A DNA stretch of 64,000 bases from Hamadaea tsunoensis DSM 44101. GTDB taxonomy: Bacteria > Actinomycetota > Actinomycetes > Mycobacteriales > Micromonosporaceae. Position numbers and translations under genes: made by a program. Shown here one piece after another: positions 1 through 64,000 of the stretch (the first letter of the stretch is position 1; each line of letters starts with the position of its first letter). The stretch lies in contig NZ_AUAX01000036.1 in assembly GCF_000428945.1 (NCBI RefSeq), positions 1 through 64,000 of the forward strand, read 5' to 3'. The notes beneath the pieces are model-generated. The model was not told where the DNA came from and ran no database searches. It saw only the letters and a list, made by a program, of their open reading frames with translations.

Positions 1-3000
1 GTTCCATCGGCAACGTCCAGGTCTACCAGCGCGCGATCACCGCGGCCGAAGCGTCCACCCTGTACGGCAACGGGCTGGCCGGGCGGCCGCTGGGCGATTC
101 CTACAACACCACTACGTATACCTACGACCAGCGCGGGTTGCAGCTGTCGGAGACCGATCCCCTCGGGAACCGGGCGGACTACGCGTACGACGAGAACGAC
201 AACCTCGTCATCACGACCGGACCGGCCGTCAACGCCGAGACCAACGGCGGTACGCCGGTCTCAGCCCGGCCGGTCACCATCACCGGCTTCGACACCTTCG
301 GCGACGAGGTCGAGGTCCAGGACGCCAGCGGCCAGGTCACCACGATCTCCCGGGACGCCGAGGGACGCGTCGCCAAGTCGACGCAGCCGTCGTACACGCC
401 GCCGGGATCGGGTACGCCGATCGTGCCGACGATGTCCTACACCTACGACCGGGGCGGCCAGCTGCTCACCCAGACCGACCAGCTCGGCAAGACGACGACG
501 TTCGTCTACGACCAGCTGGGCCGGGTGGCGAAGTCGACCGAGCCGAACGGGGCGGTGACCCGGTACGCGTACGACCTGGACGACAACCTGCTGCAGACGA
601 CCAATCCCCTGGGTGCGTACGCACAGTCCACCTACGACTTCGTGGGCCGGGAGACGTCGCAGACGCAGACCGAGCGGTCGACCGGGCAGGCGTTCACCAC
701 CCAGTACGCGTACACCACCGCCGGGTTCCTGCAGAAGATCACTCAGGCGTCCGGCGCGTACCAGACGTTCACGACCAACAACGCCGGTGACGCGACGGCG
801 ACGACGGACGCGTACGGCAACACGACGACCTACCAGTACGACTATCTCGGTCGCGAGTCCGCGGTCGCGATGCCCGACGGGTCGAAGCGGACGTCGGTCT
901 ACGACGAGCTGGGCAACGAGATCGCCGCGAAGGCGTACAGCTCCACCGGAGCGCTGATCTCGCAGATCACGTCGGCCTACGACGCGAACGGCAACCAGCT
1001 GTCCGCGACCGACGCGCTCGGGCACACCACGACGTTCACCTACGACGCGACCGGGTTCGTCACCGGGGAGACGCAGCCGATCTCGGCGACGGGCAACATC
1101 GTCACGTCGTTCGGCTACGACCTGATGGGCCACCGGACCCGCTACACCGACGGCCGCGGCAACAAGCACATCACGACCTACAACACCCTCGGCCTGACCG
1201 AATCGCAGATCGAACCGGCCACGGCCACGGACGCCAACGACCGCACCTGGACGACGAGCTACGACGCCGCCGGGCAGGCGGTCAAGCAGACGAGTCCCGG
1301 CGGGATCACGATCCTCAACGGGTACGACGCCGTGGGCAACCTGATCAGCCAGACCGGTGCCGGGGCGGAGGCGGCCACGGCCGACCGGTCCTTCGGCTAC
1401 GACCTGGCCGGCCAGCTCACCTCGGCCAAGGCCGGCACCGCGACGGAGACGTTCGGCTACAGCGATCGCGGCCTGCTCACCTCGGCCACGGGCAACTCGG
1501 GGGCGTCGACCTTCGGGTACACGGCCGACGGCCTCGTCGCAAGTCGCCAGGACGCCGCCGGGACGAGCACGTACGCGTACGACAACGCCGACCGGCTCGT
1601 CACGGTGAACGACGGAAGCACGGGGCAGAGCGTCACCTACGGGTACGACAGCCTGTCCCGGTTGACGAAGGCAACGTACGGGGCGAGCGGCTATCGCGCG
1701 TACACCTACGACGCGGCCAGCCGCCTGGCGTCGGACACGCTGAAGACGTCGGCCAATGCCACGGTCGCGTCGGTGTCCTACGGCTACGACCTCAACGGCC
1801 GGGAGACGTCCAAGACGACGACCGGCTTCACCGGTTCGAGCACCAACACCTACACCTACGACTGGGCCAGCCGGTTGACGTCGTGGAACAACGGAACCAC
1901 CACCACGACGTACGCGTACGACTCCTCCGGCAACCGGACGCAGATCGGCGGCCGGTTCCTCGTCTACGACGAGCGCGACGAGCTCACCGGGGACGGGCAG
2001 AAGACATACGCGTACACCGCTCGCGGGACGATGGCCTCGGCGGTGGCGAGCGGGTCGACGGAGACCTACGCCAGCGACGCGTACGGCCAGCAGACCCGCA
2101 TCGGTACGCAGAACTACACCTACGACGGCCTCGGCCGGGTCCTGACCTCGGGCTCGACCACCCTCGCGTACTCCGGGGCCGGCAACGACGTCGCCTCGGA
2201 CGGTGCGGCGACCTACAGCCGCGACCCCGACGGCGACGTGGTGGGGGTGAAGGCGGGCACGGCCGTGTTCGCCTGGACCGACCAGCACACGGACGTCGTG
2301 GGCCAGTTCACGGCGGCCGGGACGGCGCTGAGCGGTTCGACGGCGTACGACCCGCTGGGCAATGTCGTCAGCACCGCGAGCAAGCTGGGCAACCTGGGCT
2401 TCCAGTCGGAGTGGACCGATCCGACGACCGCCCGGGTGAACATGCTGTCGCGCTGGTACGACCCGGCGATCGGCCAGTTCGACAACCCCGACACGGCCGA
2501 CAACGACCCGCTGCCGGACTCGATCGACGCCAACCGCTACCAGTACGGCGACGGCGACCCGTTGATGACCACGGACCCGACCGGGCACTGGGGCTGGAAC
2601 CCGATCAAGGCCATCAAGAAGGCCGTCAAGAAGGTCTCGCACGCGGTCTCGCACTATGCGAGCTCGTCCTTCAACTACGCCTCCATGTACGCCCACTCGG
2701 CCTGGCACGCGGCGACCAAGGTGGCGCACAAGGTCTCACACGCGGTCAAGAAGGCCGTGAAGAAGGTCAAGAAGGCGATCCACAAGGTCGCCCGGGCGGT
2801 CAAACGCGCGGTGCACAGAGCCGTCCACTATGTACGGCATGTGGTGAAGAAGGCCACGCACTGGGTGAAGCACACCTACCAGCGGGCCAAACACTGGGTC
2901 GGCAAACAGGTCAACCACCTCAAGCAGAAGCTCAAGCAGGTCTACCACCGGGTGAAGCAGGCGGCGACCCATGTCGTCCAGAGGGTGGCCAAGGCCGCCA

Positions 3001-4295
3001 AGAGCGTCGCCCACTCCGTCAAGGACGCCTACAACGCCAGCGCCACCTGGGTGAAGGAACACAAGGACGCGATCATCCAGATCGGCGCGATCGTCGCCGG
3101 CGTGGCGGCCGGACTGGCCTGCACCGCCATCACCGCGGGCGTCGGAGCGGCCGCCTGCGCGATCGGTGCCGCGGCACTGATCAACCTCGGCAAGGACGCC
3201 GCGACCGGCAACATCCACAGCTTCGGCGACGCGCTGGGGTCGCTCGGCCAAGGTGCCCTGCAGGGTGGGATCGGCCTGGCCACCGGAGGTGTCGGCGGCC
3301 TGGTCGCGGGCAAGCTCGCCAGCGCCATGGGCGGCTTCGGGGCCAAACTCGGCGGCCGGATGCTCGCCGGATTCGTGTCCGGTGCCGTCACCGACGCCGG
3401 CGCCCAGTACGCCACCACCGGCCGGGTCGACCTGACCGGCGTGGCGATCTCCGGCGGCATCGGGGCGATGACCGGAGCGGTCGGCGGCCGGGCGGCCAAG
3501 AGCTGCCACAGTTTCCTGCCGACCACCTCGGTCCTGATGGCCGACGGGACGTCCAAGGCCATCAAGGACGTCAAGGTCGGCGACGTCGTCCTGGCGACCG
3601 ACCCGATCACCGGCAAGACCACCCCGCACAAGGTCACCGAGGTCCACGTCAACCGCGACACCGACCTCGCCGACGTGACCGTGAAGGACGCGAAGTCCGG
3701 CAAGACCACGGTCCTGCACACGACGCAGCACCACCCGTTCTGGAACGCCGACCGCAAGGACTGGTCCGACGCGGCCGACCTCACCGCCGGAACCCGTCTG
3801 CGCGACACCGCCGGGCGTACCACGCTGGAAGTCGTCGACGTCCAGCTCTCGACGGGCAAGCAGGAGATGCGCGACCTCACGATCGAGGGCGTGCACACCT
3901 ACTACGTCCTCGCCGAGGGCACGCCGATCCTGGTGCACAACGAGAACACCTGCCCGGTCCACGGATCGACCGCGCTGCCCGGTCGCGACCCGGCCGGGTG
4001 CACCTGCCCGGACCGCGTGCGGCCGCCGAAGCGTACCGGGGAGGAAGAGGGTGAATCGGTCAAGCAGGACGAGATCAACGACTACAAGCGGCTCAGTGAC
4101 GAAGGCAAGCGCCAGCAGCAGGGCGTGCCGACGGTCGCCAAGAACATCAACACCGGGATCGACAACGTCGTGCATCACGGGCACGGGAACGTGGACATCG
4201 TCGGCACCGTGCTCATCTCCGGTGTGATCGTGGCCGGAAAGGTGAAACGGGGCTTCCAGGCCTGGCGCAACCGCCGCAACTCCGGTTCGCCGTAA
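1..4295 (+). CDS. RHS/YD-repeat protein with Hint domain, 5' truncated
   Basis: The frame is open from base 3, so the N-terminus lies outside the window. The first residues (VQVYQRAITAAEASTLYGNG) resemble the end of a LamG-like jellyroll domain. To about base 2560 the protein is a long run of YD/RHS repeats (many YDxxG and YxYDxxGR units), closing with an RHS core-like DPTGHWGW. A roughly 160-residue Lys/His-rich, cationic helical stretch follows (bases 2586-3060), then Gly/Ala-rich hydrophobic segments (3065-3500). A Hint (hedgehog/intein) domain runs from a Cys at 3504-3506 through HHPFW to PILVHN ending at 3941. The last 117 residues carry a CPVH...CTCP cysteine cluster and one hydrophobic segment near the end. 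RHS proteins with such pre-toxin Hint domains are polymorphic toxins in known families. I do not recognise the C-terminal domain, and no immunity gene follows, because the next gene is convergent alaS. The family call is sure; toxin function is inference. Confidence 0.9.
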   Translation, partial: SIGNVQVYQRAITAAEASTLYGNGLAGRPLGDSYNTTTYTYDQRGLQLSETDPLGNRADYAYDENDNLVITTGPAVNAETNGGTPVSARPVTITGFDTFGDEVEVQDASGQVTTISRDAEGRVAKSTQPSYTPPGSGTPIVPTMSYTYDRGGQLLTQTDQLGKTTTFVYDQLGRVAKSTEPNGAVTRYAYDLDDNLLQTTNPLGAYAQSTYDFVGRETSQTQTERSTGQAFTTQYAYTTAGFLQKITQASGAYQTFTTNNAGDATATTDAYGNTTTYQYDYLGRESAVAMPDGSKRTSVYDELGNEIAAKAYSSTGALISQITSAYDANGNQLSATDALGHTTTFTYDATGFVTGETQPISATGNIVTSFGYDLMGHRTRYTDGRGNKHITTYNTLGLTESQIEPATATDANDRTWTTSYDAAGQAVKQTSPGGITILNGYDAVGNLISQTGAGAEAATADRSFGYDLAGQLTSAKAGTATETFGYSDRGLLTSATGNSGASTFGYTADGLVASRQDAAGTSTYAYDNADRLVTVNDGSTGQSVTYGYDSLSRLTKATYGASGYRAYTYDAASRLASDTLKTSANATVASVSYGYDLNGRETSKTTTGFTGSSTNTYTYDWASRLTSWNNGTTTTTYAYDSSGNRTQIGGRFLVYDERDELTGDGQKTYAYTARGTMASAVASGSTETYASDAYGQQTRIGTQNYTYDGLGRVLTSGSTTLAYSGAGNDVASDGAATYSRDPDGDVVGVKAGTAVFAWTDQHTDVVGQFTAAGTALSGSTAYDPLGNVVSTASKLGNLGFQSEWTDPTTARVNMLSRWYDPAIGQFDNPDTADNDPLPDSIDANRYQYGDGDPLMTTDPTGHWGWNPIKAIKKAVKKVSHAVSHYASSSFNYASMYAHSAWHAATKVAHKVSHAVKKAVKKVKKAIHKVARAVKRAVHRAVHYVRHVVKKATHWVKHTYQRAKHWVGKQVNHLKQKLKQVYHRVKQAATHVVQRVAKAAKSVAHSVKDAYNASATWVKEHKDAIIQIGAIVAGVAAGLACTAITAGVGAAACAIGAAALINLGKDAATGNIHSFGDALGSLGQGALQGGIGLATGGVGGLVAGKLASAMGGFGAKLGGRMLAGFVSGAVTDAGAQYATTGRVDLTGVAISGGIGAMTGAVGGRAAKSCHSFLPTTSVLMADGTSKAIKDVKVGDVVLATDPITGKTTPHKVTEVHVNRDTDLADVTVKDAKSGKTTVLHTTQHHPFWNADRKDWSDAADLTAGTRLRDTAGRTTLEVVDVQLSTGKQEMRDLTIEGVHTYYVLAEGTPILVHNENTCPVHGSTALPGRDPAGCTCPDRVRPPKRTGEEEGESVKQDEINDYKRLSDEGKRQQQGVPTVAKNINTGIDNVVHHGHGNVDIVGTVLISGVIVAGKVKRGFQAWRNRRNSGSP

Positions 4296-4312
4296 CCCCG
4301 CGAGGTCGGCGG

Positions 4313-4345
4313 AGGAGGGCGGAGCCGCATCGGCTCCGCCCTCCT
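4313..4345. terminator. Bidirectional terminator hairpin between RHS gene and alaS
   Basis: Perfect 15-bp arms AGGAGGGCGGAGCCG (4313-4327) and CGGCTCCGCCCTCCT (4331-4345) with a 3-base CAT loop, lying in the 53-bp gap between two convergent genes. There is no T-tract on either side, which is common for high-GC actinobacterial terminators. Confidence 0.8.
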
Positions 4346-4348
4346 GTG

Positions 4349-6904
4349 TCACACCGCCGCCAGTGCCTCCCGCAGACGCGTACCGTCGCGGCCGCCCGCC
4401 GTCGCCACCGGTCCCGTCCCGCCCGCGCCGCCGCCGACGATCCGCGCCGGACCGCGCAGCAGCTCGACCGCCACCCGGTCGTCGTTCACCGCCGCGATCA
4501 GCTGCGCCTTGCCGTCCACGACCTGCCCCAGCACCACCGTCCCCGGCGTACCGAGGTCGCTCGCGACGCGGGTCGCCACCGCGCGCAGCTCCGCCGGCGT
4601 CAGGTCCGCGACGGTCCCGGTCACGAGCCACCCGGGCCCGCGCGCCACCCGCTGTCCGGTCAGTCGCGCCACGAGCTCGTCCAGCTCCTTCCGCCGGTAC
4701 GCCGAGAGCCGCCGTTCCGCGTCCGCCAGTGCCCCGAGCCGGTCGGCCAGCCGGGGAACCACACCGTCCAGATCGGACTTGAGGACGGTGGACACCTCGC
4801 GCAGCACCTCCCGTTCGCGGGACGCGTGCCGCAGCGCGTCCACGCCGACGAGCGCCGACACCCGGCGTACGCCGGAGCCGATCGAGGACTCGCCGAGCAG
4901 GCGTACCGGGCCCGCGAGCGCGCCCATGCCGACGTGCGTACCGCCGCACAGTTCCCGGGAGAAGTCGCCGATGTCGACGATGCGGACGGTCTCCCCGTAC
5001 TTCTCGCCGAACAGCGCGGTCGCGCCCGCCGAGCGCGCCTCGTCGCGGGTCGCCTCCCAGACGCGTACCGCGGGGTTGTCGAGGACGCGCCGGTTGACGT
5101 GGTCCTCGATCTCGCCGAGGCGGCCCGGGTCAACCGCGTCGAAGTGCACGAAGTCGAACCGCAGCCGGCCCGGCTCGACCAGCGAACCGTGCTGGCGCGC
5201 GTGGTCGCCGAGGTGCTCGCGCAGGGTCGCGTGCAGCACGTGGGTCGCGCTGTGCGCCCGTTCGGTCGCGTGCCGGCGGTCCGCGTCGACCCGCGCCGTG
5301 ACCGGGTCGCCGACCGCGATCGTCCCGCCGTCCAACCGTCCGGAGTGGACGAATACGCCGCCCGAGGAGCGGGTGGAGTCCACGCGTACGCGGCCGCCGT
5401 CAGGGAGCACGAGGATGCCGGAGTCGCCGATCTGGCCGCCCGCTTCCGCGTAGAACGGCGTGCGGTCGAGGACGACGTCCACCGGGCCGCCGGTGACCAC
5501 GGGAACGGGGGAGCCGTCGACGAGCAGCCCGAGGACCGTCGCCTCCTCCGCCAGAGTGGAGTAGCCGAGGAAATCGGTCGCCGGCAGCCCGACCGGACCG
5601 CCCTGGCCGCCCTCACCCCGGTGCGTCCGCGCCCGATCCCGCTGCTCGCCCATCAGCCGCTCGAACTCGTCGCGGTCCAGGGACAGGCCCGCGTCCGCCG
5701 CGATCTCCATGGTCAGCTCGACCGGGAAGCCGTACGTGTCGTGCAGCGTGAACGCCGTCGAACCCGAAAGCTGTCCGCCGGACCCGGTCCGCGCCAGTTC
5801 GGTCGCGAGCAGCCGGCCGCCCTGGCGCAGCGTACGCGCGAACGCCTCCTCCTCCCGCGCCACGACCTCGGAGATCGTGGTCGCGCCGGTGGACAGCTCG
5901 GACCAGACGCCACCCAGGTTCTCGACCACGGTCGCGACCAGGTCCGCCGCGAACGGCTCGGTGAGCCCGAGCAGGCCGCCGTGCCGCAGCGCGCGCCGGA
6001 CCAGGCGGCGTAGGACGTAGCCGCGGCCCTCGTTGCCGGGCAGGATCCCGTCGCCGATGAGGAACGCCGCCGCCCGCAGGTGGTCGGTGACGATCCGGAA
6101 CGACACCCGCTCGGACCCGGTCGCCTCCGCGTACGCCTTGCGGGACAGCTCTTCCAGCCGCAGCAGGGTCGGCCGGAGGAGGTCGGTGTCGGTGATGTGC
6201 TCGACGCCCTGGACGACCATCGCCAGCCGGTCGACGCCGAGGCCGGTGTCGATGTTGCGGTGCGGCAGCTCGCCGAGGATGTCCTCATCGGACTCGCCGC
6301 GCCGCAGGTTCATGAAGACGAGGTTCCAGAGCTCCAGGAACCGCTCGTTGTTCGCCGCCGGGCCGCCGTCGCGGCCGAACCGTTCGCCCCGGTCGTAGAA
6401 GATCTCCGAGCACGGACCGCCCGGCCCGGGCAGCCCGGTCGACCAGAAGTTGTCCTCGGTACCGAGGCGCTGGATGCGGCTGTCCGGCAGGCCGACCGAG
6501 CGCCACAACGCGTACGCGTCGTCGTCGGTCGTGAAAACGGTCGCCCACAAGCGATCCGGGTCGAGCCCGAACCCCTCGGTCATCAGCGCGTACGCCCAGG
6601 GGACGATCTCGTCCTTGAAGTAGTCGCCGAAGGAGAAGCTGCCCAGCATCTCGAAGCAGGTCGCGTGCCGGGTGGTGTGCCCGATGCGCTCGATGTCGAC
6701 GGTGCGTACGCAGCGCTGCAAGGAGGACGCGCGCTGCCAGGGCGGCGTGCGTTCGCCGGTGAAGTAGGGCTTGAACGGGACCATCCCCGCGTTGACGAGC
6801 AGCAGCGAGGGATCGTCGGGTATGAGTGGACTCGACGGTACGCGGACGTGCCCGAGCCGGTCGAAGAAGTCCAGGAAGGTGTCGCGGATCTGCTGGGAGC
6901 GCAT
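4349..6904 (-). CDS. alaS: Alanine--tRNA ligase
   Basis: 851-residue cytoplasmic enzyme that charges tRNA-Ala with alanine. The N-terminal class II catalytic core is intact: RCVRTVDIERIGHTTRHATC followed by FEMLGSFSFGDYFK is the classical AlaRS signature, and ELPHRNIDTGLGVDRLAMV is the motif 3 region. The C-terminal half has the editing domain with the Zn-ligand motifs HSATH and CGGTH, then a short C-Ala region; the length is slightly under the usual 870-890. Start ATG at 6904 begins MRSQQIRDTFLDFF, typical of the family. It is monocistronic, whereas actinobacterial alaS normally sits beside ruvX/mltG/aroE, so this may be a second alaS copy (inference). Upstream are a possible 21-codon leader and a hairpin that occludes the ribosome-binding region. 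Confidence 0.96.
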   Translation of the reverse strand: MRSQQIRDTFLDFFDRLGHVRVPSSPLIPDDPSLLLVNAGMVPFKPYFTGERTPPWQRASSLQRCVRTVDIERIGHTTRHATCFEMLGSFSFGDYFKDEIVPWAYALMTEGFGLDPDRLWATVFTTDDDAYALWRSVGLPDSRIQRLGTEDNFWSTGLPGPGGPCSEIFYDRGERFGRDGGPAANNERFLELWNLVFMNLRRGESDEDILGELPHRNIDTGLGVDRLAMVVQGVEHITDTDLLRPTLLRLEELSRKAYAEATGSERVSFRIVTDHLRAAAFLIGDGILPGNEGRGYVLRRLVRRALRHGGLLGLTEPFAADLVATVVENLGGVWSELSTGATTISEVVAREEEAFARTLRQGGRLLATELARTGSGGQLSGSTAFTLHDTYGFPVELTMEIAADAGLSLDRDEFERLMGEQRDRARTHRGEGGQGGPVGLPATDFLGYSTLAEEATVLGLLVDGSPVPVVTGGPVDVVLDRTPFYAEAGGQIGDSGILVLPDGGRVRVDSTRSSGGVFVHSGRLDGGTIAVGDPVTARVDADRRHATERAHSATHVLHATLREHLGDHARQHGSLVEPGRLRFDFVHFDAVDPGRLGEIEDHVNRRVLDNPAVRVWEATRDEARSAGATALFGEKYGETVRIVDIGDFSRELCGGTHVGMGALAGPVRLLGESSIGSGVRRVSALVGVDALRHASREREVLREVSTVLKSDLDGVVPRLADRLGALADAERRLSAYRRKELDELVARLTGQRVARGPGWLVTGTVADLTPAELRAVATRVASDLGTPGTVVLGQVVDGKAQLIAAVNDDRVAVELLRGPARIVGGGAGGTGPVATAGGRDGTRLREALAAV

Positions 6905-6906
6905 GG

Positions 6907-6936
6907 GTCGGCCTTTCGGAACGAAAGAGGGCCGAC
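6907..6936 (-). promoter_or_regulatory. Hairpin sequestering the alaS ribosome-binding site
   Basis: Plus-strand arms GTCGGCC (6907-6913) and GGCCGAC (6930-6936) pair perfectly, and inside them TTTCG (6914-6918) pairs with CGAAA (6922-6926); a 3-base bulge is the only defect. In the alaS mRNA the 3' arm contains the only purine-rich Shine-Dalgarno-like stretch (AAAGG) and ends 2 nt before the ATG, so translation should be off when the stem forms. No T-box consensus is visible. Confidence 0.6.
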
Positions 6937-7050
6937 GCCGGCAGCACCCGCTGGACGCGGGGCGCCTCGCCGCCGCGCGGATGCGCGGCCGTCTGCGGGC
7001 GTACGGAGAAAAGGAGAAGCGGGCAGGTCTCGCCGAGCCGGGCCGAGTGA

Positions 7051-7116
7051 TCAGGCGAGGACGAGGTCCCCGGCCGCCGACTCAGCGCGACTAGCTCGCC
7101 GCTGCTCCTGTGACAT
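7051..7116 (-). CDS. Possible Ala-rich leader peptide of alaS
   Basis: A 21-codon ORF beginning MSQEQRRASRAESAAGD lies about 150 nt upstream of alaS on the same strand. Five of 21 residues are alanine, including a pair (14-15) and the last codon. Its ribosome-binding site is weak (GGCTGGG region). The position and content would suit an alanine-sensing leader working with the downstream hairpin, but Ala is common in this GC-rich DNA and chance is a real alternative. Confidence 0.3.
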   Translation of the reverse strand: MSQEQRRASRAESAAGDLVLA

Positions 7117-7150
7117 GTCGCCCAGCCTACAGCACGACGGCTTTACCCAG

Positions 7151-7192
7151 CGGTTGGTTACTGCTACGGTTCATTACATGAGTAAAGAACCG
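7151..7192. promoter_or_regulatory. Operator of the YtrA-type GntR
   Basis: Near-perfect inverted repeat CGGTTCATTAC (7167-7177) and GTAAAGAACCG (7182-7192), matching at 10 of 11 positions, with a third half-site CGGTTGGTTAC at 7151-7161. It lies just before the GntR gene, so autoregulation is likely. It is also upstream of the possible alaS leader on the other strand. Confidence 0.65.
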
Positions 7193-7209
7193 ACGGACTG
7201 AGGCCCGCG

Positions 7210-7569
7210 GTGTTCGACGACCGCAGCCCGATCTACCAGCAGATCGCGGACAAGATCAAAGACGACGTCCTCCGGGGCGTTCTCAGCCCCGACGACCAGG
7301 TCATGTCGACCAACCAGTACGCCGCCTACTACCGCATCAACCCGGCCACGGCCGCCAAGGGCTTCCAGCGGCTCATGGAGGAAGGCGTGCTCTACAAGAA
7401 GCGAGGCATCGGCATGTTCGTCGCCCCCGACGCGCCGGAGCGTCTGCGTACCGAGCGCCGCGAGCGGTTCTTCGCCGACGTGGTGGATCCGATGATCGCC
7501 GACGCGCAGGCGGTCGGCGTACCCCTCGCCGACATCGTGCGGCACATCGAGAAAGGTGGCTCCCGATGA
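7210..7569 (+). CDS. YtrA-type GntR transcriptional regulator
   Basis: 119 residues, the size of the YtrA subfamily: an N-terminal winged helix-turn-helix (SPIYQQIADKIKDDVLRGVL, then NPATAAKGFQRLMEEG as recognition part) and a short C-terminal dimerisation helix, with no large effector domain. GTG start at 7210 with a GAGG element 6 nt before it. Such small regulators repress the ABC transporter operon in which they are the first gene, and here the stop codon overlaps the start of the ATPase gene (ATGA). The palindrome at 7167-7192 is the probable binding site. The inducer cannot be told from sequence; cell-wall-active antibiotics are known for related systems. Confidence 0.88.
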   Translation: MFDDRSPIYQQIADKIKDDVLRGVLSPDDQVMSTNQYAAYYRINPATAAKGFQRLMEEGVLYKKRGIGMFVAPDAPERLRTERRERFFADVVDPMIADAQAVGVPLADIVRHIEKGGSR

Positions 7570-8441
7570 GCCTCGGAGTCGAGGTCGCCGACCTCTCCGT
7601 CCGCTACGGCGACGTGACGGCGCTCGACGGGCTGAGCTTCACGCTCGCCCCGGGCAAGATCTACGGCCTGCTCGGGCGCAACGGCTCGGGCAAGTCCACC
7701 CTGCTGTCGGTGCTGGCCGCGTTCCGCCGCCCGGCCGCCGGCCGCGTCCTCGTCGACGGTCAGGACCCCTTCGAGAACCCCTCGGTCATGAGCCGCATCT
7801 GTTTGATCCGGGAGGGCGGCGACCTGTACTCCTCCGCCCGCGTACGCGATGTCGTCGGCTTCGCCGCCTGCGTACGCGAGGGGTTCGACAAGGCGTACGC
7901 CGATCGCCTGCTCGACGTCTTCCAGATCCCGCGGCGCCGGCGGGTGCAGGCGCTGTCCCGGGGGCAGCGCAGCGCCCTGGGTTCGGTCCTGGGCCTGGCG
8001 AGCCGCGCCCCACTGACCATATTGGACGAAGCCTACCTGGGGATGGACGCGCCCTCGCGATACACCTTCTACGACGCGCTGCTCGAGGACTACGCCGAGC
8101 ACCCGCGCACGATCATCCTCTCGACGCACCTCATCGAGGAGGTCGCGCGGCTGCTGGAGGAGGTCGTGATCATCGACCGCGGTCGGCTCGTGCTGGCCGG
8201 CGACACCGAGGACGTACGCGCGCGGGGCGTCACCGTGACCGGCCGGGCGGCCGAGGTCGACGCGTTCACGGCCGGGCTGACCGTGCTCAACTCGCAGACC
8301 CTGGGCGCCACGAAGTCGGCGACGGTCTTCGGCCCGCTCGACGACGAGCGGCGGGACCGGGCGCGTACCTACGAACTCGACCTGGGTCCGGTCGCACTGC
8401 AGGACCTGTTCGTCCACCTCACCCGGGAGAGCGTCCGATGA
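7566..8441 (+). CDS. ABC transporter ATP-binding protein
   Basis: 291 residues. Walker A GRNGSGKS at about 37-44, signature LSRGQ at 130-134 and Walker B TILDEAYLGMD near 151-161 are all present; the ABC domain is followed by a roughly 90-residue C-terminal extension. The protein energises the membrane protein encoded directly after it (4-base ATGA overlaps on both sides), giving a GntR-ATPase-permease operon like ytrAB or bacteriocin/antibiotic self-protection exporters. The signature has Arg instead of the usual Gly (LSRGQ), tolerated in this subfamily. The substrate is unknown. Confidence 0.92.
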   Translation: MSLGVEVADLSVRYGDVTALDGLSFTLAPGKIYGLLGRNGSGKSTLLSVLAAFRRPAAGRVLVDGQDPFENPSVMSRICLIREGGDLYSSARVRDVVGFAACVREGFDKAYADRLLDVFQIPRRRRVQALSRGQRSALGSVLGLASRAPLTILDEAYLGMDAPSRYTFYDALLEDYAEHPRTIILSTHLIEEVARLLEEVVIIDRGRLVLAGDTEDVRARGVTVTGRAAEVDAFTAGLTVLNSQTLGATKSATVFGPLDDERRDRARTYELDLGPVALQDLFVHLTRESVR

Positions 8442-9109
8442 GCCCGATCCTCCGCTCGATGTGGCACAACTACCGGTACACGTTCCTGATCTACTGGATC
8501 ATCATGGGCCTCTTCATCGTGGCCGCGCAGATCATGGTCTCGAACACGACCGACCAGGACGCCGTGTACGCCGGCCTGACGAACTTCGCCCCGCCCAAGT
8601 ACTTCCTGTCGGTCATGGGCGTGCTGTTCGTCATCGTGAACCTGCCGGTCTACGTGGCGCACGGGGTCAGCCGCCGGCGCTACATGACCGGCACGGCCGT
8701 GTTCGCCGCGCTGATCGGGGCCACGTACGCGCTGATCTCGATGATCGCCATCACCGTCAACCTCGGCTTCGCCGGCCGCCTCGACGGAGCGCTCATCAGC
8801 CGGGTCGGATTCGCGCACCTGCTGACGGACTACGCGTACATGGGGGCGGGCTGGCTCATCGGAGTGACGTACTACCGCTACGGCCCTTGGTACGCAACGT
8901 TTCTGCTGCCGTTCACGACGTCACCCGCCTGGCTGACCGACGGAGTCTTCAACTCGTTGTGGACGACCAGCCCGTTCACGGTCCAGAACCTGGCCCTCCG
9001 GCTCCCGTACGCGCTGGCGGTCCTGGCCGCGCTCGCCTGCATCGCGGGCGCCGTCGCCGCCGGGTACGCCCTCGCCCGGACCGTCCCCCTCAAACCCCGC
9101 CGCGCCTGA
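8438..9109 (+). CDS. ABC transporter membrane protein
   Basis: 223 residues starting at the ATG that overlaps the ATPase stop codon. Six hydrophobic segments are visible (around residues 14-34, 58-78, 87-108, 130-150, 155-175 and 195-217), the pattern of a small ABC-2-like permease. The loop GVSRRRYMTG after the second segment is a typical cytoplasmic coupling region of this family. It is the last gene of the GntR-ATPase-permease operon and is followed by a repeat island. Export rather than import is inferred from the absence of a binding protein. Confidence 0.82.
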   Translation: MSPILRSMWHNYRYTFLIYWIIMGLFIVAAQIMVSNTTDQDAVYAGLTNFAPPKYFLSVMGVLFVIVNLPVYVAHGVSRRRYMTGTAVFAALIGATYALISMIAITVNLGFAGRLDGALISRVGFAHLLTDYAYMGAGWLIGVTYYRYGPWYATFLLPFTTSPAWLTDGVFNSLWTTSPFTVQNLALRLPYALAVLAALACIAGAVAAGYALARTVPLKPRRA

Positions 9110-9173
9110 CCCGGGTTCCCGCTCAGCCCTTACCTTTGTCGCGACTGTCCGATATGTACACCCGGACTTCCGG

Positions 9174-9241
9174 CGATCTTGCGCGAATGTCCCGAATTTC
9201 GTCCGGAGTGCCGGAAATGCCCGGACATTCGCGCAAGATCG
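9174..9241. repeat. 68-bp GATC-bounded palindrome, copy A
   Basis: Perfect 19-bp arms CGATCTTGCGCGAATGTCC (9174-9192) and GGACATTCGCGCAAGATCG (9223-9241) around a partly palindromic centre. Same length and arms as the copies at 24036, 24641 and 49599. Confidence 0.9.
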
Positions 9242-9388
9242 CCGAACGCCTCGACGATCCGGGGCGCCGCCTGACCCGGCCCCGTCGGGCTTTGTCGCTA
9301 CCGTCCGACTCCGGCCCGGTCGGCTCCTGGGCCGACTGGCCTTTGTCGCGACTATCCGATATGGGTGCTCGCTGGCGGGCCGGAGGAG

Positions 9389-9533
9389 TGATCGTTTACG
9401 GCTCAGGTGTAAAACGGCCACCGAGTGCATGATCGTTTACGGTTCTGGAGCACGCTGACCGCCCCTGGCTACACCTGACACGCAAACGATCATGCAGATC
9501 GGGCCGGATTTACACCCCACCCGTCATCGATCA
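9389..9533. repeat. 146-bp class I palindromic element, copy A
   Basis: Outer arms TGATCGTTTACGG... and ...ATCGATCA, with inner arms TGCATGATCGTTT (9425-9437) and AAACGATCATGCA (9484-9496). 145 bp long; related copies start at 24194, 45103 and 61168. Confidence 0.85.
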
Positions 9534-9808
9534 AGAAAACGGCGACCCCGGCCCACCCACCGGAAGATCCTTCCCACACCCCGGGAGAAAGCCGACGATC
9601 AAGCAGCTCACCCAAGATCCACAGCGCCCCACATGTAGCAGACCGCCCCCTACCCACACCCCAGCCGCAAACGATCACCGACGAACCGGCCCACCCCACC
9701 CCCGTACCGGACAGTCACGACAAAGCCCGGGGTAGGCCGACCACAGCCGCGGCATGACCGCGACCCGAGCGTCGGGCGTTCCGAGGGTGGATCTTGAACC
9801 CGCGAAGG

Positions 9809-10486
9809 TCAGGGGGTGAAGCGGTACCCGAGCCCCGGGTCGGTACGCAGATGGCGGGGCCGGCTGGGCTCCGGTTCCAGCTTCCGGCGCAGGTTCGCCA
9901 TGTGCACCCGCAGGTAGTTGGTCTCCGTCTCGTACCGCGGTCCCCAGACCTCGTGCAGCATCTGCCGGTGGGTGATCAGCCGGTCGGGGTTGCGGACCAG
10001 CATCTCCAGCACGTGCCATTCGGTCGGCGTCAGCCGGATCTCCGTCCCGTCCGCGCCGAGTACCCGCCGCGCGGTCAGGTCCACGGTGAACGCGTCCGTA
10101 CGCACGATCGGGATCTGCTCCACCGGCACCGATCGGCGCAGCGCGGCGCGTACGCGGGCCAGCAGCTCGCCGATCGCGAACGGCTTGGTGACGTAGTCGT
10201 CGGCGCCCGCGTCCAACGCGTCGATCTTCGACTCCTCGGTGAGCCGGGCGGACAGCACGATGATCGGGGTCGCCGACCAGCCGCGGAGCGCCTCGACGAC
10301 GCGTACGCCGTCGAGGTCGGGCAGGCCGAGGTCGACGATGACGAGGTCGAGCGGGCCGCGCTGGGCGGCGAGCAGCCCGCTGGTCCCGTCGGGCGCCAGG
10401 CTCACCTCGTAGCCGCGCGCGGTCAGCGCGATCCGCAGCGCCCGCAGCAGCTGCTTGTCGTCGTCGACGACCAGGATGTGGGTCAT
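9809..10486 (-). CDS. KdpE-like OmpR-family response regulator
   Basis: 225 residues: receiver domain (acidic pocket VDDD at 7-10, phospho-acceptor Asp52 in VDLGLPDLDG, Lys in VTKPF) and a C-terminal OmpR-type winged helix ending GLGYRFTP. The sequence is close to the second KdpE at 21569-22246, which has the same length and many identical stretches. It overlaps the upstream sensor kinase gene by 4 bases. This second KdpE-type pair follows the KimA-like permease gene, so it probably controls potassium or osmotic genes, but its target is not shown by the sequence. I leave the symbol empty because the bona fide kdpE is the other copy. Confidence 0.9.
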   Translation of the reverse strand: MTHILVVDDDKQLLRALRIALTARGYEVSLAPDGTSGLLAAQRGPLDLVIVDLGLPDLDGVRVVEALRGWSATPIIVLSARLTEESKIDALDAGADDYVTKPFAIGELLARVRAALRRSVPVEQIPIVRTDAFTVDLTARRVLGADGTEIRLTPTEWHVLEMLVRNPDRLITHRQMLHEVWGPRYETETNYLRVHMANLRRKLEPEPSRPRHLRTDPGLGYRFTP

Positions 10487-11862
10487 GGCGCCGCCGGCAA
10501 GGTGATGATCATCGTCAGGCCGCCGCCGGGCGTCTCCGCCGCGACGATCGTCCCGCCCATCGCCTCCGTGAACCCGCGCGCGATGGCCAGGCCGAGGCCC
10601 AGCCCGCCGCGCGCGCTGCGGTCGTCCAAGCGCTGGAACGGCACGAACATCCGCTCCCGGTCCGCGGCGGGCACCCCGGGTCCGCGGTCCGCGATCCGCA
10701 ACTGCAGCTTCCGGTCCGCGCGTCGCCCGATCACCTGCACGGGTACGCCTTCCGGCGCGACCTGGTGCGCGTTGGCGAGGACGTTGGCCACCACGCGTTC
10801 GAGCAGGCCCGGATCGGCGTACGCGAGGGGGAGGTCGTCGGGCACGTCGAGGTCCACGGCGACCGGTTCGGCCTGGTGCATCAGGGCGGCCGCGACGATC
10901 TCGTCGAGCGCGACCGGCCGGGCGTGGACGCTGAGCGCGCCCGCCTGGAGCCGGCTGAGGGCGAGCAGGTTCTCGACGAGATCGGCCATCTTGTCGGCCG
11001 ACTCCTCGATCGTCTCCAGCAGCTCCGCCTGCTCGGCCGGGGCGAGGTCCAGGTCGGGGTCGCGCAGTCCGGAGACGCCCGCCTTGATCCCGGCCAGCGG
11101 CGTACGCAGATCGTGGCCGACCGCCGCGAGCAGGGCCGCCCGCAACCGGTCGATCTCGGCCAGCTCGGTCGCGTGGGCGGCCTGGAGGGCGAGCTGTTCC
11201 GCCTGGTGCGTACGCGCCGCGGCGGCCGCCAGCCGGGCGAGGAACCGGGGATCGGGCGCGAAGATCGGCGGCCCCTCGACGATCAGCGTCAGCCCTTGCC
11301 CGGCGGCCACCGACAGCACCCGGTTCCCGCCGACCTGACCGCCCACCGCCGCGACGACCGTGCCGTCGTCGTCGAGGAGAGCGGCCGTGTCCATGTGGAG
11401 GGACGCGCGTACGTGGTCGAGGAGGGTCTGCGTCGAGCCCTGGCCGACCGGTTCGGCACTGATCCGGGCGAGCAGTTCCGCCTCGATCCCGGTACGCGCG
11501 GCGGCCGCCCGCTGCCGGGCCGCCACGTCGACGGCGAGGCTGACCGTCGCCGCCACGGCCACGTACGCGATCAGGGTGATCACGTGGTCCCGGCTCTCCA
11601 CGCTCAACGTGTGGTAGGGCGGGATGAAGTAGAAGTTGACGACCAGGTCGGAGACGACGGCCGTGGCCAGCGAGACGGCCAGGCCGCCGACGACCGCGGT
11701 CACCACGACGACGACCAGGTACAGCAGCACGACGCTGCTCAGCGAGATTCCCACGGGCAGTCCCCGCAGGACCAGGGTCAGCCCGACCAGGCCGGCCACG
11801 GCGACCAGCGAGCCGGCGAGCAGCCGGCGGGTGGCGGCCGGGCGGCGCGCGGGCAGAGGCAT
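10483..11862 (-). CDS. KdpD-like sensor kinase lacking the N-terminal KdpD domain
   Basis: About 459 residues. It starts directly with the four-helix DUF4118 membrane block (about 10-120, including NFYFIPPYHTL), then a GAF-like region, a HisKA domain with phospho-acceptor His250 in GHDLRTPL, and a HATPase domain (NVLANAH, DRGPGVP, GLGLGLA). The roughly 330-residue ATP-binding/USP-like input module of full-length KdpD is absent, so sensing must use the membrane and GAF parts only. I chose ATG 11862 rather than the upstream in-frame ATG at 11904, because 11862 lies just outside the preceding gene and has TAACTT exactly 7 nt before it, the leaderless pattern of this window. Paired with the response regulator at 9809. 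Confidence 0.87.
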   Translation of the reverse strand: MPLPARRPAATRRLLAGSLVAVAGLVGLTLVLRGLPVGISLSSVVLLYLVVVVVTAVVGGLAVSLATAVVSDLVVNFYFIPPYHTLSVESRDHVITLIAYVAVAATVSLAVDVAARQRAAAARTGIEAELLARISAEPVGQGSTQTLLDHVRASLHMDTAALLDDDGTVVAAVGGQVGGNRVLSVAAGQGLTLIVEGPPIFAPDPRFLARLAAAAARTHQAEQLALQAAHATELAEIDRLRAALLAAVGHDLRTPLAGIKAGVSGLRDPDLDLAPAEQAELLETIEESADKMADLVENLLALSRLQAGALSVHARPVALDEIVAAALMHQAEPVAVDLDVPDDLPLAYADPGLLERVVANVLANAHQVAPEGVPVQVIGRRADRKLQLRIADRGPGVPAADRERMFVPFQRLDDRSARGGLGLGLAIARGFTEAMGGTIVAAETPGGGLTMIITLPAAP

Positions 11863-11869
11863 ACCAGCC

Positions 11870-11875
11870 AAGTTA
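11870..11875 (-). promoter_or_regulatory. -10 element, leaderless start of short KdpD
   Basis: TAACTT on the minus strand, 7 nt before the ATG at 11862; it overlaps the stop codon of the KimA-like gene. Confidence 0.5.
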
Positions 11876-13900
11876 ACGGGTGGCCCCGGCGATCGCGGGC
11901 ACATCCGGCCGTGGCTCGGCCGCCGGGGCGGGAGCGTCCGGCGGGGTGCCCGGCGAGCCGGCCGGAGCGGCAGCGGGCTCGGCGGACTCCAGCTGCCACG
12001 GCACGCTCGTCACCATCACGCCGCGCTGGAACAGCAGCCGCGCCTTGAGCCGCAGCGCCGACTGGTTGTGCAGCAGGTGTTCCCACCAGCGGTCGACCAC
12101 GTACTCCGGGATGAACACCACGATGAGGTCCCGCGGCCGTTCGCGGTGCAGCTCGGCGATCCAGCCCAGCACCGAACCGGTGATGTCGCGGTACGGCGAG
12201 TCGATGACCGTCAACGGCACCGGGATGTCGTGCTCGTCCCATTCCTGCTGGAGATGGCGTACCTCCTCGGGGGTGATCGCGACCGTCAGCGCGGTGAGGC
12301 TGTCGGGGCGGGTCGCGCGCGCGTACGCGAGGGCCTGAATGGTCGGCCGGTGCAGGCGGGAGACGAGCACGACGGCCCGGATCCGGCTGGGCAGGACCAT
12401 GCCGCCGGGAGCGGGCGCCAACTCCGCCGCGACCCGGTCGTAGTGGCGGCGGATGCCGCGCATCATCGCGTACAGGATGGGGATGGCGATCACGACCAGG
12501 TACGCGCCGTGCGTGAACTTCGTGACGGTGACGATGACGAGCACGAGCCCGGTGAAGCAGGCGCCGAAGGCGTTGATGAGCCGGGAGTGGTGCATACGCC
12601 GGCGCGCGGCCGGGTCGCGCTCGACGCGCAGCAGCTTGTTCCAGTGCCGGACCATGCCGGTCTGCGACAGGGTGAACGAGGTGAAGACGCCCAGGATGTA
12701 GAGCTGGATGAGGCTCGTGACCGACCCCGCGTACGCGTAGATCAGCGCCCCCGCGATGAGCGCGAGCAGCAGGATCCCGTTGGAGAAGGCGAGCCGGTCG
12801 CCGCGGGTGTGCAGCTGGCGGGGCAGGTACCGGTGCTCGGCGAGGATCGAGCCGAGCAGCGGGAAGCCGTTGAAGGCGGTGTTGGCCGCGAGGATGAGGA
12901 TCAGGGCCGTGGCCGTCTGGATGTAGAAGAAGAACGGCGAGCCGGTGCCCCCGAAGACGGCCGCGGCGAGCTGCGCGATGACCGTACGCTGCGCGTCCGT
13001 GGTGCAGTTGCCGGTGAACCCGACGAGGTCGCAGGCGTTCTCGACGTAGTGCACCTTCGCGATGAGAGCGAGCGCCGTGATCCCGGCGAACATCACGATG
13101 GACAGGATCCCCATCGCGGCCATCGTCCGGGCGGCGTTCTCCCCCTTGGGTTTCCGGAACGCCGGTACGCCGTTGGAGATCGCCTCGGCGCCGGTGAGCG
13201 CGGTGCAGCCGGACGAGAACGCGCGCAGGGCCAGGAGCAGGAGGGCGAGACCGGTCAGCCCCACGTGCCCGGGTGCGGGGATGATGTGCCACCCGGCGCT
13301 CTCCGCGACCGGCGGCCGCCCGATCGCGACCTGCACGAGACCCGTACCGATCATCGCGAGGATGCCGACGACGAACAGGTAGGTCGGCACGGCGAAGATC
13401 CGGCCGGACTCGCGTACGCCGCGCAGGTTCAGGGCGGCCAGCAGCGCGACGAAGACCAGGTTGACCAGTACCCGGTAGGGGTTCAGCTGCGGCAGCGCCG
13501 AGATGATGTTGTCCACGCCGGCCGCCACCGAGACGGCGACGGTCATGATGTAGTCCACCATCAGCGCGGCGGCCACCACGAGACCGGCGGAGCGGCCGAG
13601 GTTCTCGCTCGCCACCTCGTAGGACCCGCCCCCGCTCGGGTACGCCCGCACGACCTGCCGGTACGACAGCACGACCACGCCCAGCAGCACGATGACGCCG
13701 AGCCCGACCCAGGGCGCCAGGTACAGGTACGCCATCCCGCCGAGGGTCAGGACGAGCAGGATCTCCTGGGTGGCGTACGCGACCGAGGACAGGGGGTCGC
13801 TGGCGAAGATGGGCAGCGCGATGCGCTTGGGCAGCAGTTGTTCCGTCAGCCGGTCGCTGCGCAACGGGCGGCCGACCACGACCCTCTTCAGATCCAGCAC
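11873..13900 (-). CDS. KimA-like APC-superfamily potassium transporter
   Basis: 675 residues. About 12 hydrophobic segments fill residues 35-460, beginning with the family-typical LPIFASDPLSSVAYATQEIL and YPSGGGSYEVASENLG; a cytosolic C-terminal domain (about 470-640, with SRIRAVVLVSRLHRPTIQAL) and a Pro/Ala-rich tail follow. This architecture (APC core plus C-terminal soluble domain) is that of the KimA/YdaO high-affinity K+ importer. Its position back-to-back with kdpFABC and before a KdpDE-like pair supports K+ as substrate; amino-acid transport is the alternative annotation. GTG start at 13900 with GGAGG only 1 nt away, so the exact start is uncertain. No c-di-AMP riboswitch is recognisable upstream. 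Confidence 0.85.
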   Translation of the reverse strand: MLDLKRVVVGRPLRSDRLTEQLLPKRIALPIFASDPLSSVAYATQEILLVLTLGGMAYLYLAPWVGLGVIVLLGVVVLSYRQVVRAYPSGGGSYEVASENLGRSAGLVVAAALMVDYIMTVAVSVAAGVDNIISALPQLNPYRVLVNLVFVALLAALNLRGVRESGRIFAVPTYLFVVGILAMIGTGLVQVAIGRPPVAESAGWHIIPAPGHVGLTGLALLLLALRAFSSGCTALTGAEAISNGVPAFRKPKGENAARTMAAMGILSIVMFAGITALALIAKVHYVENACDLVGFTGNCTTDAQRTVIAQLAAAVFGGTGSPFFFYIQTATALILILAANTAFNGFPLLGSILAEHRYLPRQLHTRGDRLAFSNGILLLALIAGALIYAYAGSVTSLIQLYILGVFTSFTLSQTGMVRHWNKLLRVERDPAARRRMHHSRLINAFGACFTGLVLVIVTVTKFTHGAYLVVIAIPILYAMMRGIRRHYDRVAAELAPAPGGMVLPSRIRAVVLVSRLHRPTIQALAYARATRPDSLTALTVAITPEEVRHLQQEWDEHDIPVPLTVIDSPYRDITGSVLGWIAELHRERPRDLIVVFIPEYVVDRWWEHLLHNQSALRLKARLLFQRGVMVTSVPWQLESAEPAAAPAGSPGTPPDAPAPAAEPRPDVPAIAGATR

Positions 13901-13948
13901 ACCTCCAGTGCACCGGGCGCGGGCGCGCGCGTACCTGATCTTGATGAC

Positions 13949-14054
13949 TTCTTGACGACGTCCCGGACCTTCTTGACGGACTGTTGGCGCCCGCCCGGAC
14001 CCCGCGTAGGGAAAGCGTCAAGAAACCGGGCGGCCCCGTAGGGAGAGCGTCAAA
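13949..14054. promoter_or_regulatory. Shared KimA/kdp control region with four boxes
   Basis: Two direct TTCTTGACG boxes at 13949-13957 and 13970-13978 (21 bp apart) face two boxes in inverted orientation within an imperfect direct repeat, CGTAGGGAAAGCGTCAAG (14005-14022) and CGTAGGGAGAGCGTCAAA (14037-14054), 32 bp apart. The spacings of two and three helical turns are what an OmpR-family regulator such as KdpE would need. Assignment to KdpE is inference. Confidence 0.55.
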
Positions 14055-14095
14055 GCCCCTGCCCGCCGGACTCCCGCCGGCGTTGACTTCGCCAC

Positions 14096-14179
14096 ATGCG
14101 TGATCTCGTGTTCGTCGTCGTGACCGTGGCCTGTTTCGGGCTCATGGCCTTGCTGGTCCGGGGGGCGGAACGGCTGTGA
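14096..14179 (+). CDS. 27-aa membrane peptide upstream of kdpF
   Basis: ORF of 27 codons starting ATG at 14096 (MRDLVFVVVTVACF...) with one hydrophobic helix (residues 4-21) and a basic/acidic C-terminal end (RGAERL). Its stop codon overlaps the GTG of kdpF. Peptides of this size and shape stand before kdpF in other actinobacteria, and the tight coupling suggests a small membrane subunit or stabiliser of the Kdp complex. No ribosome-binding site is obvious. Function unknown. Confidence 0.6.
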   Translation: MRDLVFVVVTVACFGLMALLVRGAERL

Positions 14180-14265
14180 ACGCCGCCAACATCGCCGGGC
14201 TGATCGTCGCGGTCGCCCTGGCCGTCTTCCTGGTCGTCGCTTTGATCAAACCGGAGCGCTTCTAA
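14176..14265 (+). CDS. kdpF: K+-transporting ATPase subunit KdpF
   Basis: 29 residues from GTG 14176 ([20 protein letters not shown] then VALIKPERF), a single transmembrane helix ending in the KPERF motif diagnostic of KdpF. It stabilises the KdpABC complex in the membrane. The start overlaps the stop of the 27-codon ORF and kdpA begins 1 nt after its stop, so the whole set is translationally coupled. Confidence 0.9.
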
Positions 14266-14266
14266 C

Positions 14267-15928
14267 ATGAACCCCACCCTTGCGGGCATCCTCTTCATCG
14301 CGTCGCTGATCGCGGCGCTGGCGCTCGCGTACCGCTTCCTCGGCGACTACATGTACCGGGTCCTCACGTCGGCCCGGCACACGGCGGTCGAACGCGGCGT
14401 CTACCGCGCCGTCGGCGTCGACCCCGACGCCGATCAACGCTGGACCGCGTACGCGCGCAGCGTACTCGCCTTCTCCGCCGTCTCCCTGCTCTTCCTGTAC
14501 GCCCTCCAGCGTTTCCAGGGGCACCTCTGGCAACTGGGTACGCATTTCGTCGGCGTACCGGCCGATCTCGCCTGGAACACGGCCGTCAGCTTCACCACGA
14601 ACACGAACTGGCAGGCGTACTCGGGTGAGGCGACGATGAGCCACGTCACCCAGATGGCCGGGCTCGCCGTGCAGAACTTCGTGTCCGCGGCCGTCGGCGT
14701 CGCCGTGGCGCTGGCCGTGGTCCGGGGCTTCATCCGCAGCCGGACCGATCGGCTCGGCAACTTCTGGGTCGACCTCGTACGCGTCTGCTGGCGGATCCTG
14801 CTGCCGATCTCGATCGTCGGGGCGGTGGTCCTCGTCGCCGGCGGCGCGGTGCAGAACTTCACCGGCGGCCACGACGCGACGACGCTCACCGGCGCCGCGC
14901 AGCACATCACCGGCGGCCCGGTGGCCAGCCAGGAGGTCATCAAGGAGCTGGGCACCAACGGCGGCGGCTTCTACAACGTCAACAGCGCCCATCCGTTCGA
15001 GAACCCGACGAGCTGGACGAACTGGCTGGAGATCTTCCTGCTGCTGTGCGTCGGCTTCTCGATGCCGCGCGTCTTCGGCCGCATGGTCGGCGACAAGCGC
15101 CAGGGCCGCGCGATCGTGACGGTGATGGCGATCCTCGCGATCGGCGGCGTCGTCCTGGTCAATTGGGCGCAGCTGCACCACGGCGGCACGGTCCCGACCG
15201 CTGTCGGCGCGGCCACCGAAGGCACGGACCTGCGCTTCGGCGTCTCGAACTCGGCCACCTTCGCCGGTGCGACCACGCTCACCTCGACCGGTGCGGTGGA
15301 CTCGTTCCACGACTCGTACACCGCCTTCGGCGGGGCCGTGACGATGTTCGACATGATGCTCGGCGAGGTCGCGCCGGGCGGCACCGGCACCGGCCTCTAC
15401 GGCATGCTCGTGCTGGCCGTGATCACGGTCTTCGTCGCCGGGCTGATGGTCGGCCGGACGCCGGAGTACCTGGGCAAGAAGATCGGTGCCCGGGAGATCA
15501 AGTTCGCCTCGCTCTACTTCCTGGTCACCCCGGCGATCGTGCTCATCGGCGCCGCCGCCGCGATGGCGACGAAGAACCACGAGACCGCGCTCAACACCGG
15601 CCCGCACGGCTTCTCCGAAGTCCTGTACGCGTTCACGTCGGCGGCCAACAACAACGGCTCGGCGTTCGCCGGGATCACGGTGAACACGACGTGGTGGAAC
15701 ACGGCGCTCGGCCTCGCGATGCTGTTCGGCCGGTTCCTGCCGATCATCTTCGTGCTCGGCCTCGCCGGTTCCCTGGCGGCGCAGAAGCCGGTGCCGGCCT
15801 CGGCGGGGACGCTGCCGACGCACAAGCCGCTGTTCATCGGGCTGCTCGTCGGGGTCACGCTGATCCTCGTCGCCCTGACCTTCCTGCCCGCCCTCGCCCT
15901 CGGCCCGCTGGCGGAGGGGCTGTCATGA
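14267..15928 (+). CDS. kdpA: K+-transporting ATPase subunit A
   Basis: 553-residue channel-like subunit of the high-affinity K+ pump, homologous to KtrB/TrkH. The four pore-loop motifs are present: [26 protein letters not shown], the ALNTG-type third region and [13 protein letters not shown]. About ten membrane segments; the C-terminus ends just after [11 protein letters not shown]. The stop overlaps the kdpB start (ATGA). Transcription probably starts from the control region before 14096, shared with the divergent KimA-like gene. Confidence 0.97.
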
Positions 15929-18075
15929 GCGGGACCGCCACCAGAACTGCCAAGGAAACCCCTATGCCTGCACGTTCCTCGCGGGTGTCCGGCGGCCTGC
16001 TGGACCCGCAACAGTTGATCAAGTCGTTGCCGGACGCCGTACGCAAGCTCAACCCGGGCACGCTGTGGCGCAACCCGGTGATGTTCATCGTCGAGATCGG
16101 GGCGGTGTTCACGACGGTCCTGGCGGTCGCGAAGCCGTCGTTCTTCGCCTGGGCGATCGTGGTGTGGCTGTGGCTGACCGTGCTGTTCGCCAACCTGGCC
16201 GAGGCCGTCGCCGAGGGCCGGGGCAAGGCGCAGGCGGACACGCTGCGCAAGGCCAAGACCCAGACGATGGCCCGTCGTCTGACCGCCTGGCCGGGTGCCC
16301 TGGACGAGGAGCCGGTCGCGGCGCCGGAGCTGCGGCAGGGCGACTTCGTGGTGGTCGAGGCCGGTCAGGTCGTCCCCGGCGACGGCGACGTCGTCGAGGG
16401 CATCGCGAGCGTCGACGAGTCGGCGATCACGGGCGAGTCCGCGCCGGTGATCCGTGAGTCGGGCGGCGACCGCAGCGCGGTCACGGGCGGCACGAAGGTG
16501 TTGTCGGACCGCATCGTCGTCAAGATCACGCAGAAGCCGGGCGAGAGCTTCATCGACCGGATGATCGCGCTGGTCGAGGGCGCGAACCGGCAGAAGACGC
16601 CGAACGAGATCGCCCTCAACATCCTGCTCGCCGCGCTGACGGTCATCTTCCTGCTGGCGACCGTGACGCTCCAGCCGATGGCGATCTTCGCCAAGGGCTG
16701 GCAGGCCGCGGCGCCCGACACGCTCGCCCTGGACGGGCACGGTGTGACCGGGATCGTGCTGGTGTCGCTGCTGGTCTGCCTGATACCGACCACGATCGGC
16801 GCGCTGCTGTCGGCGATCGGGATCGCGGGCATGGACCGGCTCGTCCAGCGCAACGTGCTGGCGATGTCGGGCCGCGCGGTCGAGGCCGCCGGCGACGTGA
16901 ACACGCTGCTGCTGGACAAGACCGGCACGATCACGCTGGGCAACCGGCAGGCGAGCGAGTTCATCGAGGTACGCGGAGTCGACGAGACGGTCCTCGCGGA
17001 CGCGGCCCAGCTGTCCAGCCTCGCCGACGAGACCCCCGAGGGCCGTTCCGTCGTCGTCTTCGCCAAGCAGCAGTACGGCCTGCGTGAACGGGAGGCGGGC
17101 GAGCTGACCCACGCCACCTGGATCGAGTTCACCGCGCAGACGCGTATGTCCGGAGTGGACCTGTCCGAGAACGGGAGCACGCGCCGGATCCGCAAGGGCG
17201 CCGCGACCGCCGTCATGAAGTGGGTACGCGAGAACGGCGGCAAGCCCACCGACGACGTCGGCGGACTGGTCGACGGCATCAGCGCCTCGGGCGGTACGCC
17301 GCTCGTCGTCGCCGAGCACGTGGACGGGCAGCCCGCCCGGGCTCTGGGCGTCATCCACCTGAAGGACGTCGTGAAGCAGGGCATGCGGGAGCGGTTCGAC
17401 GAGATGCGGGCGATGGGCATCCGCACGGTGATGATCACGGGCGACAACCCGTTGACCGCGAAGGCGATCGCCGAGGAGGCGGGGGTCGACGACTTCCTGG
17501 CCGAGGCGACGCCCGAGGACAAGCTGGCCCTGATCAAGAAGGAGCAGGAGGGCGGCAAGCTCGTCGCGATGACCGGCGACGGTACGAACGACGCGCCCGC
17601 CCTGGCGCAGGCGGACGTCGGCGTGGCGATGAACACGGGTACGTCGGCCGCGAAGGAGGCCGGCAACATGGTCGACCTCGACTCCGATCCGACGAAACTG
17701 ATCGAGATCGTGGAGATCGGCAAGCAGCTGCTCATCACCCGCGGGGCGCTGACCACCTTCTCGATCGCCAACGACATCGCGAAGTACTTCGCGATCATCC
17801 CGGCCATGTTCGCGGCGGTGTACCCGTCGCTGAACACGCTCAACATCATGCGGCTGCACAGCCCGCAGTCGGCGATCCTGTCGGCGGTGATCTTCAACGC
17901 GATCATCATCGTGATCCTGATCCCGCTCGCCCTGCGCGGGGTGCGCTACCGGCCCGGCAGCGCGGCCGCGATGTTGCGCCGCAACCTGTGGATCTACGGC
18001 CTGGGCGGCATCGTCGCGCCGTTCCTCGGCATCAAACTCATCGACCTTCTCATTCAGTTCCTCCCGGGGATGTAA
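15925..18075 (+). CDS. kdpB: K+-transporting P-type ATPase subunit B
   Basis: 716 residues from the ATG overlapping the kdpA stop. P-type ATPase hallmarks are intact: actuator motif TGES (in AITGESAPV), phosphorylation site DKTGT with Asp331, nucleotide-binding KGA region (RKGAATAVM), and hinge [13 protein letters not shown]. About seven membrane helices. It hydrolyses ATP to drive K+ import through KdpA. A second in-frame ATG at 15964, preceded by AAGGAAA, would remove 13 poorly conserved residues and could be the true start. Confidence 0.97.
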
Positions 18076-18079
18076 CGCC

Positions 18080-18982
18080 ATGCGCCTGCCAAGTTGGATC
18101 ACTCAGCACCTCGCCGCCCTGCGCGCGGTCCTCGTCCTCACCGTCCTGTTGGGAATCCTCTATCCCCTCGCCGTCACCGGGATCGTGCAGCTGCCCGGCC
18201 TGCGGGACAACGCGAACGGCTCCCTGGTGAAGACCGGCGAGACGACGGTCGGCAGCTCGATCGTCGGCCAGGCCTTCACGGACGCGGACGGGAATCCGCT
18301 GAAGCAGTACTTCCAGTCCCGGCCCTCGGCCGCGGGCGCCGGGTACGACATGGACTCGACCAGCGCGAGCAACCTCGGCCCGGAGAGCATCGAGGACACC
18401 CTCGGCGATCCGGCCCTCGACCCGAACTCGGCCGACGGCGACGGCAGCAGCCAGGCGCTGCTGAGTCAGGTCTGCTCGCGGAGCAAGGCCGTCGGTGAAC
18501 TCGAAGGCGTCGACGGCAGCCGGCCGTACTGCACCGCCGACGGGCTCGGCGCGGTGCTGCGGGTCTTCTACAGCGACGGCCTGTCCGGGACGGTCACCCG
18601 GGCGGTCAGCGTCAACCAACGCTGCCCGGCCACCCCGTTCATCGGCACCTACGAGGGCGTCACCGTCGAATGCGCGAAGTTCGGCGAGGACTACTCGGGC
18701 GGCGTACTCGTGCCGGTGCGGGGGGACGCTCCGGCGGATCCGGCCGTGCCCGCCGACGCGGTGACGGCCAGTGGCTCCGGGCTCGACCCGAACATCAGCG
18801 TCGCGTACGCCGATCTGCAGGTGAACCGGATCGCCCAGGCCCGGGGCATCACCACCGACCAGGTGAGGGCCCTCGTCGCGAAGAACACCACGGGACGCGC
18901 CCTGGGATTCATGGGTGAGCCCGCGGTGAACGTGCTGGAACTTAACCTGGACCTGGACAGCACCTACCCGTTCCACGGCTGA
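18080..18982 (+). CDS. kdpC: K+-transporting ATPase subunit C, enlarged
   Basis: 300 residues against about 190-220 in most KdpC proteins. The N-terminal anchor (about 14-36), SxxxGQxF-type segment and SASNLGP motif (about 95-101) are canonical, and the C-terminal part from [13 protein letters not shown] (about 228) to [11 protein letters not shown] is canonical. Between them lies an insertion of about 120 residues with four cysteines (132, 151, 182, 198), located outside the membrane, where disulfides are possible. It is in frame and GC-typical, so not an assembly error by appearance. Four nt separate it from kdpB. KdpC assists ATP binding and coupling in the complex. Confidence 0.93.
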
Positions 18983-19016
18983 CCAGGACACCGGGCGCGC
19001 GCCGAGAGGAGAGACC

Positions 19017-21572
19017 ATGCCACGCGGAACCCTCCGTGTGTACCTCGGCGCCGCGCCCGGCGTCGGCAAGACCTACAAGATGCTCGAAGAGGGGCACCGT
19101 CGGGCCGAGCGGGGGACCGACGTGGTGGTCGGCCTCGTCGAGACCCACGGCCGGAAGTGGACGAACGCGCTCGTCGGCGGCCTGGACATCGTCCCGCGCA
19201 AGGCGGTGCAGTACCGGGGCGCGGAGTTCACCGAGATGGACGTGGACGCCGTCCTGGCCCGCGGCCCGGCGGTGGTCCTCGTCGACGAGTTCGCCCACAC
19301 GAACGTGCCCGGCGGGCGCAACGCCAAGCGCTGGCAGGACGTCGCCGAGCTGCTCGACGCCGGCATCTCCGTGATCACCACGCTCAACATCCAGCACATC
19401 GAGTCGCTCAACGACGTCGTCGAGCAGATCACGAAGGTGCCGCAGCGCGAGACCGTGCCGGACGAGATCGTCCGGCAGGCCGCCCAGATCGAGCTGGTCG
19501 ACATGACCGCCGAGGCGCTGCGCAGCCGGATGGCGCACGGCAACATCTACGCGCCGGACAAGGTCGACGCCGCGCTCGGCAACTACTTCCGCGTCGGCAA
19601 CCTCACCGCCCTGCGCGAGCTGGCCCTGCTGTGGCTCGCCGACAAGGTCGACGACCAGCTCGAACGCTACCGGGCCGAGCACGGGATCGGCGGCACCTGG
19701 GAGGCCCGCGAACGCGTGGTCGTCGCGCTGACCGGCGGCCCCGAAGGCGACACGCTCGTCCGCCGGGCCGGCCGGATCGCCGACCGGCTCAAGGGCGCCG
19801 AGCTGCTCGCCGTCCACGTCGCCCGCAGCGACGGGCTGTCCGCCGGCGTCGACCCGGCACACCTCGCGCGGCAACGCGTACTGGCGGAGGGGATCGGGGG
19901 GAGCTATCACCAGGTCGTGGGGGACGACGTCCCCCGGGCCCTGCTCGACTTCGCCCGCGGCGTCAACGCCACCCAGCTCGTCCTCGGCGCCAGCCGCCGC
20001 GGCCGGTTCGCCCAGCTCTTCTCGCCCGGCGTCGGCGTCACCACCACCGCCGAGTCCGGCCCGATCGACGTCCACCTCGTCAGCCACGAGGAGACCAAGC
20101 GGGGGCGCCCGCGTACGCGAACCGGCGGCGGCCTGGACCCGAGGCGCCGGATCGCCGGGTTCGTGCTGGCCCTGGTCCTGCTGCCGCTGCTGACCTTCGG
20201 GCTGGACGCCGGCCGGGACGCGCTGGGCCTGCCGAGCGACATCCTGATCTTCCTGACCGCCGTCGTCCTCATCGGACTCGTCGGCGGGATCTGGCCCGCC
20301 GTGGCCGCTGCGGTCGCCGGGTTCCTGCTGCTGAACTACTACTTCACGCCGCCGGTCCACGAGTGGACGATCAACGAGACCGAGAACCTGCTGGCCCTCC
20401 TCGTCTTCCTGCTGGTCGCCGTGGCGGTCAGCCTGACCGTGGACCTGGCCGCCCGGCGTACGCGGGAAGCGGCCCGGGCCCGTGCCGAGGCGGAGACGCT
20501 GTCCACGGTGGCCGGAAGCGTTCTGCGGGGTGAACGGCCCCTTCCGGCGTTGCTGGAGCAGTTACGCGAGACGTTCGCGCTGGCCAGCGTCACGCTGCTG
20601 GAACGGCGGCCGGACACGCCGCGCTCGCCCGACCTGCGCCGCGATCCGGCGAAGTGGCTGGTGGCCGCGTCGGTGGGCGGTCGCCCGGCGTTCAGCCCGG
20701 CGGACGGGGACGTGGAGGTGCCGGTGGACGAGACGCTGTCGCTGGTGCTGAGCGGGCATCCGCTGGCCGCCGCCGACCAGCGGGTCGTCGAGGCGTTCGC
20801 CGCCCAGGCCGCGATCGCGCTGCGCCAGGAGCGGCTCGCCGAGCGGGCCGCGGCCGCCGAACCGCTGGTCGAGGTCGACCGGGTCCGCACGGCGCTGCTG
20901 CGGGCGGTCAGCCACGATCTGCGTACGCCGCTGACCGGTGCCAAGGCCGCGATCAGCAGCCTGCGCAGCCCGGACGTCGAATTCGGCGACGAGGACCGGG
21001 CCGAACTGCTCGCCGCCGCCGACGAGAGCCTGGACAAGCTGGGGCACCTCGTCGACAACCTGCTCGACATGTCACGGTTGCAGGCGGGCGCTCTCGGCGT
21101 ACACCGGCAGGGATGCAGCGTGACCGAGGTCGTGGCGCACGTGATGCGCGAACTCGGGCCGGTCGCGGCGGGGGTGCCCCTGAGCGTGCCCGACGAGGTG
21201 CCGGAGGTGCTCGCGGACCCGGCGCTGCTGGAGCGGATCCTGGTGAACCTGCTGGCCAACGCGCTGCGCTACAGCCCGCGCGACCGGCCGCCGACGGTCT
21301 CGGCCAGCGAGCACGACGACCGGGTGGAGATCCGCATCATCGACCACGGGCCGGGCATTCCGGCCGAGGAGCGCGAGCAGGTGTTCCTGCCGTTCCAGCG
21401 GCTCGGCGACCGGGACAACGCGGTCGGGGTGGGCCTGGGCCTGGCGCTGTCGCGGGGCCTGGCCGAGGCGATGGACGGCACCCTGTGGCCGGAGAATACG
21501 CCGGGCGGCGGCCTGACGATGGTGGTGAGCCTGCCGGTGTCGCTGCCGGTGAACGAGGAGGAGACCGAGTGA
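19017..21572 (+). CDS. kdpD: Sensor histidine kinase KdpD
   Basis: 851 residues, full-length architecture. The N-terminal KdpD domain carries Walker A GAAPGVGKT (11-19) and the DEFAHTNVPGG motif; a USP-like domain follows (about 245-355, with QLVLGASRRGRFAQLF), then four DUF4118 helices (about 380-480, with NYYFTPPVHEWTI), a GAF-like segment, a HisKA domain with His633 in SHDLRTPLTGAK, and a HATPase domain (NLLANALRYSP, DHGPGIP, GVGLGLALSRG). It senses K+ limitation and phosphorylates KdpE. SD GAGGAG 5 nt before the ATG. Located 34 nt after kdpC and overlapping kdpE (GTGA). Confidence 0.97.
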   Translation: MPRGTLRVYLGAAPGVGKTYKMLEEGHRRAERGTDVVVGLVETHGRKWTNALVGGLDIVPRKAVQYRGAEFTEMDVDAVLARGPAVVLVDEFAHTNVPGGRNAKRWQDVAELLDAGISVITTLNIQHIESLNDVVEQITKVPQRETVPDEIVRQAAQIELVDMTAEALRSRMAHGNIYAPDKVDAALGNYFRVGNLTALRELALLWLADKVDDQLERYRAEHGIGGTWEARERVVVALTGGPEGDTLVRRAGRIADRLKGAELLAVHVARSDGLSAGVDPAHLARQRVLAEGIGGSYHQVVGDDVPRALLDFARGVNATQLVLGASRRGRFAQLFSPGVGVTTTAESGPIDVHLVSHEETKRGRPRTRTGGGLDPRRRIAGFVLALVLLPLLTFGLDAGRDALGLPSDILIFLTAVVLIGLVGGIWPAVAAAVAGFLLLNYYFTPPVHEWTINETENLLALLVFLLVAVAVSLTVDLAARRTREAARARAEAETLSTVAGSVLRGERPLPALLEQLRETFALASVTLLERRPDTPRSPDLRRDPAKWLVAASVGGRPAFSPADGDVEVPVDETLSLVLSGHPLAAADQRVVEAFAAQAAIALRQERLAERAAAAEPLVEVDRVRTALLRAVSHDLRTPLTGAKAAISSLRSPDVEFGDEDRAELLAAADESLDKLGHLVDNLLDMSRLQAGALGVHRQGCSVTEVVAHVMRELGPVAAGVPLSVPDEVPEVLADPALLERILVNLLANALRYSPRDRPPTVSASEHDDRVEIRIIDHGPGIPAEEREQVFLPFQRLGDRDNAVGVGLGLALSRGLAEAMDGTLWPENTPGGGLTMVVSLPVSLPVNEEETE

Positions 21573-22246
21573 CGCGGGTCCTGATCGTCGACGACGAGCC
21601 GCAGATCCTGCGGGCGTTGCGGATCAATCTGACCGCCCGCCAGTACGAGGTGCTGGTGGCGGCCGACGGTACGGCGGCGCTGCAGGTGGCGGCGCACGAC
21701 CGGCCGGATCTCGTGGTGCTCGACCTGGGCCTGCCCGACCTGGACGGGGTCGAGGTGATCCGCAAGCTGCGGACCTGGACGCCGGTGCCGATCATCGTGC
21801 TGTCCGGCCGGGTCGGCAGCTCGGACAAGGTCGACGCGCTCGACGCCGGGGCGGACGACTACGTGACGAAGCCGTTCAACGTCGACGAGCTGCTGGCCCG
21901 CATCCGGGCGGTCACCCGCCGGCAGGGCGGAGCCGAGCCCACCGCCCCCGTACGCATCGGCCGGTTCACGATCGACCTCGCCGCCCGGACGGCCGTGGCG
22001 GACTCGGGCGAATCCGTCCACCTCACCAAGACCGAATGGCACCTCCTCGACATCCTGGTACGCAATCCGGGCGCTCTCGTCACGCAGCGTTATCTATTGC
22101 AGCAAGTCTGGGGACCGACGTATCTCCATGAAACCCACTATCTCCGTCAATACCTGGCTCAACTGCGCCGGAAGCTGGAGTACGACCCCGCCAGGCCCCG
22201 CCACCTGCTCACGGAGCCTGGAATGGGGTACCGGTACGCGCCTTGA
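21569..22246 (+). CDS. kdpE: Response regulator KdpE
   Basis: 225 residues from GTG 21569, overlapping the kdpD stop. Receiver domain with VDDE (7-10), Asp52 in LDLGLPDLDG and VTKPF, then an OmpR-type DNA-binding domain ending GMGYRYAP. It activates kdpFABC when phosphorylated by KdpD. Very similar to the paralogue at 9809-10486. The boxes at 13949-14054 are the candidate targets. Confidence 0.95.
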   Translation: MTRVLIVDDEPQILRALRINLTARQYEVLVAADGTAALQVAAHDRPDLVVLDLGLPDLDGVEVIRKLRTWTPVPIIVLSGRVGSSDKVDALDAGADDYVTKPFNVDELLARIRAVTRRQGGAEPTAPVRIGRFTIDLAARTAVADSGESVHLTKTEWHLLDILVRNPGALVTQRYLLQQVWGPTYLHETHYLRQYLAQLRRKLEYDPARPRHLLTEPGMGYRYAP

Positions 22247-22294
22247 CATCGTCCGGCGTGACGAGATCGATTGGAGGCTTCGGGCGCCCTTGGT

Positions 22295-22300
22295 TACTCT
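22295..22300 (+). promoter_or_regulatory. Promoter of the secreted hydrolase, leaderless
   Basis: -10 TACTCT at 22295-22300, 6 nt before the ATG, with -35 TTGGAG at 22271-22276 and an 18-bp spacer. Confidence 0.55.
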
Positions 22301-22306
22301 CGCTGC

Positions 22307-23308
22307 ATGGTCACCCCCGGACGACGCCTCCTCGCCGTGCTGACCGTCCTGCTCTCGCTGGCCTTCTTCGCGGCGGATCCCGCGGCGGCGGCAGCACCTG
22401 GCGACAGCGAAGGCGGCACGGCGAAACTGCGGACGGCGCTCGACGAGGCCACCCGCGGCTACCTCGACGCGAAGAACGCGCTCGCGGCCTCGCAGGCGAA
22501 GCAGAAAGACCTCACCAGCCAGCTGACCACCCTGCAAACCCGGTACGCCGACGCCACCAAAGCGGTCGGCCAGGTCGCCGACGCCGCGTACCGGTCCGGT
22601 CGGCTCGGCACGATATCGGCCCTGCTCGGCTCGAACTCACCGGAGGAGTTCATCGAGCGGGCGTACTCGCTCAACGCCGTGGCGGTCACGTCCAGCGGCA
22701 AACTCAAGGAGATGACCGACGCCCGGGACCGGGTCACCACGGCCAAGGCGGAGATCGAGGCGGCCATCGCCGACCAGCAGAAGCAGGTCCAGGTGATGGC
22801 GGCCCGCAAGAAGCAGGCCGAGGACGCGCTCATCGCCGCGGGCGGCGGGGCGAGCGTACCGGGGTTCGGCGGGTTGTCGAAGACGGCCACTCCGGCCCCC
22901 CGCAACTCCGACGGCTCCTGGCCGAAGGAGTCCTGCAGCGTCGACGATCCGACCACCAGCGGCTGCATCACCCCGCGTACCCTGCACGCGATGCAGGAAG
23001 CCAAGAAGGCCGGCTTCACGCACTACGTCTCGTGCTACCGCCCGTCCGGCGAAGGCGAGCACCCGAAGGGCCGGGCCTGCGACTTCGCGGCCGCGAAGAC
23101 CGGCTTCGAGGGCGTCGCGTCCGGTGCCGACAAGACGTACGGCACCAACCTCGCCAACTTCTTCATCAAGAACGCCGACAACCTGGGCGTGCTCTACGTG
23201 ATCTGGTTCCGCCGGATCTGGCTGCCCGGCTCCGGCTGGAAGTCCTACAGCGGCTGCTGCGATCCCGCGGCGACGCACGAGAACCACGTCCACCTGTCCA
23301 TGTATTAG
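22307..23308 (+). CDS. Secreted coiled-coil protein with ARB_07466-like hydrolase domain
   Basis: 333 residues from ATG 22307. A signal peptide (1-33, ending ADPAAAAA) is followed by a long coiled-coil region (about 45-180, Ala/Gln/Lys-rich heptads) like those of NlpC/P60 and EnvC-type cell-wall hydrolases, a short linker, and a C-terminal globular domain (about 215-333) with SCYRPSGEGEHPKGRACDFA and the terminal HENHVHLS. That end is an M15-like metal-binding signature found in actinobacterial ARB_07466-type domains. Probable role: peptidoglycan remodelling outside the membrane. An upstream in-frame TTG at 22271 falls on the -35 hexamer, so I reject it. Confidence 0.85.
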   Translation: MVTPGRRLLAVLTVLLSLAFFAADPAAAAAPGDSEGGTAKLRTALDEATRGYLDAKNALAASQAKQKDLTSQLTTLQTRYADATKAVGQVADAAYRSGRLGTISALLGSNSPEEFIERAYSLNAVAVTSSGKLKEMTDARDRVTTAKAEIEAAIADQQKQVQVMAARKKQAEDALIAAGGGASVPGFGGLSKTATPAPRNSDGSWPKESCSVDDPTTSGCITPRTLHAMQEAKKAGFTHYVSCYRPSGEGEHPKGRACDFAAAKTGFEGVASGADKTYGTNLANFFIKNADNLGVLYVIWFRRIWLPGSGWKSYSGCCDPAATHENHVHLSMY

Positions 23309-23319
23309 CGCAGGGCGTA

Positions 23320-23877
23320 CTAGCGCAGGTTCCTCAACCAGCGATCGAGGTGGCGGCGGCCGGTGAACCGGACGACCGCCACCTCGTCGCCGCGCCACTC
23401 CAGAAGCTCGCGTACGCGGTCGGCCGCCTTGTGGTGCGTCCTCCACGCCCAGCGCACGATGTGATCCGGATCCCGCAGAACCGTCCACAACGGACCTTCC
23501 GTGTTGCCGTTCCACAGCACTTCACGGCGTACGCGCCGGCGGACCGTGCGTACGATCACCCGCCGCATGACCAGCGTTCGGGGATAGTCCAGCCAGAGCA
23601 CGGTGTCGGCCTTGCCCGTCAGCAGCGTCCCGAGCTTGTTGGTGTACTGCCACTCGGTGACCCAGCGCGGCTGCTCGGCGAAGGCGGCGACCTCCTCCTC
23701 GAACGTGGGCCGGGGGAGCCAGTTCTCGCCGTGGTGCAGGGCGTCCATCTCGATCCGGGGGAGCCCTTTCACCTCGCTGAGGGTCTTCGCGAGAGTGGTC
23801 TTACCCGATCCCGATGTCCCCAGGACGAGGATCCGTCGGGGCTCCCACGGGAGCGGGTCGGTCGGGGATATCAGCAC
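23320..23877 (-). CDS. P-loop kinase-like (AAA/topology-modulation type) protein
   Basis: 185 residues from GTG 23877. Walker A GTSGSGKTTLAK lies near the N-terminus, followed by IEMDALHHGENW (lid/substrate region of adenylate-kinase-like 'topology modulation' proteins) and the DTVLWLDYPR Walker B-like strand; an Arg-rich segment (RRVIVRTVRRRVRRE) follows. This family is annotated as adenylate kinase-like or shikimate kinase-like; the substrate is unknown. The in-frame extension up to 24090 translates repeat DNA and is not conserved in appearance. The -10 GATAAT sits 6 nt before the GTG. Convergent with the hydrolase gene, 11 nt apart. Confidence 0.85.
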   Translation of the reverse strand: MLISPTDPLPWEPRRILVLGTSGSGKTTLAKTLSEVKGLPRIEMDALHHGENWLPRPTFEEEVAAFAEQPRWVTEWQYTNKLGTLLTGKADTVLWLDYPRTLVMRRVIVRTVRRRVRREVLWNGNTEGPLWTVLRDPDHIVRWAWRTHHKAADRVRELLEWRGDEVAVVRFTGRRHLDRWLRNLR

Positions 23878-23883
23878 CGACTC

Positions 23884-23889
23884 ATTATC
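23884..23889 (-). promoter_or_regulatory. -10 element of the P-loop kinase gene
   Basis: GATAAT on the minus strand, 6 nt before GTG 23877; supports a leaderless transcript. Confidence 0.55.
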
Positions 23890-24035
23890 CAGCCTCCCCG
23901 CCCATCCGACGATCTTGGGCCGGACCTCGTCGCGCCCGCCCGACGTGCCCGCCCGCCCTGCCCGCCCGCCCTGCCCCGCCCGCCCGTCCGTCCGCCCGAC
24001 GTGCCCGCTCGCCTGGGGTGCCCCGAGGTGCCCGA

Positions 24036-24103
24036 CGATCTTGCGCGAATGTCTCAAATTTCGTCCGGAGTACCCGAATTGCCCGGACATTCGCGCAAGA
24101 TCG
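24036..24103. repeat. 68-bp palindrome, copy B1
   Basis: Arms CGATCTTGCGCGAATGTC and GACATTCGCGCAAGATCG; outer bases CGA/TCG extend the pairing. The centre is the reverse complement of copy B2. Confidence 0.9.
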
Positions 24104-24193
24104 TCGGCGGGGTTGGGGGTCGGGGCCGCCGGCTCGGTTCGGCTCGGTCGGGTTCGGCTCGGCTCGGTTCGGCTCGGCTCGGCCGGTCGAGGG

Positions 24194-24339
24194 TGATCAT
24201 TTACGGCTGAGGTGTGAATTCCGCCGCCGGTTGCATGATCGTTTACGGTTCCGGGGCGCGCTGACCGTCCCCGGCTACACCTGACGCGTAAACGATCATG
24301 CAGAACGGGCTGAATTTACGCCTCAGCCGTAAACGATCA
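24194..24339. repeat. 146-bp class I element, copy B
   Basis: Outer arms TGATCATTTACGGCTGAGG and CCTCAGCCGTAAACGATCA; inner arms TTGCATGATCGTTTACG and CGTAAACGATCATGCAG. Best-preserved symmetry of the four copies. Confidence 0.9.
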
Positions 24340-24420
24340 AGGGATCGGCGACTGCGGACCACCTGGTGGAAGATCGTTCCTGCATCGCGGAAGGCGGCTG
24401 GCGCCGGCGCGGCTTGGCCG

Positions 24421-24526
24421 TGATCCACAGCGCTCGGGATGTAGAAATCGCGTCCTCGCCCAAGATCCAAAACGGTCTGGATGTAGGAAGCGGCCCGTAG
24501 CGACACCTCAGCCGCTGTGGATCACG
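24421..24526. repeat. GATCCACAGC-class element, copy B
   Basis: TGATCCACAGCGCTCGG at the left pairs with CCGCTGTGGATCA at the right; the interior carries further GGATGTAG repeats. Related copies at 44878-45022 and 61396-61497. Confidence 0.8.
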
Positions 24527-24640
24527 AGGATGCCCCCGAAAACTACATCCCCACCGCGAACGATCACCGACGAGCCGACCCGCCGATGAGCCGACCCCCC
24601 GACCCGCCGAGCCCAGGAGCCCAAGAGCCCAGGAGCCCGA

Positions 24641-24708
24641 CGATCTTGCGCGAATGTCCGGGCAATTCAGGCACACCGGACGAAATTCGAGACATTCGCG
24701 CAAGATCG
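24641..24708. repeat. 68-bp palindrome, copy B2 (inverted)
   Basis: Same 68-bp element as copy B1 in opposite orientation, judged by the asymmetric centre; about 540 bp separate the two. Confidence 0.9.
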
Positions 24709-24765
24709 TCGGACGAGCCGCGTACGGCAAGGAAGGCGGAGGGAGGGGGGAGGCGAGGAGGTGGG

Positions 24766-24915
24766 TCAGGGGGTCTTCTCCACCCAGTAGGTCTGTTTGT
24801 GGCCGCGGGCCTCCATCTCCTGGGCCTGGGCCTCAGCCGCCTCCCGAGTCTCGTGCTTGGCGACGATGTATCTGTTCCCGTTGTCGTCCTGCCGCCAGAC
24901 CACCCACAGTTCCAT
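24766..24915 (-). CDS. 49-aa conserved-type small protein (SPOR-like fold candidate)
   Basis: ATG 24915 gives MELWVVWRQDDNGNRYIVAK and a C-terminal half rich in Glu/Ala (HETREAAEAQAQEMEARGHK) ending TYWVEKTP. The alternation of a short beta segment, an Ala/Glu helix and a final beta segment resembles a half SPOR-like module; small proteins of this pattern are common hypotheticals in actinobacteria. I prefer 24915 to the in-frame start at 24960, because TACCCT lies 7 nt before it and because the longer form would run through the terminator of the upstream protease gene. Cytosolic, function unknown. Confidence 0.7.
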   Translation of the reverse strand: MELWVVWRQDDNGNRYIVAKHETREAAEAQAQEMEARGHKQTYWVEKTP

Positions 24916-24922
24916 GGTGGAC

Positions 24923-24928
24923 AGGGTA
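24923..24928 (-). promoter_or_regulatory. -10 element of the 49-aa gene
   Basis: TACCCT on the minus strand, 7 nt before ATG 24915, placed directly behind the terminator of the protease gene. Confidence 0.5.
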
Positions 24929-24933
24929 GAAAA

Positions 24934-24966
24934 CGGCCGGTGCCCCGACAATCGGGACACCGGCCG
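24934..24966 (-). terminator. Intrinsic terminator of the subtilisin gene
   Basis: Arms of 15 bp (CGGCCGGTGCCCCGA at 24934-24948; TCGGGACACCGGCCG at 24952-24966) with one G.T pair and a CAA loop; on the minus strand it is followed by TTTTC, and it lies 13 nt past the protease stop codon. Confidence 0.8.
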
Positions 24967-24979
24967 GTGAAAGGCGGAT

Positions 24980-27900
24980 CTACTTGACGGAGATGATCTG
25001 CGCCTCGTCCGCCGCCGCGTTGTCGTGGCTGATGACGAGTACGCCGAGAGCCGGCGTCGCCGCCCACTCCGAGGAGGAGATCGTCACGGTCTCGCGGGCC
25101 GTGGCGCCGGGCGCGACGACGTCGGTCATGCCGGTCGAGATCGACGGGGTGAACGCGTTGAACGTGGCCGTGCCGTCGACGACGTCCGACAGGCTGCTGT
25201 CGAGCAGGTCAAGCGACTCGACGTGGTACGCGAACCGCGGGTTGGCCGCCGACAGGCAGGGTGCGCCGGTCGTGCACAGCTGGGCGATCTCGACGGGCAG
25301 CACCATCGTGCTGGCGTCGAACGGAGCGTCGGTGAGGTACTTGACCGCGCCGGCGCCCGTGTGCATGTTGAAGACGAACGTGGCCGCCTGGCCGTCGGGG
25401 TCACCGGCGGTCATCAGGCCGTAGTCCGTGCTGACGACGTCGTAGTCGTCGGTGCCGTCCCGGTCGACGTCGATGTACACGTCGAACTCGTGGGCCGCCG
25501 GGTTGGACCAGCGCTTCTCGGTGCTGATGGCGATGCCGAGCGCCCCCGGGAGGGCCTGTACGCCGACCGCGCGTACGTCGTTGGCGCCCAGGCCCTTGTC
25601 CTTGCGGTCGACCAGGCCGAGCGCGTAGAAGTCGGCCAGGCCGGAGGTGGCGCCGCCCTTGTTGGTGACGGTCGCGACGGCCGAGCCGGTCTTGGCCAGC
25701 TGCTTGCCGTCCAGGCTGGTCGAGACCTTCGAGATCGTCTGGGGCACCAGGTAGTACGGCACCTTCAGGGCGACGCCCCGGTTCGCGCCGGCGGCCGGCG
25801 TGAACGTGACCAGGCCGGCGACCTCGTTGTACGCCGCCGAGGTGCCCGCGGTCGCGGCCGGTACGCGCAGGCGTACGGTCACGTCCTTGGTGCCCTTGGC
25901 CGGTACGGTGACCTTGGTGCTGGACAGCGACACGGAGTGCGGGCTGCCGGCGTCCAGCGTGGTCGACGCGGTGAAGGTGACCGGCTTGCTGTCGAAGTTG
26001 CGCAGCGTGATGGTCTTCGTCGCGGTGTAGTCCTTGTCGAGTTCCGCGAAGCCGTAGCTGAGCGTCGCGGTGCCCTTGTCACCCGTGGCGACGACCTGCG
26101 TCTGGGTGGCGCCGGGCGCCTGGATCAGGCCCGCCCCGTTGGTCCGCGTCTCGTATCCGTTGACCTTCGCCGGGTCCGCGGTGTTGACGATCGCGGCCTT
26201 CCAGTACGCCACCTTGCGCCAGTTCGGGTGCGCCTGGCGTACCAGGGCGGCCATGCCGGTCGTGTGCGGGGCGGCCATGGAGGTGCCGGACTCGACGACG
26301 AAGCCGTTGCCGGTGCCGACGCCCGCCGAGAAGATGCTCACGCCGGGGGCGGTGACGTCCGGCTTGAGGGCCGAGTCGCCGGTACGCGCGCCGCCCGAGC
26401 TGAAGCTCGCGGTGGCCAGGTAGCCGGGGTTGGGGATGGTCTGCGCGGACAGCGTGACCGAACCGCCGTCGGCGGCCAGTAGCGCGGCCGCGTCGTTCTT
26501 GCTGACGCCGAGCAGCGGGATGCTGACGCCGTACTGCTCGCCCGTGTCGGGGTTGCCGGTGATCGGGCCCTCGTACGGCGGCAGTTCGGCGGCGTTGTTC
26601 ACCATCACGACGGCGGCCGCGCCGGCCTGCTGGCCGAAGACGGCCCGCGCGACGCGGGCGCAGGTGCCGCGCTGGACGACGACGATCTTGCCGGTGACGT
26701 TCGCCGCCTTGTACTCGTTCACGTCGCAGCCGAGCGAGATGTTCGCACCGGTCTTGAGCACCACGACCGGCAGGGCGCCGGCCGGCAGCGCCGCGCCGTT
26801 CGCGTCGATCGCAGTCAGCGCCGTGCCGGTGCTGAGCGCCAGGGCCGCTCCGGGGTACGCCGCGGTCGGGTCGCTCGCGGCCACGCTGATCGTGTTCGAG
26901 GCGGTGCTCGGCGAGCCGACCATGTAGGGCGACGGGCCCGAGTTGCCGGCCGAGGTCACCACGATGACGCCGTCCTTGGCCGCGTTGTCGGCGGCCACCG
27001 CGTCCGGGCTGTCCGCGCTGCCCCACGGCGAGCCGAGGGACATGTTGATCACATCCATGTCGTGGTCGACGGCCCACTCGATCGCGTCCACGACCACGTC
27101 CGTCGAGCCCTCGCAGCCGAAGACGCGTACGGAGTAGAGGTCGGCCTTGGGCGCGACACCCGGTCCCACGAGCCAGTCGTGCGAGCTGATCGTGCTGTCG
27201 TCGTACGCCCCGCGGTACGTGGTCCCGTCGGCGAGGACGCCGAGGCCCGTGGCGGTGCCGGCGACGTGCGTACCGTGGCCGTTGCAGTCGAGCGGGTTGG
27301 CGTCCGGGTGCGGCACGGGCTGGTAGCCGTCGCTGGCCGGGTCGGCGTTGTAGGAGTCGCCGACGAGGTCGACGCCGCCCTTGACCTTCGGCGCGTTCGG
27401 GCCGAAGAGCGCCGGGTCGGCCGGCGCGGTCTCGACGGCGTGCGCCGCGTCGTAGGCCGCCGTGGTGCCGGGGCCGCCGAAGTCCGCGTGCGTGTAGTCG
27501 ATGCCGGTGTCGATGACGGCGATCTTCACGCCCTCGCCGTGGTAGCCGTTGAGGCCGTCCCACACCGCGGGCGCGCCGATCACCGGTACGCCGTGCACGT
27601 TGTCCGGGGTGAACGTCTGCGACCTGTGCACGGCGACGACGTTCGGGATGTCGAGGAGCTCGCCGGTCTTGTTGCCGGCGATGCGGACCTTGATCCCGTT
27701 GTACGCGGACTGGTAGCTGCCGAGCACCGTCCCGCCGAGCGACCGGATCCTGTCCGCCGCGGGGGCCTGCAGCTCCTTGAGCTGGTTGCGGCGGGAGGTC
27801 TTCTGGGCGGTGGTCAGCGGCGTGGCCGCGTCGGCGTCGGCGACCGTCACGGGGTCGCCGGCCAGCTGCACGACGACGGTCATCGGCGCGTTGGTGAGGC

Positions 27901-28081
27901 CGAGCGGCTTGTGGGTGATGGCGGCGCCCTGTGGGGCGGCGCGGAAGCGGCCGTCGAGGTTGGCGGAGGTACCGGCCGAGGCGGTGGCCCCGTCGCCGAG
28001 GACGCTGAGGGCGACGAGGAGTGCCGCGGCTCCCGCCAGGCTGCTCCGCCCGCGAGCGCCGAGGCGTCTTGCACGAGTCAT
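24980..28081 (-). CDS. Secreted subtilisin-like (S8) serine protease
   Basis: 1033 residues from ATG 28081 (SD AGGGA about 9 nt upstream); the longer frame to 28153 adds nothing typical. Signal peptide 1-36 (LAGAAALLVALSVLG, then TASAG), an inhibitor-I9-like propeptide to about 160, then the S8 domain with Asp191 (VIDTGIDYTHADF), His272 (CNGHGTHVAG), oxyanion Asn380 (TSAGNSG) and Ser601 (ESGTSMAAPHTTG). A PA domain is inserted at about 405-545, and the C-terminal 400 residues are Fn3-like and beta-rich. Architecture matches large secreted lactocepin/vpr-like actinobacterial proteases. Single gene with its own terminator; divergent from corA. Confidence 0.95.
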   Translation of the reverse strand: MTRARRLGARGRSSLAGAAALLVALSVLGDGATASAGTSANLDGRFRAAPQGAAITHKPLGLTNAPMTVVVQLAGDPVTVADADAATPLTTAQKTSRRNQLKELQAPAADRIRSLGGTVLGSYQSAYNGIKVRIAGNKTGELLDIPNVVAVHRSQTFTPDNVHGVPVIGAPAVWDGLNGYHGEGVKIAVIDTGIDYTHADFGGPGTTAAYDAAHAVETAPADPALFGPNAPKVKGGVDLVGDSYNADPASDGYQPVPHPDANPLDCNGHGTHVAGTATGLGVLADGTTYRGAYDDSTISSHDWLVGPGVAPKADLYSVRVFGCEGSTDVVVDAIEWAVDHDMDVINMSLGSPWGSADSPDAVAADNAAKDGVIVVTSAGNSGPSPYMVGSPSTASNTISVAASDPTAAYPGAALALSTGTALTAIDANGAALPAGALPVVVLKTGANISLGCDVNEYKAANVTGKIVVVQRGTCARVARAVFGQQAGAAAVVMVNNAAELPPYEGPITGNPDTGEQYGVSIPLLGVSKNDAAALLAADGGSVTLSAQTIPNPGYLATASFSSGGARTGDSALKPDVTAPGVSIFSAGVGTGNGFVVESGTSMAAPHTTGMAALVRQAHPNWRKVAYWKAAIVNTADPAKVNGYETRTNGAGLIQAPGATQTQVVATGDKGTATLSYGFAELDKDYTATKTITLRNFDSKPVTFTASTTLDAGSPHSVSLSSTKVTVPAKGTKDVTVRLRVPAATAGTSAAYNEVAGLVTFTPAAGANRGVALKVPYYLVPQTISKVSTSLDGKQLAKTGSAVATVTNKGGATSGLADFYALGLVDRKDKGLGANDVRAVGVQALPGALGIAISTEKRWSNPAAHEFDVYIDVDRDGTDDYDVVSTDYGLMTAGDPDGQAATFVFNMHTGAGAVKYLTDAPFDASTMVLPVEIAQLCTTGAPCLSAANPRFAYHVESLDLLDSSLSDVVDGTATFNAFTPSISTGMTDVVAPGATARETVTISSSEWAATPALGVLVISHDNAAADEAQIISVK

Positions 28082-28358
28082 GTCAGAAGTCCCTACTCGA
28101 TCGTGAGGAAGATCGTGAGAATGACGTCTACACGCCGTCAGGACGGCCCGCACTCAACCTTTCGGCCAGTTCACTTCTTGTCATTGACTGACAGTCCATA
28201 ATGGATGCGATCTTCATGGCGTTTATCAACAGTTCAAGGTGCAATATTGATCGACAAGTTCGTTATTACGAACCTGTGTCGTAGTGAAGCGAAGATGTCG
28301 ACGAATCGTCATTCGAGCCAGGTTTGCGGTCCGGGGCGCATGCCGTACCGTGACGCGG
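28082..28358. promoter_or_regulatory. Divergent protease/corA promoter region
   Basis: 277 bp with clearly lower GC (28150-28310, for example TTGACTGACAGTCCATAATG at 28184-28203) than its surroundings. It contains promoters in both directions, with no ORF and no repeat element. Confidence 0.5.
28346..28351 (+). promoter_or_regulatory. -10 element of the CorA gene
   Basis: TACCGT, 7 nt before GTG 28359; leaderless start expected. Confidence 0.5.
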
Positions 28359-29483
28359 GTGGGACTCGAACGGTCACAGGGGTGGCGCGGCTGGCGGCTC
28401 CCGCTGAACCTCCGGTTGCCCCGGGGTTCGCATCCCGCCCCCGGGCCGGAGGCTCCCGGCAGTGACACCTCGGTCGTCGACTGCGCCGTCTACCGCAACG
28501 GGCTGCGCGAGGACCGCCGGCTCGGCTACGCGCAGGCGTACGAGGAGGTCCGCCAGATCACCGCGGCGGCCCACGATCCCGACGCCGCGTTCGTCTGGCT
28601 CGGCCTGCTGGAACCGACCGAGGCCGCCATGGCCGACGTCGCCCGCGTCTTCGGCCTGCACGAGCTGGCCGTGGAGGACGCGCTCACGGCCAACCACCGC
28701 GCCAAGATCGAGCGCTACGGCGACGTCGCGTTCTTCGTCCTGCGCACGACCGGTTACGTCGAGCACGCCGACTTCACCGAGACGTCGGAGGTCGTCGAGA
28801 CCGGCGCGGTCATGATGTTCATCGGCCCGCAGTTCGTGATCACCGTTCGCCACGGCGCCCCCGGCGCCCTCCAGCCCGTCCGGGCGGCCCTCGAAGCGAA
28901 GCGGTCACGCCTGGCCCTCGGCCCGTGGGCGGTCGCGCACGCGATCTGCGACCGGCTCGTCGACACGTACCTCGACGTCTCGAACCTCATCGAAGCGGAC
29001 GTGGACCTGGTCGAGGAGCGCGTCTTCGGCCGCGAGGCCGCCAACCCCGGCATCGCCCAGATCTACCAGCTCAAGCGCGAGCTGATGGAGTTCAAGCGGG
29101 CCGTCCTGCCGCTGCAGCGGCCGCTCGCGTTCCTCAGCGAGGAGAAGGAACTCTTCCCCAAGGAACTGCGTAACTACTTCCGCGACGTCAACGACAACCT
29201 CGCCCGCATCGCCGACCGGGTCGCCGGCCTCGACGACCTGCTCAACTCGATCCTCCAATCGCGGCTGGCGCAGGTGAGCATCGACCAGAACAACGACATG
29301 CGCAAGATCGCGGCCTGGGCGGCCATCGCGGCCATGCAGACGGCGATCGCGGGAATCTACGGCATGAACTTCGACAACATGCCCGAGCTGCACTGGCGCT
29401 ACAGCTACGCGGGAGTATGGGTGATCATGCTCGCCGGCGGCGCCGGCCTCTACACCCTTTTCCGCCGCTCCGGCTGGCTATAA
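28359..29483 (+). CDS. corA: CorA-family Mg2+/Co2+ channel
   Basis: 374 residues from GTG 28359; an upstream start at 28284 would add 25 Arg-rich residues. A large soluble N-terminal funnel domain (alpha/beta, then long helices about 200-310) leads to two C-terminal transmembrane helices joined by the signature GMN (335-337 in YGMNFDNMPE), with the basic end RRSGWL. CorA proteins are pentameric divalent-cation channels of the inner membrane. The length is somewhat above the E. coli protein, due to the N-terminus. Monocistronic, followed by a short repeat block and the convergent aldo/keto reductase gene. Confidence 0.94.
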   Translation: MGLERSQGWRGWRLPLNLRLPRGSHPAPGPEAPGSDTSVVDCAVYRNGLREDRRLGYAQAYEEVRQITAAAHDPDAAFVWLGLLEPTEAAMADVARVFGLHELAVEDALTANHRAKIERYGDVAFFVLRTTGYVEHADFTETSEVVETGAVMMFIGPQFVITVRHGAPGALQPVRAALEAKRSRLALGPWAVAHAICDRLVDTYLDVSNLIEADVDLVEERVFGREAANPGIAQIYQLKRELMEFKRAVLPLQRPLAFLSEEKELFPKELRNYFRDVNDNLARIADRVAGLDDLLNSILQSRLAQVSIDQNNDMRKIAAWAAIAAMQTAIAGIYGMNFDNMPELHWRYSYAGVWVIMLAGGAGLYTLFRRSGWL

Positions 29484-29485
29484 GA

Positions 29486-29630
29486 TCAAGATCTTTTAAG
29501 GTCGTTTGTCCCGGGTCCGTCGATCTCACCTCCGCTCCTCCCGCGGGAGACCGCTCCGGCCCCGCCACTTCGTGACGGGGCCTGCGCTGCCGGCACAGTG
29601 GGGCGAGCATCCCGCACCGCGGATCGGTCG
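29486..29630 (+). repeat. CCCGGGTTCGTCGATCTC block, copy 1
   Basis: Starts with AGATCAAGATCTTTTAAGG and runs through GTCGATCTCACCTCCGCTCC to AGTGGGGCGAGCATCC. Contains hairpin GGCCCCGCCAC/GTGACGGGGCC, which may end corA transcription. Other copies: 34640-34812 (inverted) and 60975-61075. It fills the 165-bp gap 29484-29648. Confidence 0.75.
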
Positions 29631-29648
29631 CGCTCGGAACCTCGATGT

Positions 29649-30626
29649 TCAGTGGCCGCGGACGGTGTGCGGGCGGTAAGGCGCTTCCAGCTGGGCGACC
29701 TCCTCGGGCGTGAGCTGGAGGTCGACGGCGGCGATCGCGTCCGACACATGGCCGGGTTTGGTGGCGCCGACGATCGGCGCGCTGACCACCGGCTTGCCGA
29801 GCAGCCAGGCCAGTGCCACCTGCGCCGCCGGTACGCCGCGGGAATCGGCCACCGCCCTGACGGCGTCGACCACGTCGAAGTCGGAGTCGTCGTAGAGCGT
29901 GTCGGCGAACGCGTCGTTGGCGGCGCGTACCGTCAGGGTCTGGCCGCCCCGCTCCCGGTTGCCGGCGAGCAGGCCGCGGGCGAGCGGGCTCCACGGGATC
30001 AGCCCGACGCCCTGGTCGGCGCAGAGCGGGTTCATCTCCCGCTCCTCCTCCCGGTACGCGAGGTTGTAGTGGTTCTGCATGGAGACGAACTTCGTCAGGC
30101 CGTGGCGTTCCGCGGTGTGCTGGGCCTTCGCGAACTGCCACGCGTACATGCTGGAGGCTCCGATGTAGCGGGCCTTGCCGGCGCGGACGACGTCGTGGAG
30201 GGCCTGCATGGTCTCCTCGATCGGCGTCTGGTCGTCCCAGCGGTGGATCTGGTAGAGGTCGACGTAGTCGGTGCCGAGCCGGCGCAGCGACGCGTCGATG
30301 CCGTCGAGGATGTGCTTGCGGGACAGGCCGCGGTCGTTGGGGCCGCTGCCCATCGGGGAGTAGACCTTGGTGGCCAGGACGTAGTCCTCCCGGCGGTCGA
30401 ACAGCTTGTCGAGCAGCCGTCCGGTGATCTCCTCGCTCACGCCGTCGGAGTAGACGTCGGCGGTGTCGAAGAAGGTGACGCCGGCCTCGACCGCCTGGCG
30501 TACCAGGGGTTCGGCCTGTTCCTCGTTGAGGGTCCAGGCTCGTTTGACCTGGTCGCCGAAGCTCATCATGCCGAGGCAGATCCGGGAGACCGTCATGCCG
30601 GTGGTGCCCAGTCGCGTGTACTGCAT
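29649..30626 (-). CDS. Aldo/keto reductase
   Basis: 325 residues from ATG 30626. Typical (alpha/beta)8 NADPH-dependent reductase: N-terminal YTRLGTTGMTVSRICLG, catalytic Asp-Tyr-Lys-His set visible as FFDTADVYSDG, VLATKVY and YQIHRWD, and cofactor-binding PWSPLARGLLAG and the PIVGATKPGHV region. Acts on carbonyl substrates in the cytosol; the physiological substrate is not predictable. The -10 TAGGCT lies 7 nt before the ATG. Shares a 46-bp divergent promoter gap with the membrane protein gene at 30673. Confidence 0.95.
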   Translation of the reverse strand: MQYTRLGTTGMTVSRICLGMMSFGDQVKRAWTLNEEQAEPLVRQAVEAGVTFFDTADVYSDGVSEEITGRLLDKLFDRREDYVLATKVYSPMGSGPNDRGLSRKHILDGIDASLRRLGTDYVDLYQIHRWDDQTPIEETMQALHDVVRAGKARYIGASSMYAWQFAKAQHTAERHGLTKFVSMQNHYNLAYREEEREMNPLCADQGVGLIPWSPLARGLLAGNRERGGQTLTVRAANDAFADTLYDDSDFDVVDAVRAVADSRGVPAAQVALAWLLGKPVVSAPIVGATKPGHVSDAIAAVDLQLTPEEVAQLEAPYRPHTVRGH

Positions 30627-30633
30627 GATCCTC

Positions 30634-30639
30634 AGCCTA
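30634..30639 (-). promoter_or_regulatory. -10 element of the aldo/keto reductase gene
   Basis: TAGGCT on the minus strand, 7 nt before ATG 30626. Confidence 0.5.
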
Positions 30640-30659
30640 GGACCTTTGCGGCCGCGGGG

Positions 30660-30665
30660 TACATT
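30660..30665 (+). promoter_or_regulatory. -10 element of the divergent membrane-protein gene
   Basis: TACATT, 7 nt before ATG 30673; only 20 bp from the opposing -10, so the two promoters cannot fire independently. Confidence 0.5.
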
Positions 30666-30672
30666 GCCGATC

Positions 30673-31224
30673 ATGGAAACCGCCCCCGTACGCCGTTCGC
30701 GCCGCGACGGCGGAATCACCGCCCTGATCCTCGGATTCTTCGCGTCGGCCTGGTTCGGCTGGGGGCATGCGGCCCCGCCGGCGTGGCTGGACCCGTGGCT
30801 GACGGTCGGCAGCGTGCTCGCCATCCTCACCGCGATCGCGGGCGCGGTGGTCGGCTTCCGGGCGCCCGCGTCGACCGCCGCCGCGAACAACCGGGAGTCC
30901 GGCCGCCGGTACGGGATCATCGTCGGCATCGAGTTCGGCCTCGCGGGGCTCGGCGGCGCGATCCTCGGCGCGACCGGGCACCCCGCCTACGTCCCGGTCT
31001 GGATCTGCGCGGTCGTCGGCGTGCACTTCATCCCGCTGGCGCCCGTCCTGAAGGACCGCGGGCTCGTGCCGCTCGGCGTCGTCGTCACCGCGATCGCGGT
31101 CGTGGCGCTGATCGTCGGGCTGACCACCGCCGTCGCCCCGAGCACGATCACGGGTGTGGGTACCGGGGTGGCGCTGCTCGCGTACGCGGTGTCGGCACTC
31201 GTCGGCGCGCTGCGTACGGAATAG
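30673..31224 (+). CDS. Six-helix membrane protein, function unknown
   Basis: 183 residues with six hydrophobic segments (about 14-32, 38-58, 75-95, 100-118, 127-147, 153-175) and a short basic N-terminus (METAPVRRSRRDGG). No catalytic or ligand motif recognised. Genes of this type are usually called 'hypothetical membrane protein'. The start is supported by the leaderless promoter; longer in-frame ORF starts lie inside the aldo/keto reductase gene. Confidence 0.75.
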   Translation: METAPVRRSRRDGGITALILGFFASAWFGWGHAAPPAWLDPWLTVGSVLAILTAIAGAVVGFRAPASTAAANNRESGRRYGIIVGIEFGLAGLGGAILGATGHPAYVPVWICAVVGVHFIPLAPVLKDRGLVPLGVVVTAIAVVALIVGLTTAVAPSTITGVGTGVALLAYAVSALVGALRTE

Positions 31225-31400
31225 GGTGCCGCGGGGGCGCTTCGGCCCGGGAGGGGCAGAATTCTCCACAGTGGACATGTATCCTCGGTCGCGTGCGGCA
31301 CTGGATCAGCGGCGTGGCCGAACAGATGTTGCAGCGTGTACCCGCCCGATCGAGGTGGTCCCGCCGCCCCCGGCGGTTAGGATCGGCTCGGGAGGTGACC

Positions 31401-31856
31401 ATGCGACCGCCGACACGCCCCGAGGTCACGACCAGGACGGTGGCCGCCCGGCCCATCGCGACGCTCGCCGCGACGACGACCTGGAAGGAATTCCCCCAGG
31501 TCTGGGGTCCCCTGCTGGACGAGGTGCACGCGAGCGTGACGTGGGACGACGGCGGCCGCGCCGGCCGTAACGTCATGGTCTACTGGGATGACGTACCGCA
31601 CGTGGAGGTCGGCGTCGAACTCGACCGGCCCGCCACGGTCACCGGGCGGGTCGTGCGCTCGTCGCTGCCGGCCGGCCGGGTGGCGACCGCCGTGCACCGT
31701 GGCACCTATGAGGACATCGACGCCACTCATCGGGCGATCCTGCGCTGGTGCGAGGCGGTCGGGCTGGCGCCGCGCGGCCCGCGCTGGGAGATCTACGGGC
31801 ACTGGCAGGAGGACGTCTCCCTCCTCGAAACCGAGATCTCCTACCTTCTCGGCTGA
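31401..31856 (+). CDS. GyrI-like / effector-binding domain protein
   Basis: 151 residues from ATG 31401, SD GGAGG 5 nt upstream and a -10 TAGGAT at 31377. The fold pattern (VAARPIATLAATTTWKEFPQ; VMVYWDDVPHVEVGVEL; VATAVHRGTYEDIDATH; PRGPRWEIYGHWQED) is that of the SOUL/GyrI-like effector-binding domain that binds hydrophobic compounds or shields gyrase, here without a DNA-binding domain. Stand-alone copies often act in multidrug sensing. No partner gene is evident next to it; the sigma-factor gene follows after about 95 bp. Confidence 0.83.
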   Translation: MRPPTRPEVTTRTVAARPIATLAATTTWKEFPQVWGPLLDEVHASVTWDDGGRAGRNVMVYWDDVPHVEVGVELDRPATVTGRVVRSSLPAGRVATAVHRGTYEDIDATHRAILRWCEAVGLAPRGPRWEIYGHWQEDVSLLETEISYLLG

Positions 31857-31952
31857 CGCGCGACATCCCGCTCGGCTCGTGCCCGATGCCTCTCGGCTGA
31901 CGCCTGCGAAATTCACTGCAACCTCCCACCCGCCTCCCGGGTCGTGATGGGT

Positions 31953-32465
31953 ATGACGGAGGACGACGACGGATTCCGGGAATTCGTCGAGGCGCGGTAC
32001 GCCGACCTGTTACGGGTGGCGTACCTGCTCACGGGGTCGGCCTACGAGGCCGAGGATCTTCTGCAGTCGGCTCTGGTCCGGGCCATCCGCGGCTGGTCGC
32101 GGGTCGAGGATCCGATGGCGTACGTGCGGAAGATCATGGTCAATCAGCACATCAGCCTGTGGCGGCGGCTGCGCCGGCGGGAACTGGTCACCGCCATGCC
32201 GCCCGACCGGCCGGTCGAGGACGTCGCCGGTCTGGTCACCCAGTCGATCGCCCTGCACGCCGCGCTGCGCTCGCTGCCCGCGCGTACGCGTGCCGTGGTG
32301 GTCCTGCGCTACGTCGTCGACATGTCCGAAGTGGACGTCGCCGGGGCGCTGGGATTCTCGGTCGGCAATGTCAAGAGCCACGCCTCCCGGGGACTGGCCC
32401 GGTTGCGAGCGGTGCTCGATCCCTCGACCTCGGCGCGTACGGAGCTGGAAAGGAGCCGGTCATGA
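31953..32465 (+). CDS. SigE-family ECF RNA polymerase sigma factor
   Basis: About 170 residues. Region 2 (FREFVEARYADLLRVAYLLT ... EAEDLLQSALVRAI, then MAYVRKIMVNQHIS) and region 4 (HAALRSLPARTRAVVVLRYV ... VGNVKSHASRGLARLR) are intact. This is the actinobacterial 'SigE family' of short ECF factors. Possible starts are GTG 31944, ATG 31947 and ATG 31953; none has a good ribosome-binding site and I chose the last. Its stop overlaps the next gene's ATG, so the membrane protein that follows is the probable anti-sigma partner. Confidence 0.93.
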   Translation: MTEDDDGFREFVEARYADLLRVAYLLTGSAYEAEDLLQSALVRAIRGWSRVEDPMAYVRKIMVNQHISLWRRLRRRELVTAMPPDRPVEDVAGLVTQSIALHAALRSLPARTRAVVVLRYVVDMSEVDVAGALGFSVGNVKSHASRGLARLRAVLDPSTSARTELERSRS

Positions 32466-33817
32466 CGGTTGACGAGGAGGTCGGTACGGCGTTGCGGCGG
32501 CTCGCCGAGGATCTGCGGCCGCTGCCCGACGCGTACGGGCGGGTGCGGGTAAGGCAGCGACTCGTCCGACGCCGACGGCGTACGCTGGCAGGATTGACGG
32601 TGATCGTCGCACTGGCCGCCGCCTGGGCGGTCGGAGTGCCTCGCACGGCGGCCCCCCAGCCCGCCGAGACGCCCATCGCGTGGGACGCGGTGAAGACCTG
32701 GTCGGCGCGGCTCGCGACCTCGCCGGCGCGCGGCGGTGTCGCGCAGGACCAGACGTATGTCCGTGCCCTGTCGGCCCAGATCATGGACAAGATCAAGGCG
32801 AAGACCTACCTTCCTGAGTTCGACGTACGCGCCGTCGACGTGCTCTTCGTCGACGATGTCGGCGATTTCCGGGTGGCGATCGTGGCGCTCGACATGCGCA
32901 CGCCGCACTACGGCTGGCCGTACGCGAGCGCGACCTTCAAGGCCGCCCGGGGAGCGGATCCTGCCCAACTGGCCGGGACGGTGGCCGACTACAGCGACAG
33001 CCTGCAGCCCATGACCTCGGCCGATGTGGGCCTGGGCAGCTACGGCGACGGCGGACGCCGCGGCATCGTCGTGATCGCCCCTGCGTCGTGCCGGTTCCAG
33101 ACGGCGGCGTGGCCCGCGGTGAAGGACTGGAAGCCGGAGCCCACCGGCTCATACCTCGCCCGTACGCCGCAGTCGGTACCAGCCGAGTGGTACCGGGTGG
33201 TCTGTGGCAGCGTGGTCCAGGACGCGATGCCGGCCCCCCGGTTCAGCGTCCCGCCGCACTCGGCGGCCGACCTGACCGCGCAGCTGCACAACGTCCGGGG
33301 TCAGGTGTCCCGCACCGATGCCGAGCTGGCGTTGATCAATTTCGAGTCCGCCGGATACATCTACAGCGGGCCGGCGAAGCTGGTCTGGGGTGGCCGGATG
33401 ACGTGGCCCCGCTACGGCCCCGGCAAGCTTGTCGTGGTGGCGGCGCCGATGGTGGGCGGCGGCTGGAACGGCGCCGCCGTGTTCGAGCCGGACGCGAACG
33501 TCGGCGGCGGCGGCCCCGGCTTCGTGACCGTCGACGATCCCTCCCGGCGCGACAGCCTGGTCGTGGCACCCCTGCGCGATCTGGCCGACCACGACGTGCT
33601 CGTGATCGTGCCCGACGGCACGGCCACGCTGCGTGTGGTCACCGCGGCCGGTGTGGTGACCTCTCAACCGGTGACGGGCTCGGCCCTGCTGGCCTCGGTC
33701 GACCAGGCGTCCTCCGCGACATACACGGCACTCGACGCGGCCGGCAAGGAGCTCCGCACGAGCCGGGTCCCGCCCGATTTCCCGGGGTTCGGCGGCAACC
33801 TCTGGTCGACCCGCTGA
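32462..33817 (+). CDS. Membrane-anchored putative anti-sigma partner
   Basis: 451 residues from ATG 32462 with SD AAGGAG. Residues 1-40 are cytosolic (VGTALRRLAEDLRPLPDAYG then a RRRRR stretch), followed by one transmembrane helix (about 43-60); the rest is a large extracytoplasmic region with four cysteines at most and no recognised enzyme motif. Translational coupling to the sigma-factor gene and the topology (short inside, one helix, large outside) match the usual layout of proteins that hold SigE-family factors. I see no zinc-binding HxxxCxxC motif, so the mode of sigma binding is open. Confidence 0.7.
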   Translation: MTVDEEVGTALRRLAEDLRPLPDAYGRVRVRQRLVRRRRRTLAGLTVIVALAAAWAVGVPRTAAPQPAETPIAWDAVKTWSARLATSPARGGVAQDQTYVRALSAQIMDKIKAKTYLPEFDVRAVDVLFVDDVGDFRVAIVALDMRTPHYGWPYASATFKAARGADPAQLAGTVADYSDSLQPMTSADVGLGSYGDGGRRGIVVIAPASCRFQTAAWPAVKDWKPEPTGSYLARTPQSVPAEWYRVVCGSVVQDAMPAPRFSVPPHSAADLTAQLHNVRGQVSRTDAELALINFESAGYIYSGPAKLVWGGRMTWPRYGPGKLVVVAAPMVGGGWNGAAVFEPDANVGGGGPGFVTVDDPSRRDSLVVAPLRDLADHDVLVIVPDGTATLRVVTAAGVVTSQPVTGSALLASVDQASSATYTALDAAGKELRTSRVPPDFPGFGGNLWSTR

Positions 33818-33852
33818 GGCTCGCCCCACCAGGCCGCTCAGACCCCGCTCTA

Positions 33853-33927
33853 GATCCCGTTTGGATCAGGGATTTCACCCGAATCATGGCCCGTGATTAC
33901 GGTGGTTTCCCTGATCCAAACGGGATC
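33853..33927. repeat. 75-bp GATCCCG palindrome, copy C1
   Basis: Arms of 20 bp, GATCCCGTTTGGATCAGGGA (33853-33872) and its exact complement (33908-33927); the centre has nested arms AATCA/TGATT and CACC/GGTG. Copy C2 at 35238-35312 has the same length. Confidence 0.92.
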
Positions 33928-33964
33928 ATGCGAGCCTTGCGCCGGGGGCGGGGCGCAGCGCGCG

Positions 33965-34250
33965 TTACGCGCAGCGGGCGGCGAACCCTCTGGCCGCGAG
34001 CCCTTTGCAGAACGTGGTCTTCGCGTTGGTGTAGCGGGTGATCCGGCCGTCGACGAACCACGTCGTGTCGGGCTGGAAGTCGAAGCTGCCGTCGTCGACC
34101 CCGTCCCAGCCGTAGCGGAAGTCGAGATCGATGTAGACGACCGCCTTGATCACGTTCGACAGGTCGTACGTGCCGGACAGGTTGGGGATCGGCCCGTTGT
34201 ACGCCATCAGCCCGAACAGCCGCTGCATCCACTGGTCGCCGCGGGAGACC
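33965..34250 (-). pseudogene. Gene remnant, 5' end lost at a palindrome
   Basis: The minus frame is open beyond the first ATG (34228): residues DGGSPVSRGDQW precede MQRLFGLMAYNGPIPNLSGT and read like continuous protein. The frame then runs into the perfect 16-bp-arm hairpin at 34251-34287. The C-terminal part (IDLDFRYGWDGVDDGSFDFQ ... RGFAARCA) looks like a soluble actinobacterial hypothetical. I infer a C-terminal fragment of a larger gene whose 5' part was replaced by repeat DNA. Alternatively, an 87-aa gene starting at 34228. Confidence 0.45.
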
Positions 34251-34287
34251 GGGCTACCCCCGTCACAGAACGTGACGGGGGTAGCCC
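34251..34287. repeat. Perfect hairpin GGGCTACCCCCGTCAC
   Basis: 16-bp arms (34251-34266 and 34272-34287), 5-base loop AGAAC. It truncates the remnant gene and is followed by a piece of the AGTGGGGCGAGCATCC block. Confidence 0.85.
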
Positions 34288-34473
34288 TGCCAGCTGAGTG
34301 GGGCGAGCATCCATCGCCGTAGCCCCTCCCGCCCTGCGCCGCGCCGCGTTGGGGGGCTTGTACGCGATCATGGGAGGACTTGGGGCCGCTCCGGTCGCTT
34401 GTGTGGGTCGCGATGACCGCTCAGTCCACCTATGCCCGGCGGTTCTCCAGACCAGTCGGCCGACCGTCACACT

Positions 34474-34587
34474 GGCCTTGATCGTGTCGCATGTATATGT
34501 CGAAGTAGATCGTCTACCCGTGATCGTGTAGCGCATATATGTCGCAGCGGACGGCTTTTGACATATACGGCTTACATGATCAAGGCC
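34474..34587. repeat. 114-bp palindromic element, copy C
   Basis: Outer arms GGCCTTGATCG and TGATCAAGGCC; interior ATATATG/ACATATA symmetry. Low GC compared with the genome. Same length as the copy at 61730-61843. Confidence 0.88.
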
Positions 34588-34639
34588 GGTCCGCGCGTAT
34601 CCGGTTCCCGCTGCCGGTGATCGTCGCGGCCGGGATGTA

Positions 34640-34812
34640 GTTTCCGGGCCGGCTCCCCAGATCGGTGACCGAACCGCGGTGGATGATGCGTCGCCCCACT
34701 GTGCTGGCAGTGGAGTCCCCGGAGCGCAGCGATAGGGGCGGAACGGTCTCCCGCGTGAGGGGCGGAGGTGAGATCGACGAACCCGGGACAAAAATCTTGA
34801 TTCTAACGATCT
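34640..34812 (-). repeat. CCCGGGTTCGTCGATCTC block, copy 2 (inverted)
   Basis: Reverse complement of the block seen at 29486 and 60975, including AGTGGGGCGA, GTTCCGCCCC and GTCGATCTCACCTCCGCC; ends in TTTTTGTCCCGGG-like sequence read on the minus strand. Confidence 0.78.
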
Positions 34813-34892
34813 TCACCTTTCCCGCCGTATGTCTTCGGATCGTCCTGGACCTCGATCCAGTGCCCGGATTCTGTAGTAATAGATCTCCAGGG

Positions 34893-34958
34893 CGTGATCA
34901 AGTTTCCTGGAGCTGCAGAATCGGTCCGCTTTCTGCAGGATTCAGGAACTTGATCATG
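34893..34958. repeat. 66-bp palindromic element, copy C
   Basis: Arms CGTGATCAAGTTTCCTG and CAGGAACTTGATCATG with internal GCTGCAGAA/TTCTGCAGG-type symmetry. Copies at 60650-60715 (66 bp) and a diverged one at 49313-49380. Confidence 0.88.
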
Positions 34959-35005
34959 CTTTCCCGTCGTGGCCGAACGCTCCTGTCGAGCGGTCCGTCG
35001 CGGGG

Positions 35006-35151
35006 TGATCGGTTGCCGCTATTACGGCAGTCCACGGCGGATAGCCTTGATCGAATACCGGCTATCCGGCAAGGAAGCGTTCTCTCGCCGTAATGACGGT
35101 ATTTGATCAAGGGAATCGGCGTCGCAGTGCCGAGATAGCGGTACTTGATCA
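35006..35151. repeat. 146-bp class II element, copy C
   Basis: Outer arms TGATCGGTTGCCGCTATTAC and GATAGCGGTACTTGATCA; inner palindrome CCTTGATCGAATACCG (35045) to CGGTATTTGATCAAGG (35112). Exactly 146 bp like the copies at 49107 and 60750. Confidence 0.9.
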
Positions 35152-35237
35152 AGACGGTCGTGCCGGCGACATGAGAGGCCGACGCCCAAACCTGGACTAC
35201 GACGATCCCGCCGCCCAAGCCCCGACCCAGCCCCCAA

Positions 35238-35312
35238 GATCCCGTTTGGATCAGGGATCGCCACGTAATCATGGCCCAAGATTCGGGTGTTTTCCCTGAT
35301 CCAAGCGGGATC
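35238..35312. repeat. 75-bp GATCCCG palindrome, copy C2
   Basis: Arms identical to copy C1 except for one base (AAGCGGG); flanking CCAA/TTGG extends the stem to 24 bp. Sits about 75 bp past the modC stop codon, where it may act as a terminator. Confidence 0.9.
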
Positions 35313-35386
35313 TTGGAGCGGGCGGGACGGGGCCGGCGGGGCCGGCGGGCGGGGCGGGGGAGTGGGAGCGCGGGAGCGAGGGTGGG

Positions 35387-36439
35387 TCAGGTGGGGTAGG
35401 TGCGGGTTTCGGTGGCTTTGACGGCGGCCCAGACCGCCTGGCCGGCCTCGAGTCTGAGGGCGGCCGCCGCTGCCGGCGTGATGTCCGCGGCTGCCTTGAC
35501 CGGCCCGTCCAGCTGGACCCGGAGGTTGTCGCCGTGGCGCTGGATGCCGCTGACCGTCGCCGGCCAGGTGTTGCGGGGGCTGCCGTCGGGCCGGGTCACG
35601 AAGATGGCGACGGCGGACGGCGGAAAGGCCACGAACGCCTCGCCCGAGACGGGTTCGGCGACCGCGAACTCGAAGCCGTCCACTGCCACCGACAGGCCTG
35701 ACGACATGCCGCGATAGAGGTTCAACCCGACGAGCCGGGCCACGTAGTCGGTACGCGGCCGGGCCGTGATCGCCTCGGCGTCACCGGATTGAACGATGCG
35801 GCCCTCCTCGATGACGATCAGGCGGTCGGCGAGGACCAGCGCGTCGATCGGGTCGTGCGTGACGAGCAGGGTCGTGCCGGCGTACCCGACGAGGTCCTTG
35901 TGCAGCCGCGACCGTGTCTCCAGCCGCGTACGCGCGTCCAGCGCGGCCAGCGGTTCGTCCAGCAGCAGCAGGTCCGGCTCGGTCGCGAGGGCCCGGGCCA
36001 GCGCCACCCGCTGGGCCTGCCCGCCGGACAGCTGCCGCGGCCGGTGCTGGGAGTAGGAGGCCAGTCCGACGCGGTCCAGCCAGCGGTCGGCCTGTTCGCG
36101 GGCGGCCGAGCGGGACGCGCCCCGGCTGCGGGGTCCGAAGGCCACGTTCTCGCGGGCGCTCAGATGCGGGAACAGCAGGTAGTCCTGGAACACGACGCCG
36201 ACGCGGCGGCGTTCGGGCGGCGTCCACGTCCGCGTCGACGGTTCGTCCACAGTGGTGCCCGCGATGCTGATCCGGCCTTCCCCCAGGGGGAGCAGGCCCG
36301 CGAGAGCGCGCAGTGCCGTCGTCTTCCCGGCGCCGTTGGGGCCGAGCAGCGCCACGACCTCGCCGGCCTCGGCGGTGAAGGCGATGTCGACGGTGAAGGT
36401 GCCGCGCGTGGCGACGATGCGGGTGTCGAGGTGGGTCAT
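35387..36439 (-). CDS. modC: Molybdate ABC transporter ATP-binding protein
   Basis: 350 residues from ATG 36439, overlapping the modB stop (ATGA). Walker A GPNGAGKT (33-40), signature LSGGQ (137-141), Walker B LLLLDEPLAALDAR (157-170), H-loop LLVTHD. The C-terminal 65 residues form a TOBE/Mop-like domain (VSGIQRHGDNLRVQLDGPVK) typical of ModC, which binds oxyanion. Energises molybdate (or tungstate) import with ModB and ModA. The frame continues upstream to 37123, but that part is antisense-quality sequence inside modB. Confidence 0.93.
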   Translation of the reverse strand: MTHLDTRIVATRGTFTVDIAFTAEAGEVVALLGPNGAGKTTALRALAGLLPLGEGRISIAGTTVDEPSTRTWTPPERRRVGVVFQDYLLFPHLSARENVAFGPRSRGASRSAAREQADRWLDRVGLASYSQHRPRQLSGGQAQRVALARALATEPDLLLLDEPLAALDARTRLETRSRLHKDLVGYAGTTLLVTHDPIDALVLADRLIVIEEGRIVQSGDAEAITARPRTDYVARLVGLNLYRGMSSGLSVAVDGFEFAVAEPVSGEAFVAFPPSAVAIFVTRPDGSPRNTWPATVSGIQRHGDNLRVQLDGPVKAAADITPAAAAALRLEAGQAVWAAVKATETRTYPT

Positions 36440-37239
36440 GGCGTCGCGATCCAGCGGTCGCGCAGGCTGGTGAGGATGACGACCGACACGACGAGCAGGA
36501 TCAGGCTGAGCACGAGGGCGGCGTCCAGGTCGTTCTCCAACGCCAGGTAGACCGCGAGCGGCATCGTCTGCGTCCGCCCCGGGAAGTTGCCGGCGAAGGT
36601 GATCGTCGCGCCGAACTCGCCGAGAGCCCGCGCCCAGCACAGGACCGCGCCGGCCGCGACGCCCGGCGCGACCAGCGGCAGCGTCACCCGGCGAAACGTC
36701 GTCCAGCGCGAGGCGCCGAGGGTCGCGGCCGCCTCCTCGTACCGGGTGTCGGCGCCGCGCAGCGCTCCTTCCACCGCGATGACGAGGAACGGCATGGCCA
36801 CGAAGGCCTCCGCGACGATCACGCCCGCCGTCGTGAACGGCAGCGTGATCCCGAACGCCCGGTCCAGCCATTCGCCGATCAGCCCGCGCCGCCCGAACAC
36901 CAGCAGCAGCGCCACGCCGCCGACCACCGGCGGCAGGACCAGGGGCACCGTCACCAGCGCGCGTACCAGCTTGCGGCCGCGGAACTCCACCCTCGCCAGG
37001 AGCCAGGCCAGGGGTACGCCGAGAGCCGCGCACACCGCCGTCGCCGCGGTCGCGGTCAGCAGGGACAGGCGCAGGGCGGCGAGCACGGACGGCTCGGTCA
37101 ACCGGCTGGGCAGGTCCGTCCACGGTACGCGTAGCAGCAGCCCGGCCAGCGGCAGCACGAGGAACAGCAGGCCGAGCGCGGCCGGCAGGACGAGGACGAG
37201 CGGGGCCCGGGAGCCCGTGCCCCGCCGTTGCGTTCGCAT
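36436..37239 (-). CDS. modB: Molybdate ABC transporter permease
   Basis: 267 residues with about six membrane helices and the BPD-type EAA coupling loop (EEAAATLGASRWTTFRRVTL). ATG 37239 stands 4 nt after the modA stop with a weak AAGAGA. Family-typical motifs VPLVLPPVVGGVALLLVFG and ARALGEFGATITFAGN are characteristic of ModB. Forms the translocation pore. Confidence 0.94.
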   Translation of the reverse strand: MRTQRRGTGSRAPLVLVLPAALGLLFLVLPLAGLLLRVPWTDLPSRLTEPSVLAALRLSLLTATAATAVCAALGVPLAWLLARVEFRGRKLVRALVTVPLVLPPVVGGVALLLVFGRRGLIGEWLDRAFGITLPFTTAGVIVAEAFVAMPFLVIAVEGALRGADTRYEEAAATLGASRWTTFRRVTLPLVAPGVAAGAVLCWARALGEFGATITFAGNFPGRTQTMPLAVYLALENDLDAALVLSLILLVVSVVILTSLRDRWIATP

Positions 37240-37243
37240 TCTC

Positions 37244-38041
37244 TTATGGTGCCTGGAATCCGGCCGCCAGCAGAACCGCTTTCGCCTTGTCCGACAGCAC
37301 GTACGCGAGGAACGCCTGCGCCGCCGTCGCGTTGGGCGCGTTCTTGAGCACGACGATCGGGTACGCGTTGACGGCGCCGGCCGATTCGGGGAACTCGACG
37401 CCGTCGACGTCCGCGCTCGCGGCCTTCACATCCGTCCGGTAGACCAGGGCGGCGTCGACCTCGCCGAGCTTCACCTTGGACAGCGCGGCCTTGACGTCGG
37501 TCTCCTGGGTGACCGGGGTGAGCTTGACGTTCGCCGCGTCGAGCGCCTTCTTCGCCGCCGCGCCGCAGGGCACCTCGACCGCGCAGAGCGCCACCTTCAC
37601 GCCCGGTTTCACGAGGTCGCCAAGGCTGGTGACGCCCTTCGGGTTGCCCTTCGGCACCGCGATGACGAGCTGGTTCTTGACGAACGTGGCCGGCGTACCG
37701 GTGCCGTTGCCCGCGTCGGTGACGGTCTTCATGGTGGCCGGGCTGGCCGCCGCGAACACGTCGGCGGGGGCGCCCTGGTTGATCTGCGCGGCCAGGGTCG
37801 AGCTGCCGCCGTAGTTGAACACGACCTTCGTGCCGGGGTACGCGGCCTCGAAGTCCTTGCCGATCTGGTTGAACGACTCGGTCAGGGAGGCGGCCGCCGA
37901 CACGTTCACGGTGCCCGTCACGCCGGAGCCGGCGCTGCTCGACGAGGCGGCCGGGGTGTCCGAGCCACCGCAGGCGGCCAGCGCGAGCGTCATTGCCGCG
38001 GCCAGGCCGGCGAGGGCGGTACCGAAGGGGCGTCTTCTCAT
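37244..38041 (-). CDS. modA: Molybdate-binding lipoprotein
   Basis: 265 residues. Lipoprotein signal with lipobox LAAC (Cys24), then the periplasmic-binding-protein type II fold: VSAAASLTESFNQIGKDFEA, FNYGGSSTLAAQINQGAPAD and DVFAAAS are ModA hallmarks, with Ser residues that coordinate the oxyanion. ATG 38041 has TAGGGT 7 nt upstream (leaderless). First gene of modABC. Substrate molybdate versus tungstate cannot be separated by sequence alone. Confidence 0.94.
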   Translation of the reverse strand: MRRRPFGTALAGLAAAMTLALAACGGSDTPAASSSSAGSGVTGTVNVSAAASLTESFNQIGKDFEAAYPGTKVVFNYGGSSTLAAQINQGAPADVFAAASPATMKTVTDAGNGTGTPATFVKNQLVIAVPKGNPKGVTSLGDLVKPGVKVALCAVEVPCGAAAKKALDAANVKLTPVTQETDVKAALSKVKLGEVDAALVYRTDVKAASADVDGVEFPESAGAVNAYPIVVLKNAPNATAAQAFLAYVLSDKAKAVLLAAGFQAP

Positions 38042-38048
38042 GCCGCCG

Positions 38049-38054
38049 ACCCTA
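38049..38054 (-). promoter_or_regulatory. -10 element of modABC
   Basis: TAGGGT on the minus strand, 7 nt before ATG 38041. No ModE-type palindrome is visible in the 43-bp gap. Confidence 0.5.
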
Positions 38055-38084
38055 CCGGTCGCATTTTCGAACCAGAAGTGCCCG

Positions 38085-38798
38085 TCAGGCTTGCGTCTGC
38101 GAGGCGATGATCTGCCGGCGCTCGATGAGCAGGCCGATGCCGTCGAGGATGGTGCGCAGGCCGAAGTCGAGCGCCTGGTCGCGGTGGTCCGCCCCGGCCG
38201 GGTCGGTCAGCGCGGCCGCCACCGCCGGGAACCGGTCGGCGTGCTCGCGCAGCACCAGCCCGAGCGCCTGGGCGAACGCGTTCTCCGGCCCGTCGGCGCT
38301 GCCCAGCTGCGCGGTCTGCTGCGCGATCTGGCGTACGTGGCCGACGAGGACGACCATCGCGTCCATCCGCTCCGCCCCGGAAAGGCCGCAGCCGTCGAGG
38401 GCGGCCACCCCGGCCTCCATCCAGCCGAGCTCGTTCGGGCCGATCGCGCGTACGCCGACCGTCGCCTCCAGCGTCCACGGATGGGCCTGGAACAGCGGGA
38501 GCAGGGCCAGCGACCACGCTTCGAGGCGGGCCCGCCAGCCGGGCAGCGCGGACAGGTCCGGCGGGCCGCCCATGCCGAGGTCGACCATGAGCGCGACCAG
38601 TTCGTTCTTGCCGGGCACGTACCGGTAGAGCGACATCTTCGTGTAGCCGAGGTCGGCCGCGACCCGCTGCATCGTGACGGCGCCGAGCCCGTCGGCGTCG
38701 GCGATCGCGATCCCGGCGGTGGCGATCGCGGCCAGGGTCAGCGCCGGTTTCGGGCCCCGGGCCGGGGGCTGCTTGCCGCCCCACAGGATTTCCGTCAC
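38085..38798 (-). CDS. TetR-family repressor (TetR_C tetracycline-type)
   Basis: 237 residues from GTG 38798, chosen over the upstream TTG 38825 because GGAGG lies 5 nt before it. HTH: IADADGLGAVTMQRVAADLG and KMSLYRYVPGKNELVALMVD; the ligand-binding C-terminal half (LPGWRARLEAWSLALLPLFQ onward) is of the TetR class C-terminal type. Divergent from an FAD monooxygenase gene; the operator in between makes it the probable repressor of that enzyme and of itself. Confidence 0.92.
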   Translation of the reverse strand: MTEILWGGKQPPARGPKPALTLAAIATAGIAIADADGLGAVTMQRVAADLGYTKMSLYRYVPGKNELVALMVDLGMGGPPDLSALPGWRARLEAWSLALLPLFQAHPWTLEATVGVRAIGPNELGWMEAGVAALDGCGLSGAERMDAMVVLVGHVRQIAQQTAQLGSADGPENAFAQALGLVLREHADRFPAVAAALTDPAGADHRDQALDFGLRTILDGIGLLIERRQIIASQTQA

Positions 38799-38824
38799 GC
38801 CGACCTCCGCTTGCGCCTCCGCCA

Positions 38825-38891
38825 AAACTGCGTCTATGGTACACAGTAGTAACCGTGTCCGAGGGACACAGTTTTATCGAAGGCGCAGTTT
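38825..38891. promoter_or_regulatory. TetR operator between repressor and monooxygenase
   Basis: Central palindrome GTGTCC (38855-38860) GAG GGACAC (38864-38869), with a further half-site GGTACACAGT at 38838-38847, and wider inverted arms AAACTGCG (38825-38832) and CGCAGTTT (38884-38891). Confidence 0.6.
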
Positions 38892-38910
38892 CGATCGAAA
38901 GGGGAGGACC

Positions 38911-40113
38911 ATGCGCGTACTCGTTTCGGGGGCGAGCATCGGAGGGCCCGCGCTGGCGTACTGGCTGGCGCGGTTCGGGTACCAGCCGACCGTCGTGGAG
39001 ATCGCGGGCAGGCCGCGCGAGGGCGGGTACGCCGTCGACTTCCGCGGCTCGACGCACATGGCCGTGCTCGGCCGGATGGGCGTTCTCGACGATCTCCGGG
39101 CCGTGCGGACCGCCGGGCACCCGATGACGTTCGTCGACCGGGCCGGCCGGCCGACGCTGGCGCTGCCGGCCGACTTCGCGGGCGGCGACCTCGAGGTCAC
39201 CCGGGCGGATCTGTCGGCCGTCCTGCGCCGCCACGGCGAGGCCCTCGGCGCGCGCTACGTCTACGGCGACCATCTCACCGGCATCGAGCAGGACGACGAG
39301 GGCGTACGCGTCGCCTTCGCGTCCGGCCGGCACGACCGGTTCGACCTGGTCATCGGGGCCGACGGCGTCCACTCGGGAGTCCGCCGGCTCGCCTTCGGCC
39401 CCGAGTCCGCCTACGTACGCCACCTCGGTGCCTACGTGGCCGGCTGGGACGTGCCCGACGTGTGGGGCGGGGAGCGGCGCTCACTGCTCTACACCGAACC
39501 CGGCCGGATGGCGGGAGTCGGCATCGGGGAGGGGAACGCCGCGGCCTTCTTCGTGTTCCGGTCGCCCGAACTGACCTATGACCGCCGTGATCCCGGGCAG
39601 CAGAAACGGATCCTCCGCGACGCGTACGCCGGCATGGGTTGGGAGACGGGCCGCCTGCTCGCGGGCCTGGAGACGGCGACGGACCTGTTCTTCGACTCGA
39701 TCAACCGGGTGGACCTGCCGCGGTGGTCGGCCGGGCGGGTGGCGCTGGTGGGCGACGCGGGCTACGGCGCGACGCTCGGCGGGATGGGCACGGGCACCGC
39801 GGTGGTGGGCGCCTACGTCCTCGCCCACGAGCTGCGGGCGGCGGACGGCGACCACCGGGTGGCGTTCGCGCACTACGAGGAGCTGCTGCGCCCGTACGCC
39901 GAGCGCTGCCAGAAGGGCGGCGACACGACGGGCAGGTTCTTCGCACCGGGTAGCCGGCTCGGGATCACGTTGCGGGACAAGACTTTGAGCATCCCGGCGA
40001 TGATGCGGTGGATGATGAAGGCCGGTGAGAGCCGGACCAACAACATCGACCTGCCGGACTACCCGTTCAGCCGCTCGGACAGCGCCTCGGCGGTCGGCAC
40101 GAACCAGAGGTGA
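38911..40113 (+). CDS. FAD-dependent monooxygenase (PHBH fold)
   Basis: 400 residues, ATG 38911 with SD GGGGAGG. Dinucleotide fold VSGASIGGPALAYWLARFGY, the DG motif LVIGADGVHSGVRRLAFG and the GD motif GRVALVGDAGYGATLGGMGT place it in the class A flavoprotein hydroxylases, near Tet(X)/RebC-like and FAD-binding domain PF01494 proteins. Together with the divergent TetR, it looks like an inducible detoxifying hydroxylase for an aromatic or antibiotic-like compound (inference). Its 3' end overlaps the convergent DUF4180 gene by 55 bp. Confidence 0.92.
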   Translation: MRVLVSGASIGGPALAYWLARFGYQPTVVEIAGRPREGGYAVDFRGSTHMAVLGRMGVLDDLRAVRTAGHPMTFVDRAGRPTLALPADFAGGDLEVTRADLSAVLRRHGEALGARYVYGDHLTGIEQDDEGVRVAFASGRHDRFDLVIGADGVHSGVRRLAFGPESAYVRHLGAYVAGWDVPDVWGGERRSLLYTEPGRMAGVGIGEGNAAAFFVFRSPELTYDRRDPGQQKRILRDAYAGMGWETGRLLAGLETATDLFFDSINRVDLPRWSAGRVALVGDAGYGATLGGMGTGTAVVGAYVLAHELRAADGDHRVAFAHYEELLRPYAERCQKGGDTTGRFFAPGSRLGITLRDKTLSIPAMMRWMMKAGESRTNNIDLPDYPFSRSDSASAVGTNQR

Positions 40114-40394
40114 CGGCCGCGGTTGGACTCGCGGACGAAGTCCCGCAACGCCTCCGACCGCGCCTCGTACGCGGAGATGTCGCCGACGATCGCCAGGCGC
40201 AGCCGGTAGTTCACGAATTTCTGGGCGATCTCGCCGGCCAGCCGGGTACGCAGGGTGAAGAAGTCCTCGGTCAGCCGCTCGACGGGGATCACGACGAGCT
40301 CGGCCTCGGCGCCGAAGGCATCGCCGATGAGATCGGTGGCGGCCGTCTCGGAATCGATCTTCGGACCGGCGGGGTCGAGCCAGAGAGTCTCCAC
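40059..40394 (-). CDS. DUF4180 protein
   Basis: 111 residues from GTG 40394. The pattern DLIGDAFGAEAELVVIPVER, FVNYRLRLAIVGDISAYEAR and FVRESNRGRHLWFV is that of DUF4180, a small alpha/beta protein of unknown function found in many soil bacteria. -10 TACGGT is 7 nt before the start. Its last 55 bp are antisense to the 3' end of the monooxygenase gene. Confidence 0.85.
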   Translation of the reverse strand: METLWLDPAGPKIDSETAATDLIGDAFGAEAELVVIPVERLTEDFFTLRTRLAGEIAQKFVNYRLRLAIVGDISAYEARSEALRDFVRESNRGRHLWFVPTAEALSERLNG

Positions 40395-40401
40395 GGACCC
40401 G

Positions 40402-40407
40402 ACCGTA
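40402..40407 (-). promoter_or_regulatory. -10 element of the DUF4180 gene
   Basis: TACGGT on the minus strand, 7 nt before GTG 40394. Confidence 0.5.
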
Positions 40408-40418
40408 CTAGAGCGCGG

Positions 40419-40832
40419 TCACCGGCGGATGCGGGCGGTCAGTCTCGCTCCGCCGGTCTCGCCGGGTGCCGCCGTCAGCTCCTCGGCGAAGCTGTGCACG
40501 AGCCAGAGTCCCCGGCCGCCGGGGGCGCCGGGTTCGGGGCGTACCGGGATGCCGAAGCCGGCCGGCAGCCCGGGTCCGTCGTCGGTCACCTCGCACACCA
40601 GGGTGCCGTCCGTCTGCCAGAGCCGGATGCGGCCCTGGCCGCCGCCGTGGCGTACGGCGTTGGTGGCCAGTTCGTACGCGACGAGGACCACCACGTCGAC
40701 CCGGTCGCCGGGCAGTCCGGCCTGACTGGCGTGGGCGGCGACGGACTCGCGTACGCTCACCAGCTCCCGCTCGGTGAACGGCAGGTCGAGCAGGAGCCGG
40801 GAGTCGACCGGCAGGCCCGGGTTACCGGCCAT
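40419..40832 (-). CDS. Anti-sigma-factor-like ATP-binding protein (RsbW type)
   Basis: 137 residues forming only a HATPase_c fold of the RsbW/SpoIIAB kind: N-box YELATNAVRHG, G1 box DDGPGLP, G2 box GGRGLWLVHSF. Such proteins phosphorylate STAS-domain antagonists and bind sigma factors. The gene starts inside the last codons of the MEDS-STAS gene (11-bp overlap), so kinase and STAS protein are co-translated. The target sigma factor is not in this operon. Confidence 0.9.
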   Translation of the reverse strand: MAGNPGLPVDSRLLLDLPFTERELVSVRESVAAHASQAGLPGDRVDVVVLVAYELATNAVRHGGGQGRIRLWQTDGTLVCEVTDDGPGLPAGFGIPVRPEPGAPGGRGLWLVHSFAEELTAAPGETGGARLTARIRR

Positions 40833-41694
40833 CGTCGACCGCCACCATCGTCACACCGCCGATCTGCCGGACTCCGAGCGCGTCGAGGACGTGGCAGGCC
40901 ATGGGCTGGCAGCGGATCGTCATGCGCTGGGCGCCGGTGAGGCCGAGCGCCGCCTGGATCAGCACGCCGGCCGCGGCCCCGTCGAGGAAGCGCAGCTGGG
41001 TCAGGTTGACGTCGATGTGGTCGTCGAGGGCGAGCGCTTCGCTGAGGGACCGCGACAGCGGCTCGACGGCCCGGTAGTCGATCTCGCCCGCGACGCGTAC
41101 GCCGGGCGGCACGTACTGCCGGCAGATCCGCAGCAGCGCGTCGTCGTGGTAGGTCACGGCCGCGACGGTGAGCCCGTGGGCCTCGACCGCGGTGGCGATG
41201 GTGACGGTGTCGAAGCACTGCCGGTCGTACTGGCACACGGCGGTGGCGTTCTCGGCCGCCAGCATGCTCGTGAACTGCGATTCGTAGGCCATGAGGTCGG
41301 CCAGCCCGCTGACCGGGCGCAGCGCCCAGCACATGTCGCTGGTGACCCGCAGACCCTGGAAGCCCTCGCGGCGGGCCTGGACGATCTCGTCCTGGAGCGA
41401 GCGGATCGTACGCTTGGCGTCGAATGTCCCTTGTGGAACGAAGAAGGGGCCGCACCCGGCCACCTGCAGCCGGCCGGAGCTCGTGGCCGCGGAGACGCCG
41501 AGGCCGCGCCGGGTCAGCTCCTCGCTCAGGACGGTCTCGGCGACCGCCTCGGTCAGGCAGATCACCTTCTCGCCGGCCCGCAGGCCGTCACGGACGAACG
41601 CCGCGACGATGTCGAGCCGTTCCTCGGGGTCGGAGAAGGTCAGGCAGGCGTGATCGCCCGGCCTCAGCTGCTCCACCGACGACGCACCACTCAT
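40822..41694 (-). CDS. MEDS-STAS fusion regulator
   Basis: 290 residues. N-terminal MEDS (DcmR sensory) domain, about 8-165: LRPGDHACLTFSDPEERLDI, FVRDGLRAGEKVICLTEAVA, MCWALRPVSGLADLMAYESQ. C-terminal STAS domain, about 195-285: DDHIDVNLTQLRFLDGAAAG. The usual phosphorylatable Ser of anti-anti-sigma factors is replaced in FLDGAAAG by Gly/Ala, which is odd and suggests binding without phosphorylation. Start ATG 41694 with SD GGGGAGG. Operon with the RsbW-type kinase: a sensor-linked partner-switching module. Confidence 0.88.
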   Translation of the reverse strand: MSGASSVEQLRPGDHACLTFSDPEERLDIVAAFVRDGLRAGEKVICLTEAVAETVLSEELTRRGLGVSAATSSGRLQVAGCGPFFVPQGTFDAKRTIRSLQDEIVQARREGFQGLRVTSDMCWALRPVSGLADLMAYESQFTSMLAAENATAVCQYDRQCFDTVTIATAVEAHGLTVAAVTYHDDALLRICRQYVPPGVRVAGEIDYRAVEPLSRSLSEALALDDHIDVNLTQLRFLDGAAAGVLIQAALGLTGAQRMTIRCQPMACHVLDALGVRQIGGVTMVAVDDGR

Positions 41695-41834
41695 CGAGCC
41701 TCCCCAGCACCCAGCACGCGAGCATCACCGTAACGCCCAGGCGGGAATGACACCGGCATTACCCGCGTGCGGGGCTGCTCAATCCCGGCCGCCGTCACGG
41801 CCGATTCCCGCCAGACCTCGGCCCCGAGCAGCTC

Positions 41835-41840
41835 TAGATT
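41835..41840 (+). promoter_or_regulatory. -10 element of the Ogt gene
   Basis: TAGATT, 7 nt before ATG 41848. Confidence 0.5.
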
Positions 41841-41847
41841 GGTTCAC

Positions 41848-42336
41848 ATGACGGTCTACACCATTTTCGAGACTCCGCTCGGCGAGATCCAGATCGTGGG
41901 GGAGCGCACCCCGCGCGGGACCGCCCTGCGCTCACTGTCCTTCCCCGGGCAGCGCAAGCCCGTCGTGCTCGAGGCCGCGTGGCAGCGCGACGACGCCGCC
42001 TTCGCCGAGATCACCGCGCAGCTGTCCGGCTATCTCGCGGGCGAGGTCCGCGAATTCCGTTTCGAGTACGCCGACAGCGGCACCCCGTTCCAGCAGAGCG
42101 TCTGGAAGGCGTTGGACACCCTCGCGTACGGGGAGACGGTCACCTACGGCGAACTGGCCGAGCGGGCGGGGTATCCGCGTACGTCGGTGCGGGCGGTGGC
42201 CTCGGCGATCGGGCGCAACCCGCTGATGATCCTGCGCCCGTGCCACCGGGTGCTCGGCGCGGACGGCGGCCTGACCGGCTTCGCCGGCGGCGTCGAGCGC
42301 AAGGAGCAGCTGCTCGCGCTGGAGGCGGCGGTCTGA
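41848..42336 (+). CDS. ogt: Methylated-DNA--protein-cysteine S-methyltransferase
   Basis: 162 residues; suicide repair enzyme removing O6-methyl from guanine. Active site PCHRV with Cys132 and the upstream YGELAERAGYPRTSVRAVAS (helix-turn-helix reading the minor groove) and IGRNPLMILRPCH are complete. The length fits Ogt rather than the longer Ada. ATG 41848; the in-frame ATG at 41767 lacks family similarity and lies before the promoter. Monocistronic. Confidence 0.95.
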   Translation: MTVYTIFETPLGEIQIVGERTPRGTALRSLSFPGQRKPVVLEAAWQRDDAAFAEITAQLSGYLAGEVREFRFEYADSGTPFQQSVWKALDTLAYGETVTYGELAERAGYPRTSVRAVASAIGRNPLMILRPCHRVLGADGGLTGFAGGVERKEQLLALEAAV

Positions 42337-42423
42337 GGTCGTCGCGAGCCAGGTCAGGCGGGCGGTGAGCCGGGAGCGCGTGGCTTGTTGCAACTTAGTG
42401 GCAAGAACAGCACACTTGCTCTC

Positions 42424-42891
42424 GTGTCGTACCCCTCCGCGGTCGAGGTCCTGCTGTTCTCCGAGGCCGACGGCCTGCTCCGCTACCGGGCGGCCGCCGC
42501 CGACCGGCCGCCGGGCGTGCACCCGGACGACCTGGCGATCGACCTTTCCGGCCTGACCCTGTGCACCCCCGGTGCCCTGCTGCATTCGACGTCCTGGCGG
42601 TACGCCGCCGACCGCATCGTCCTCACCTACGCCGCCCTGCCCGATCCGTGGCCGCGCGACGTGCTGCCCGTCCCGTCGGACGCGATGGTGGTCTCGGCCA
42701 GCCCGCTGATGCCGAGCCCCGCGACGGTCGACGTCGCCGCGGTCGCCACGCACGCCGTACGCCATCTCGCCCTGCTGGTCACGACCGACCCGGTCGTCGC
42801 CGCGGCGGCCGTCGAGGCGCCCGAGCTGTGGGCGCTGATCGCCAAGCAGCCGCCCGGCCCGGCCGGGTCGCCGCTGCCGCCCCTGTTCTAG
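42424..42891 (+). CDS. Conserved-type hypothetical protein
   Basis: 155 residues from GTG 42424. Begins VSYPSAVEVLLFSEADGLLR, middle SGLTLCTPGALLHSTSWRYA, then VLTYAALPDPWPRDVLPVPS; predicted mixed alpha/beta, no membrane segment, no enzyme motif that I recognise. The start is chosen because TTGCAA (42388-42393), a 17-bp spacer and CACACT (42411-42416) stand 7 nt before it; a TTG at 42385 is the alternative. Followed after 106 bp by the heat-shock gene. Function unknown. Confidence 0.7.
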   Translation: MSYPSAVEVLLFSEADGLLRYRAAAADRPPGVHPDDLAIDLSGLTLCTPGALLHSTSWRYAADRIVLTYAALPDPWPRDVLPVPSDAMVVSASPLMPSPATVDVAAVATHAVRHLALLVTTDPVVAAAAVEAPELWALIAKQPPGPAGSPLPPLF

Positions 42892-42930
42892 GGCTCCTGT
42901 GAAGTGGCTCACCAGGCCACTCTTGATGGA

Positions 42931-42951
42931 ATTGAGTCGACCCGACTCAAG
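42931..42951. promoter_or_regulatory. HAIR operator (HspR-type) before hsp20
   Basis: ATTGAGT (42931-42937), 7 bases, ACTCAAG (42945-42951): one mismatch to the HspR-associated inverted repeat CTTGAGT-N7-ACTCAAG. The gene 47 bp downstream encodes Hsp20, an expected member of that regulon. Confidence 0.88.
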
Positions 42952-42997
42952 TTGTGGCCAGTACCAGACGTCGCCACACGCCACCAAGGAGTACCCG

Positions 42998-43459
42998 ATG
43001 AGCAACGTTTCCCTGTGGACCCGCCGTGATCCCTTCGCCGAGTTCGACGCCATCGTGCGGCGTACCTTCGGGCCGGACGCGCGGACGAACGCGGGTGTGC
43101 GGCCCGGCTTCACGCCGGCCGCCGAGATCGTCCGCGACGGCGACGACGCCGTCGTCCGCCTGGAGCTGCCGGGTGTCGACACCGAGAAGGACGTCGTCGT
43201 CGAGCTCGACCGCGGCCGCCTGGTCGTCCGCGGCGAACGCCGTGACCCGGAGCCCGAGGGCCGCACCCTGCGCGAGGTCCGCTACGGCGCGTTCCGGCGC
43301 TCGTTCGGCCTGCCGCCGCACGTCAAGGCCGACGCGCTGAGCGCCTCCTACGACGCCGGCGTGCTGTCGGTCCGGGTGGCGGGCGCGTACGCGGGCACCG
43401 ACGCCCAGCGCATCGCGGTCACGTCCACCGTCGACACCACGCCGGAGATCGAGGCCTGA
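42998..43459 (+). CDS. Hsp20/alpha-crystallin small heat-shock protein
   Basis: 153 residues, ATG 42998 with SD AAGGAG. The alpha-crystallin domain is recognisable (FTPAAEIVRDGDDAVVRLEL, DVVVELDRGRLVVRGER, YGAFRRSFGLPPHVKADALS, ASYDAGVLSVRV); the IXI-like C-terminal tail is weak. An ATP-independent holdase in the cytosol. The HAIR element upstream predicts repression by HspR (gene not in this window) and heat induction. Confidence 0.94.
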   Translation: MSNVSLWTRRDPFAEFDAIVRRTFGPDARTNAGVRPGFTPAAEIVRDGDDAVVRLELPGVDTEKDVVVELDRGRLVVRGERRDPEPEGRTLREVRYGAFRRSFGLPPHVKADALSASYDAGVLSVRVAGAYAGTDAQRIAVTSTVDTTPEIEA

Positions 43460-43488
43460 TCCCTCCGGGGAGTGCCTGATCCGTTCGG

Positions 43489-43554
43489 CCGGGCCTGATC
43501 AGCGGGGCTGCCGGGCCTGATCAGCGGGGCTGCCGGGCCTGATCAGCGGGGCTG
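43489..43554. repeat. Three tandem 22-bp repeats at the 3' end of a tetR gene
   Basis: CCGGGCCTGATCAGCGGGGC plus TG repeated at 43489, 43511 and 43533. The third copy overlaps the stop codon and last codons of the TetR gene, so the first two look like duplications of the gene's 3' end. Extra GCCTGATC octamers at 43454 and 43474. Confidence 0.92.
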
Positions 43555-44121
43555 GAGGCCGGAGAAGAGCGCGTCGAGCGCCTCCTCCGGCCGCCAGCCC
43601 GCTATGCGATCCGGCCGCAGCAGGTAGGCGTGGTACAACGGCCCGTACACGAGCTCGACGACGAGTTCGAGATCGACGTCGGCGCGCAGCTGTCCGGCGT
43701 TGACGGCTTTGGCCAGCCGCGCCGAGCAGTCCGCGACCGCCTCGTCGATGACCTCGCGTACGCCGGCCGCCGCGACCGGGTCCGACTGCGCGGCCGCGAT
43801 CAGCCCCCGCCACACGACGCCGCCCCGGGAACCGAAGAGGTTCACCAGGGCGGCGTTCTGCGTACGCAGATCCGTCCGGAGGTCGCCGGTGTCCGGGAAA
43901 TCCGCCCGGCTGGACCGCAGGTCCTTCATGAATTCGAGCAGCACCGCGGCCTTGGACGGCCACCAGCGGTAGATGGTCTGCTTGCCGACTCCGGCCCGGG
44001 CGGCGATCGCCTCGACGGTCGTCTTGTCGAAGCCGACCTCGCCGCACAGCTCGACGGCGGCCTGCACGATCGCCTGGCGCGACTGCTCGTTGCGGCGATG
44101 GGGATCCGGTGGTGGCGTCAC
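43543..44121 (-). CDS. TetR-family repressor
   Basis: 192 residues from GTG 44121. HTH: AIVQAAVELCGEVGFDKTTV and EAIAARAGVGKQTIYRWWPS; the C-terminal half is of the TetR_C type common in actinobacteria (VVWRGLIAAAQSDPVAAAGV). Starts at 44130 or further up are possible; 44121 is favoured by TATAGT 7 nt upstream. Divergent from a cupin gene; two operators with the half-site CCGTCTCGTCT lie between them. The last codons are part of a tandem repeat. Confidence 0.9.
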   Translation of the reverse strand: MTPPPDPHRRNEQSRQAIVQAAVELCGEVGFDKTTVEAIAARAGVGKQTIYRWWPSKAAVLLEFMKDLRSSRADFPDTGDLRTDLRTQNAALVNLFGSRGGVVWRGLIAAAQSDPVAAAGVREVIDEAVADCSARLAKAVNAGQLRADVDLELVVELVYGPLYHAYLLRPDRIAGWRPEEALDALFSGLQPR

Positions 44122-44128
44122 GCCGTGC

Positions 44129-44134
44129 ACTATA
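44129..44134 (-). promoter_or_regulatory. -10 element of the tetR gene
   Basis: TATAGT on the minus strand, 7 nt before GTG 44121, directly next to the operator at 44139. Confidence 0.55.
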
Positions 44135-44138
44135 CGCC

Positions 44139-44161
44139 AGACGAAACGGACCGTCTCGTCT
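44139..44161. promoter_or_regulatory. TetR operator 1
   Basis: Inverted repeat AGACGAAACGG (44139-44149) and CCGTCTCGTCT (44151-44161), one mismatch in 11, one-base centre. It overlaps the start of a -35 TTGACA at 44161 for the cupin gene. Confidence 0.75.
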
Positions 44162-44203
44162 TGACATCCCCATGATCTCTGCTGCACGCTGATCTCCGTT
44201 GGC

Positions 44204-44222
44204 GAGACAAGCCGTCTCGTCT
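44204..44222. promoter_or_regulatory. TetR operator 2
   Basis: The half-site CCGTCTCGTCT recurs exactly at 44212-44222, paired with GAGAC at 44204-44208. It lies 16 bp before the cupin start codon. Confidence 0.6.
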
Positions 44223-44240
44223 CGAATCTGGGGAGCCATG

Positions 44241-44789
44241 ATGTTCGAACTCCACACCGCCGAGGCCGCGCGGGCAGCCGATCCGGCATCGGCCGTCCGG
44301 GCCGGGCAGCCCCGCGGCGGCATCCTGGTCCGGGCCCGCGAAGCGGAGGTCCTCGACGGCGACCCGACGAGCGTGATCACACTGCTCGCCGAGACCGCCA
44401 CCACGGGCGGGGTCGTCACCGCGAACCGATCGCTGCTGCGCAAGGGCTCCACCGGTGCTCCGCCGCACTATCACGAGCGGTCCGACGAACTGTTCTACGT
44501 CCTCGGCGGTACGCTGCGCGTCCTGCTGGGCGACGAGGTCCTGACCCTGCGCACGGGAGACTTCCTGCTCGTACCGCCGTTCATGCCGCACGCGTTCGCG
44601 CCGGCCGTGGACGTGGACGCGGACGTGTTCTTCGCGTTCCTGCCGGGCTCGCCGCGGTTCGACTACTTCCGGATGCTCGACGACATCCACCGGGGGCACG
44701 CGACGCTCGACGACCTGAAGGGGACCGAGGGCTGGTTCGACAACCACTACGTCGAATCCCCCCTCTGGGCGGAGACGCTGGCGGACTGA
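44241..44789 (+). CDS. Cupin-domain protein
   Basis: 182 residues from the second of two adjacent ATGs (44238/44241), chosen for spacing to GGGGAG. The cupin motifs are present: metal-site GAPPHYHERSDELFYVLGGT (two His plus Glu) and the second motif GDFLLVPPFMPHAFAP with the fourth ligand His. Proteins like this are quercetin-dioxygenase-like or regulatory cupins; the N-terminal HTH is absent. Controlled with high probability by the divergent TetR. Substrate unknown. Confidence 0.9.
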   Translation: MFELHTAEAARAADPASAVRAGQPRGGILVRAREAEVLDGDPTSVITLLAETATTGGVVTANRSLLRKGSTGAPPHYHERSDELFYVLGGTLRVLLGDEVLTLRTGDFLLVPPFMPHAFAPAVDVDADVFFAFLPGSPRFDYFRMLDDIHRGHATLDDLKGTEGWFDNHYVESPLWAETLAD

Positions 44790-44877
44790 AGCCTCTCCGG
44801 CCGCACGCGGGGGATCCGTCGCGGCGGGCAAGATCGCTCGGTCGTACCGGGAGCCGCCTCGGTCGCTCGCCGACTGG

Positions 44878-45022
44878 TGATCGAGAACGGCTGGGATGTC
44901 ATTTCGCACTCCCGGCCTAGATCGATTGCGGCGGACGTGCAGCCTGGGCACGTTTTCCGCATCCGAGGCGCTTTCGCTCTTGGGCCTAGGCGGGTTTTTG
45001 CATCCCAGCCGCTGTGGATCAC
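44878..45022. repeat. GATCCACAGC-class element, copy D
   Basis: TGATCGAGAACGGCTGGGAT at the left pairs with CATCCCAGCCGCTGTGGATC at the right; a TCTAGGCC/GGCCTAGG symmetry in the centre. Confidence 0.8.
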
Positions 45023-45102
45023 GCGCGATTCGCGCCACCGCCGCCTGCCGCCCGCGATGAGGGAATGATCATCCGGCTCATGAGACGCGATCACTTACGC
45101 CG

Positions 45103-45248
45103 TGATCGTTTACGGGTGAGGTGTGATTTCCGGTCCCCACTGCATGATCATTTACGCGCCAGGTGTCACCAGTGGCCGTATATGCACCCCAGAACCGTAA
45201 ATGATCATGCGGTGTGGGCCGAAACGACACCTCACCCGTAAACGATCA
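45103..45248. repeat. 146-bp class I element, copy D
   Basis: Outer arms TGATCGTTTACGGGTGAGGT and ACCTCACCCGTAAACGATCA pair perfectly (20 bp); inner arms GCATGATCATTTACG and CGTAAATGATCATGC. Confidence 0.92.
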
Positions 45249-45377
45249 AGAAAACGGCGACCGTCGTCCAGCTGCCGGAAGATCTTTCCCGCATCGCGGA
45301 CGACCGGCGGCAGCGGAGCGGCTCGGGCGTGATCCACGGCAGCTGGGATGTAGAAACCCGTCACCTCCGCGGGATGG

Positions 45378-46118
45378 TCAGAGGAGGCGGGAGCGGGTCC
45401 AGCCGCGCGACATGCGCCAGGCCGCGAGCGCCCCGAACCCCGCCGCCAGCGCGAGCAGCACGCCGGCCGAGCGGAGCGTCGCGACCGGATCGCCGTCCAG
45501 TGCGGCGCGCAGGCCGTGCAGTGCCCAGTAGCCGGGCGATGCTGGGGCGACGCCGCGCAACCACCCCGGCAGTAGGGCGAGCGGGACCATTGCTCCACCG
45601 AGGACGGTGAAGAACATGCCGCCGAGGTCGGTCACCGCGCTCAGCTCGCCCTGGCTGCGTACCAGGGTGGCCAGGGCGGCGCCGGCGCAGAGCAGCGTCA
45701 CCGCCCAGCTCACCCCGGCGACCGCCAGGAGGTCCGGTCGCCGCACGTGCAGGTTCAACGCCAGGATCGCGTACGCGACGATCGCGGCCTGCTGCGCGAG
45801 GAGCACGGCGCCGAGCGGGACGGCCTTGCCCAGCAGGATCTGCGACGGTCGTGCGGGGGTGGCGCGGAGCCGGTCGAGGGTGTGCCAGGAGCGTTCGGTG
45901 AGGATGCCGCCACCGATGATCGACAGGCCGAGCATCGAGAAGAGGACGAGCAGGCCGGTGACGGCCTGCGGGGTGCCGTCGGGGCCGAGCGCGGCGGTGT
46001 AGAGCGGGCGCAGCGCTGTGATCAGGACGAGCGGCATGACGATCCGGCTGATCACCGGACCGGGCTCGGCCCGCAGGAGGGCGAAGTTGTGTCGCATGAG
46101 GACGGTCGAACGGTTCAT
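45378..46118 (-). CDS. ABC-2 type exporter permease
   Basis: 246 residues with six hydrophobic segments (about 20-40, 55-80, 100-125, 135-157, 168-190, 220-240) and a short cytosolic N-terminus (MNRSTVLMRHNFALLRAEPG). ABC-2 permease family of drug/antibiotic exporters (DrrB-like). Starts inside the ATPase stop codon (ATGA overlap). The 3' end abuts repeat island D. Confidence 0.9.
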   Translation of the reverse strand: MNRSTVLMRHNFALLRAEPGPVISRIVMPLVLITALRPLYTAALGPDGTPQAVTGLLVLFSMLGLSIIGGGILTERSWHTLDRLRATPARPSQILLGKAVPLGAVLLAQQAAIVAYAILALNLHVRRPDLLAVAGVSWAVTLLCAGAALATLVRSQGELSAVTDLGGMFFTVLGGAMVPLALLPGWLRGVAPASPGYWALHGLRAALDGDPVATLRSAGVLLALAAGFGALAAWRMSRGWTRSRLL

Positions 46119-46942
46119 CGGGTCACCGCCAGGCTGTGGTAGAGGTCGTCGAGGGTGGCCGGCCGGATGTCGACCGAGGCCGGGCGTACGCCGTCGGCCA
46201 GCAGCCGGGCCAGTTCCGCCGCCGGATCGGCCGCGGTCACGTGCTCGGTACGCCCGTCCGCGTGGGTCACGTCGAGGTGGCCGGGCAGGTCGGCGAGCAG
46301 TTCGTCCTGGCGGCCGCGGGCGATGACGCGACCGGCCGCGCAGAGGGCCAGGCTGGCTCCGAGATCGACGAGTTCCGGCAGGTAGTGCGTGGTGTAGCAG
46401 ACCGCCGTTCCGGTGCCGGCGACCTGTTTGATGAGGTCGAGCAGGGCCGCCCGGGTCTCCGGGTCGGCGCCCACGGTCGGCTCGTCGAGCAGGAGCAGCC
46501 GGGGCCGGTGCAGCAGCGCGGTCGCGGCCTGCGTACGCCGTCGCTGCCCGCCCGACAGCAGGCCGACGGGCCGGTCGAGCACCTCGGTCAGCCGCAGGGC
46601 GGTGGCCGTCTCGTCGATGGCCGTACGCAGCGCCCGCCCGCCGAGCCCGGCCAGGCCGCCGAAGAGCCGCAGGTTCTGCCGGACGCTCGCCGACAGGTAG
46701 AGCGCCTGCTCCTGCGGGCCGACCCCGGTCAGGTGCCGGGCCCGCTCCGGGGGCAGGCCGGCGATCGTGACCGTGCCCGCGTCGGCCCGGACGAGACCGG
46801 TGACGATCTCGACGAACGTCGTCTTGCCCGCGCCGTTGTGCCCGATCAGCCCGCAGATCTCGGCCGGCGCGATCGTGAGCGTGAAGCCGTCCAGGGCCGT
46901 GCGGTCGGCGTACCGCTTGACCAGGTCGTGTGCCTCCAGCAT
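46115..46942 (-). CDS. ABC exporter ATP-binding protein
   Basis: 275 residues. Walker A GHNGAGKT (34-41), signature LSGGQRRRTQAATALLHRPR, Walker B LLLLDEPTVGADPE, H-loop YTTHYLPE. A C-terminal roughly 70-residue extension is as in DrrA-like ATPases. SD GGAAGG before ATG 46942. With the permease it forms a two-component exporter, divergent from a TetR regulator whose operators cover the promoter. Confidence 0.93.
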   Translation of the reverse strand: MLEAHDLVKRYADRTALDGFTLTIAPAEICGLIGHNGAGKTTFVEIVTGLVRADAGTVTIAGLPPERARHLTGVGPQEQALYLSASVRQNLRLFGGLAGLGGRALRTAIDETATALRLTEVLDRPVGLLSGGQRRRTQAATALLHRPRLLLLDEPTVGADPETRAALLDLIKQVAGTGTAVCYTTHYLPELVDLGASLALCAAGRVIARGRQDELLADLPGHLDVTHADGRTEHVTAADPAAELARLLADGVRPASVDIRPATLDDLYHSLAVTR

Positions 46943-46960
46943 GGGTGCCTTCCTTTGTGA

Positions 46961-46988
46961 TCTACGCTGTATAGATCTACACTGTAGA
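46961..46988. promoter_or_regulatory. Tandem TetR operators in exporter/tetR promoter
   Basis: TCTACGCTGTATAGA (46961-46975) and TCTACACTGTAGA (46976-46988) are two copies of the same palindromic box, directly abutting. The second contains the -10 TACACT (46978-46983) of the tetR gene; a -35 TTTGTG lies at 46954. Confidence 0.8.
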
Positions 46989-46989
46989 G

Positions 46990-47634
46990 GTGACTTCGGC
47001 CGACCGCAAGACCGCCATCCTCGACGCCGCCCTCGCCCTCGCCGACGAGCGCGGATTGACCGCCGTCACCATGCGCGCGCTCGCCCAGCGGCTCGGCGTC
47101 ACGCCGATGGCCCTGTATCCGCACGTGGGGGACAAGGACGGCCTGCTCGACGGGCTCGTCGACCGGTTGCTCGCCGAACTGCTGCCGGCCGCGGCCACCG
47201 AAGGCCCGCCCGCGGAGCGGCTCAAGGCGCTCGGCCGGGCGTCCCGCGCGCTCGCGCAGCGCCACCCCAGCGCGTACGCACTGCTGCTCGCCCGGCCGTC
47301 GGTGACCCCGGACGCCGTCCGGGTGGTCGACGCGCTCTACGGCGCGCTCAGCGAACTCGGTGTCCCGGACGCCGAGGTGCCCCGCGTCGAGCGCCTGATC
47401 TCCACCTTCGTTCTCGGGTACGCGACATCCGAGGTCAACGGCCGATTCGCGGCCGGACGGGTGAACCCCCGCGCGCAACGGGCGCAGTTCGGCCCGGACG
47501 AGGTGCCCGCCCACCGGGCGCTGGCCGAGGTGCTGGACCGCGTACCGGACTGGGACGCGGAGTTCGAGGCGGACCTCGACGACCTGTTCGTGCTTCTCCA
47601 GGCGCGCTGGGGCGGTCAGCGGCCGCGTTCATAG
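46990..47634 (+). CDS. TetR-family repressor of the exporter
   Basis: 214 residues from GTG 46990, leaderless (TACACT 6 nt upstream). HTH: AILDAALALADERGLTAVTM and RALAQRLGVTPMALYPHVGD; the C-terminal TetR_C-like half (YALLLARPSVTPDAVRVVDA) is divergent, as usual. The tandem boxes at its own promoter and the divergent exporter genes make it the likely local repressor, relieved by the exported drug. Confidence 0.92.
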   Translation: MTSADRKTAILDAALALADERGLTAVTMRALAQRLGVTPMALYPHVGDKDGLLDGLVDRLLAELLPAAATEGPPAERLKALGRASRALAQRHPSAYALLLARPSVTPDAVRVVDALYGALSELGVPDAEVPRVERLISTFVLGYATSEVNGRFAAGRVNPRAQRAQFGPDEVPAHRALAEVLDRVPDWDAEFEADLDDLFVLLQARWGGQRPRS

Positions 47635-47739
47635 AACCGGCCGGCCCGCCGGAGGAAGATCGCAAGTGTCCGGCATGCTTCAGTCTAAATCTTGCAGTCT
47701 TCTATGGACTTTTGACTGGCATCCTCATAGGTTCATGGC

Positions 47740-47781
47740 AGAGCTGCCCCGGGCGTCGCGGTACCGCCCGGGGTCAGCTCT
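47740..47781. terminator. Strong hairpin between convergent genes
   Basis: AGAGCTGCCCCGGGCG (47740-47755) pairs with CGCCCGGGGTCAGCTCT (47765-47781), one bulged T. An AT-rich stretch (47680-47738) precedes it. Probably the bidirectional terminator for the tetR and Eis-like genes; a small RNA ending here cannot be excluded. Confidence 0.65.
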
Positions 47782-47823
47782 CTCCCGATCTCCGTGTTCG
47801 GAAATGGTGCTCGGAAAGAGCGC

Positions 47824-48999
47824 TCAGAAATAGTCGTGTAGTGCCGGTGCCGGGCCCGCGGTCGCGACGGCCAGCAGTTCCCCGGTCTTCGCGTCGGCAC
47901 CTTCGAGATGCCCGGCCCGCCGCAGGACCGCCGGGGTGGCCGCGCCCGCGTACCAGAGGGCGAGACCGCGCGACGTGATCCGGACCGTGCCGGTGCCGCC
48001 GGGCTCCAGCCGGCCCTCCCCACCGGACAGGATCAGCCGCTGCGGACCGGCGTGCCACGGGCAGACTTCGTCGGCGACGTCCAGGTCGACCTCACCCTCC
48101 ACAACGGACGGCCAGCCCCGGGCCTCGACCGCCCGGGCGGCGTCGACCAGCCGCAGCATCCACGGCTTGCGCTGATCCACCGACATGCTGGACGAGGCCA
48201 ACCCGAGGAACGCCGGATCGGGGCTGGTCAGCCGCAACACCGTCGTCGGCGCGACGCTCTGCCACCCGGCCAGCATCCCCATCAGCGCCCTGGTCGCCTC
48301 GGGCCGCTCCCCGATCACGTCGTACGCCTTCACCCGCGAACTGGTGTCGTAACCGGAGCTGCGGTCCCAGGTCGCGTACCCGATGACCTGATCTTGATCT
48401 TCGGCGACGGTGACTCCGTCGAAGCCGGTGAGAACGTCAGCGACGGCGAAGTCCGGGCCGGAGCGTTCCATCATGCCGGTGCTCGCGCGGGCGACGTCAC
48501 GGTAGAGGCGCTCGATCGCGGGCAGATCGGCCTCGGTCGCGGGCCGCAGGCGAGCGAGCGGGCCGCCGTCGCGGTTCGCGGCGAGCGCGGCGGTCGGGAT
48601 CGCGAGGTAGGTCAGCGCGCCGACCTCCTCCCAGCCCAGCGCTCGGTAAGGGAACGGCGTGGTCGGGAAGAGCGTGCTGATCGCCGCGCCGCGCTCGCGG
48701 GCACGCCGCAGCAGTTCCGTCAGCACCATCCGGGCCAGGCCCTTCGCCCGGACCTCCGGCGTCACGGCGACCCCGGCCACGGCGGCCGTGGGCACCACCC
48801 GCCCGCCGAACCACTGCCCGCGCTCCAGGTCGACGGCCTTCGCCACCAGCCGTGTGCCCTCGAAGACCCCGAATGTCGTACGCCCCGGGCGGTCCGGGAA
48901 CGACTCCGGAATCGGCCGGTCGTGGTAGCCGAAGGCGACACTCCCCAGGCGGTAAGCGTCGGCGGCATCCTCGGTGGTGAGCTCGCGTACCTCGAACAT
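47824..48999 (-). CDS. Eis-like GNAT N-acetyltransferase
   Basis: 391 residues, the three-part Eis architecture: N-terminal GNAT domain (acetyl-CoA loop VAVTPEVRAKGLARMVLTEL), a degenerate second GNAT region (about 135-285), and a C-terminal SCP2-like domain (about 290-391) ending in a free carboxy-terminal Phe (ALHDYF), the residue used as general base in Mycobacterium Eis. Eis proteins acetylate multiple amines, including aminoglycosides. ATG 48999 has TAGGCT 7 nt upstream. Monocistronic. Confidence 0.92.
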   Translation of the reverse strand: MFEVRELTTEDAADAYRLGSVAFGYHDRPIPESFPDRPGRTTFGVFEGTRLVAKAVDLERGQWFGGRVVPTAAVAGVAVTPEVRAKGLARMVLTELLRRARERGAAISTLFPTTPFPYRALGWEEVGALTYLAIPTAALAANRDGGPLARLRPATEADLPAIERLYRDVARASTGMMERSGPDFAVADVLTGFDGVTVAEDQDQVIGYATWDRSSGYDTSSRVKAYDVIGERPEATRALMGMLAGWQSVAPTTVLRLTSPDPAFLGLASSSMSVDQRKPWMLRLVDAARAVEARGWPSVVEGEVDLDVADEVCPWHAGPQRLILSGGEGRLEPGGTGTVRITSRGLALWYAGAATPAVLRRAGHLEGADAKTGELLAVATAGPAPALHDYF

Positions 49000-49006
49000 G
49001 TCTCGC

Positions 49007-49012
49007 AGCCTA
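49007..49012 (-). promoter_or_regulatory. -10 element of the Eis-like gene
   Basis: TAGGCT on the minus strand, 7 nt before ATG 48999. Confidence 0.5.
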
Positions 49013-49106
49013 CTTTCCGCCCAGGCCCACCACCCGCGTCGCATGATCGTCGGCCCCGTCTCGGGGCTCGGCAGCCGGCGGCTCGGGTCGGCCGCCCGGT
49101 TGCGGG

Positions 49107-49252
49107 TGATCGTTTACCGTCATGACGGCACCGCGATGGCGATCGCCTTGATCAAATACCGCCATTTCGGCAGGAGAGCGCTTCCCCGCCGGATAGACGG
49201 TATTTGATCACGAGGATCCGCCCTGGTCTGCCGTAATAGTGGTAAACGATCA
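49107..49252. repeat. 146-bp class II element, copy E
   Basis: Outer arms TGATCGTTTACC and GGTAAACGATCA; inner palindrome CCTTGATCAAATACCG (49146) to CGGTATTTGATCA. Exactly 146 bp. Confidence 0.9.
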
Positions 49253-49312
49253 CCCGCGACAGGGCGGCCGAGGGGGCGACTCGACGGCCGGCCCGATCGC
49301 GGCGGAGCGAAA

Positions 49313-49380
49313 GCTTGATCAAGCTCCCTGATGCTGTCGAAAACGGGCCGATTCAGCAGATCCACGGAACTTGATCAAGC
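49313..49380. repeat. 66-bp-class element, diverged copy E
   Basis: GCTTGATCAAGCTCCCTG pairs with CACGGAACTTGATCAAGC; 68 bp because of small indels. Confidence 0.7.
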
Positions 49381-49598
49381 AATGGAGATCCACTATTACG
49401 GATTCCGGGCACTTGATCACGAGGTGGCCGCCCGCGACGAACCGCGACCCGGCCCGACGAGCCGAGACCAGACGCGAACACCGTGGCCCCTCCGCCGCCG
49501 ACAACCCAGACCCCCACAAACCCGCAGCCCGCCCCATATCCCCGCGCCCCCGCGCCGCGCCCCCGCGCCCCGGGCTCCGCCCCGCGCCCTGCCCCTGA

Positions 49599-49666
49599 CG
49601 ATCTTGCGCGAATGCCTCAAAATCTGACCGGAATGCCCGAATAGCCCGAACATTCGCGCAAGATCG
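49599..49666. repeat. 68-bp palindrome, copy E
   Basis: CGATCTTGCGCGAATG and CATTCGCGCAAGATCG arms, 68 bp, with a diverged centre (CTCAAAATCTGACCGG). Confidence 0.88.
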
Positions 49667-49704
49667 CGGAGGAAGGGGAAGGAAGGAGGGGGGAGGGGGA
49701 GGGG

Positions 49705-52470
49705 TTACGGGGACCAGGGGGCGGCGATGTGCCAGGTGACGTCGGCGGGGTAGCTGGTCGCCGAGTCGTAGGGCGGGTTCGGGCCGCCCTCGGCCGCGAT
49801 CCAGACCTCCGACGCGTAGTGCCGGATCGCCCGCGTCGCGATGTTGTAGGAGGTCAGGGTCACGTCCGCCCCGGTGTAGCGGCCGGGCTGGGCGCAGAAG
49901 GTGGCGTCCTGCGCGAACGTCGTGGTGCCGTCGGAGGCGTCGATGCGCAGGCGGAACTGCGAATGACGTAGGTACTGCCCGGGGAAGTTGCGCGACTCCA
50001 AGGAGTAGCAGGACGAGTCGGCGAGGCCCGCACGGACGATCCAGGTGGCGTCGGCCTTGAGGGTCGCGTCGCTGGCGGCGGTGACGACCTCGGTGTAGCC
50101 CAGGCTGCCGGAGTGGCGGACGTAGCGGGTCGTGCAGCAGGGCGTCACCGCCTGCAGCGAGACCGCCGATCCGGTGGAGAGCGTCGCCGCGCTGCGCCAC
50201 CAGGGCGAGGCGACCTGCCACGTGGTGTCGGCCGCCCAGGAGGTGGCGGAGTCGAAGGTGTTCGTCCCGCCGTTCGCGGCGATGTAGACCTCGCTGTTGT
50301 AGTGGCGGATGAAGCGCCCGGGGAAGTTCTTCGACTCGAACGAGACGCCCAGCGCCGTGTGCCCGGTACGCGCACAGAACGTGGCGTCGTTGGCGAAGAG
50401 GGACGTGCCGTCGTTGGTCGCCCGCTGCAGCCGGTAATTGGAGTGCCGCAGGTACTGCCCGGGATAGTCCCGCGACTCGAAGGAGTAGCACGCCGAGTCG
50501 GCGAGGCCGGCGCGCAGCCAGAACGTGCTGTCCTGCTTGGTCGCCGTGTCGCTTGTGGACGATACGGGAACCGTGACGCCGAGCGGGTTCTGCCGGAGAT
50601 ACCGGTCGGTGCAGCAGGACGTGGTGGCGCCGAGCGAGATGAGCGTGTTCGGCCGAAGCCCCCCGGCCGCGGCCTGTACGCCGAGGTTCGCCGCGCGTAC
50701 CTGGGCGGCGTCCATCTTCAGGACCTGGCGGTCGTAGGTGTAGAAGCCGTTGCGCTCATTCTCGACGTCGGTGGGTTCGGTGTAGATGGACGCCGACAGG
50801 CCCCGCGAGAAGACGAGTCCCTGCAATGTGTCGGTGACTTCGGCATACCGCTTGGTGAGGGTGGCGGAGTCCGGTTCCATCTCGTAGCCGAATCCGGCGC
50901 CCGGCTGCCATTCGTGCCCGGCGACGATGAGGCCGAGCCCGCCGAACTCGCCCAGCTGCGCGACCCGGGTGGCCGTGGGCAGCTGGGTCTGGCCTGGGCC
51001 GACGTAGATGTGGTCGTCGATCGTGTCGCCGTTGCCGCCGTCGCTGCCGCAGCAGTTCGAGCCGGAGTTGTTGTCCACCAGACGGGTCGGGTCCCAGCTC
51101 TTCACCAGATCGGCGATCCGGGCGGAGTCGTACTCGCCCCAGCCCTCGTTGAAGGGCTGCCATTGCACGATCGAGGTGATTCCGCGGAGCTGGTCGACCA
51201 TCCGGTGCAGCTCGCTCTCGAAATTCGTCCGGTCCGCAGTGGACGGATTCACCCCGGTACGCATCGCCGGCATGTCCTGCCACACGAGCAGGCCCAGCTT
51301 GTCCGCCCAGTAGTACCAGCGGGCCGGTTCGACCTTGATGTGCTTGCGTACGGTGTTGAAACCGAGGGCCTTCTGCTGTTGCAGGTCGAACGCGAGCGCG
51401 GTGTCCGTCGGGGCGGTGTAGATGCCGTCCGGCCAGTAGCCCTGGTCGAGCGTACCGATCTGGAAGACGAACCTGCCGTTGAGCACCGGTCGCAGGAAGC
51501 CGTTGACCACCGCCTTGGCGATCGAACGCATGCCGAAGTAGCCGCCGACGACGTCGCCGCCGCCGGTCCCGGTCAACGTGACCCGCAGGTCGTAGAGGAA
51601 CGGGTCGTCGGGACTCCACAGCCGCGCGTTCGGCACCGGTACGCGGATGTGCGTACCCGGTGTGCCGGTGGCGCTGCCGACGACGGCGCCGTTGCTCAGC
51701 ACCTCGGCGAGGACGCCCTGCGCCGACCCGCTGACCTGCGGGACGAGGTCGAGCTGACCGGCGACGACGTCCGGGGTGGTGTCGAGCCGGGTGACGTGGG
51801 CGGCCGGCGTCGGTTCCAGCCAGACGCTCTGCCAGATGCCGGAGGACGCGGTGTAGAAGATCCCGCTCGGATTGAGCCGCTGCTTGCCGAGCGGTATGCC
51901 GGCGGCGTCCACAGGGGAGTAGACCCCGACGATGATCTCGTTGGTCCCGCCGTTCAGCGCGCCGGTGACGTCGAGGCTGAACGAGTCGTAGCCGCCGGTG
52001 TGGCCGCCGACGGAGACGCCGTTCACCCAGACCGCGGCCTGCCAGGTCACCGCGCCGAAGTTCAGCTGGACGCGACGCCCCGACCATCCACTCGGGACGG
52101 TGAACGTACGCCGGTACCACATGTAGTTCTCGTGGCGCATGATCCCGGAGAGGGCCGATTCGACCGGGTACGGGACGAGGATCGTCTCGCCGAGCGTCTG
52201 GCCGGTGGGCGGGCTGCTGATCGAGGTGGCATGGGCGAACTGCCACTGTCCGTTGAGGCTCTGCCAGTCGGGCCGGGTGAGCTGCGGTCGCGGGTACTCG
52301 GGCAGCGGGTTCGTGGTGGACACCTGGCTGGTCCAGGGCGTGGACAGCGGCGGCGTCTTCGGCACGTACGCCGCGCGGGCGGCCGATCCTCCGATCAGGA
52401 CGGTTGATACTGCCGTGACCAGGGAAATCACTGCGGCGGTGAGTCGACTTCGGTTGCGTACCAGTCTCAT
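49705..52470 (-). CDS. Secreted GH2 glycosidase with two CBM42-like (AbfB) domains
   Basis: 921 residues from ATG 52470 (SD AGGAG, 7 nt). Signal peptide 1-33 (AVSTVLIGGSAARAA). The glycoside hydrolase family 2 core covers about 60-600: sugar-binding jellyroll, Ig-like domain, TIM barrel with acid/base Glu442 in QPFNEGWGEYD and candidate nucleophile Glu508 in QLGEFGGLG. The C-terminal 310 residues form two repeats (about 610-765 and 770-921), each with SFESRDYPGQYLRHSNYRL-type or SLESRNFPGQYLRHSQFRL-type units, as in AbfB/CBM42 arabinofuranose-binding domains. GH2 includes galactofuranosidases and arabinofuranosidases, so a furanosidic substrate fits. Divergent from the ABC import operon. Confidence 0.9.
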   Translation of the reverse strand: MRLVRNRSRLTAAVISLVTAVSTVLIGGSAARAAYVPKTPPLSTPWTSQVSTTNPLPEYPRPQLTRPDWQSLNGQWQFAHATSISSPPTGQTLGETILVPYPVESALSGIMRHENYMWYRRTFTVPSGWSGRRVQLNFGAVTWQAAVWVNGVSVGGHTGGYDSFSLDVTGALNGGTNEIIVGVYSPVDAAGIPLGKQRLNPSGIFYTASSGIWQSVWLEPTPAAHVTRLDTTPDVVAGQLDLVPQVSGSAQGVLAEVLSNGAVVGSATGTPGTHIRVPVPNARLWSPDDPFLYDLRVTLTGTGGGDVVGGYFGMRSIAKAVVNGFLRPVLNGRFVFQIGTLDQGYWPDGIYTAPTDTALAFDLQQQKALGFNTVRKHIKVEPARWYYWADKLGLLVWQDMPAMRTGVNPSTADRTNFESELHRMVDQLRGITSIVQWQPFNEGWGEYDSARIADLVKSWDPTRLVDNNSGSNCCGSDGGNGDTIDDHIYVGPGQTQLPTATRVAQLGEFGGLGLIVAGHEWQPGAGFGYEMEPDSATLTKRYAEVTDTLQGLVFSRGLSASIYTEPTDVENERNGFYTYDRQVLKMDAAQVRAANLGVQAAAGGLRPNTLISLGATTSCCTDRYLRQNPLGVTVPVSSTSDTATKQDSTFWLRAGLADSACYSFESRDYPGQYLRHSNYRLQRATNDGTSLFANDATFCARTGHTALGVSFESKNFPGRFIRHYNSEVYIAANGGTNTFDSATSWAADTTWQVASPWWRSAATLSTGSAVSLQAVTPCCTTRYVRHSGSLGYTEVVTAASDATLKADATWIVRAGLADSSCYSLESRNFPGQYLRHSQFRLRIDASDGTTTFAQDATFCAQPGRYTGADVTLTSYNIATRAIRHYASEVWIAAEGGPNPPYDSATSYPADVTWHIAAPWSP

Positions 52471-52558
52471 CGGGCTGCTCCTGAGAGGTGGGAGACGGAT
52501 GTCCGGAGGCTTCATAACGTCGCGGTCACGAAATCTTGTCGACATGTGAACCGGGCTG

Positions 52559-52570
52559 TATAACGTTATA
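52559..52570. promoter_or_regulatory. LacI-type operator in the divergent sugar promoter
   Basis: Perfect 12-bp palindrome TATAACGTTATA in the 227-bp gap between the GH2 gene and the import operon; a half-site CATAACGTCG lies at 52513. TAACGTTA is the core expected for LacI-family regulators with this HTH type. It probably coordinates both directions. Confidence 0.75.
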
Positions 52571-52697
52571 GAGCTTGCGCCGAGCTCCCCGCAATACCTG
52601 TATCAATTTCCAGGGCTCGATGTCCTACCGGATGTCGGAGAGCCCCGGACGTCTGCTTTCGTATCGCTCCCATCCTTTGCGCCAGAGGAGATTCGAA

Positions 52698-53771
52698 ATG
52701 CTGGAAAAGTCCCGAGTCATGGCCGGTTCGGCCGTCATGCTGCTGGGTGCCGCCCTGCTCGCGGGGTGCACCAAGTCCGAGGACGGCGCCTCCCCGTCGA
52801 CCTCCGCGAGCGGCGGTGAGCAGGTCGTCGCCTCCGCCTCGCCGTCGGGCGCCGGCTGCACGCTGACGCAGTACGGTGCCGCGCCGCTGGACCTGAAGAA
52901 CGCGATCGTCGGCTTCTCCCAGTCGGAGAAGGAGGCGAACCCCTTCCGCATCGCCGAGACGCAGTCCATCAAGGACGAGGCCGCCAAGATCGGCGTGAAG
53001 AAGCTGCTGACGACGAACGCGAACTCGCAGCTCACCAAGCAGATCAGCGACATACAGGACATGCTCGCCCAGGGCGCGCAGTTCCTCATCGTCGCCCCGC
53101 TGAACAGCGACGGCCTGGAGCCGGCGCTGCAGGCCGCGGCGGCCAAGCACGTGCCGGTGCTGACCATCGACCGCAAGATCAACGCCACGTCCTGCAAGGA
53201 CTACCTCGCCTTCCTCGGCTCGAACTTCGTCGAGCAGGGCAAGCGGGCCGCCGACGCCATGATCACGGCGACCGGCGGCACCGGCAAGGTGGCGATTCTG
53301 CTGGGTTCATCCGGAAATAACGTTACTACTGACCGGACGAGCGGCTTCGTCGACGAGCTCAAGGCGAAGGCGCCGGGCCTCTCGATCGTGGCCCAGCAGA
53401 CCGGCGAGTTCGCCCGGGACAAGGGTCAGCAGGTCATGGAGCAGCTGATCTCCTCCAACCCGGACATCACCGCGGTGTACGCGGAGAACGACGAGATGGC
53501 GCTCGGTGCCGTCACGGCGCTGACGACCGCCGGCAAGAAGCCCGGCAAGGACGTCAAGATCGTCTCCATCGACGGTACGCGCAACGCGGTGCAGGCGATC
53601 GTGGACGGCACCATCAACGCCGTGATCGAATCCAACCCGCGCTTCGGCCCGCTGGCCTTCCAGACCGCCACCAGCTTCTACGGCGGCACGGGGATCCAGG
53701 AGAACGTGATCATCTCGGACCGCGCGTACGACTCGACGAACGCGAAGGACTCGGTGGCGAGCGCGTACTGA
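52698..53771 (+). CDS. Sugar ABC transporter binding lipoprotein (YtfQ-like)
   Basis: 357 residues, ATG 52698 with SD GAGGAG. Lipobox LLAGC (Cys24), then a Ser-rich linker and a periplasmic-binding-protein type I fold: IVGFSQSEKEANPFRIAETQ, LAQGAQFLIVAPLNSDGLEP, VPVLTIDRKINATSC, ITAVYAENDEMALGAVTALT. The sequence pattern is that of YtfQ (galactofuranose-binding) rather than ribose- or xylose-binding proteins. A patch of rare codons at 53311-53330 carries a second copy of the operator core. First gene of a five-gene set. Confidence 0.92.
   Translation: MLEKSRVMAGSAVMLLGAALLAGCTKSEDGASPSTSASGGEQVVASASPSGAGCTLTQYGAAPLDLKNAIVGFSQSEKEANPFRIAETQSIKDEAAKIGVKKLLTTNANSQLTKQISDIQDMLAQGAQFLIVAPLNSDGLEPALQAAAAKHVPVLTIDRKINATSCKDYLAFLGSNFVEQGKRAADAMITATGGTGKVAILLGSSGNNVTTDRTSGFVDELKAKAPGLSIVAQQTGEFARDKGQQVMEQLISSNPDITAVYAENDEMALGAVTALTTAGKKPGKDVKIVSIDGTRNAVQAIVDGTINAVIESNPRFGPLAFQTATSFYGGTGIQENVIISDRAYDSTNAKDSVASAY
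53316..53327. promoter_or_regulatory. Possible intragenic LacI operator
   Basis: AATAACGTTACT inside the binding-protein gene repeats the TAACGTTA core of the promoter operator 750 bp upstream. The codons here (GGA AAT AAC GTT ACT ACT) are atypically AT-ending for this genome, suggesting selection on the DNA. Confidence 0.5.
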
Positions 53772-53790
53772 CGCCCGGCCACGCTCAGCC

Positions 53791-53830
53791 GGCCGGCGGG
53801 CCCCAACCGACCCTTCCGGGCCCGCCGGCC
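53791..53830 (+). terminator. Intercistronic hairpin after the binding-protein gene
   Basis: 13-bp perfect arms GGCCGGCGGGCCC (53791-53803) and GGGCCCGCCGGCC (53818-53830) in the only sizeable gap of the operon. It likely stabilises the binding-protein mRNA or attenuates the transporter genes. Confidence 0.65.
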
Positions 53831-53866
53831 CCACCGTGGACAGAAGTCCCACCGACAGGAGACTCG

Positions 53867-55396
53867 ATGACAGAGCCCGTGATCGCGGCGCGCGACGTGG
53901 TCAAGAGGTTCCCCGGCGTCCTCGCGCTGGACCGGGTGAGCCTCTCGCTCGCGCCCGGCGAGGTGCACGCGCTGGTCGGCGAGAACGGCGCCGGCAAGTC
54001 CACCCTGATCAAGATCCTCACCGGCGTCTACCAGGCGGACGCGGGCGAGATCGCGTACGCGGGGCAGCCGGTGACCTTCGCCCGGCCGCTGGACGCCCAG
54101 ACCGCCGGGATCAGCACGATCTACCAGGAGGTCAACCTCATCCCGCTGATGAGCGTGGCCCGCAACCTCTTCCTCGGCCGGGAACCGCGTACGCGGATAG
54201 GCCTCATCGACACCGGCCGGATGAACCGCGAGGCGGCCGAGGCGCTCGCCCGGTTCAACATCGACGCCGACGTGACCCGGCCGCTGCGGACGATCGGCCT
54301 GGGCGCGCAGCAGATGGTGGCCCTGAGCCGTGCGGTCGCGACCGACGCGAAGGTGCTCATCATGGACGAGCCGACCTCGTCCCTGGAGCCGCGCGAGGTC
54401 GAGACCCTCTTCCGGGTGGTACGCGAGCTCAGCGCGCGCGGCATCGCCATCCTCTACGTGAGCCACCGCCTCGACGAGCTGTACCAGTTGTGCAGCAACG
54501 TGACCGTGCTGCGCGACGGCCGCGTCGTCCACACCGGACGGATCGCGGACCTCGACCGGCTGACCCTGATCTCGCACATGCTGGGCCGCGACCTCGCCCA
54601 GGTACGCCGAGAGGGCGTCACCGGCTTCACCGGCCACGGCGACGCGGCCGCGACGGAGCCGGTCCTCGTGGCCGACGGCCTGACCAAGCGCCACGTCCTG
54701 CACGGCATCTCGTTCGACGTGAAGCCGGGCGAGGTCGTCGGCCTCGGCGGGCTGCTCGGCGCCGGCCGGTCGGAGACGGCCAAGGCGGTCGTCGGCGCGC
54801 TGCCGGTGGACTCCGGCGCCGTGACGATCGCGGGGAAGCGGTTGCGCCGCAACTCCCCGAAGAAGGCGATCCGGGCCGGTGTCGCGATGCTGCCGGAGGA
54901 CCGCAAGGCCGAGGGCATCATTCCCGGCCTGTCCGTCCGCGAGAACATCGTCCTCGCCGCGCTGCCCCGGCTGACGACGGCCGGCGTGGTGAGCCGGGCC
55001 AGGCAGGACCGGATCGTCGAGACCTTCATGAAGCGCTTGCGTATCAAGGCTTCCAGCCCCGAGCAGCGCGTCTCCGAGCTGTCCGGCGGCAACCAGCAGA
55101 AGGTGCTGCTGGCCCGCTGGCTGTGCCTGCACCCGAAACTGCTGCTGCTCGACGAGCCGACCCGCGGCATCGACGTCGGCGCCAAGGCCGAGGTGCAGGC
55201 GCTCGTCGACGAACTGGCCGGTGAGGGCCTGGCCGTCGTGCTGATCTCCTCCGACCTGGAGGAGCTTGTCGAGGGGGCGGACCGCGTGGTCGTCTTGCGG
55301 GCGGGCGCTGTCGTCGGCGAACTGGCCGGCGACGACGTCTCGGAACACGCGATCATGGCGACCCTGGCCGCCCACGAAGGAGAGCCCGATGAGTGA
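53867..55396 (+). CDS. Sugar ABC transporter ATP-binding protein (YtfR-like)
   Basis: 509 residues, two fused ABC domains. The first is complete: Walker A GENGAGKS (38-45), LGAQQMVALSRAVATDAKVL as signature region, LIMDEPTSSLEP as Walker B. The second has the degenerate Walker A typical of the class (GGLLGAGRSETAKAV) with LSGGNQQKVLLARWLCLHPK and LLLDEPTRGIDVGAKAEV. Class of RbsA/XylG/YtfR importers. SD GACAGGAG before ATG 53867; overlaps the next permease gene by 8 nt. Confidence 0.94.
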   Translation: MTEPVIAARDVVKRFPGVLALDRVSLSLAPGEVHALVGENGAGKSTLIKILTGVYQADAGEIAYAGQPVTFARPLDAQTAGISTIYQEVNLIPLMSVARNLFLGREPRTRIGLIDTGRMNREAAEALARFNIDADVTRPLRTIGLGAQQMVALSRAVATDAKVLIMDEPTSSLEPREVETLFRVVRELSARGIAILYVSHRLDELYQLCSNVTVLRDGRVVHTGRIADLDRLTLISHMLGRDLAQVRREGVTGFTGHGDAAATEPVLVADGLTKRHVLHGISFDVKPGEVVGLGGLLGAGRSETAKAVVGALPVDSGAVTIAGKRLRRNSPKKAIRAGVAMLPEDRKAEGIIPGLSVRENIVLAALPRLTTAGVVSRARQDRIVETFMKRLRIKASSPEQRVSELSGGNQQKVLLARWLCLHPKLLLLDEPTRGIDVGAKAEVQALVDELAGEGLAVVLISSDLEELVEGADRVVVLRAGAVVGELAGDDVSEHAIMATLAAHEGEPDE

Positions 55397-56351
55397 GCTC
55401 GCGGCCCGGCCCGGCTGGGACAGGCGGCAACTCGCGCGATACGTCCAGAACTACGGCGTGTACGCCGCGGTCGTCGTGCTGCTCGCGTACAACGCCTTGT
55501 TCACGCGTAACTTCGTCGACATGGGCAACATGCGTACGCAGCTTGTCCAGGTTGCCCCGGTCATCATCGTCGCTCTGGGGATGGCGCTGGTCATCGGCAC
55601 CGAGGGCGTCGACCTGTCGGTGGGCTCGGTCATGGCGCTCGCCGCGGCCGTCATCCCGCTCTATCTCGGCTTCGGACTCTGGCCGGCGATCATCATGTCG
55701 CTGCTCATCGGGCTCGCCGCCGGGCTGGTCAACGGAACACTCGTCGCCGTGGTGGGCCTGCAGCCCATCGTCGCGACGCTGGCGCTGCTGGTGGCCGGGC
55801 GCGGCATCGCCCTGGTCATCGCGGGCGGCCAGCTGAAGCAGGTGCACAACGCCGACCTGATCGCGCTGGGCACGAACGACGTCGCCGGGCTGCCCGTCGT
55901 GGTCTGGATCGCCGCCGTCCTGGCCCTGCTGACCGGCCTGCTCGTCCGGCGGACGACCTACGGGCGGCAACTGGTCGCGATCGGCGGCAACCGCGCGGCG
56001 GCCGGACTCGCCGGCCTGCCCGTACGCCGGGTGCTCATCGTGACCTACGTGCTGTGCGGGGTGCTGGCCGGGCTGGCCGGCGTCCTCGCGACGGCGCGGC
56101 TGCGGGCCAGCGACCCGTCGGCGATCGGCAACCTGATGGAGCTGTCGGCCATCACCGCGGTCGTCGTCGGCGGCACCCCCCTGTCCGGCGGCAAGGTACG
56201 CGTCCTCGGCACGGTCGCCGGCGCGCTCGTCATGCAGCTTGTCCGGGCCACCCTGATCAAGCACGACCTGCCCGACTCGACGGCCCAGATGGTGCAGGCG
56301 GTCATCATCCTGGTCGCCGTCTACGTCGCGCGCGAACGGAGGACCCGATGA
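55389..56351 (+). CDS. Sugar ABC transporter permease (YtfT-like)
   Basis: 320 residues from ATG 55389. BPD_transp_2 family: about nine hydrophobic segments, ALGMALVIGTEGVDLSVGSV near residue 65-84 and TAVVVGGTPLSGGKVRVLGT near the C-terminal end. Starts inside the ATPase 3' end and overlaps the second permease gene (ATGA). With YjfF-like protein it forms a heterodimeric pore. Confidence 0.93.
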   Translation: MSELAARPGWDRRQLARYVQNYGVYAAVVVLLAYNALFTRNFVDMGNMRTQLVQVAPVIIVALGMALVIGTEGVDLSVGSVMALAAAVIPLYLGFGLWPAIIMSLLIGLAAGLVNGTLVAVVGLQPIVATLALLVAGRGIALVIAGGQLKQVHNADLIALGTNDVAGLPVVVWIAAVLALLTGLLVRRTTYGRQLVAIGGNRAAAGLAGLPVRRVLIVTYVLCGVLAGLAGVLATARLRASDPSAIGNLMELSAITAVVVGGTPLSGGKVRVLGTVAGALVMQLVRATLIKHDLPDSTAQMVQAVIILVAVYVARERRTR

Positions 56352-57358
56352 GCGAACTGACCGTTCCGGGCGCGGCTCCCGGCGTACCGGTGAAAAGAGA
56401 ACTGAACAGCGAGCGGTTCGCGGGCCTCGCGCAGCGGCACGGCGCGCTCGCGGTGCTGGCGGTGGTGGTGATCGCGGCCTCGCTGATCTGGCCGACGTTC
56501 TCGAACGGCGACAATCTCGCGGGCATCGCGGTGCACTCGTTCTACCCGGTCATCATCGCGCTGGGCATGACGTTCGTGATCGTGAGCGGCGGCATCGACC
56601 TGTCGGTGGGCTCGGTCTTCGCGCTCGGCGGCGTGCTCGCCGCCTACGCCAGCCAGTGGGGACCGGTGGCCGCGATCGGACTGCCGCTCGCCGTCTGCGC
56701 GGTGTTCGGGCTGGTCCAGGGCACGATCATCGCGAAGACCGGCATGGCGCCGTTCATCGTCACGCTCGCCGGCCTGCTCGGCGCCCGCGGCCTGCTGCTC
56801 GCCGTCACCACCGAGGGCTCGAAGACCTACCTCTTCCCGGCCGGCGACGGCTTCGTGCGGCTCGCGCAGGGCAAGCTCTTCGGAATCTCCTACCCGGTGT
56901 ACGCGGCGGTGCTGCTCGCGGTGCTCGCGGCGGTCCTGCTCCAGCGCACCAAGTACGGCCAGGCGCTCTTCGCGGTGGGCGGCAACGAGGACGCCGCCGC
57001 CCTGATGGGCCTGCCGGTCGCGCGCATCAAGATCCTCACGTATACGCTCTGCGGCCTGCTCGCGGGCCTCGCCGGCGTGCTCAACGCGGCCTGGACGGGC
57101 AGCGGTGTGACCATCATCGGGGTGGGGGACGAGCTGAACGCGATCGCGGCGGTCGTCATCGGCGGCACGCTGCTCGTCGGCGGGGCCGGGGGGATCAGCG
57201 GCACGGTCTGCGGCGTTCTCCTGCTCGGTGTCATCCAGAACGTGATCAACCAGATCGGCTCGCTGACCTCGTCGGTGCAGTCGGTCGTCAGCGGCGCGTT
57301 CCTCGTCGTCGTGGTGGTCGCGCAGACGTATCTCAGCAAGGCTCGGCGGTTGCGATGA
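56348..57358 (+). CDS. Sugar ABC transporter permease (YjfF-like)
   Basis: 336 residues from ATG 56348, coupled to the preceding permease by ATGA. Same family: ALGMTFVIVSGGIDLSVGSV, then KTGMAPFIVTLAGLLGARGL and AAVVIGGTLLVGGAGGISGT. Two different permeases plus one double ATPase and a YtfQ-like protein is the exact subunit set of the YtfQRT-YjfF galactofuranose importer, unlike RbsABC or XylFGH, which have one permease. Confidence 0.93.
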   Translation: MSELTVPGAAPGVPVKRELNSERFAGLAQRHGALAVLAVVVIAASLIWPTFSNGDNLAGIAVHSFYPVIIALGMTFVIVSGGIDLSVGSVFALGGVLAAYASQWGPVAAIGLPLAVCAVFGLVQGTIIAKTGMAPFIVTLAGLLGARGLLLAVTTEGSKTYLFPAGDGFVRLAQGKLFGISYPVYAAVLLAVLAAVLLQRTKYGQALFAVGGNEDAAALMGLPVARIKILTYTLCGLLAGLAGVLNAAWTGSGVTIIGVGDELNAIAAVVIGGTLLVGGAGGISGTVCGVLLLGVIQNVINQIGSLTSSVQSVVSGAFLVVVVVAQTYLSKARRLR

Positions 57359-57377
57359 AGATGGGGGTTACCGTTCG

Positions 57378-58394
57378 GTGGGCGTGAGTCTGAAGGACAT
57401 CGCCAAGCACGCCGGAGTGTCGCTGGCCACGGTGTCCAATGTGGTCAACGGCTACCGCCCGGTCGGCGAGGCCACGCGGGAACGCGTACAGCAGGCGATC
57501 GACGAGCTGGGGTACACGCCCAACCTCAGCGCGCGGCACCTGCGCCGGGGGCGTACCGGGGTGATCGCCCTGGCCATCCCGGAGCTGAACAACCCCTACT
57601 TCGCGGAGCTGGCGGGGTTCGCCATCCGCGAGGCGCGCAACCTCGGCTACACCCTGCTCATCGACTACACCGACGGCGACCGGGACACCGAGCTGACCCT
57701 CGCCGAGGGGTTCCGCGAGCAGATCATCGACGGCATCATCCTCAGCCCGGTGCAGATCACCCGCGGCGACATCCTCGGCCGCAGCAGCGACCTGCCGCTG
57801 GTGCTCATCGGCGAGAGCGTCTTCGACGTGCCGCACGACCACATCGCGATCGACAACCTCGCCGCGAGCCACGCCGCCGTGCAGCACCTCGTGTCGCTCG
57901 ACCGGCGCCGGATCGCGTTCGTCGGCGCGCACGAGGACGTCAACCGGCAGCCGGCCCACCTGCGCCTGTCGGGGTACCGGGAAGCGCTGGCCACGGCCGG
58001 CCTGCCCGTCGACCCGTCGCTCGTCGCCACCGCCACCCAGTTCGGCCGGGCCGACGGTCTCACCGCCATGCGTACGCTGCTGGCGCTGCCCGAACCGCCG
58101 GACGCGGTGTTCGCGTACAACGACCTCATCGCGATCGGGGCGATGCGCGCGATCACCGAGGCGGGCCTGCGCATCCCGGAGGACGTGGCCGTGATCGGCT
58201 TCGACGACGTCGAGGAGGGCCGGTTCAGCAACCCGACGCTCACCACGATCGCCCCGGACAAGGAGCACATCGGCCGCCTCGCCGTACGCTCGCTGGTCGA
58301 CCGGGTCGAAGGCAAGGCGGTGGACGCCCCGCGGGACGTGGCTTCGCCGTTCCGGCTCGTGACACGGGAAAGCACGCTGGGCCGCCGCCGATGA
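57378..58394 (+). CDS. LacI-family transcriptional regulator
   Basis: 338 residues from GTG 57378 (GTG 57384 is the next candidate). N-terminal LacI HTH with hinge: [37 protein letters not shown]; then a periplasmic-binding-protein-like effector domain ([35 protein letters not shown]). It stands 19 nt after the transporter genes and is the natural regulator of the sites at 52559 and, possibly, 53316. The effector is probably the imported sugar. Confidence 0.93.
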
Positions 58395-58410
58395 TCGGGC
58401 AGGTACCGAC

Positions 58411-59040
58411 TCACATCTGTGTACCGGTGAGATCCGCGGTGAAGGCGACGAATCCGTCGACGGCATCGGCTAGTCCGATGGCCATCATTGTCACTAACTG
58501 ATCGGCAACGGCGAACTGGAAACAGATTACGAGACCGCCGAAGACAAGCGCGGCTGCCTTCAACCAGAAGATCGCAGGGGCTGAGCGGCGTCGGCTGCTC
58601 AGCGCCTGCATCCACGGCCGCACCCAACCGGGAAAGTCACCCGGTCGTCGACTCATGGCGAGGGCCAAGAGCAAGAGCGCGATGAGCGTGCCAAGACTGG
58701 TCCGTAGATCGAGGACCGTCCCGCCGATGGCTTGGAACATCTTCGCGGCCTCTGACGGGCGGTAGGCGATGAAGAAGACGGAGAAACTGATGCCGAAGCA
58801 CATCAGGAGGATTCTGCGAGGCGAGGGAGCTGAAGCTTGCCAAGCTGACGGCGGCATCGGCGAACGTGGGACCGTGGCGGCCGGTTGATCGGTCACCCCG
58901 CTCGGGAGCGACGGGGATGACCGCGAGAGGTGCCGTGTCCGGATCGTCTCCCACCCCTTGGGGAGAAAGAACATGGCTATCTGCGCGATAGCGGCCAACC
59001 CGGCCAGCACGGCGGCGAGTACGCCAAAGATGTGCTTCAC
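58411..59040 (-). CDS. Four-helix membrane protein of lower GC, function unknown
   Basis: 209 residues from GTG 59040, -10 TAGCAT 6 nt upstream. Four hydrophobic segments (about 5-28, 75-95, 105-130, 165-190) with a Ser/Pro-rich loop between the first and second. GC content and codon use are visibly lower than the neighbours (many AAG, GAT, ATT, ACT codons), which suggests recent acquisition. No family recognised. Ends 16 bp from the convergent LacI gene. Confidence 0.7.
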
Positions 59041-59046
59041 GCAACG

Positions 59047-59052
59047 ATGCTA
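59047..59052 (-). promoter_or_regulatory. -10 element of the 209-aa membrane protein gene
   Basis: TAGCAT on the minus strand, 6 nt before GTG 59040. Confidence 0.45.
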
Positions 59053-59136
59053 AGAAGTTGCGGATCGGTTCCACATTGAACGACCGGTGGACACGGCGAC
59101 TCGATCAGCGGCCGGCTGGCGCCTAACGTCTCCGAC

Positions 59137-60324
59137 TCACTCTGGTGCGGGGACGATCTCGGCGGTGCGGACGTGGCCGAACTTCGGGGTCACTTCGAGC
59201 CGTAGCCACATGTCCTTGCGCAGCCTGTCGTGCAGTTGCTGGTCGACGTTGTAGAGGATGGCCTTCGGGCCGCCCTCGTCGACGGCCACGCGATAACTCG
59301 CCGAGTCGTCGGACTCGCTGGACTCGATGCGCACCACCGGCCCGGCGAGGACGCGTACGGGGTGGGTCAGGTCGTAGAGCCCCTGGTAGACGATCCTGGT
59401 GACGAAGCCGCCGACCACGAGCCAGATCGCCCACCCCGCCAGCGTCGCCGGGTACGCCCACAGCGCATGCGCCTGCCCGTCGAGCAGATCCGCGCTGATG
59501 AGGCCGAGGGTCAGGAGCCACCCTCCGAAGAAGACGATCGCGCCCGGCAGCGACCAGAGTGCGACGCCCGGACTCGAACCGAACATGATCCCGCGCCCCT
59601 CGGACACCTCGACCCGATGCCAGGTGCCGCCCCGGTTCGACCAGGCCGGCGTCCTGCTCCCGGCCGACTCCGTGAACGGGGCGGGGGCAAGACCCGGCAC
59701 GGCGACCCCGGCCGCGACCGCGTACGCGAGCCGCCGGTCACCGGGAACGATCCGCGCCTGGGCGGGCCTTTCCAGTCGCCGGGCCGTCGCGGCCACCTCT
59801 ACTCCCCGGCCCCGGGGGACGAGCCGCTTCATCCGCGTCAACGGCTGCGCGGTCCCGAGCGTCACCAGGATCAACAGCGAGATCACGCCGGGATGGCCGA
59901 TCCGCCACAGGTAGAGGAACACGGCCGCCCAGAAGCCGAGGAACAGTAGCCAGACGAGCGCCCTGACGCCGCCGGTGATCCGGGGCGCGACGAGCCCGCG
60001 CTGCCGACCCTCGGCGTGGACGAGCTCGACCAGCCGCTCACGCCACGCCTTCGCCTGCCGGTCCGACCCGAGATCGATCCCGTCGATCGGAGCGGGCCCG
60101 GAGCCGGCCCGGTCGCGGGCGGTCACGGTGTCGAAGACATGCCGCTCGACCGGGCTGAGATCGGCCGGATGCGCCGCCGGCGGGCTGACGGTCCCCACGC
60201 GTTCGTCCACAATGATCTTCCCGCGGGCGGCGAGATCGAGCATCGTCGCGTACGCCGCCGCGACCACCAGACGTCGCGGCGGCTGCGTCAACAGCGCCAC
60301 GACGGCGGGACTCTCATCGATCAC
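59137..60324 (-). CDS. DUF2207-like membrane protein
   Basis: 395 residues from GTG 60324, chosen because TACTCT lies 6 nt before it (an upstream frame to 60369 adds 15 atypical residues). The N-terminus VIDESPAVVALLTQPPRRLV, AAAYATMLDLAARGKIIVDE is a winged-helix-like module seen in DUF2207 proteins (protein turnover at low-complexity ends). Two hydrophobic pairs (about 120-150 and 260-315) follow, then a beta-rich C-terminus. Function unknown; likely inner membrane. Confidence 0.75.
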   Translation of the reverse strand: MIDESPAVVALLTQPPRRLVVAAAYATMLDLAARGKIIVDERVGTVSPPAAHPADLSPVERHVFDTVTARDRAGSGPAPIDGIDLGSDRQAKAWRERLVELVHAEGRQRGLVAPRITGGVRALVWLLFLGFWAAVFLYLWRIGHPGVISLLILVTLGTAQPLTRMKRLVPRGRGVEVAATARRLERPAQARIVPGDRRLAYAVAAGVAVPGLAPAPFTESAGSRTPAWSNRGGTWHRVEVSEGRGIMFGSSPGVALWSLPGAIVFFGGWLLTLGLISADLLDGQAHALWAYPATLAGWAIWLVVGGFVTRIVYQGLYDLTHPVRVLAGPVVRIESSESDDSASYRVAVDEGGPKAILYNVDQQLHDRLRKDMWLRLEVTPKFGHVRTAEIVPAPE

Positions 60325-60330
60325 GATCGC

Positions 60331-60336
60331 AGAGTA
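60331..60336 (-). promoter_or_regulatory. -10 element of the DUF2207-like gene
   Basis: TACTCT on the minus strand, 6 nt before GTG 60324. Confidence 0.5.
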
Positions 60337-60649
60337 GCTGTGCGCTTCCACCCGGAAAATCAAGATCAAATTTATGGCCCTCCGTCTGCATGTGTGGGTA
60401 TGTCCCTTCGGTGATCGTGTGGGTCAGGATCGCGGCGAGCGATGCCGGCCTGGTCGTTGGCCGGGTCCTGATGCGGGGGGAGCGATCCATCGCGTCGGAT
60501 CATCGCAGGTGGCCTGGACCGGGCCTGGGCTTTGTCGCGGCTGTCCGGTATGGAGGCTGTCCGACGCGTCCGGGGTGGCTCTCTCATGGGTCGGGGCGTC
60601 GCTGGGCCTCGATCCAGTACCCGGATGCTGTAGTAGTGGATCTCTGTGG

Positions 60650-60715
60650 CGTGATCAAGTTCCCTGGAGCTGCGGATTCGGCCTGTTTTCTGCAGGATTT
60701 GGGAACTTGATCATG
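60650..60715. repeat. 66-bp palindromic element, copy F
   Basis: Arms CGTGATCAAGTTCCCTGG and GGGAACTTGATCATG; 66 bp as copy C. Confidence 0.88.
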
Positions 60716-60749
60716 CCTTCACGTCTGATGGGGCGATCACTGTCCCGAG

Positions 60750-60895
60750 TGATCATTTACCGCCATTACGGCGGGACGCGGCAGATAGCCTTGATCAAGT
60801 ACCGTCTATTCGGCAAAGGAGGGCCCGCCCGCCGTAATGACGGTATTTGATCAAGGAAATCGGCGTCGCGATGCCGTTATAGCGGTACTTGATCA
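60750..60895. repeat. 146-bp class II element, copy F
   Basis: Outer arms TGATCATTTACCGCCATTAC and TATAGCGGTACTTGATCA; inner CCTTGATCAAGTACCGTC (60789) to GACGGTATTTGATCAAGG (60856). Same order as in island C: 66-bp element first, then this one. Confidence 0.9.
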
Positions 60896-60974
60896 AGGTG
60901 ATCGTGTCGCGGGTGGGGACGAAGTTGTCGGCCCCGACGGATCACCCACACAGGCAACCGGAGAGCCAAATTTA

Positions 60975-61075
60975 TGTCCCGGGTTCGTCGATCTCACCTC
61001 CGCTCCTCGCGCGGGAGACCGTTCTGGCCCTGGGGGCCTCCACTGTCAGGTGAGTGGGGCGAAGCATCCTTCACC
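60975..61075 (+). repeat. CCCGGGTTCGTCGATCTC block, copy 3
   Basis: From TGTCCCGGGTTCGTCGATC through GCGGGAGACCG to GAGTGGGGCGAAGCATCC; same orientation as the copy at 29486. Confidence 0.78.
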
Positions 61076-61167
61076 GCGCTTCGCTCACCGCTTCATCCCT
61101 TACCCCGGCCTTTGTCGCGACTGTCCGATATGGGTGTCCGGCGGTAGGCGGTGGTGGCCGGTGGGGT

Positions 61168-61314
61168 TGATCGTTTACGGGTGGGGTGTGAAAACGGGCG
61201 TCGATTGCATGATCGATTACGGTTCTGGTGCGCTGTGACCGGCCCTGGGTACACCTGGACCGTAATTGATCATGTAGGCCAGGGCCGAAAGTGCACCTCG
61301 GCCGTAAACGATCA
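61168..61314. repeat. 146-bp class I element, copy F
   Basis: Outer arms TGATCGTTTACGGGTGGGGT and CCTCGGCCGTAAACGATCA; inner TTGCATGATCGATTACGG and CCGTAATTGATCATG. 147 bp. Confidence 0.88.
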
Positions 61315-61395
61315 AGAAATCGGTGATCGTGGTTCACCTGGCGGAAGATCGATTCCGCATCACGGGCTATAGCCGATGACGGGCCGGCATTGGGG

Positions 61396-61497
61396 TGATC
61401 CACAGCGGCCGGGATGTAATACGCGGCCCTCGCTCAAGATCCAAAGCGGGCCAGACGCGGCATGCCGGCATCGGCTACATCCCAGCCGCAATGGATC
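61396..61497. repeat. GATCCACAGC-class element, copy F
   Basis: TGATCCACAGCGGCCGGGAT pairs with CTACATCCCAGCCGCAATGG/ATC. Confidence 0.8.
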
Positions 61498-61657
61498 GAG
61501 AGAGCAGGCCTAAAACTACATTCCAGCCGCAAACGATCACCGGCCGTCCGGCCCGCCCACCCCTCCATATCGGACGGTCGCGACAAAGGCCAAGCGAGCC
61601 GACCCGAAACGGCGACCTCGACCGCCAAGAGGCGTGGCGGCGCTCTCCGAGGCCTTC

Positions 61658-61869
61658 GACGGTTTTGCGCGAATGTCCAGCCTTGGCTGCATGTGTGGGC
61701 GATCCGTCGCGCTGGCGATCGCTTCACTCGGCCGTGATCGTGTCGCGCGTACATGTCGAAGGTGATCGCCAGGCCGTGATCGTGTCGCGCATATATGTTG
61801 CTGTGAGCGCATTTCGACATATACGAGTTACATGATCAAGGCCGACGCGCGACATTTGCGCAAGATCGC
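61658..61869. repeat. 68-bp palindrome interrupted by a 114-bp element
   Basis: A left arm TTTTGCGCGAATGTCC (61663-61678) and a right arm GACATTTGCGCAAGATCG (61851-61868) are those of the 68-bp palindrome, but 170 bp containing the 114-bp element separate them. One element appears inserted into the other. Confidence 0.75.
61730..61843. repeat. 114-bp palindromic element, copy F
   Basis: GGCCGTGATCG to TGATCAAGGCC, interior CGCGCATATATG and CGACATATACG as in copy C; exactly 114 bp. Confidence 0.88.
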
Positions 61870-61966
61870 CGGACGGCCTCGCGCACAAGTCGGACAGTCG
61901 CGACAAAGGCCAAGGGCAGAGGTGAACCAGGAGGAGGGGTGAATCCCGAACCCGCGACCAAAGCCG

Positions 61967-62767
61967 TCAAGCGGTCTTGATGTTGAAGCGGTCTTGTTCC
62001 CGGCGCGGGGTTCGGTTGCGGAAGGGGAGCGCCACCACCGCGCCGAGTACGAAGCCGATGACGTGGGCCAGGTACGCGACCTCGCCTCCCTCGGCGACCG
62101 CGAGTCCGGACGAGTAGACCCACTGCAGGATGAACCACATGCCGAGGACGAGCCAGGCCGGCAGTCGCAACGGGATGAAGAAGAGGATCGGCACGAGGCT
62201 CCACACGCGAACCTTCGGATACAGCACGAGGTACGCCCCGAGCACTCCGGAGATGGCCCCCGACGCCCCGACGAGCGGCTCGACGCTGCCGGCGTTGGCG
62301 AGCGCGAAGCCGTACGCGGCCGCGTACCCGGTGACGAGGTAGAAGAGCAGGTAGCCGAGGTGGCCGAGGCGGTCCTCGATGTTGTTGCCGAAGACCCAGA
62401 GGAACAGCATGTTGCCGAGCAGGTGCAGCCAGCCGCCGTGCAGGAACATCGCGATGAGGACCGACAGCGCCGGGATCTTGGTGTAGCCGGCCGGGCCGAT
62501 GAGGCAGGCGGTGCCGTCGGGGGTGACGCCGCCAGTGGCGACCAGGGGCAGCTGGTGATTGGTGACGAGTTCGTGCGGGATGACGGCGAAGTGCTGGAAG
62601 AACGCCGCCTGCCGGCAGATGTCCGCGACGCTCTCCTGACCGGCGCCCACCTGGGTGAACAGCGGGGTCAGCAGGAGAAAGACCACATTGGTGCCGATCA
62701 GCGTGTACGTCACCCACGGGCGGCGGCGTACCGGGTTGACGTCATAGATCGGAATCACCACGCGCAT
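61967..62767 (-). CDS. Rhomboid-family intramembrane serine protease
   Basis: 266 residues from ATG 62767 (GTG immediately upstream at 62770 possible; GAGG 8 nt before the ATG). Seven hydrophobic segments. Catalytic dyad Ser169 in GASGAISG and His235 in AYLAHVIGF; the oxyanion/LHLLGNMLFLW segment (HGGWLHLLGNMLFLWVFGN) is typical, and so is the cytosolic IPIYDVNP-type N-terminus. Cleaves transmembrane substrates within the membrane. Divergent from the YbjQ gene; repeat island F starts directly behind its stop codon. Confidence 0.95.
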   Translation of the reverse strand: MRVVIPIYDVNPVRRRPWVTYTLIGTNVVFLLLTPLFTQVGAGQESVADICRQAAFFQHFAVIPHELVTNHQLPLVATGGVTPDGTACLIGPAGYTKIPALSVLIAMFLHGGWLHLLGNMLFLWVFGNNIEDRLGHLGYLLFYLVTGYAAAYGFALANAGSVEPLVGASGAISGVLGAYLVLYPKVRVWSLVPILFFIPLRLPAWLVLGMWFILQWVYSSGLAVAEGGEVAYLAHVIGFVLGAVVALPFRNRTPRREQDRFNIKTA

Positions 62768-62893
62768 CACTCTGCCTCATCGCCACGATTCCGGCATCCC
62801 CCGCGAGGGCGGCGGATCCCGCGAACGCGGCGCGCCCGACCAGAGATCTTGGTAGGCTCCGAGATCGGCACGTTTTCGCAGTTCAGAGGCGGG

Positions 62894-62899
62894 TAACCT
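62894..62899 (+). promoter_or_regulatory. -10 element of the YbjQ gene
   Basis: TAACCT, 7 nt before ATG 62907. Confidence 0.5.
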
Positions 62900-62906
62900 G
62901 ATCTGC

Positions 62907-63326
62907 ATGACACATGGCAGACCGGGTGCCGGGGTGTTGGTCGTGACGACCGAGAGCATCCCCGGTCATCGGATCATCAATGTGATCGGCGAAGTCGTCG
63001 GGGTGTCACCGCACTCCAGCGTCGGCTTCCGGGAGGGCCTCAAGTCGCTGCGTACCGGTGCCAGCGCCCCGGCCGAAGTCAAGATCAAGATCATGTACCA
63101 GAGCCGGCGGGACGCGGTCGAGGACCTGATGCGCCGTGCCTTCGAGATGGGCGCGAACGCCATCATCGGCATGCGGTTCGATCACCGTCTGGTCAGCGAG
63201 ACGTGGAACGAGGTCTGCGCGTACGGGACGGCGGTCTGGGCGGTGCCCTCGGCGGCCGGGCGCGTCAGCGGTGGTGTCGTCGCTGTGAGCGCTGCTGCGT
63301 CGGGCCGTGCGCTGCAGCCAGGCTGA
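62907..63326 (+). CDS. YbjQ/UPF0145 family protein
   Basis: 139 residues. The family core is clear: VLVVTTESIPGHRIINVIGE, VVGVSPHSSV, SRRDAVEDLMRRAFEMGANA, IIGMRFDHR, VCAYGTAVWAVP. YbjQ proteins are about 105-110 residues, form pentamers and are often called heavy-metal-binding (DUF74). The last 25 residues (Ala/Ser/Gly-rich) are extra and their DNA overlaps the convergent GH15 gene's 3' end by 62 bp. Leaderless start. Confidence 0.92.
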   Translation: MTHGRPGAGVLVVTTESIPGHRIINVIGEVVGVSPHSSVGFREGLKSLRTGASAPAEVKIKIMYQSRRDAVEDLMRRAFEMGANAIIGMRFDHRLVSETWNEVCAYGTAVWAVPSAAGRVSGGVVAVSAAASGRALQPG

Positions 63327-64000
63327 ACGCCGTAGCCACGATCTGCAGGTGCGTCAGCGCCTGCGGGAAGTTTCCCACCAGGCGCCCGCGCGCCACGTCG
63401 TACTCCTCGGAGAGCAGGCCCACGTCGTTGCGCAGGGCCAGCAGCCGTTCGAAGATGTCACGGCCGCGTTCCAGGTCTCCCCGCAGGATGTACGCGTCCG
63501 CGAGCCAGAACGCGCACGGCAGGAACGCTCCTTCGCCGGGCGGCAGGCCGTCGACGTCCTGGGCGGCGTCGTGCTGGCTGTAGCGCAGGACGAAGCCGTC
63601 GCGGACGAGTTCGCGCTCGATCGCGGCGATCGTGCCGAGGACGCGGGGGTCGTCGGGCGGCAGGAAGCCGACCGCGGGGATCAGTAACAGGGCGGCGTCG
63701 AGATCCTTGCCGCCGTAGTACTGGGTGAAGCTGTTCAGCTCGGTGTTGAAGCCCTTGGCGCAGACCTCGTCGAAGATCTGGTCGCGCAGGCGGCGCCAGC
63801 GCTCGACCGGACCGTCCAGGTGGGACCGTTCGACCGCGCGGATCGCGCGGTCGACGGCCACCCAGGCCATGACCTTCGAGTGGGTGAAGTCCCGGCGGGG
63901 GCCGCGTACCTCCCAGATGCCCTCGTCGGGGTCGTCCCAGTGCTTCTCGACGAACTCCATCAACTCCCGTTGCAGGTGCCACGCGTCGTCGGTGGGGGCG
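63265..64000 (-). CDS. GH15-family glucoamylase/trehalase-like hydrolase, 3' part
   Basis: The gene enters from the right edge: the frame is open to base 64000 (APTDDAWHLQREL precedes MEFVEKHWDDPDEG), so the TTG at 63963 is not the start. About 245 C-terminal residues are visible with the GH15 signatures WEVRGPRRDFTHSKVMAWVA (catalytic Glu region), GFNTELNSFTQYYGGKDLDA and NFPQALTHLQIVATAFSLA. Actinobacterial relatives act as trehalases or glucan hydrolases in the cytosol. The N-terminal part is outside the window. Confidence 0.93.
   Translation of the reverse strand, partial: APTDDAWHLQRELMEFVEKHWDDPDEGIWEVRGPRRDFTHSKVMAWVAVDRAIRAVERSHLDGPVERWRRLRDQIFDEVCAKGFNTELNSFTQYYGGKDLDAALLLIPAVGFLPPDDPRVLGTIAAIERELVRDGFVLRYSQHDAAQDVDGLPPGEGAFLPCAFWLADAYILRGDLERGRDIFERLLALRNDVGLLSEEYDVARGRLVGNFPQALTHLQIVATAFSLAAAHGPTQQRSQRRHHR

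What the first reader, a model, noticed from the sequence alone, without database searches (positions are those of the whole stretch)
9110..61966. A modular set of GATC-bounded palindromic elements fills seven intergenic islands
Several element classes recur between islands at near-fixed length: 68 bp (9174, 24036, 24641, 49599), 146 bp class I (9389, 24194, 45103, 61168; 145-147 bp), 146 bp class II (35006, 49107, 60750), 66 bp (34893, 60650; diverged at 49313), 114 bp (34474, 61730), 75 bp (33853, 35238) and a 101-145 bp class (24421, 44878, 61396). Every class is an inverted repeat whose tips carry GATC, and several contain a second palindrome inside. Fixed length, shared tips and many copies in 52 kb argue for a mobilised family (MITE- or REP-like), but I know no named family with these arms, and no transposase or RAYT gene is present here.
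Basis: seen in the sequence. Interest (0 to 1): 0.9.

Follow-up and report, generated by a model that had tools for sequence, protein, structure and literature searches.

The report
Mobile GATC-tipped hairpins at gene ends
The spaces between genes in this soil actinomycete (genus Hamadaea) hold hundreds of copies of short DNA hairpins of several families that come and go between species and seem to take the place of the ordinary stop signals at gene ends.

Summary
In detail: the seven classes are present at the stated places and lengths. They are large families: 182 copies of the 68-bp class and 262 of the 57-bp core of the 75-bp class in the genome, 0 for reversed patterns. The genus is most likely Hamadaea. 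Its four genomes share GATC-tipped hairpins with species-specific repertoires; orthologous gaps show presence, absence and exchange of families.

Two kinds: (1) solo palindromes of fixed length, GATC inside both arms, no target duplication, no RAYT in the four genomes; (2) nested composites, one of them a MITE with terminal repeats and 8-bp duplications (window 60376-60967).

Elements favour convergent gaps and are rare in divergent ones. Convergent gaps with an element seldom also hold an ordinary terminator-like hairpin (pieces of 45-149 bp: 3/23 against 41/63, p=2e-5). Best reading: REP-like dispersed hairpins that serve as exchangeable bidirectional terminators. Termination is inferred; covariation is weak; the mobilising enzyme was not found. 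New variant of a known kind.

The parts
9174..9241 (+). 68-bp palindrome (F68)
   Evidence: profile hit; 182 copies genome-wide
24036..24103 (+). 68-bp palindrome (F68)
24641..24708 (-). 68-bp palindrome (F68), inverted to the copy at 24036
49599..49666 (+). 68-bp palindrome (F68)
61657..61871 (+). F68-like arms (61657-61678 and 61850-61871) with the 114-bp class between them
   Evidence: read by eye
9388..9533 (+). class I nested palindrome (I146)
24193..24339 (+). class I nested palindrome (I146)
45102..45248 (+). class I nested palindrome (I146)
61168..61314 (+). class I nested palindrome (I146)
35005..35151 (+). class II nested palindrome (II146)
49106..49252 (+). class II nested palindrome (II146)
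60749..60895 (+). class II nested palindrome (II146), inside composite II
34896..34957 (+). 66-bp class (F66)
60653..60714 (+). 66-bp class (F66), inside composite II
49316..49376 (-). 66-bp class (F66), diverged and inverted
34477..34586 (+). 114-bp class (F114)
61733..61842 (+). 114-bp class (F114)
33850..33928 (+). 75-bp class (F75: 57-bp genus-wide core plus an outer shell)
35236..35312 (+). 75-bp class (F75)
24420..24526 (+). 101-145-bp class (F110)
44877..44982 (+). 101-145-bp class (F110)
61395..61500 (+). 101-145-bp class (F110)
9341..9725 (+). composite I: class I and related modules between inverted 23-nt arms (9341-9363, 9703-9725); no target duplication seen by eye
61110..61588 (+). 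composite I between inverted 23-nt arms (61110-61132, 61566-61588)
60376..60967 (+). composite II, a MITE: both terminal repeats; 8-bp duplication AAATTTAT at 60368-60375 and 60968-60975; target is the head of a 150-bp unit
29480..29634 (+). 150-bp unit (F140), alone between convergent genes; not in the finding
34666..34819 (-). 150-bp unit (F140)
60972..61085 (+). 150-bp unit (F140), split by composite II

Best explanation
The islands consist of a superfamily of non-autonomous, REP-like palindromic repeats whose arms carry GATC near the tip. Shown: the solo elements (75/57, 68 and, in sister species, 59 bp) exist in tens to hundreds of copies per genome, keep their exact length, lie mostly after genes, and differ in presence and family between species at the same gene ends. 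Shown: longer islands are palindromes nested in one another, and one composite is a MITE with terminal repeats and 8-bp target duplications that inserted into other repeats. Inferred: in RNA the solo hairpins end transcription from both sides, so a copy that lands at a gene end can take over from the ordinary terminator and is then kept; that explains the place, the mutual exclusion with ordinary terminators and the turnover of families. Inferred: an unidentified enzyme, not a RAYT, copies the solo elements, and the shared GATC is part of what it or a GATC-binding chromosome protein reads.
For: Copies and fixed length. Shared GATC tip in otherwise unrelated stems: 69/89 long hairpins here and 22/34 in G003 (chance 8.3 and 2.75), against 2/24 in 11 genomes of other genera. 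Place: an element in 24/38 convergent, 11/88 tandem, 0/58 divergent gaps of 80-200 bp; F57 in 0 divergent gaps of 86 copies. Orthologous gaps: family swapped, lost or gained. An ordinary hairpin in G003 stands where G002 has F57, between the same gene ends (site 109538). Mutual exclusion with ordinary terminator-like hairpins in convergent gaps: 3/23 against 41/63 length-matched pieces, p=1.9e-5. MITE: two exact and one 7-of-8 target duplications among 3 copies with both ends.
Against: No RNA data. No T-run: the F57 flank is T-rich before and A-rich after the hairpin. Covariation is weak: F57 2 of 5 measures not clearly above shuffles and 3 above; F59 1104 paired cells against 1092 with sd 9.6 shuffled. 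Exclusion is not seen in tandem gaps or for pieces of 30-44 bp. At C8 237516 a composite stands beside a retained ordinary hairpin. Some copies lie in divergent gaps (3 of 43 F75, 4 of 39 F68). No mobilising enzyme was identified. Ortholog samples are small, and the MAG loci were chosen for holding F57.
Confidence: 0.55

Rival explanations
1. Purely selfish repeats: the elements do nothing for the cell and lie after genes only because insertions into promoters and genes are removed by selection.
For: Depletion in divergent gaps is what purging alone would give; weak covariation; nested composites and one MITE show parasitic behaviour.
Against: Purging does not predict exclusion with ordinary terminators or replacement of one hairpin family by another at one gene end.
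Confidence: 0.22
2. The elements insert into ordinary terminator hairpins and destroy them, as some insertion sequences target REPs; exclusion then reflects the target, not a shared function.
For: Exclusion in convergent gaps; composite II inserted into the centre of a 75-bp palindrome; insertion sequences near F75 and II146 copies.
Against: Flanks of F57, F68 and F75 copies are not halves of a broken hairpin: complementarity within 2 sd of shuffles at each offset tested.
Confidence: 0.1
3. The tips are binding sites for a GATC-binding nucleoid protein such as Gbn; the palindromes are chromosome-organising sites.
For: Gbn is specific to Actinobacteria, binds GATC, best GATCWT, and has a Micromonospora/Salinispora cluster of homologues (PMC9239103, abstract and passages). 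GATC is the one feature that the tips share.
Against: The commonest tips read GATCAGGG, GATCACGG and GATCCCG, not GATCWT; long conserved arms and fixed length exceed such a site. Gbn was not searched for in these genomes.
Confidence: 0.07

Closest known systems
REP / REPIN repeats, GTAG- and CGTC-tagged superfamilies (Di Nocera 2013, PMC3733652, abstract and passages read)
   Same: Short palindromes, several families per genome, intergenic, mostly downstream of genes; the CGTC superfamily also lacks a dedicated transposase.
   Different: The tag here is GATC, itself a palindrome, inside both paired arms instead of unpaired at one end; no RAYT gene in the four Hamadaea genomes; sits in Actinobacteria, which that text does not name.
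MITEs (bacterial miniature inverted-repeat transposable elements)
   Same: Composite II: terminal inverted repeats, no apparent gene, 8-bp target duplications.
   Different: Solo palindromes show no target duplication; no autonomous partner with the same ends found.
Intrinsic (Rho-independent) terminators
   Same: Strong hairpins just after stop codons, between convergent genes above all; exclude ordinary hairpins there.
   Different: No T-run, conserved arm sequence, dispersed in many copies.
DNA uptake sequences arranged as inverted pairs that act as terminators in Neisseria and Haemophilus (recalled; Kingsford 2007 seen only as a cited title)
   Same: A dispersed repeat doing the work of terminators at gene ends.
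   Different: Several unrelated stems with fixed lengths, not one short word; any link to DNA uptake was not tested.
ISL3-family insertion sequences (8-bp duplications and GGCTC-type ends are recalled, not looked up)
   Same: End sequence and 8-bp duplication of composite II look alike.
   Different: Only partial ISL3 transposase matches in G000 and G003, without matching ends.

Membership tests
REP/REPIN (RAYT-mobilised) | RAYT (Y1_Tnp, PF01797) gene in the genome | tested here: not met
   0 matches in G000-G003; one in G141; 5 of 14 control genomes ring
REP/REPIN (RAYT-mobilised) | GTAG (or CGTC) tag, unpaired, at one end | tested here: not met
   Consensus ends read GATC inside both arms; F68 has CGTC/GACG at its feet, but paired
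REP/REPIN (RAYT-mobilised) | Many palindromic copies, intergenic, mostly downstream of genes | tested here: met
MITE (composite II) | Terminal inverted repeats with a target-site duplication | tested here: met
   3 of 30 scanned loci keep both ends; duplications 8/8, 8/8 and 7/8 (the last read by eye)
MITE (composite II) | Autonomous element with the same ends | tested here: inconclusive
   12 DDE_Tnp_1 loci and 4 partial ISL3 loci lack the ends; other transposase families not searched
MITE (solo palindromes F57, F68, F75) | Target-site duplication | tested here: not met
   Direct repeats at the borders no commoner than in shuffles for 89, 32 and 35 copies
Intrinsic terminator | Hairpin downstream of stop codons | tested here: met
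Intrinsic terminator | T-run after the hairpin | tested here: not met
   F57 right flank A-rich, left flank T-rich
Intrinsic terminator | Transcripts end there | not testable with these tools
   no RNA data held
Known structured RNA family | Rfam match at gathering score | tested here: not met
   0 matches in the window
DNA uptake sequence | Favoured by a DNA uptake machine | not tested
   no search made

The most novel reading that the evidence does not exclude
Micromonosporaceae, Hamadaea above all, carry a third REP superfamily, GATC-tagged, in which many unrelated stems are exchangeable terminator cassettes: one hairpin is swapped for another at the same gene end by a dedicated, still unknown enzyme that reads the GATC tips, so that gene ends are maintained by mobile DNA more than by inherited terminators.
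Probability: 0.15. Interest if true: 0.85.

Novelty: new variant of a known kind. Interest (0 to 1): 0.62.

Why it matters
It would show mobile DNA taking over a basic punctuation job at gene ends across a genome, with several competing families and natural swaps between sister species to study. The fixed lengths, the GATC common to unrelated stems and the missing RAYT make the search for a new mobilising enzyme concrete. It also gives a meaning to hundreds of intergenic hairpins that matched no Rfam family in this window.

Tried and rejected
RAYT/IS200-type mobilisation: no Y1_Tnp in the four Hamadaea genomes. DDE_Tnp_1 insertion sequences as donors: 12 hits in G000, no matching ends; three of the loci have F75 or II146 pieces nearby. 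ISL3 as donor of composite II: partial transposase matches only (1 in G000, 3 in G003), no matching ends. Plasmid or phage origin: no blastn match for window 60530-61910 in the two collections. A gene flanked by elements, as RAYT genes often are: 9 genes in the samples have elements on both sides; I looked only at their first residues and made no family search on them. Covariation as proof of RNA structure: weak. Wobble pairs: 43 G-U against 42 A-C cells in the 50 typed copies, which says little where both strands are transcribed. Target duplications of composite I: none seen by eye among the listed arm pairs. The first exclusion test was unfair, because an element splits the gap; it was redone on length-matched contiguous pieces. 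The first F75 border test found 0 copies through a wrong expression and was redone. Element definition differs: profile hits in G000, GATC hairpins of score 13 or more elsewhere. The gene caller is my own: good for stops, weaker for starts and small genes. In the automatic table the target hairpins of L140 and L158 are missed by the cut-offs; one search shows them.
Full report
What was checked. The window is bases 1-64000 of contig 33 of a 9.48-Mb, 68-contig genome, G000. The seven element classes are where the finding says, at the stated lengths. In unnamed whole genomes the core is found in all four genomes of the window's genus (262, 181, 148 and 102 copies) and once, with an unrelated interior, in the 146 other family genomes searched. 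I take the genus to be Hamadaea, Micromonosporaceae.

Genome-wide copies. Whole-genome counts: 182 F68 and 262 of the F75 core, F57. Both patterns are palindromic, so forward and reverse counts are equal; reversed controls in G000 are 0. Of 250 family genomes only G000 and G141 (one copy) hold the F68 pattern.

Two kinds of element. Solo palindromes keep their length: F68, F57/F75 and, in sister species, a 59-bp family, F59. F75 of this genome is the genus-wide 57-bp palindrome with an outer shell that brings a second GATC. Composites are nested: class I and 101-145-bp palindromes lie between inverted 23-nt arms, often again between two F68 or two F140. By eye, class I and class II consist of a ~25-nt unit beginning TGATC in the order forward, forward, reverse, reverse. 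One pair of 23-nt arms has nothing between (C8 231526), which fits growth by insertion at palindrome centres.

One composite is a MITE. Composite II ends in GGCTCTCCGGTCGCTTGTGTGGGTC. Of 30 loci scanned, 3 keep both ends (up to 8 mismatches of 25), with 8-bp direct repeats at the borders: GAATCTTG (exact, inside an F75), AAATTTAT (exact, window 60368-60375 and 60968-60975, in the head of an F140) and CTAGAAAG/CTGGAAAG (7 of 8, by eye). Solo palindromes show no such duplication (89 F57, 32 F68, 35 F75).

GATC. It lies in the first 12 nt of 69/89 long intergenic hairpins of G000 contigs 1 and 8 (8.3 expected from GATC density) and 22/34 of the sister genome G003 (2.75 expected), but of 2/24 from 11 genomes of other genera. 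The stems differ otherwise. Another GATC-tipped family, TGATCAAGAGGTTTGCGTCA with a 16-17-nt spacer in the listed copies, occurs in 6 of 150 family genomes, 5 of one genus and 1 of another. The F68-like copy of G141 lies between two convergent genes by eye. Repertoires differ: F59 has 39, 60 and 80 copies in G001-G003 and 0 in G000; composite I gives no match in G001-G003; window 60380-61085 gives one 43-bp match in G003 only.

Position. With my gene caller an element lies in 24/38 convergent, 11/88 tandem and 0/58 divergent gaps of 80-200 bp; of longer gaps in 21/28, 26/78 and 10/57. In tandem gaps solo elements lie nearer the upstream stop: medians 51 against 89 bp (17 F75) and 57 against 243 bp (19 F68). 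F57 in the MAG loci: 32 convergent, 32 tandem, 0 divergent, 3 inside a called gene, 19 at locus edges, of 86.

Turnover. At F57 sites compared between G001, G002 and G003 loci (flanks 75-97% identical) 14 alignments cover 12 sites, 11 resolved: same family in 4, another GATC family in 6, nothing in 1 (families read by eye). In one of the 6 (L158) the F59 is shared and F57 is extra; in another (L143) the F57 locus seems to keep a decayed F59. In 60 kb of G002 against G003, 49 orthologous gaps include 10 with a GATC hairpin on at least one side: 3 same family, 1 mosaic, 2 element against another hairpin, 4 element against nothing. At G002 C56 109538 the G003 gap holds an ordinary GC-rich hairpin between the same gene ends. 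One site has F59 in G002, F57 in G001 (L132) and nothing in G003. Between G000 and G003, gaps of 473 and 1187 bp with composites face gaps of 27 and 50 bp. Gain and loss are not told apart.

Exclusion with ordinary terminators. In convergent gaps ordinary hairpins (score 10 or more, span up to 50) are common without an element and rare with one. Contiguous pieces of 45-149 bp in G000 and G003: 41/63 against 3/23, Fisher p=1.9e-5; with G002 and the MAG loci (chosen because they hold F57) 49/78 against 4/33, p=7.8e-7. Pieces of 30-44 bp show no difference (1/14 against 0/26), nor do tandem gaps significantly. Flanks of solo elements are not halves of a broken hairpin: complementarity is within 2 sd of shuffles.

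Against. No RNA data; no T-run; covariation weak: F57 3 of 5 measures beyond almost all shuffles, 2 not, F59 about 1.2 sd above shuffles in 50 of 80 G003 copies; no enzyme found; at C8 237516 a composite stands beside a retained ordinary hairpin; ortholog samples are small and partly chosen for F57.

Literature. Di Nocera 2013 (abstract and passages) defines GTAG- and CGTC-tagged REPs; 'GATC', 'Actinobacteria', 'Micromonospora' and 'Salinispora' do not occur in its held main text. RepRanger (PMC12306157, passages) holds no 'GATC' or 'Hamadaea'. PMC13155455 (passages) holds neither. Gbn, a GATC-binding chromosome protein of Actinobacteria (PMC9239103, abstract and passages), is a possible reader of the tips. 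Searches listed no title that reports these repeats; only open-licence papers are held, and listed papers were not otherwise opened.

Verdict.

Noticed in passing
window 138-4295: Large RHS-repeat protein with a C-terminal pretoxin-HINT domain, a polymorphic-toxin-like gene; described only.
   Followed up: no
window 29480-29634, 34666-34819, 60972-61085: A ~150-bp repeat with a variable AT-rich head (AAGATC units) and a conserved GC-rich body, about 30 copies in 864 kb, often as an inverted pair around composites; not palindromic as a whole.
   Followed up: partly
L076, L077, L079 (G000 C31, C37, C47): An insertion sequence with a 476-aa DDE_Tnp_1 frame has pieces of F75 or II146 within its flanks; it may have inserted into or beside these palindromes.
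   Followed up: no
L104:8203-8270 (G141): A single F68-like palindrome with the same arms but another loop, between two convergent genes, in another genus.
   Followed up: partly
G006, G063, G090, G130, G139, G161: GATC-tipped 56-57-bp palindrome TGATCAAGAGGTTTGCGTCA with a variable spacer in other genera of the family.
   Followed up: partly
G002 C56 102123; L143:2166: Long hairpins with the similar loop GGGATCAAGCCTGACCGCCC and different stems; the first is kept in G003.
   Followed up: no
F75 copies, e.g. C1:274320-274396 and C33:80659-80734: Partial tandem copies of the element tip (GATCCCG / CGGGATCTTGG) lie in the flanks of many F75 copies.
   Followed up: no
L170:6637; G002 C56 151532: A further palindrome family CGCGTTATCCGGG without GATC tip in the sister genomes.
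   Followed up: no
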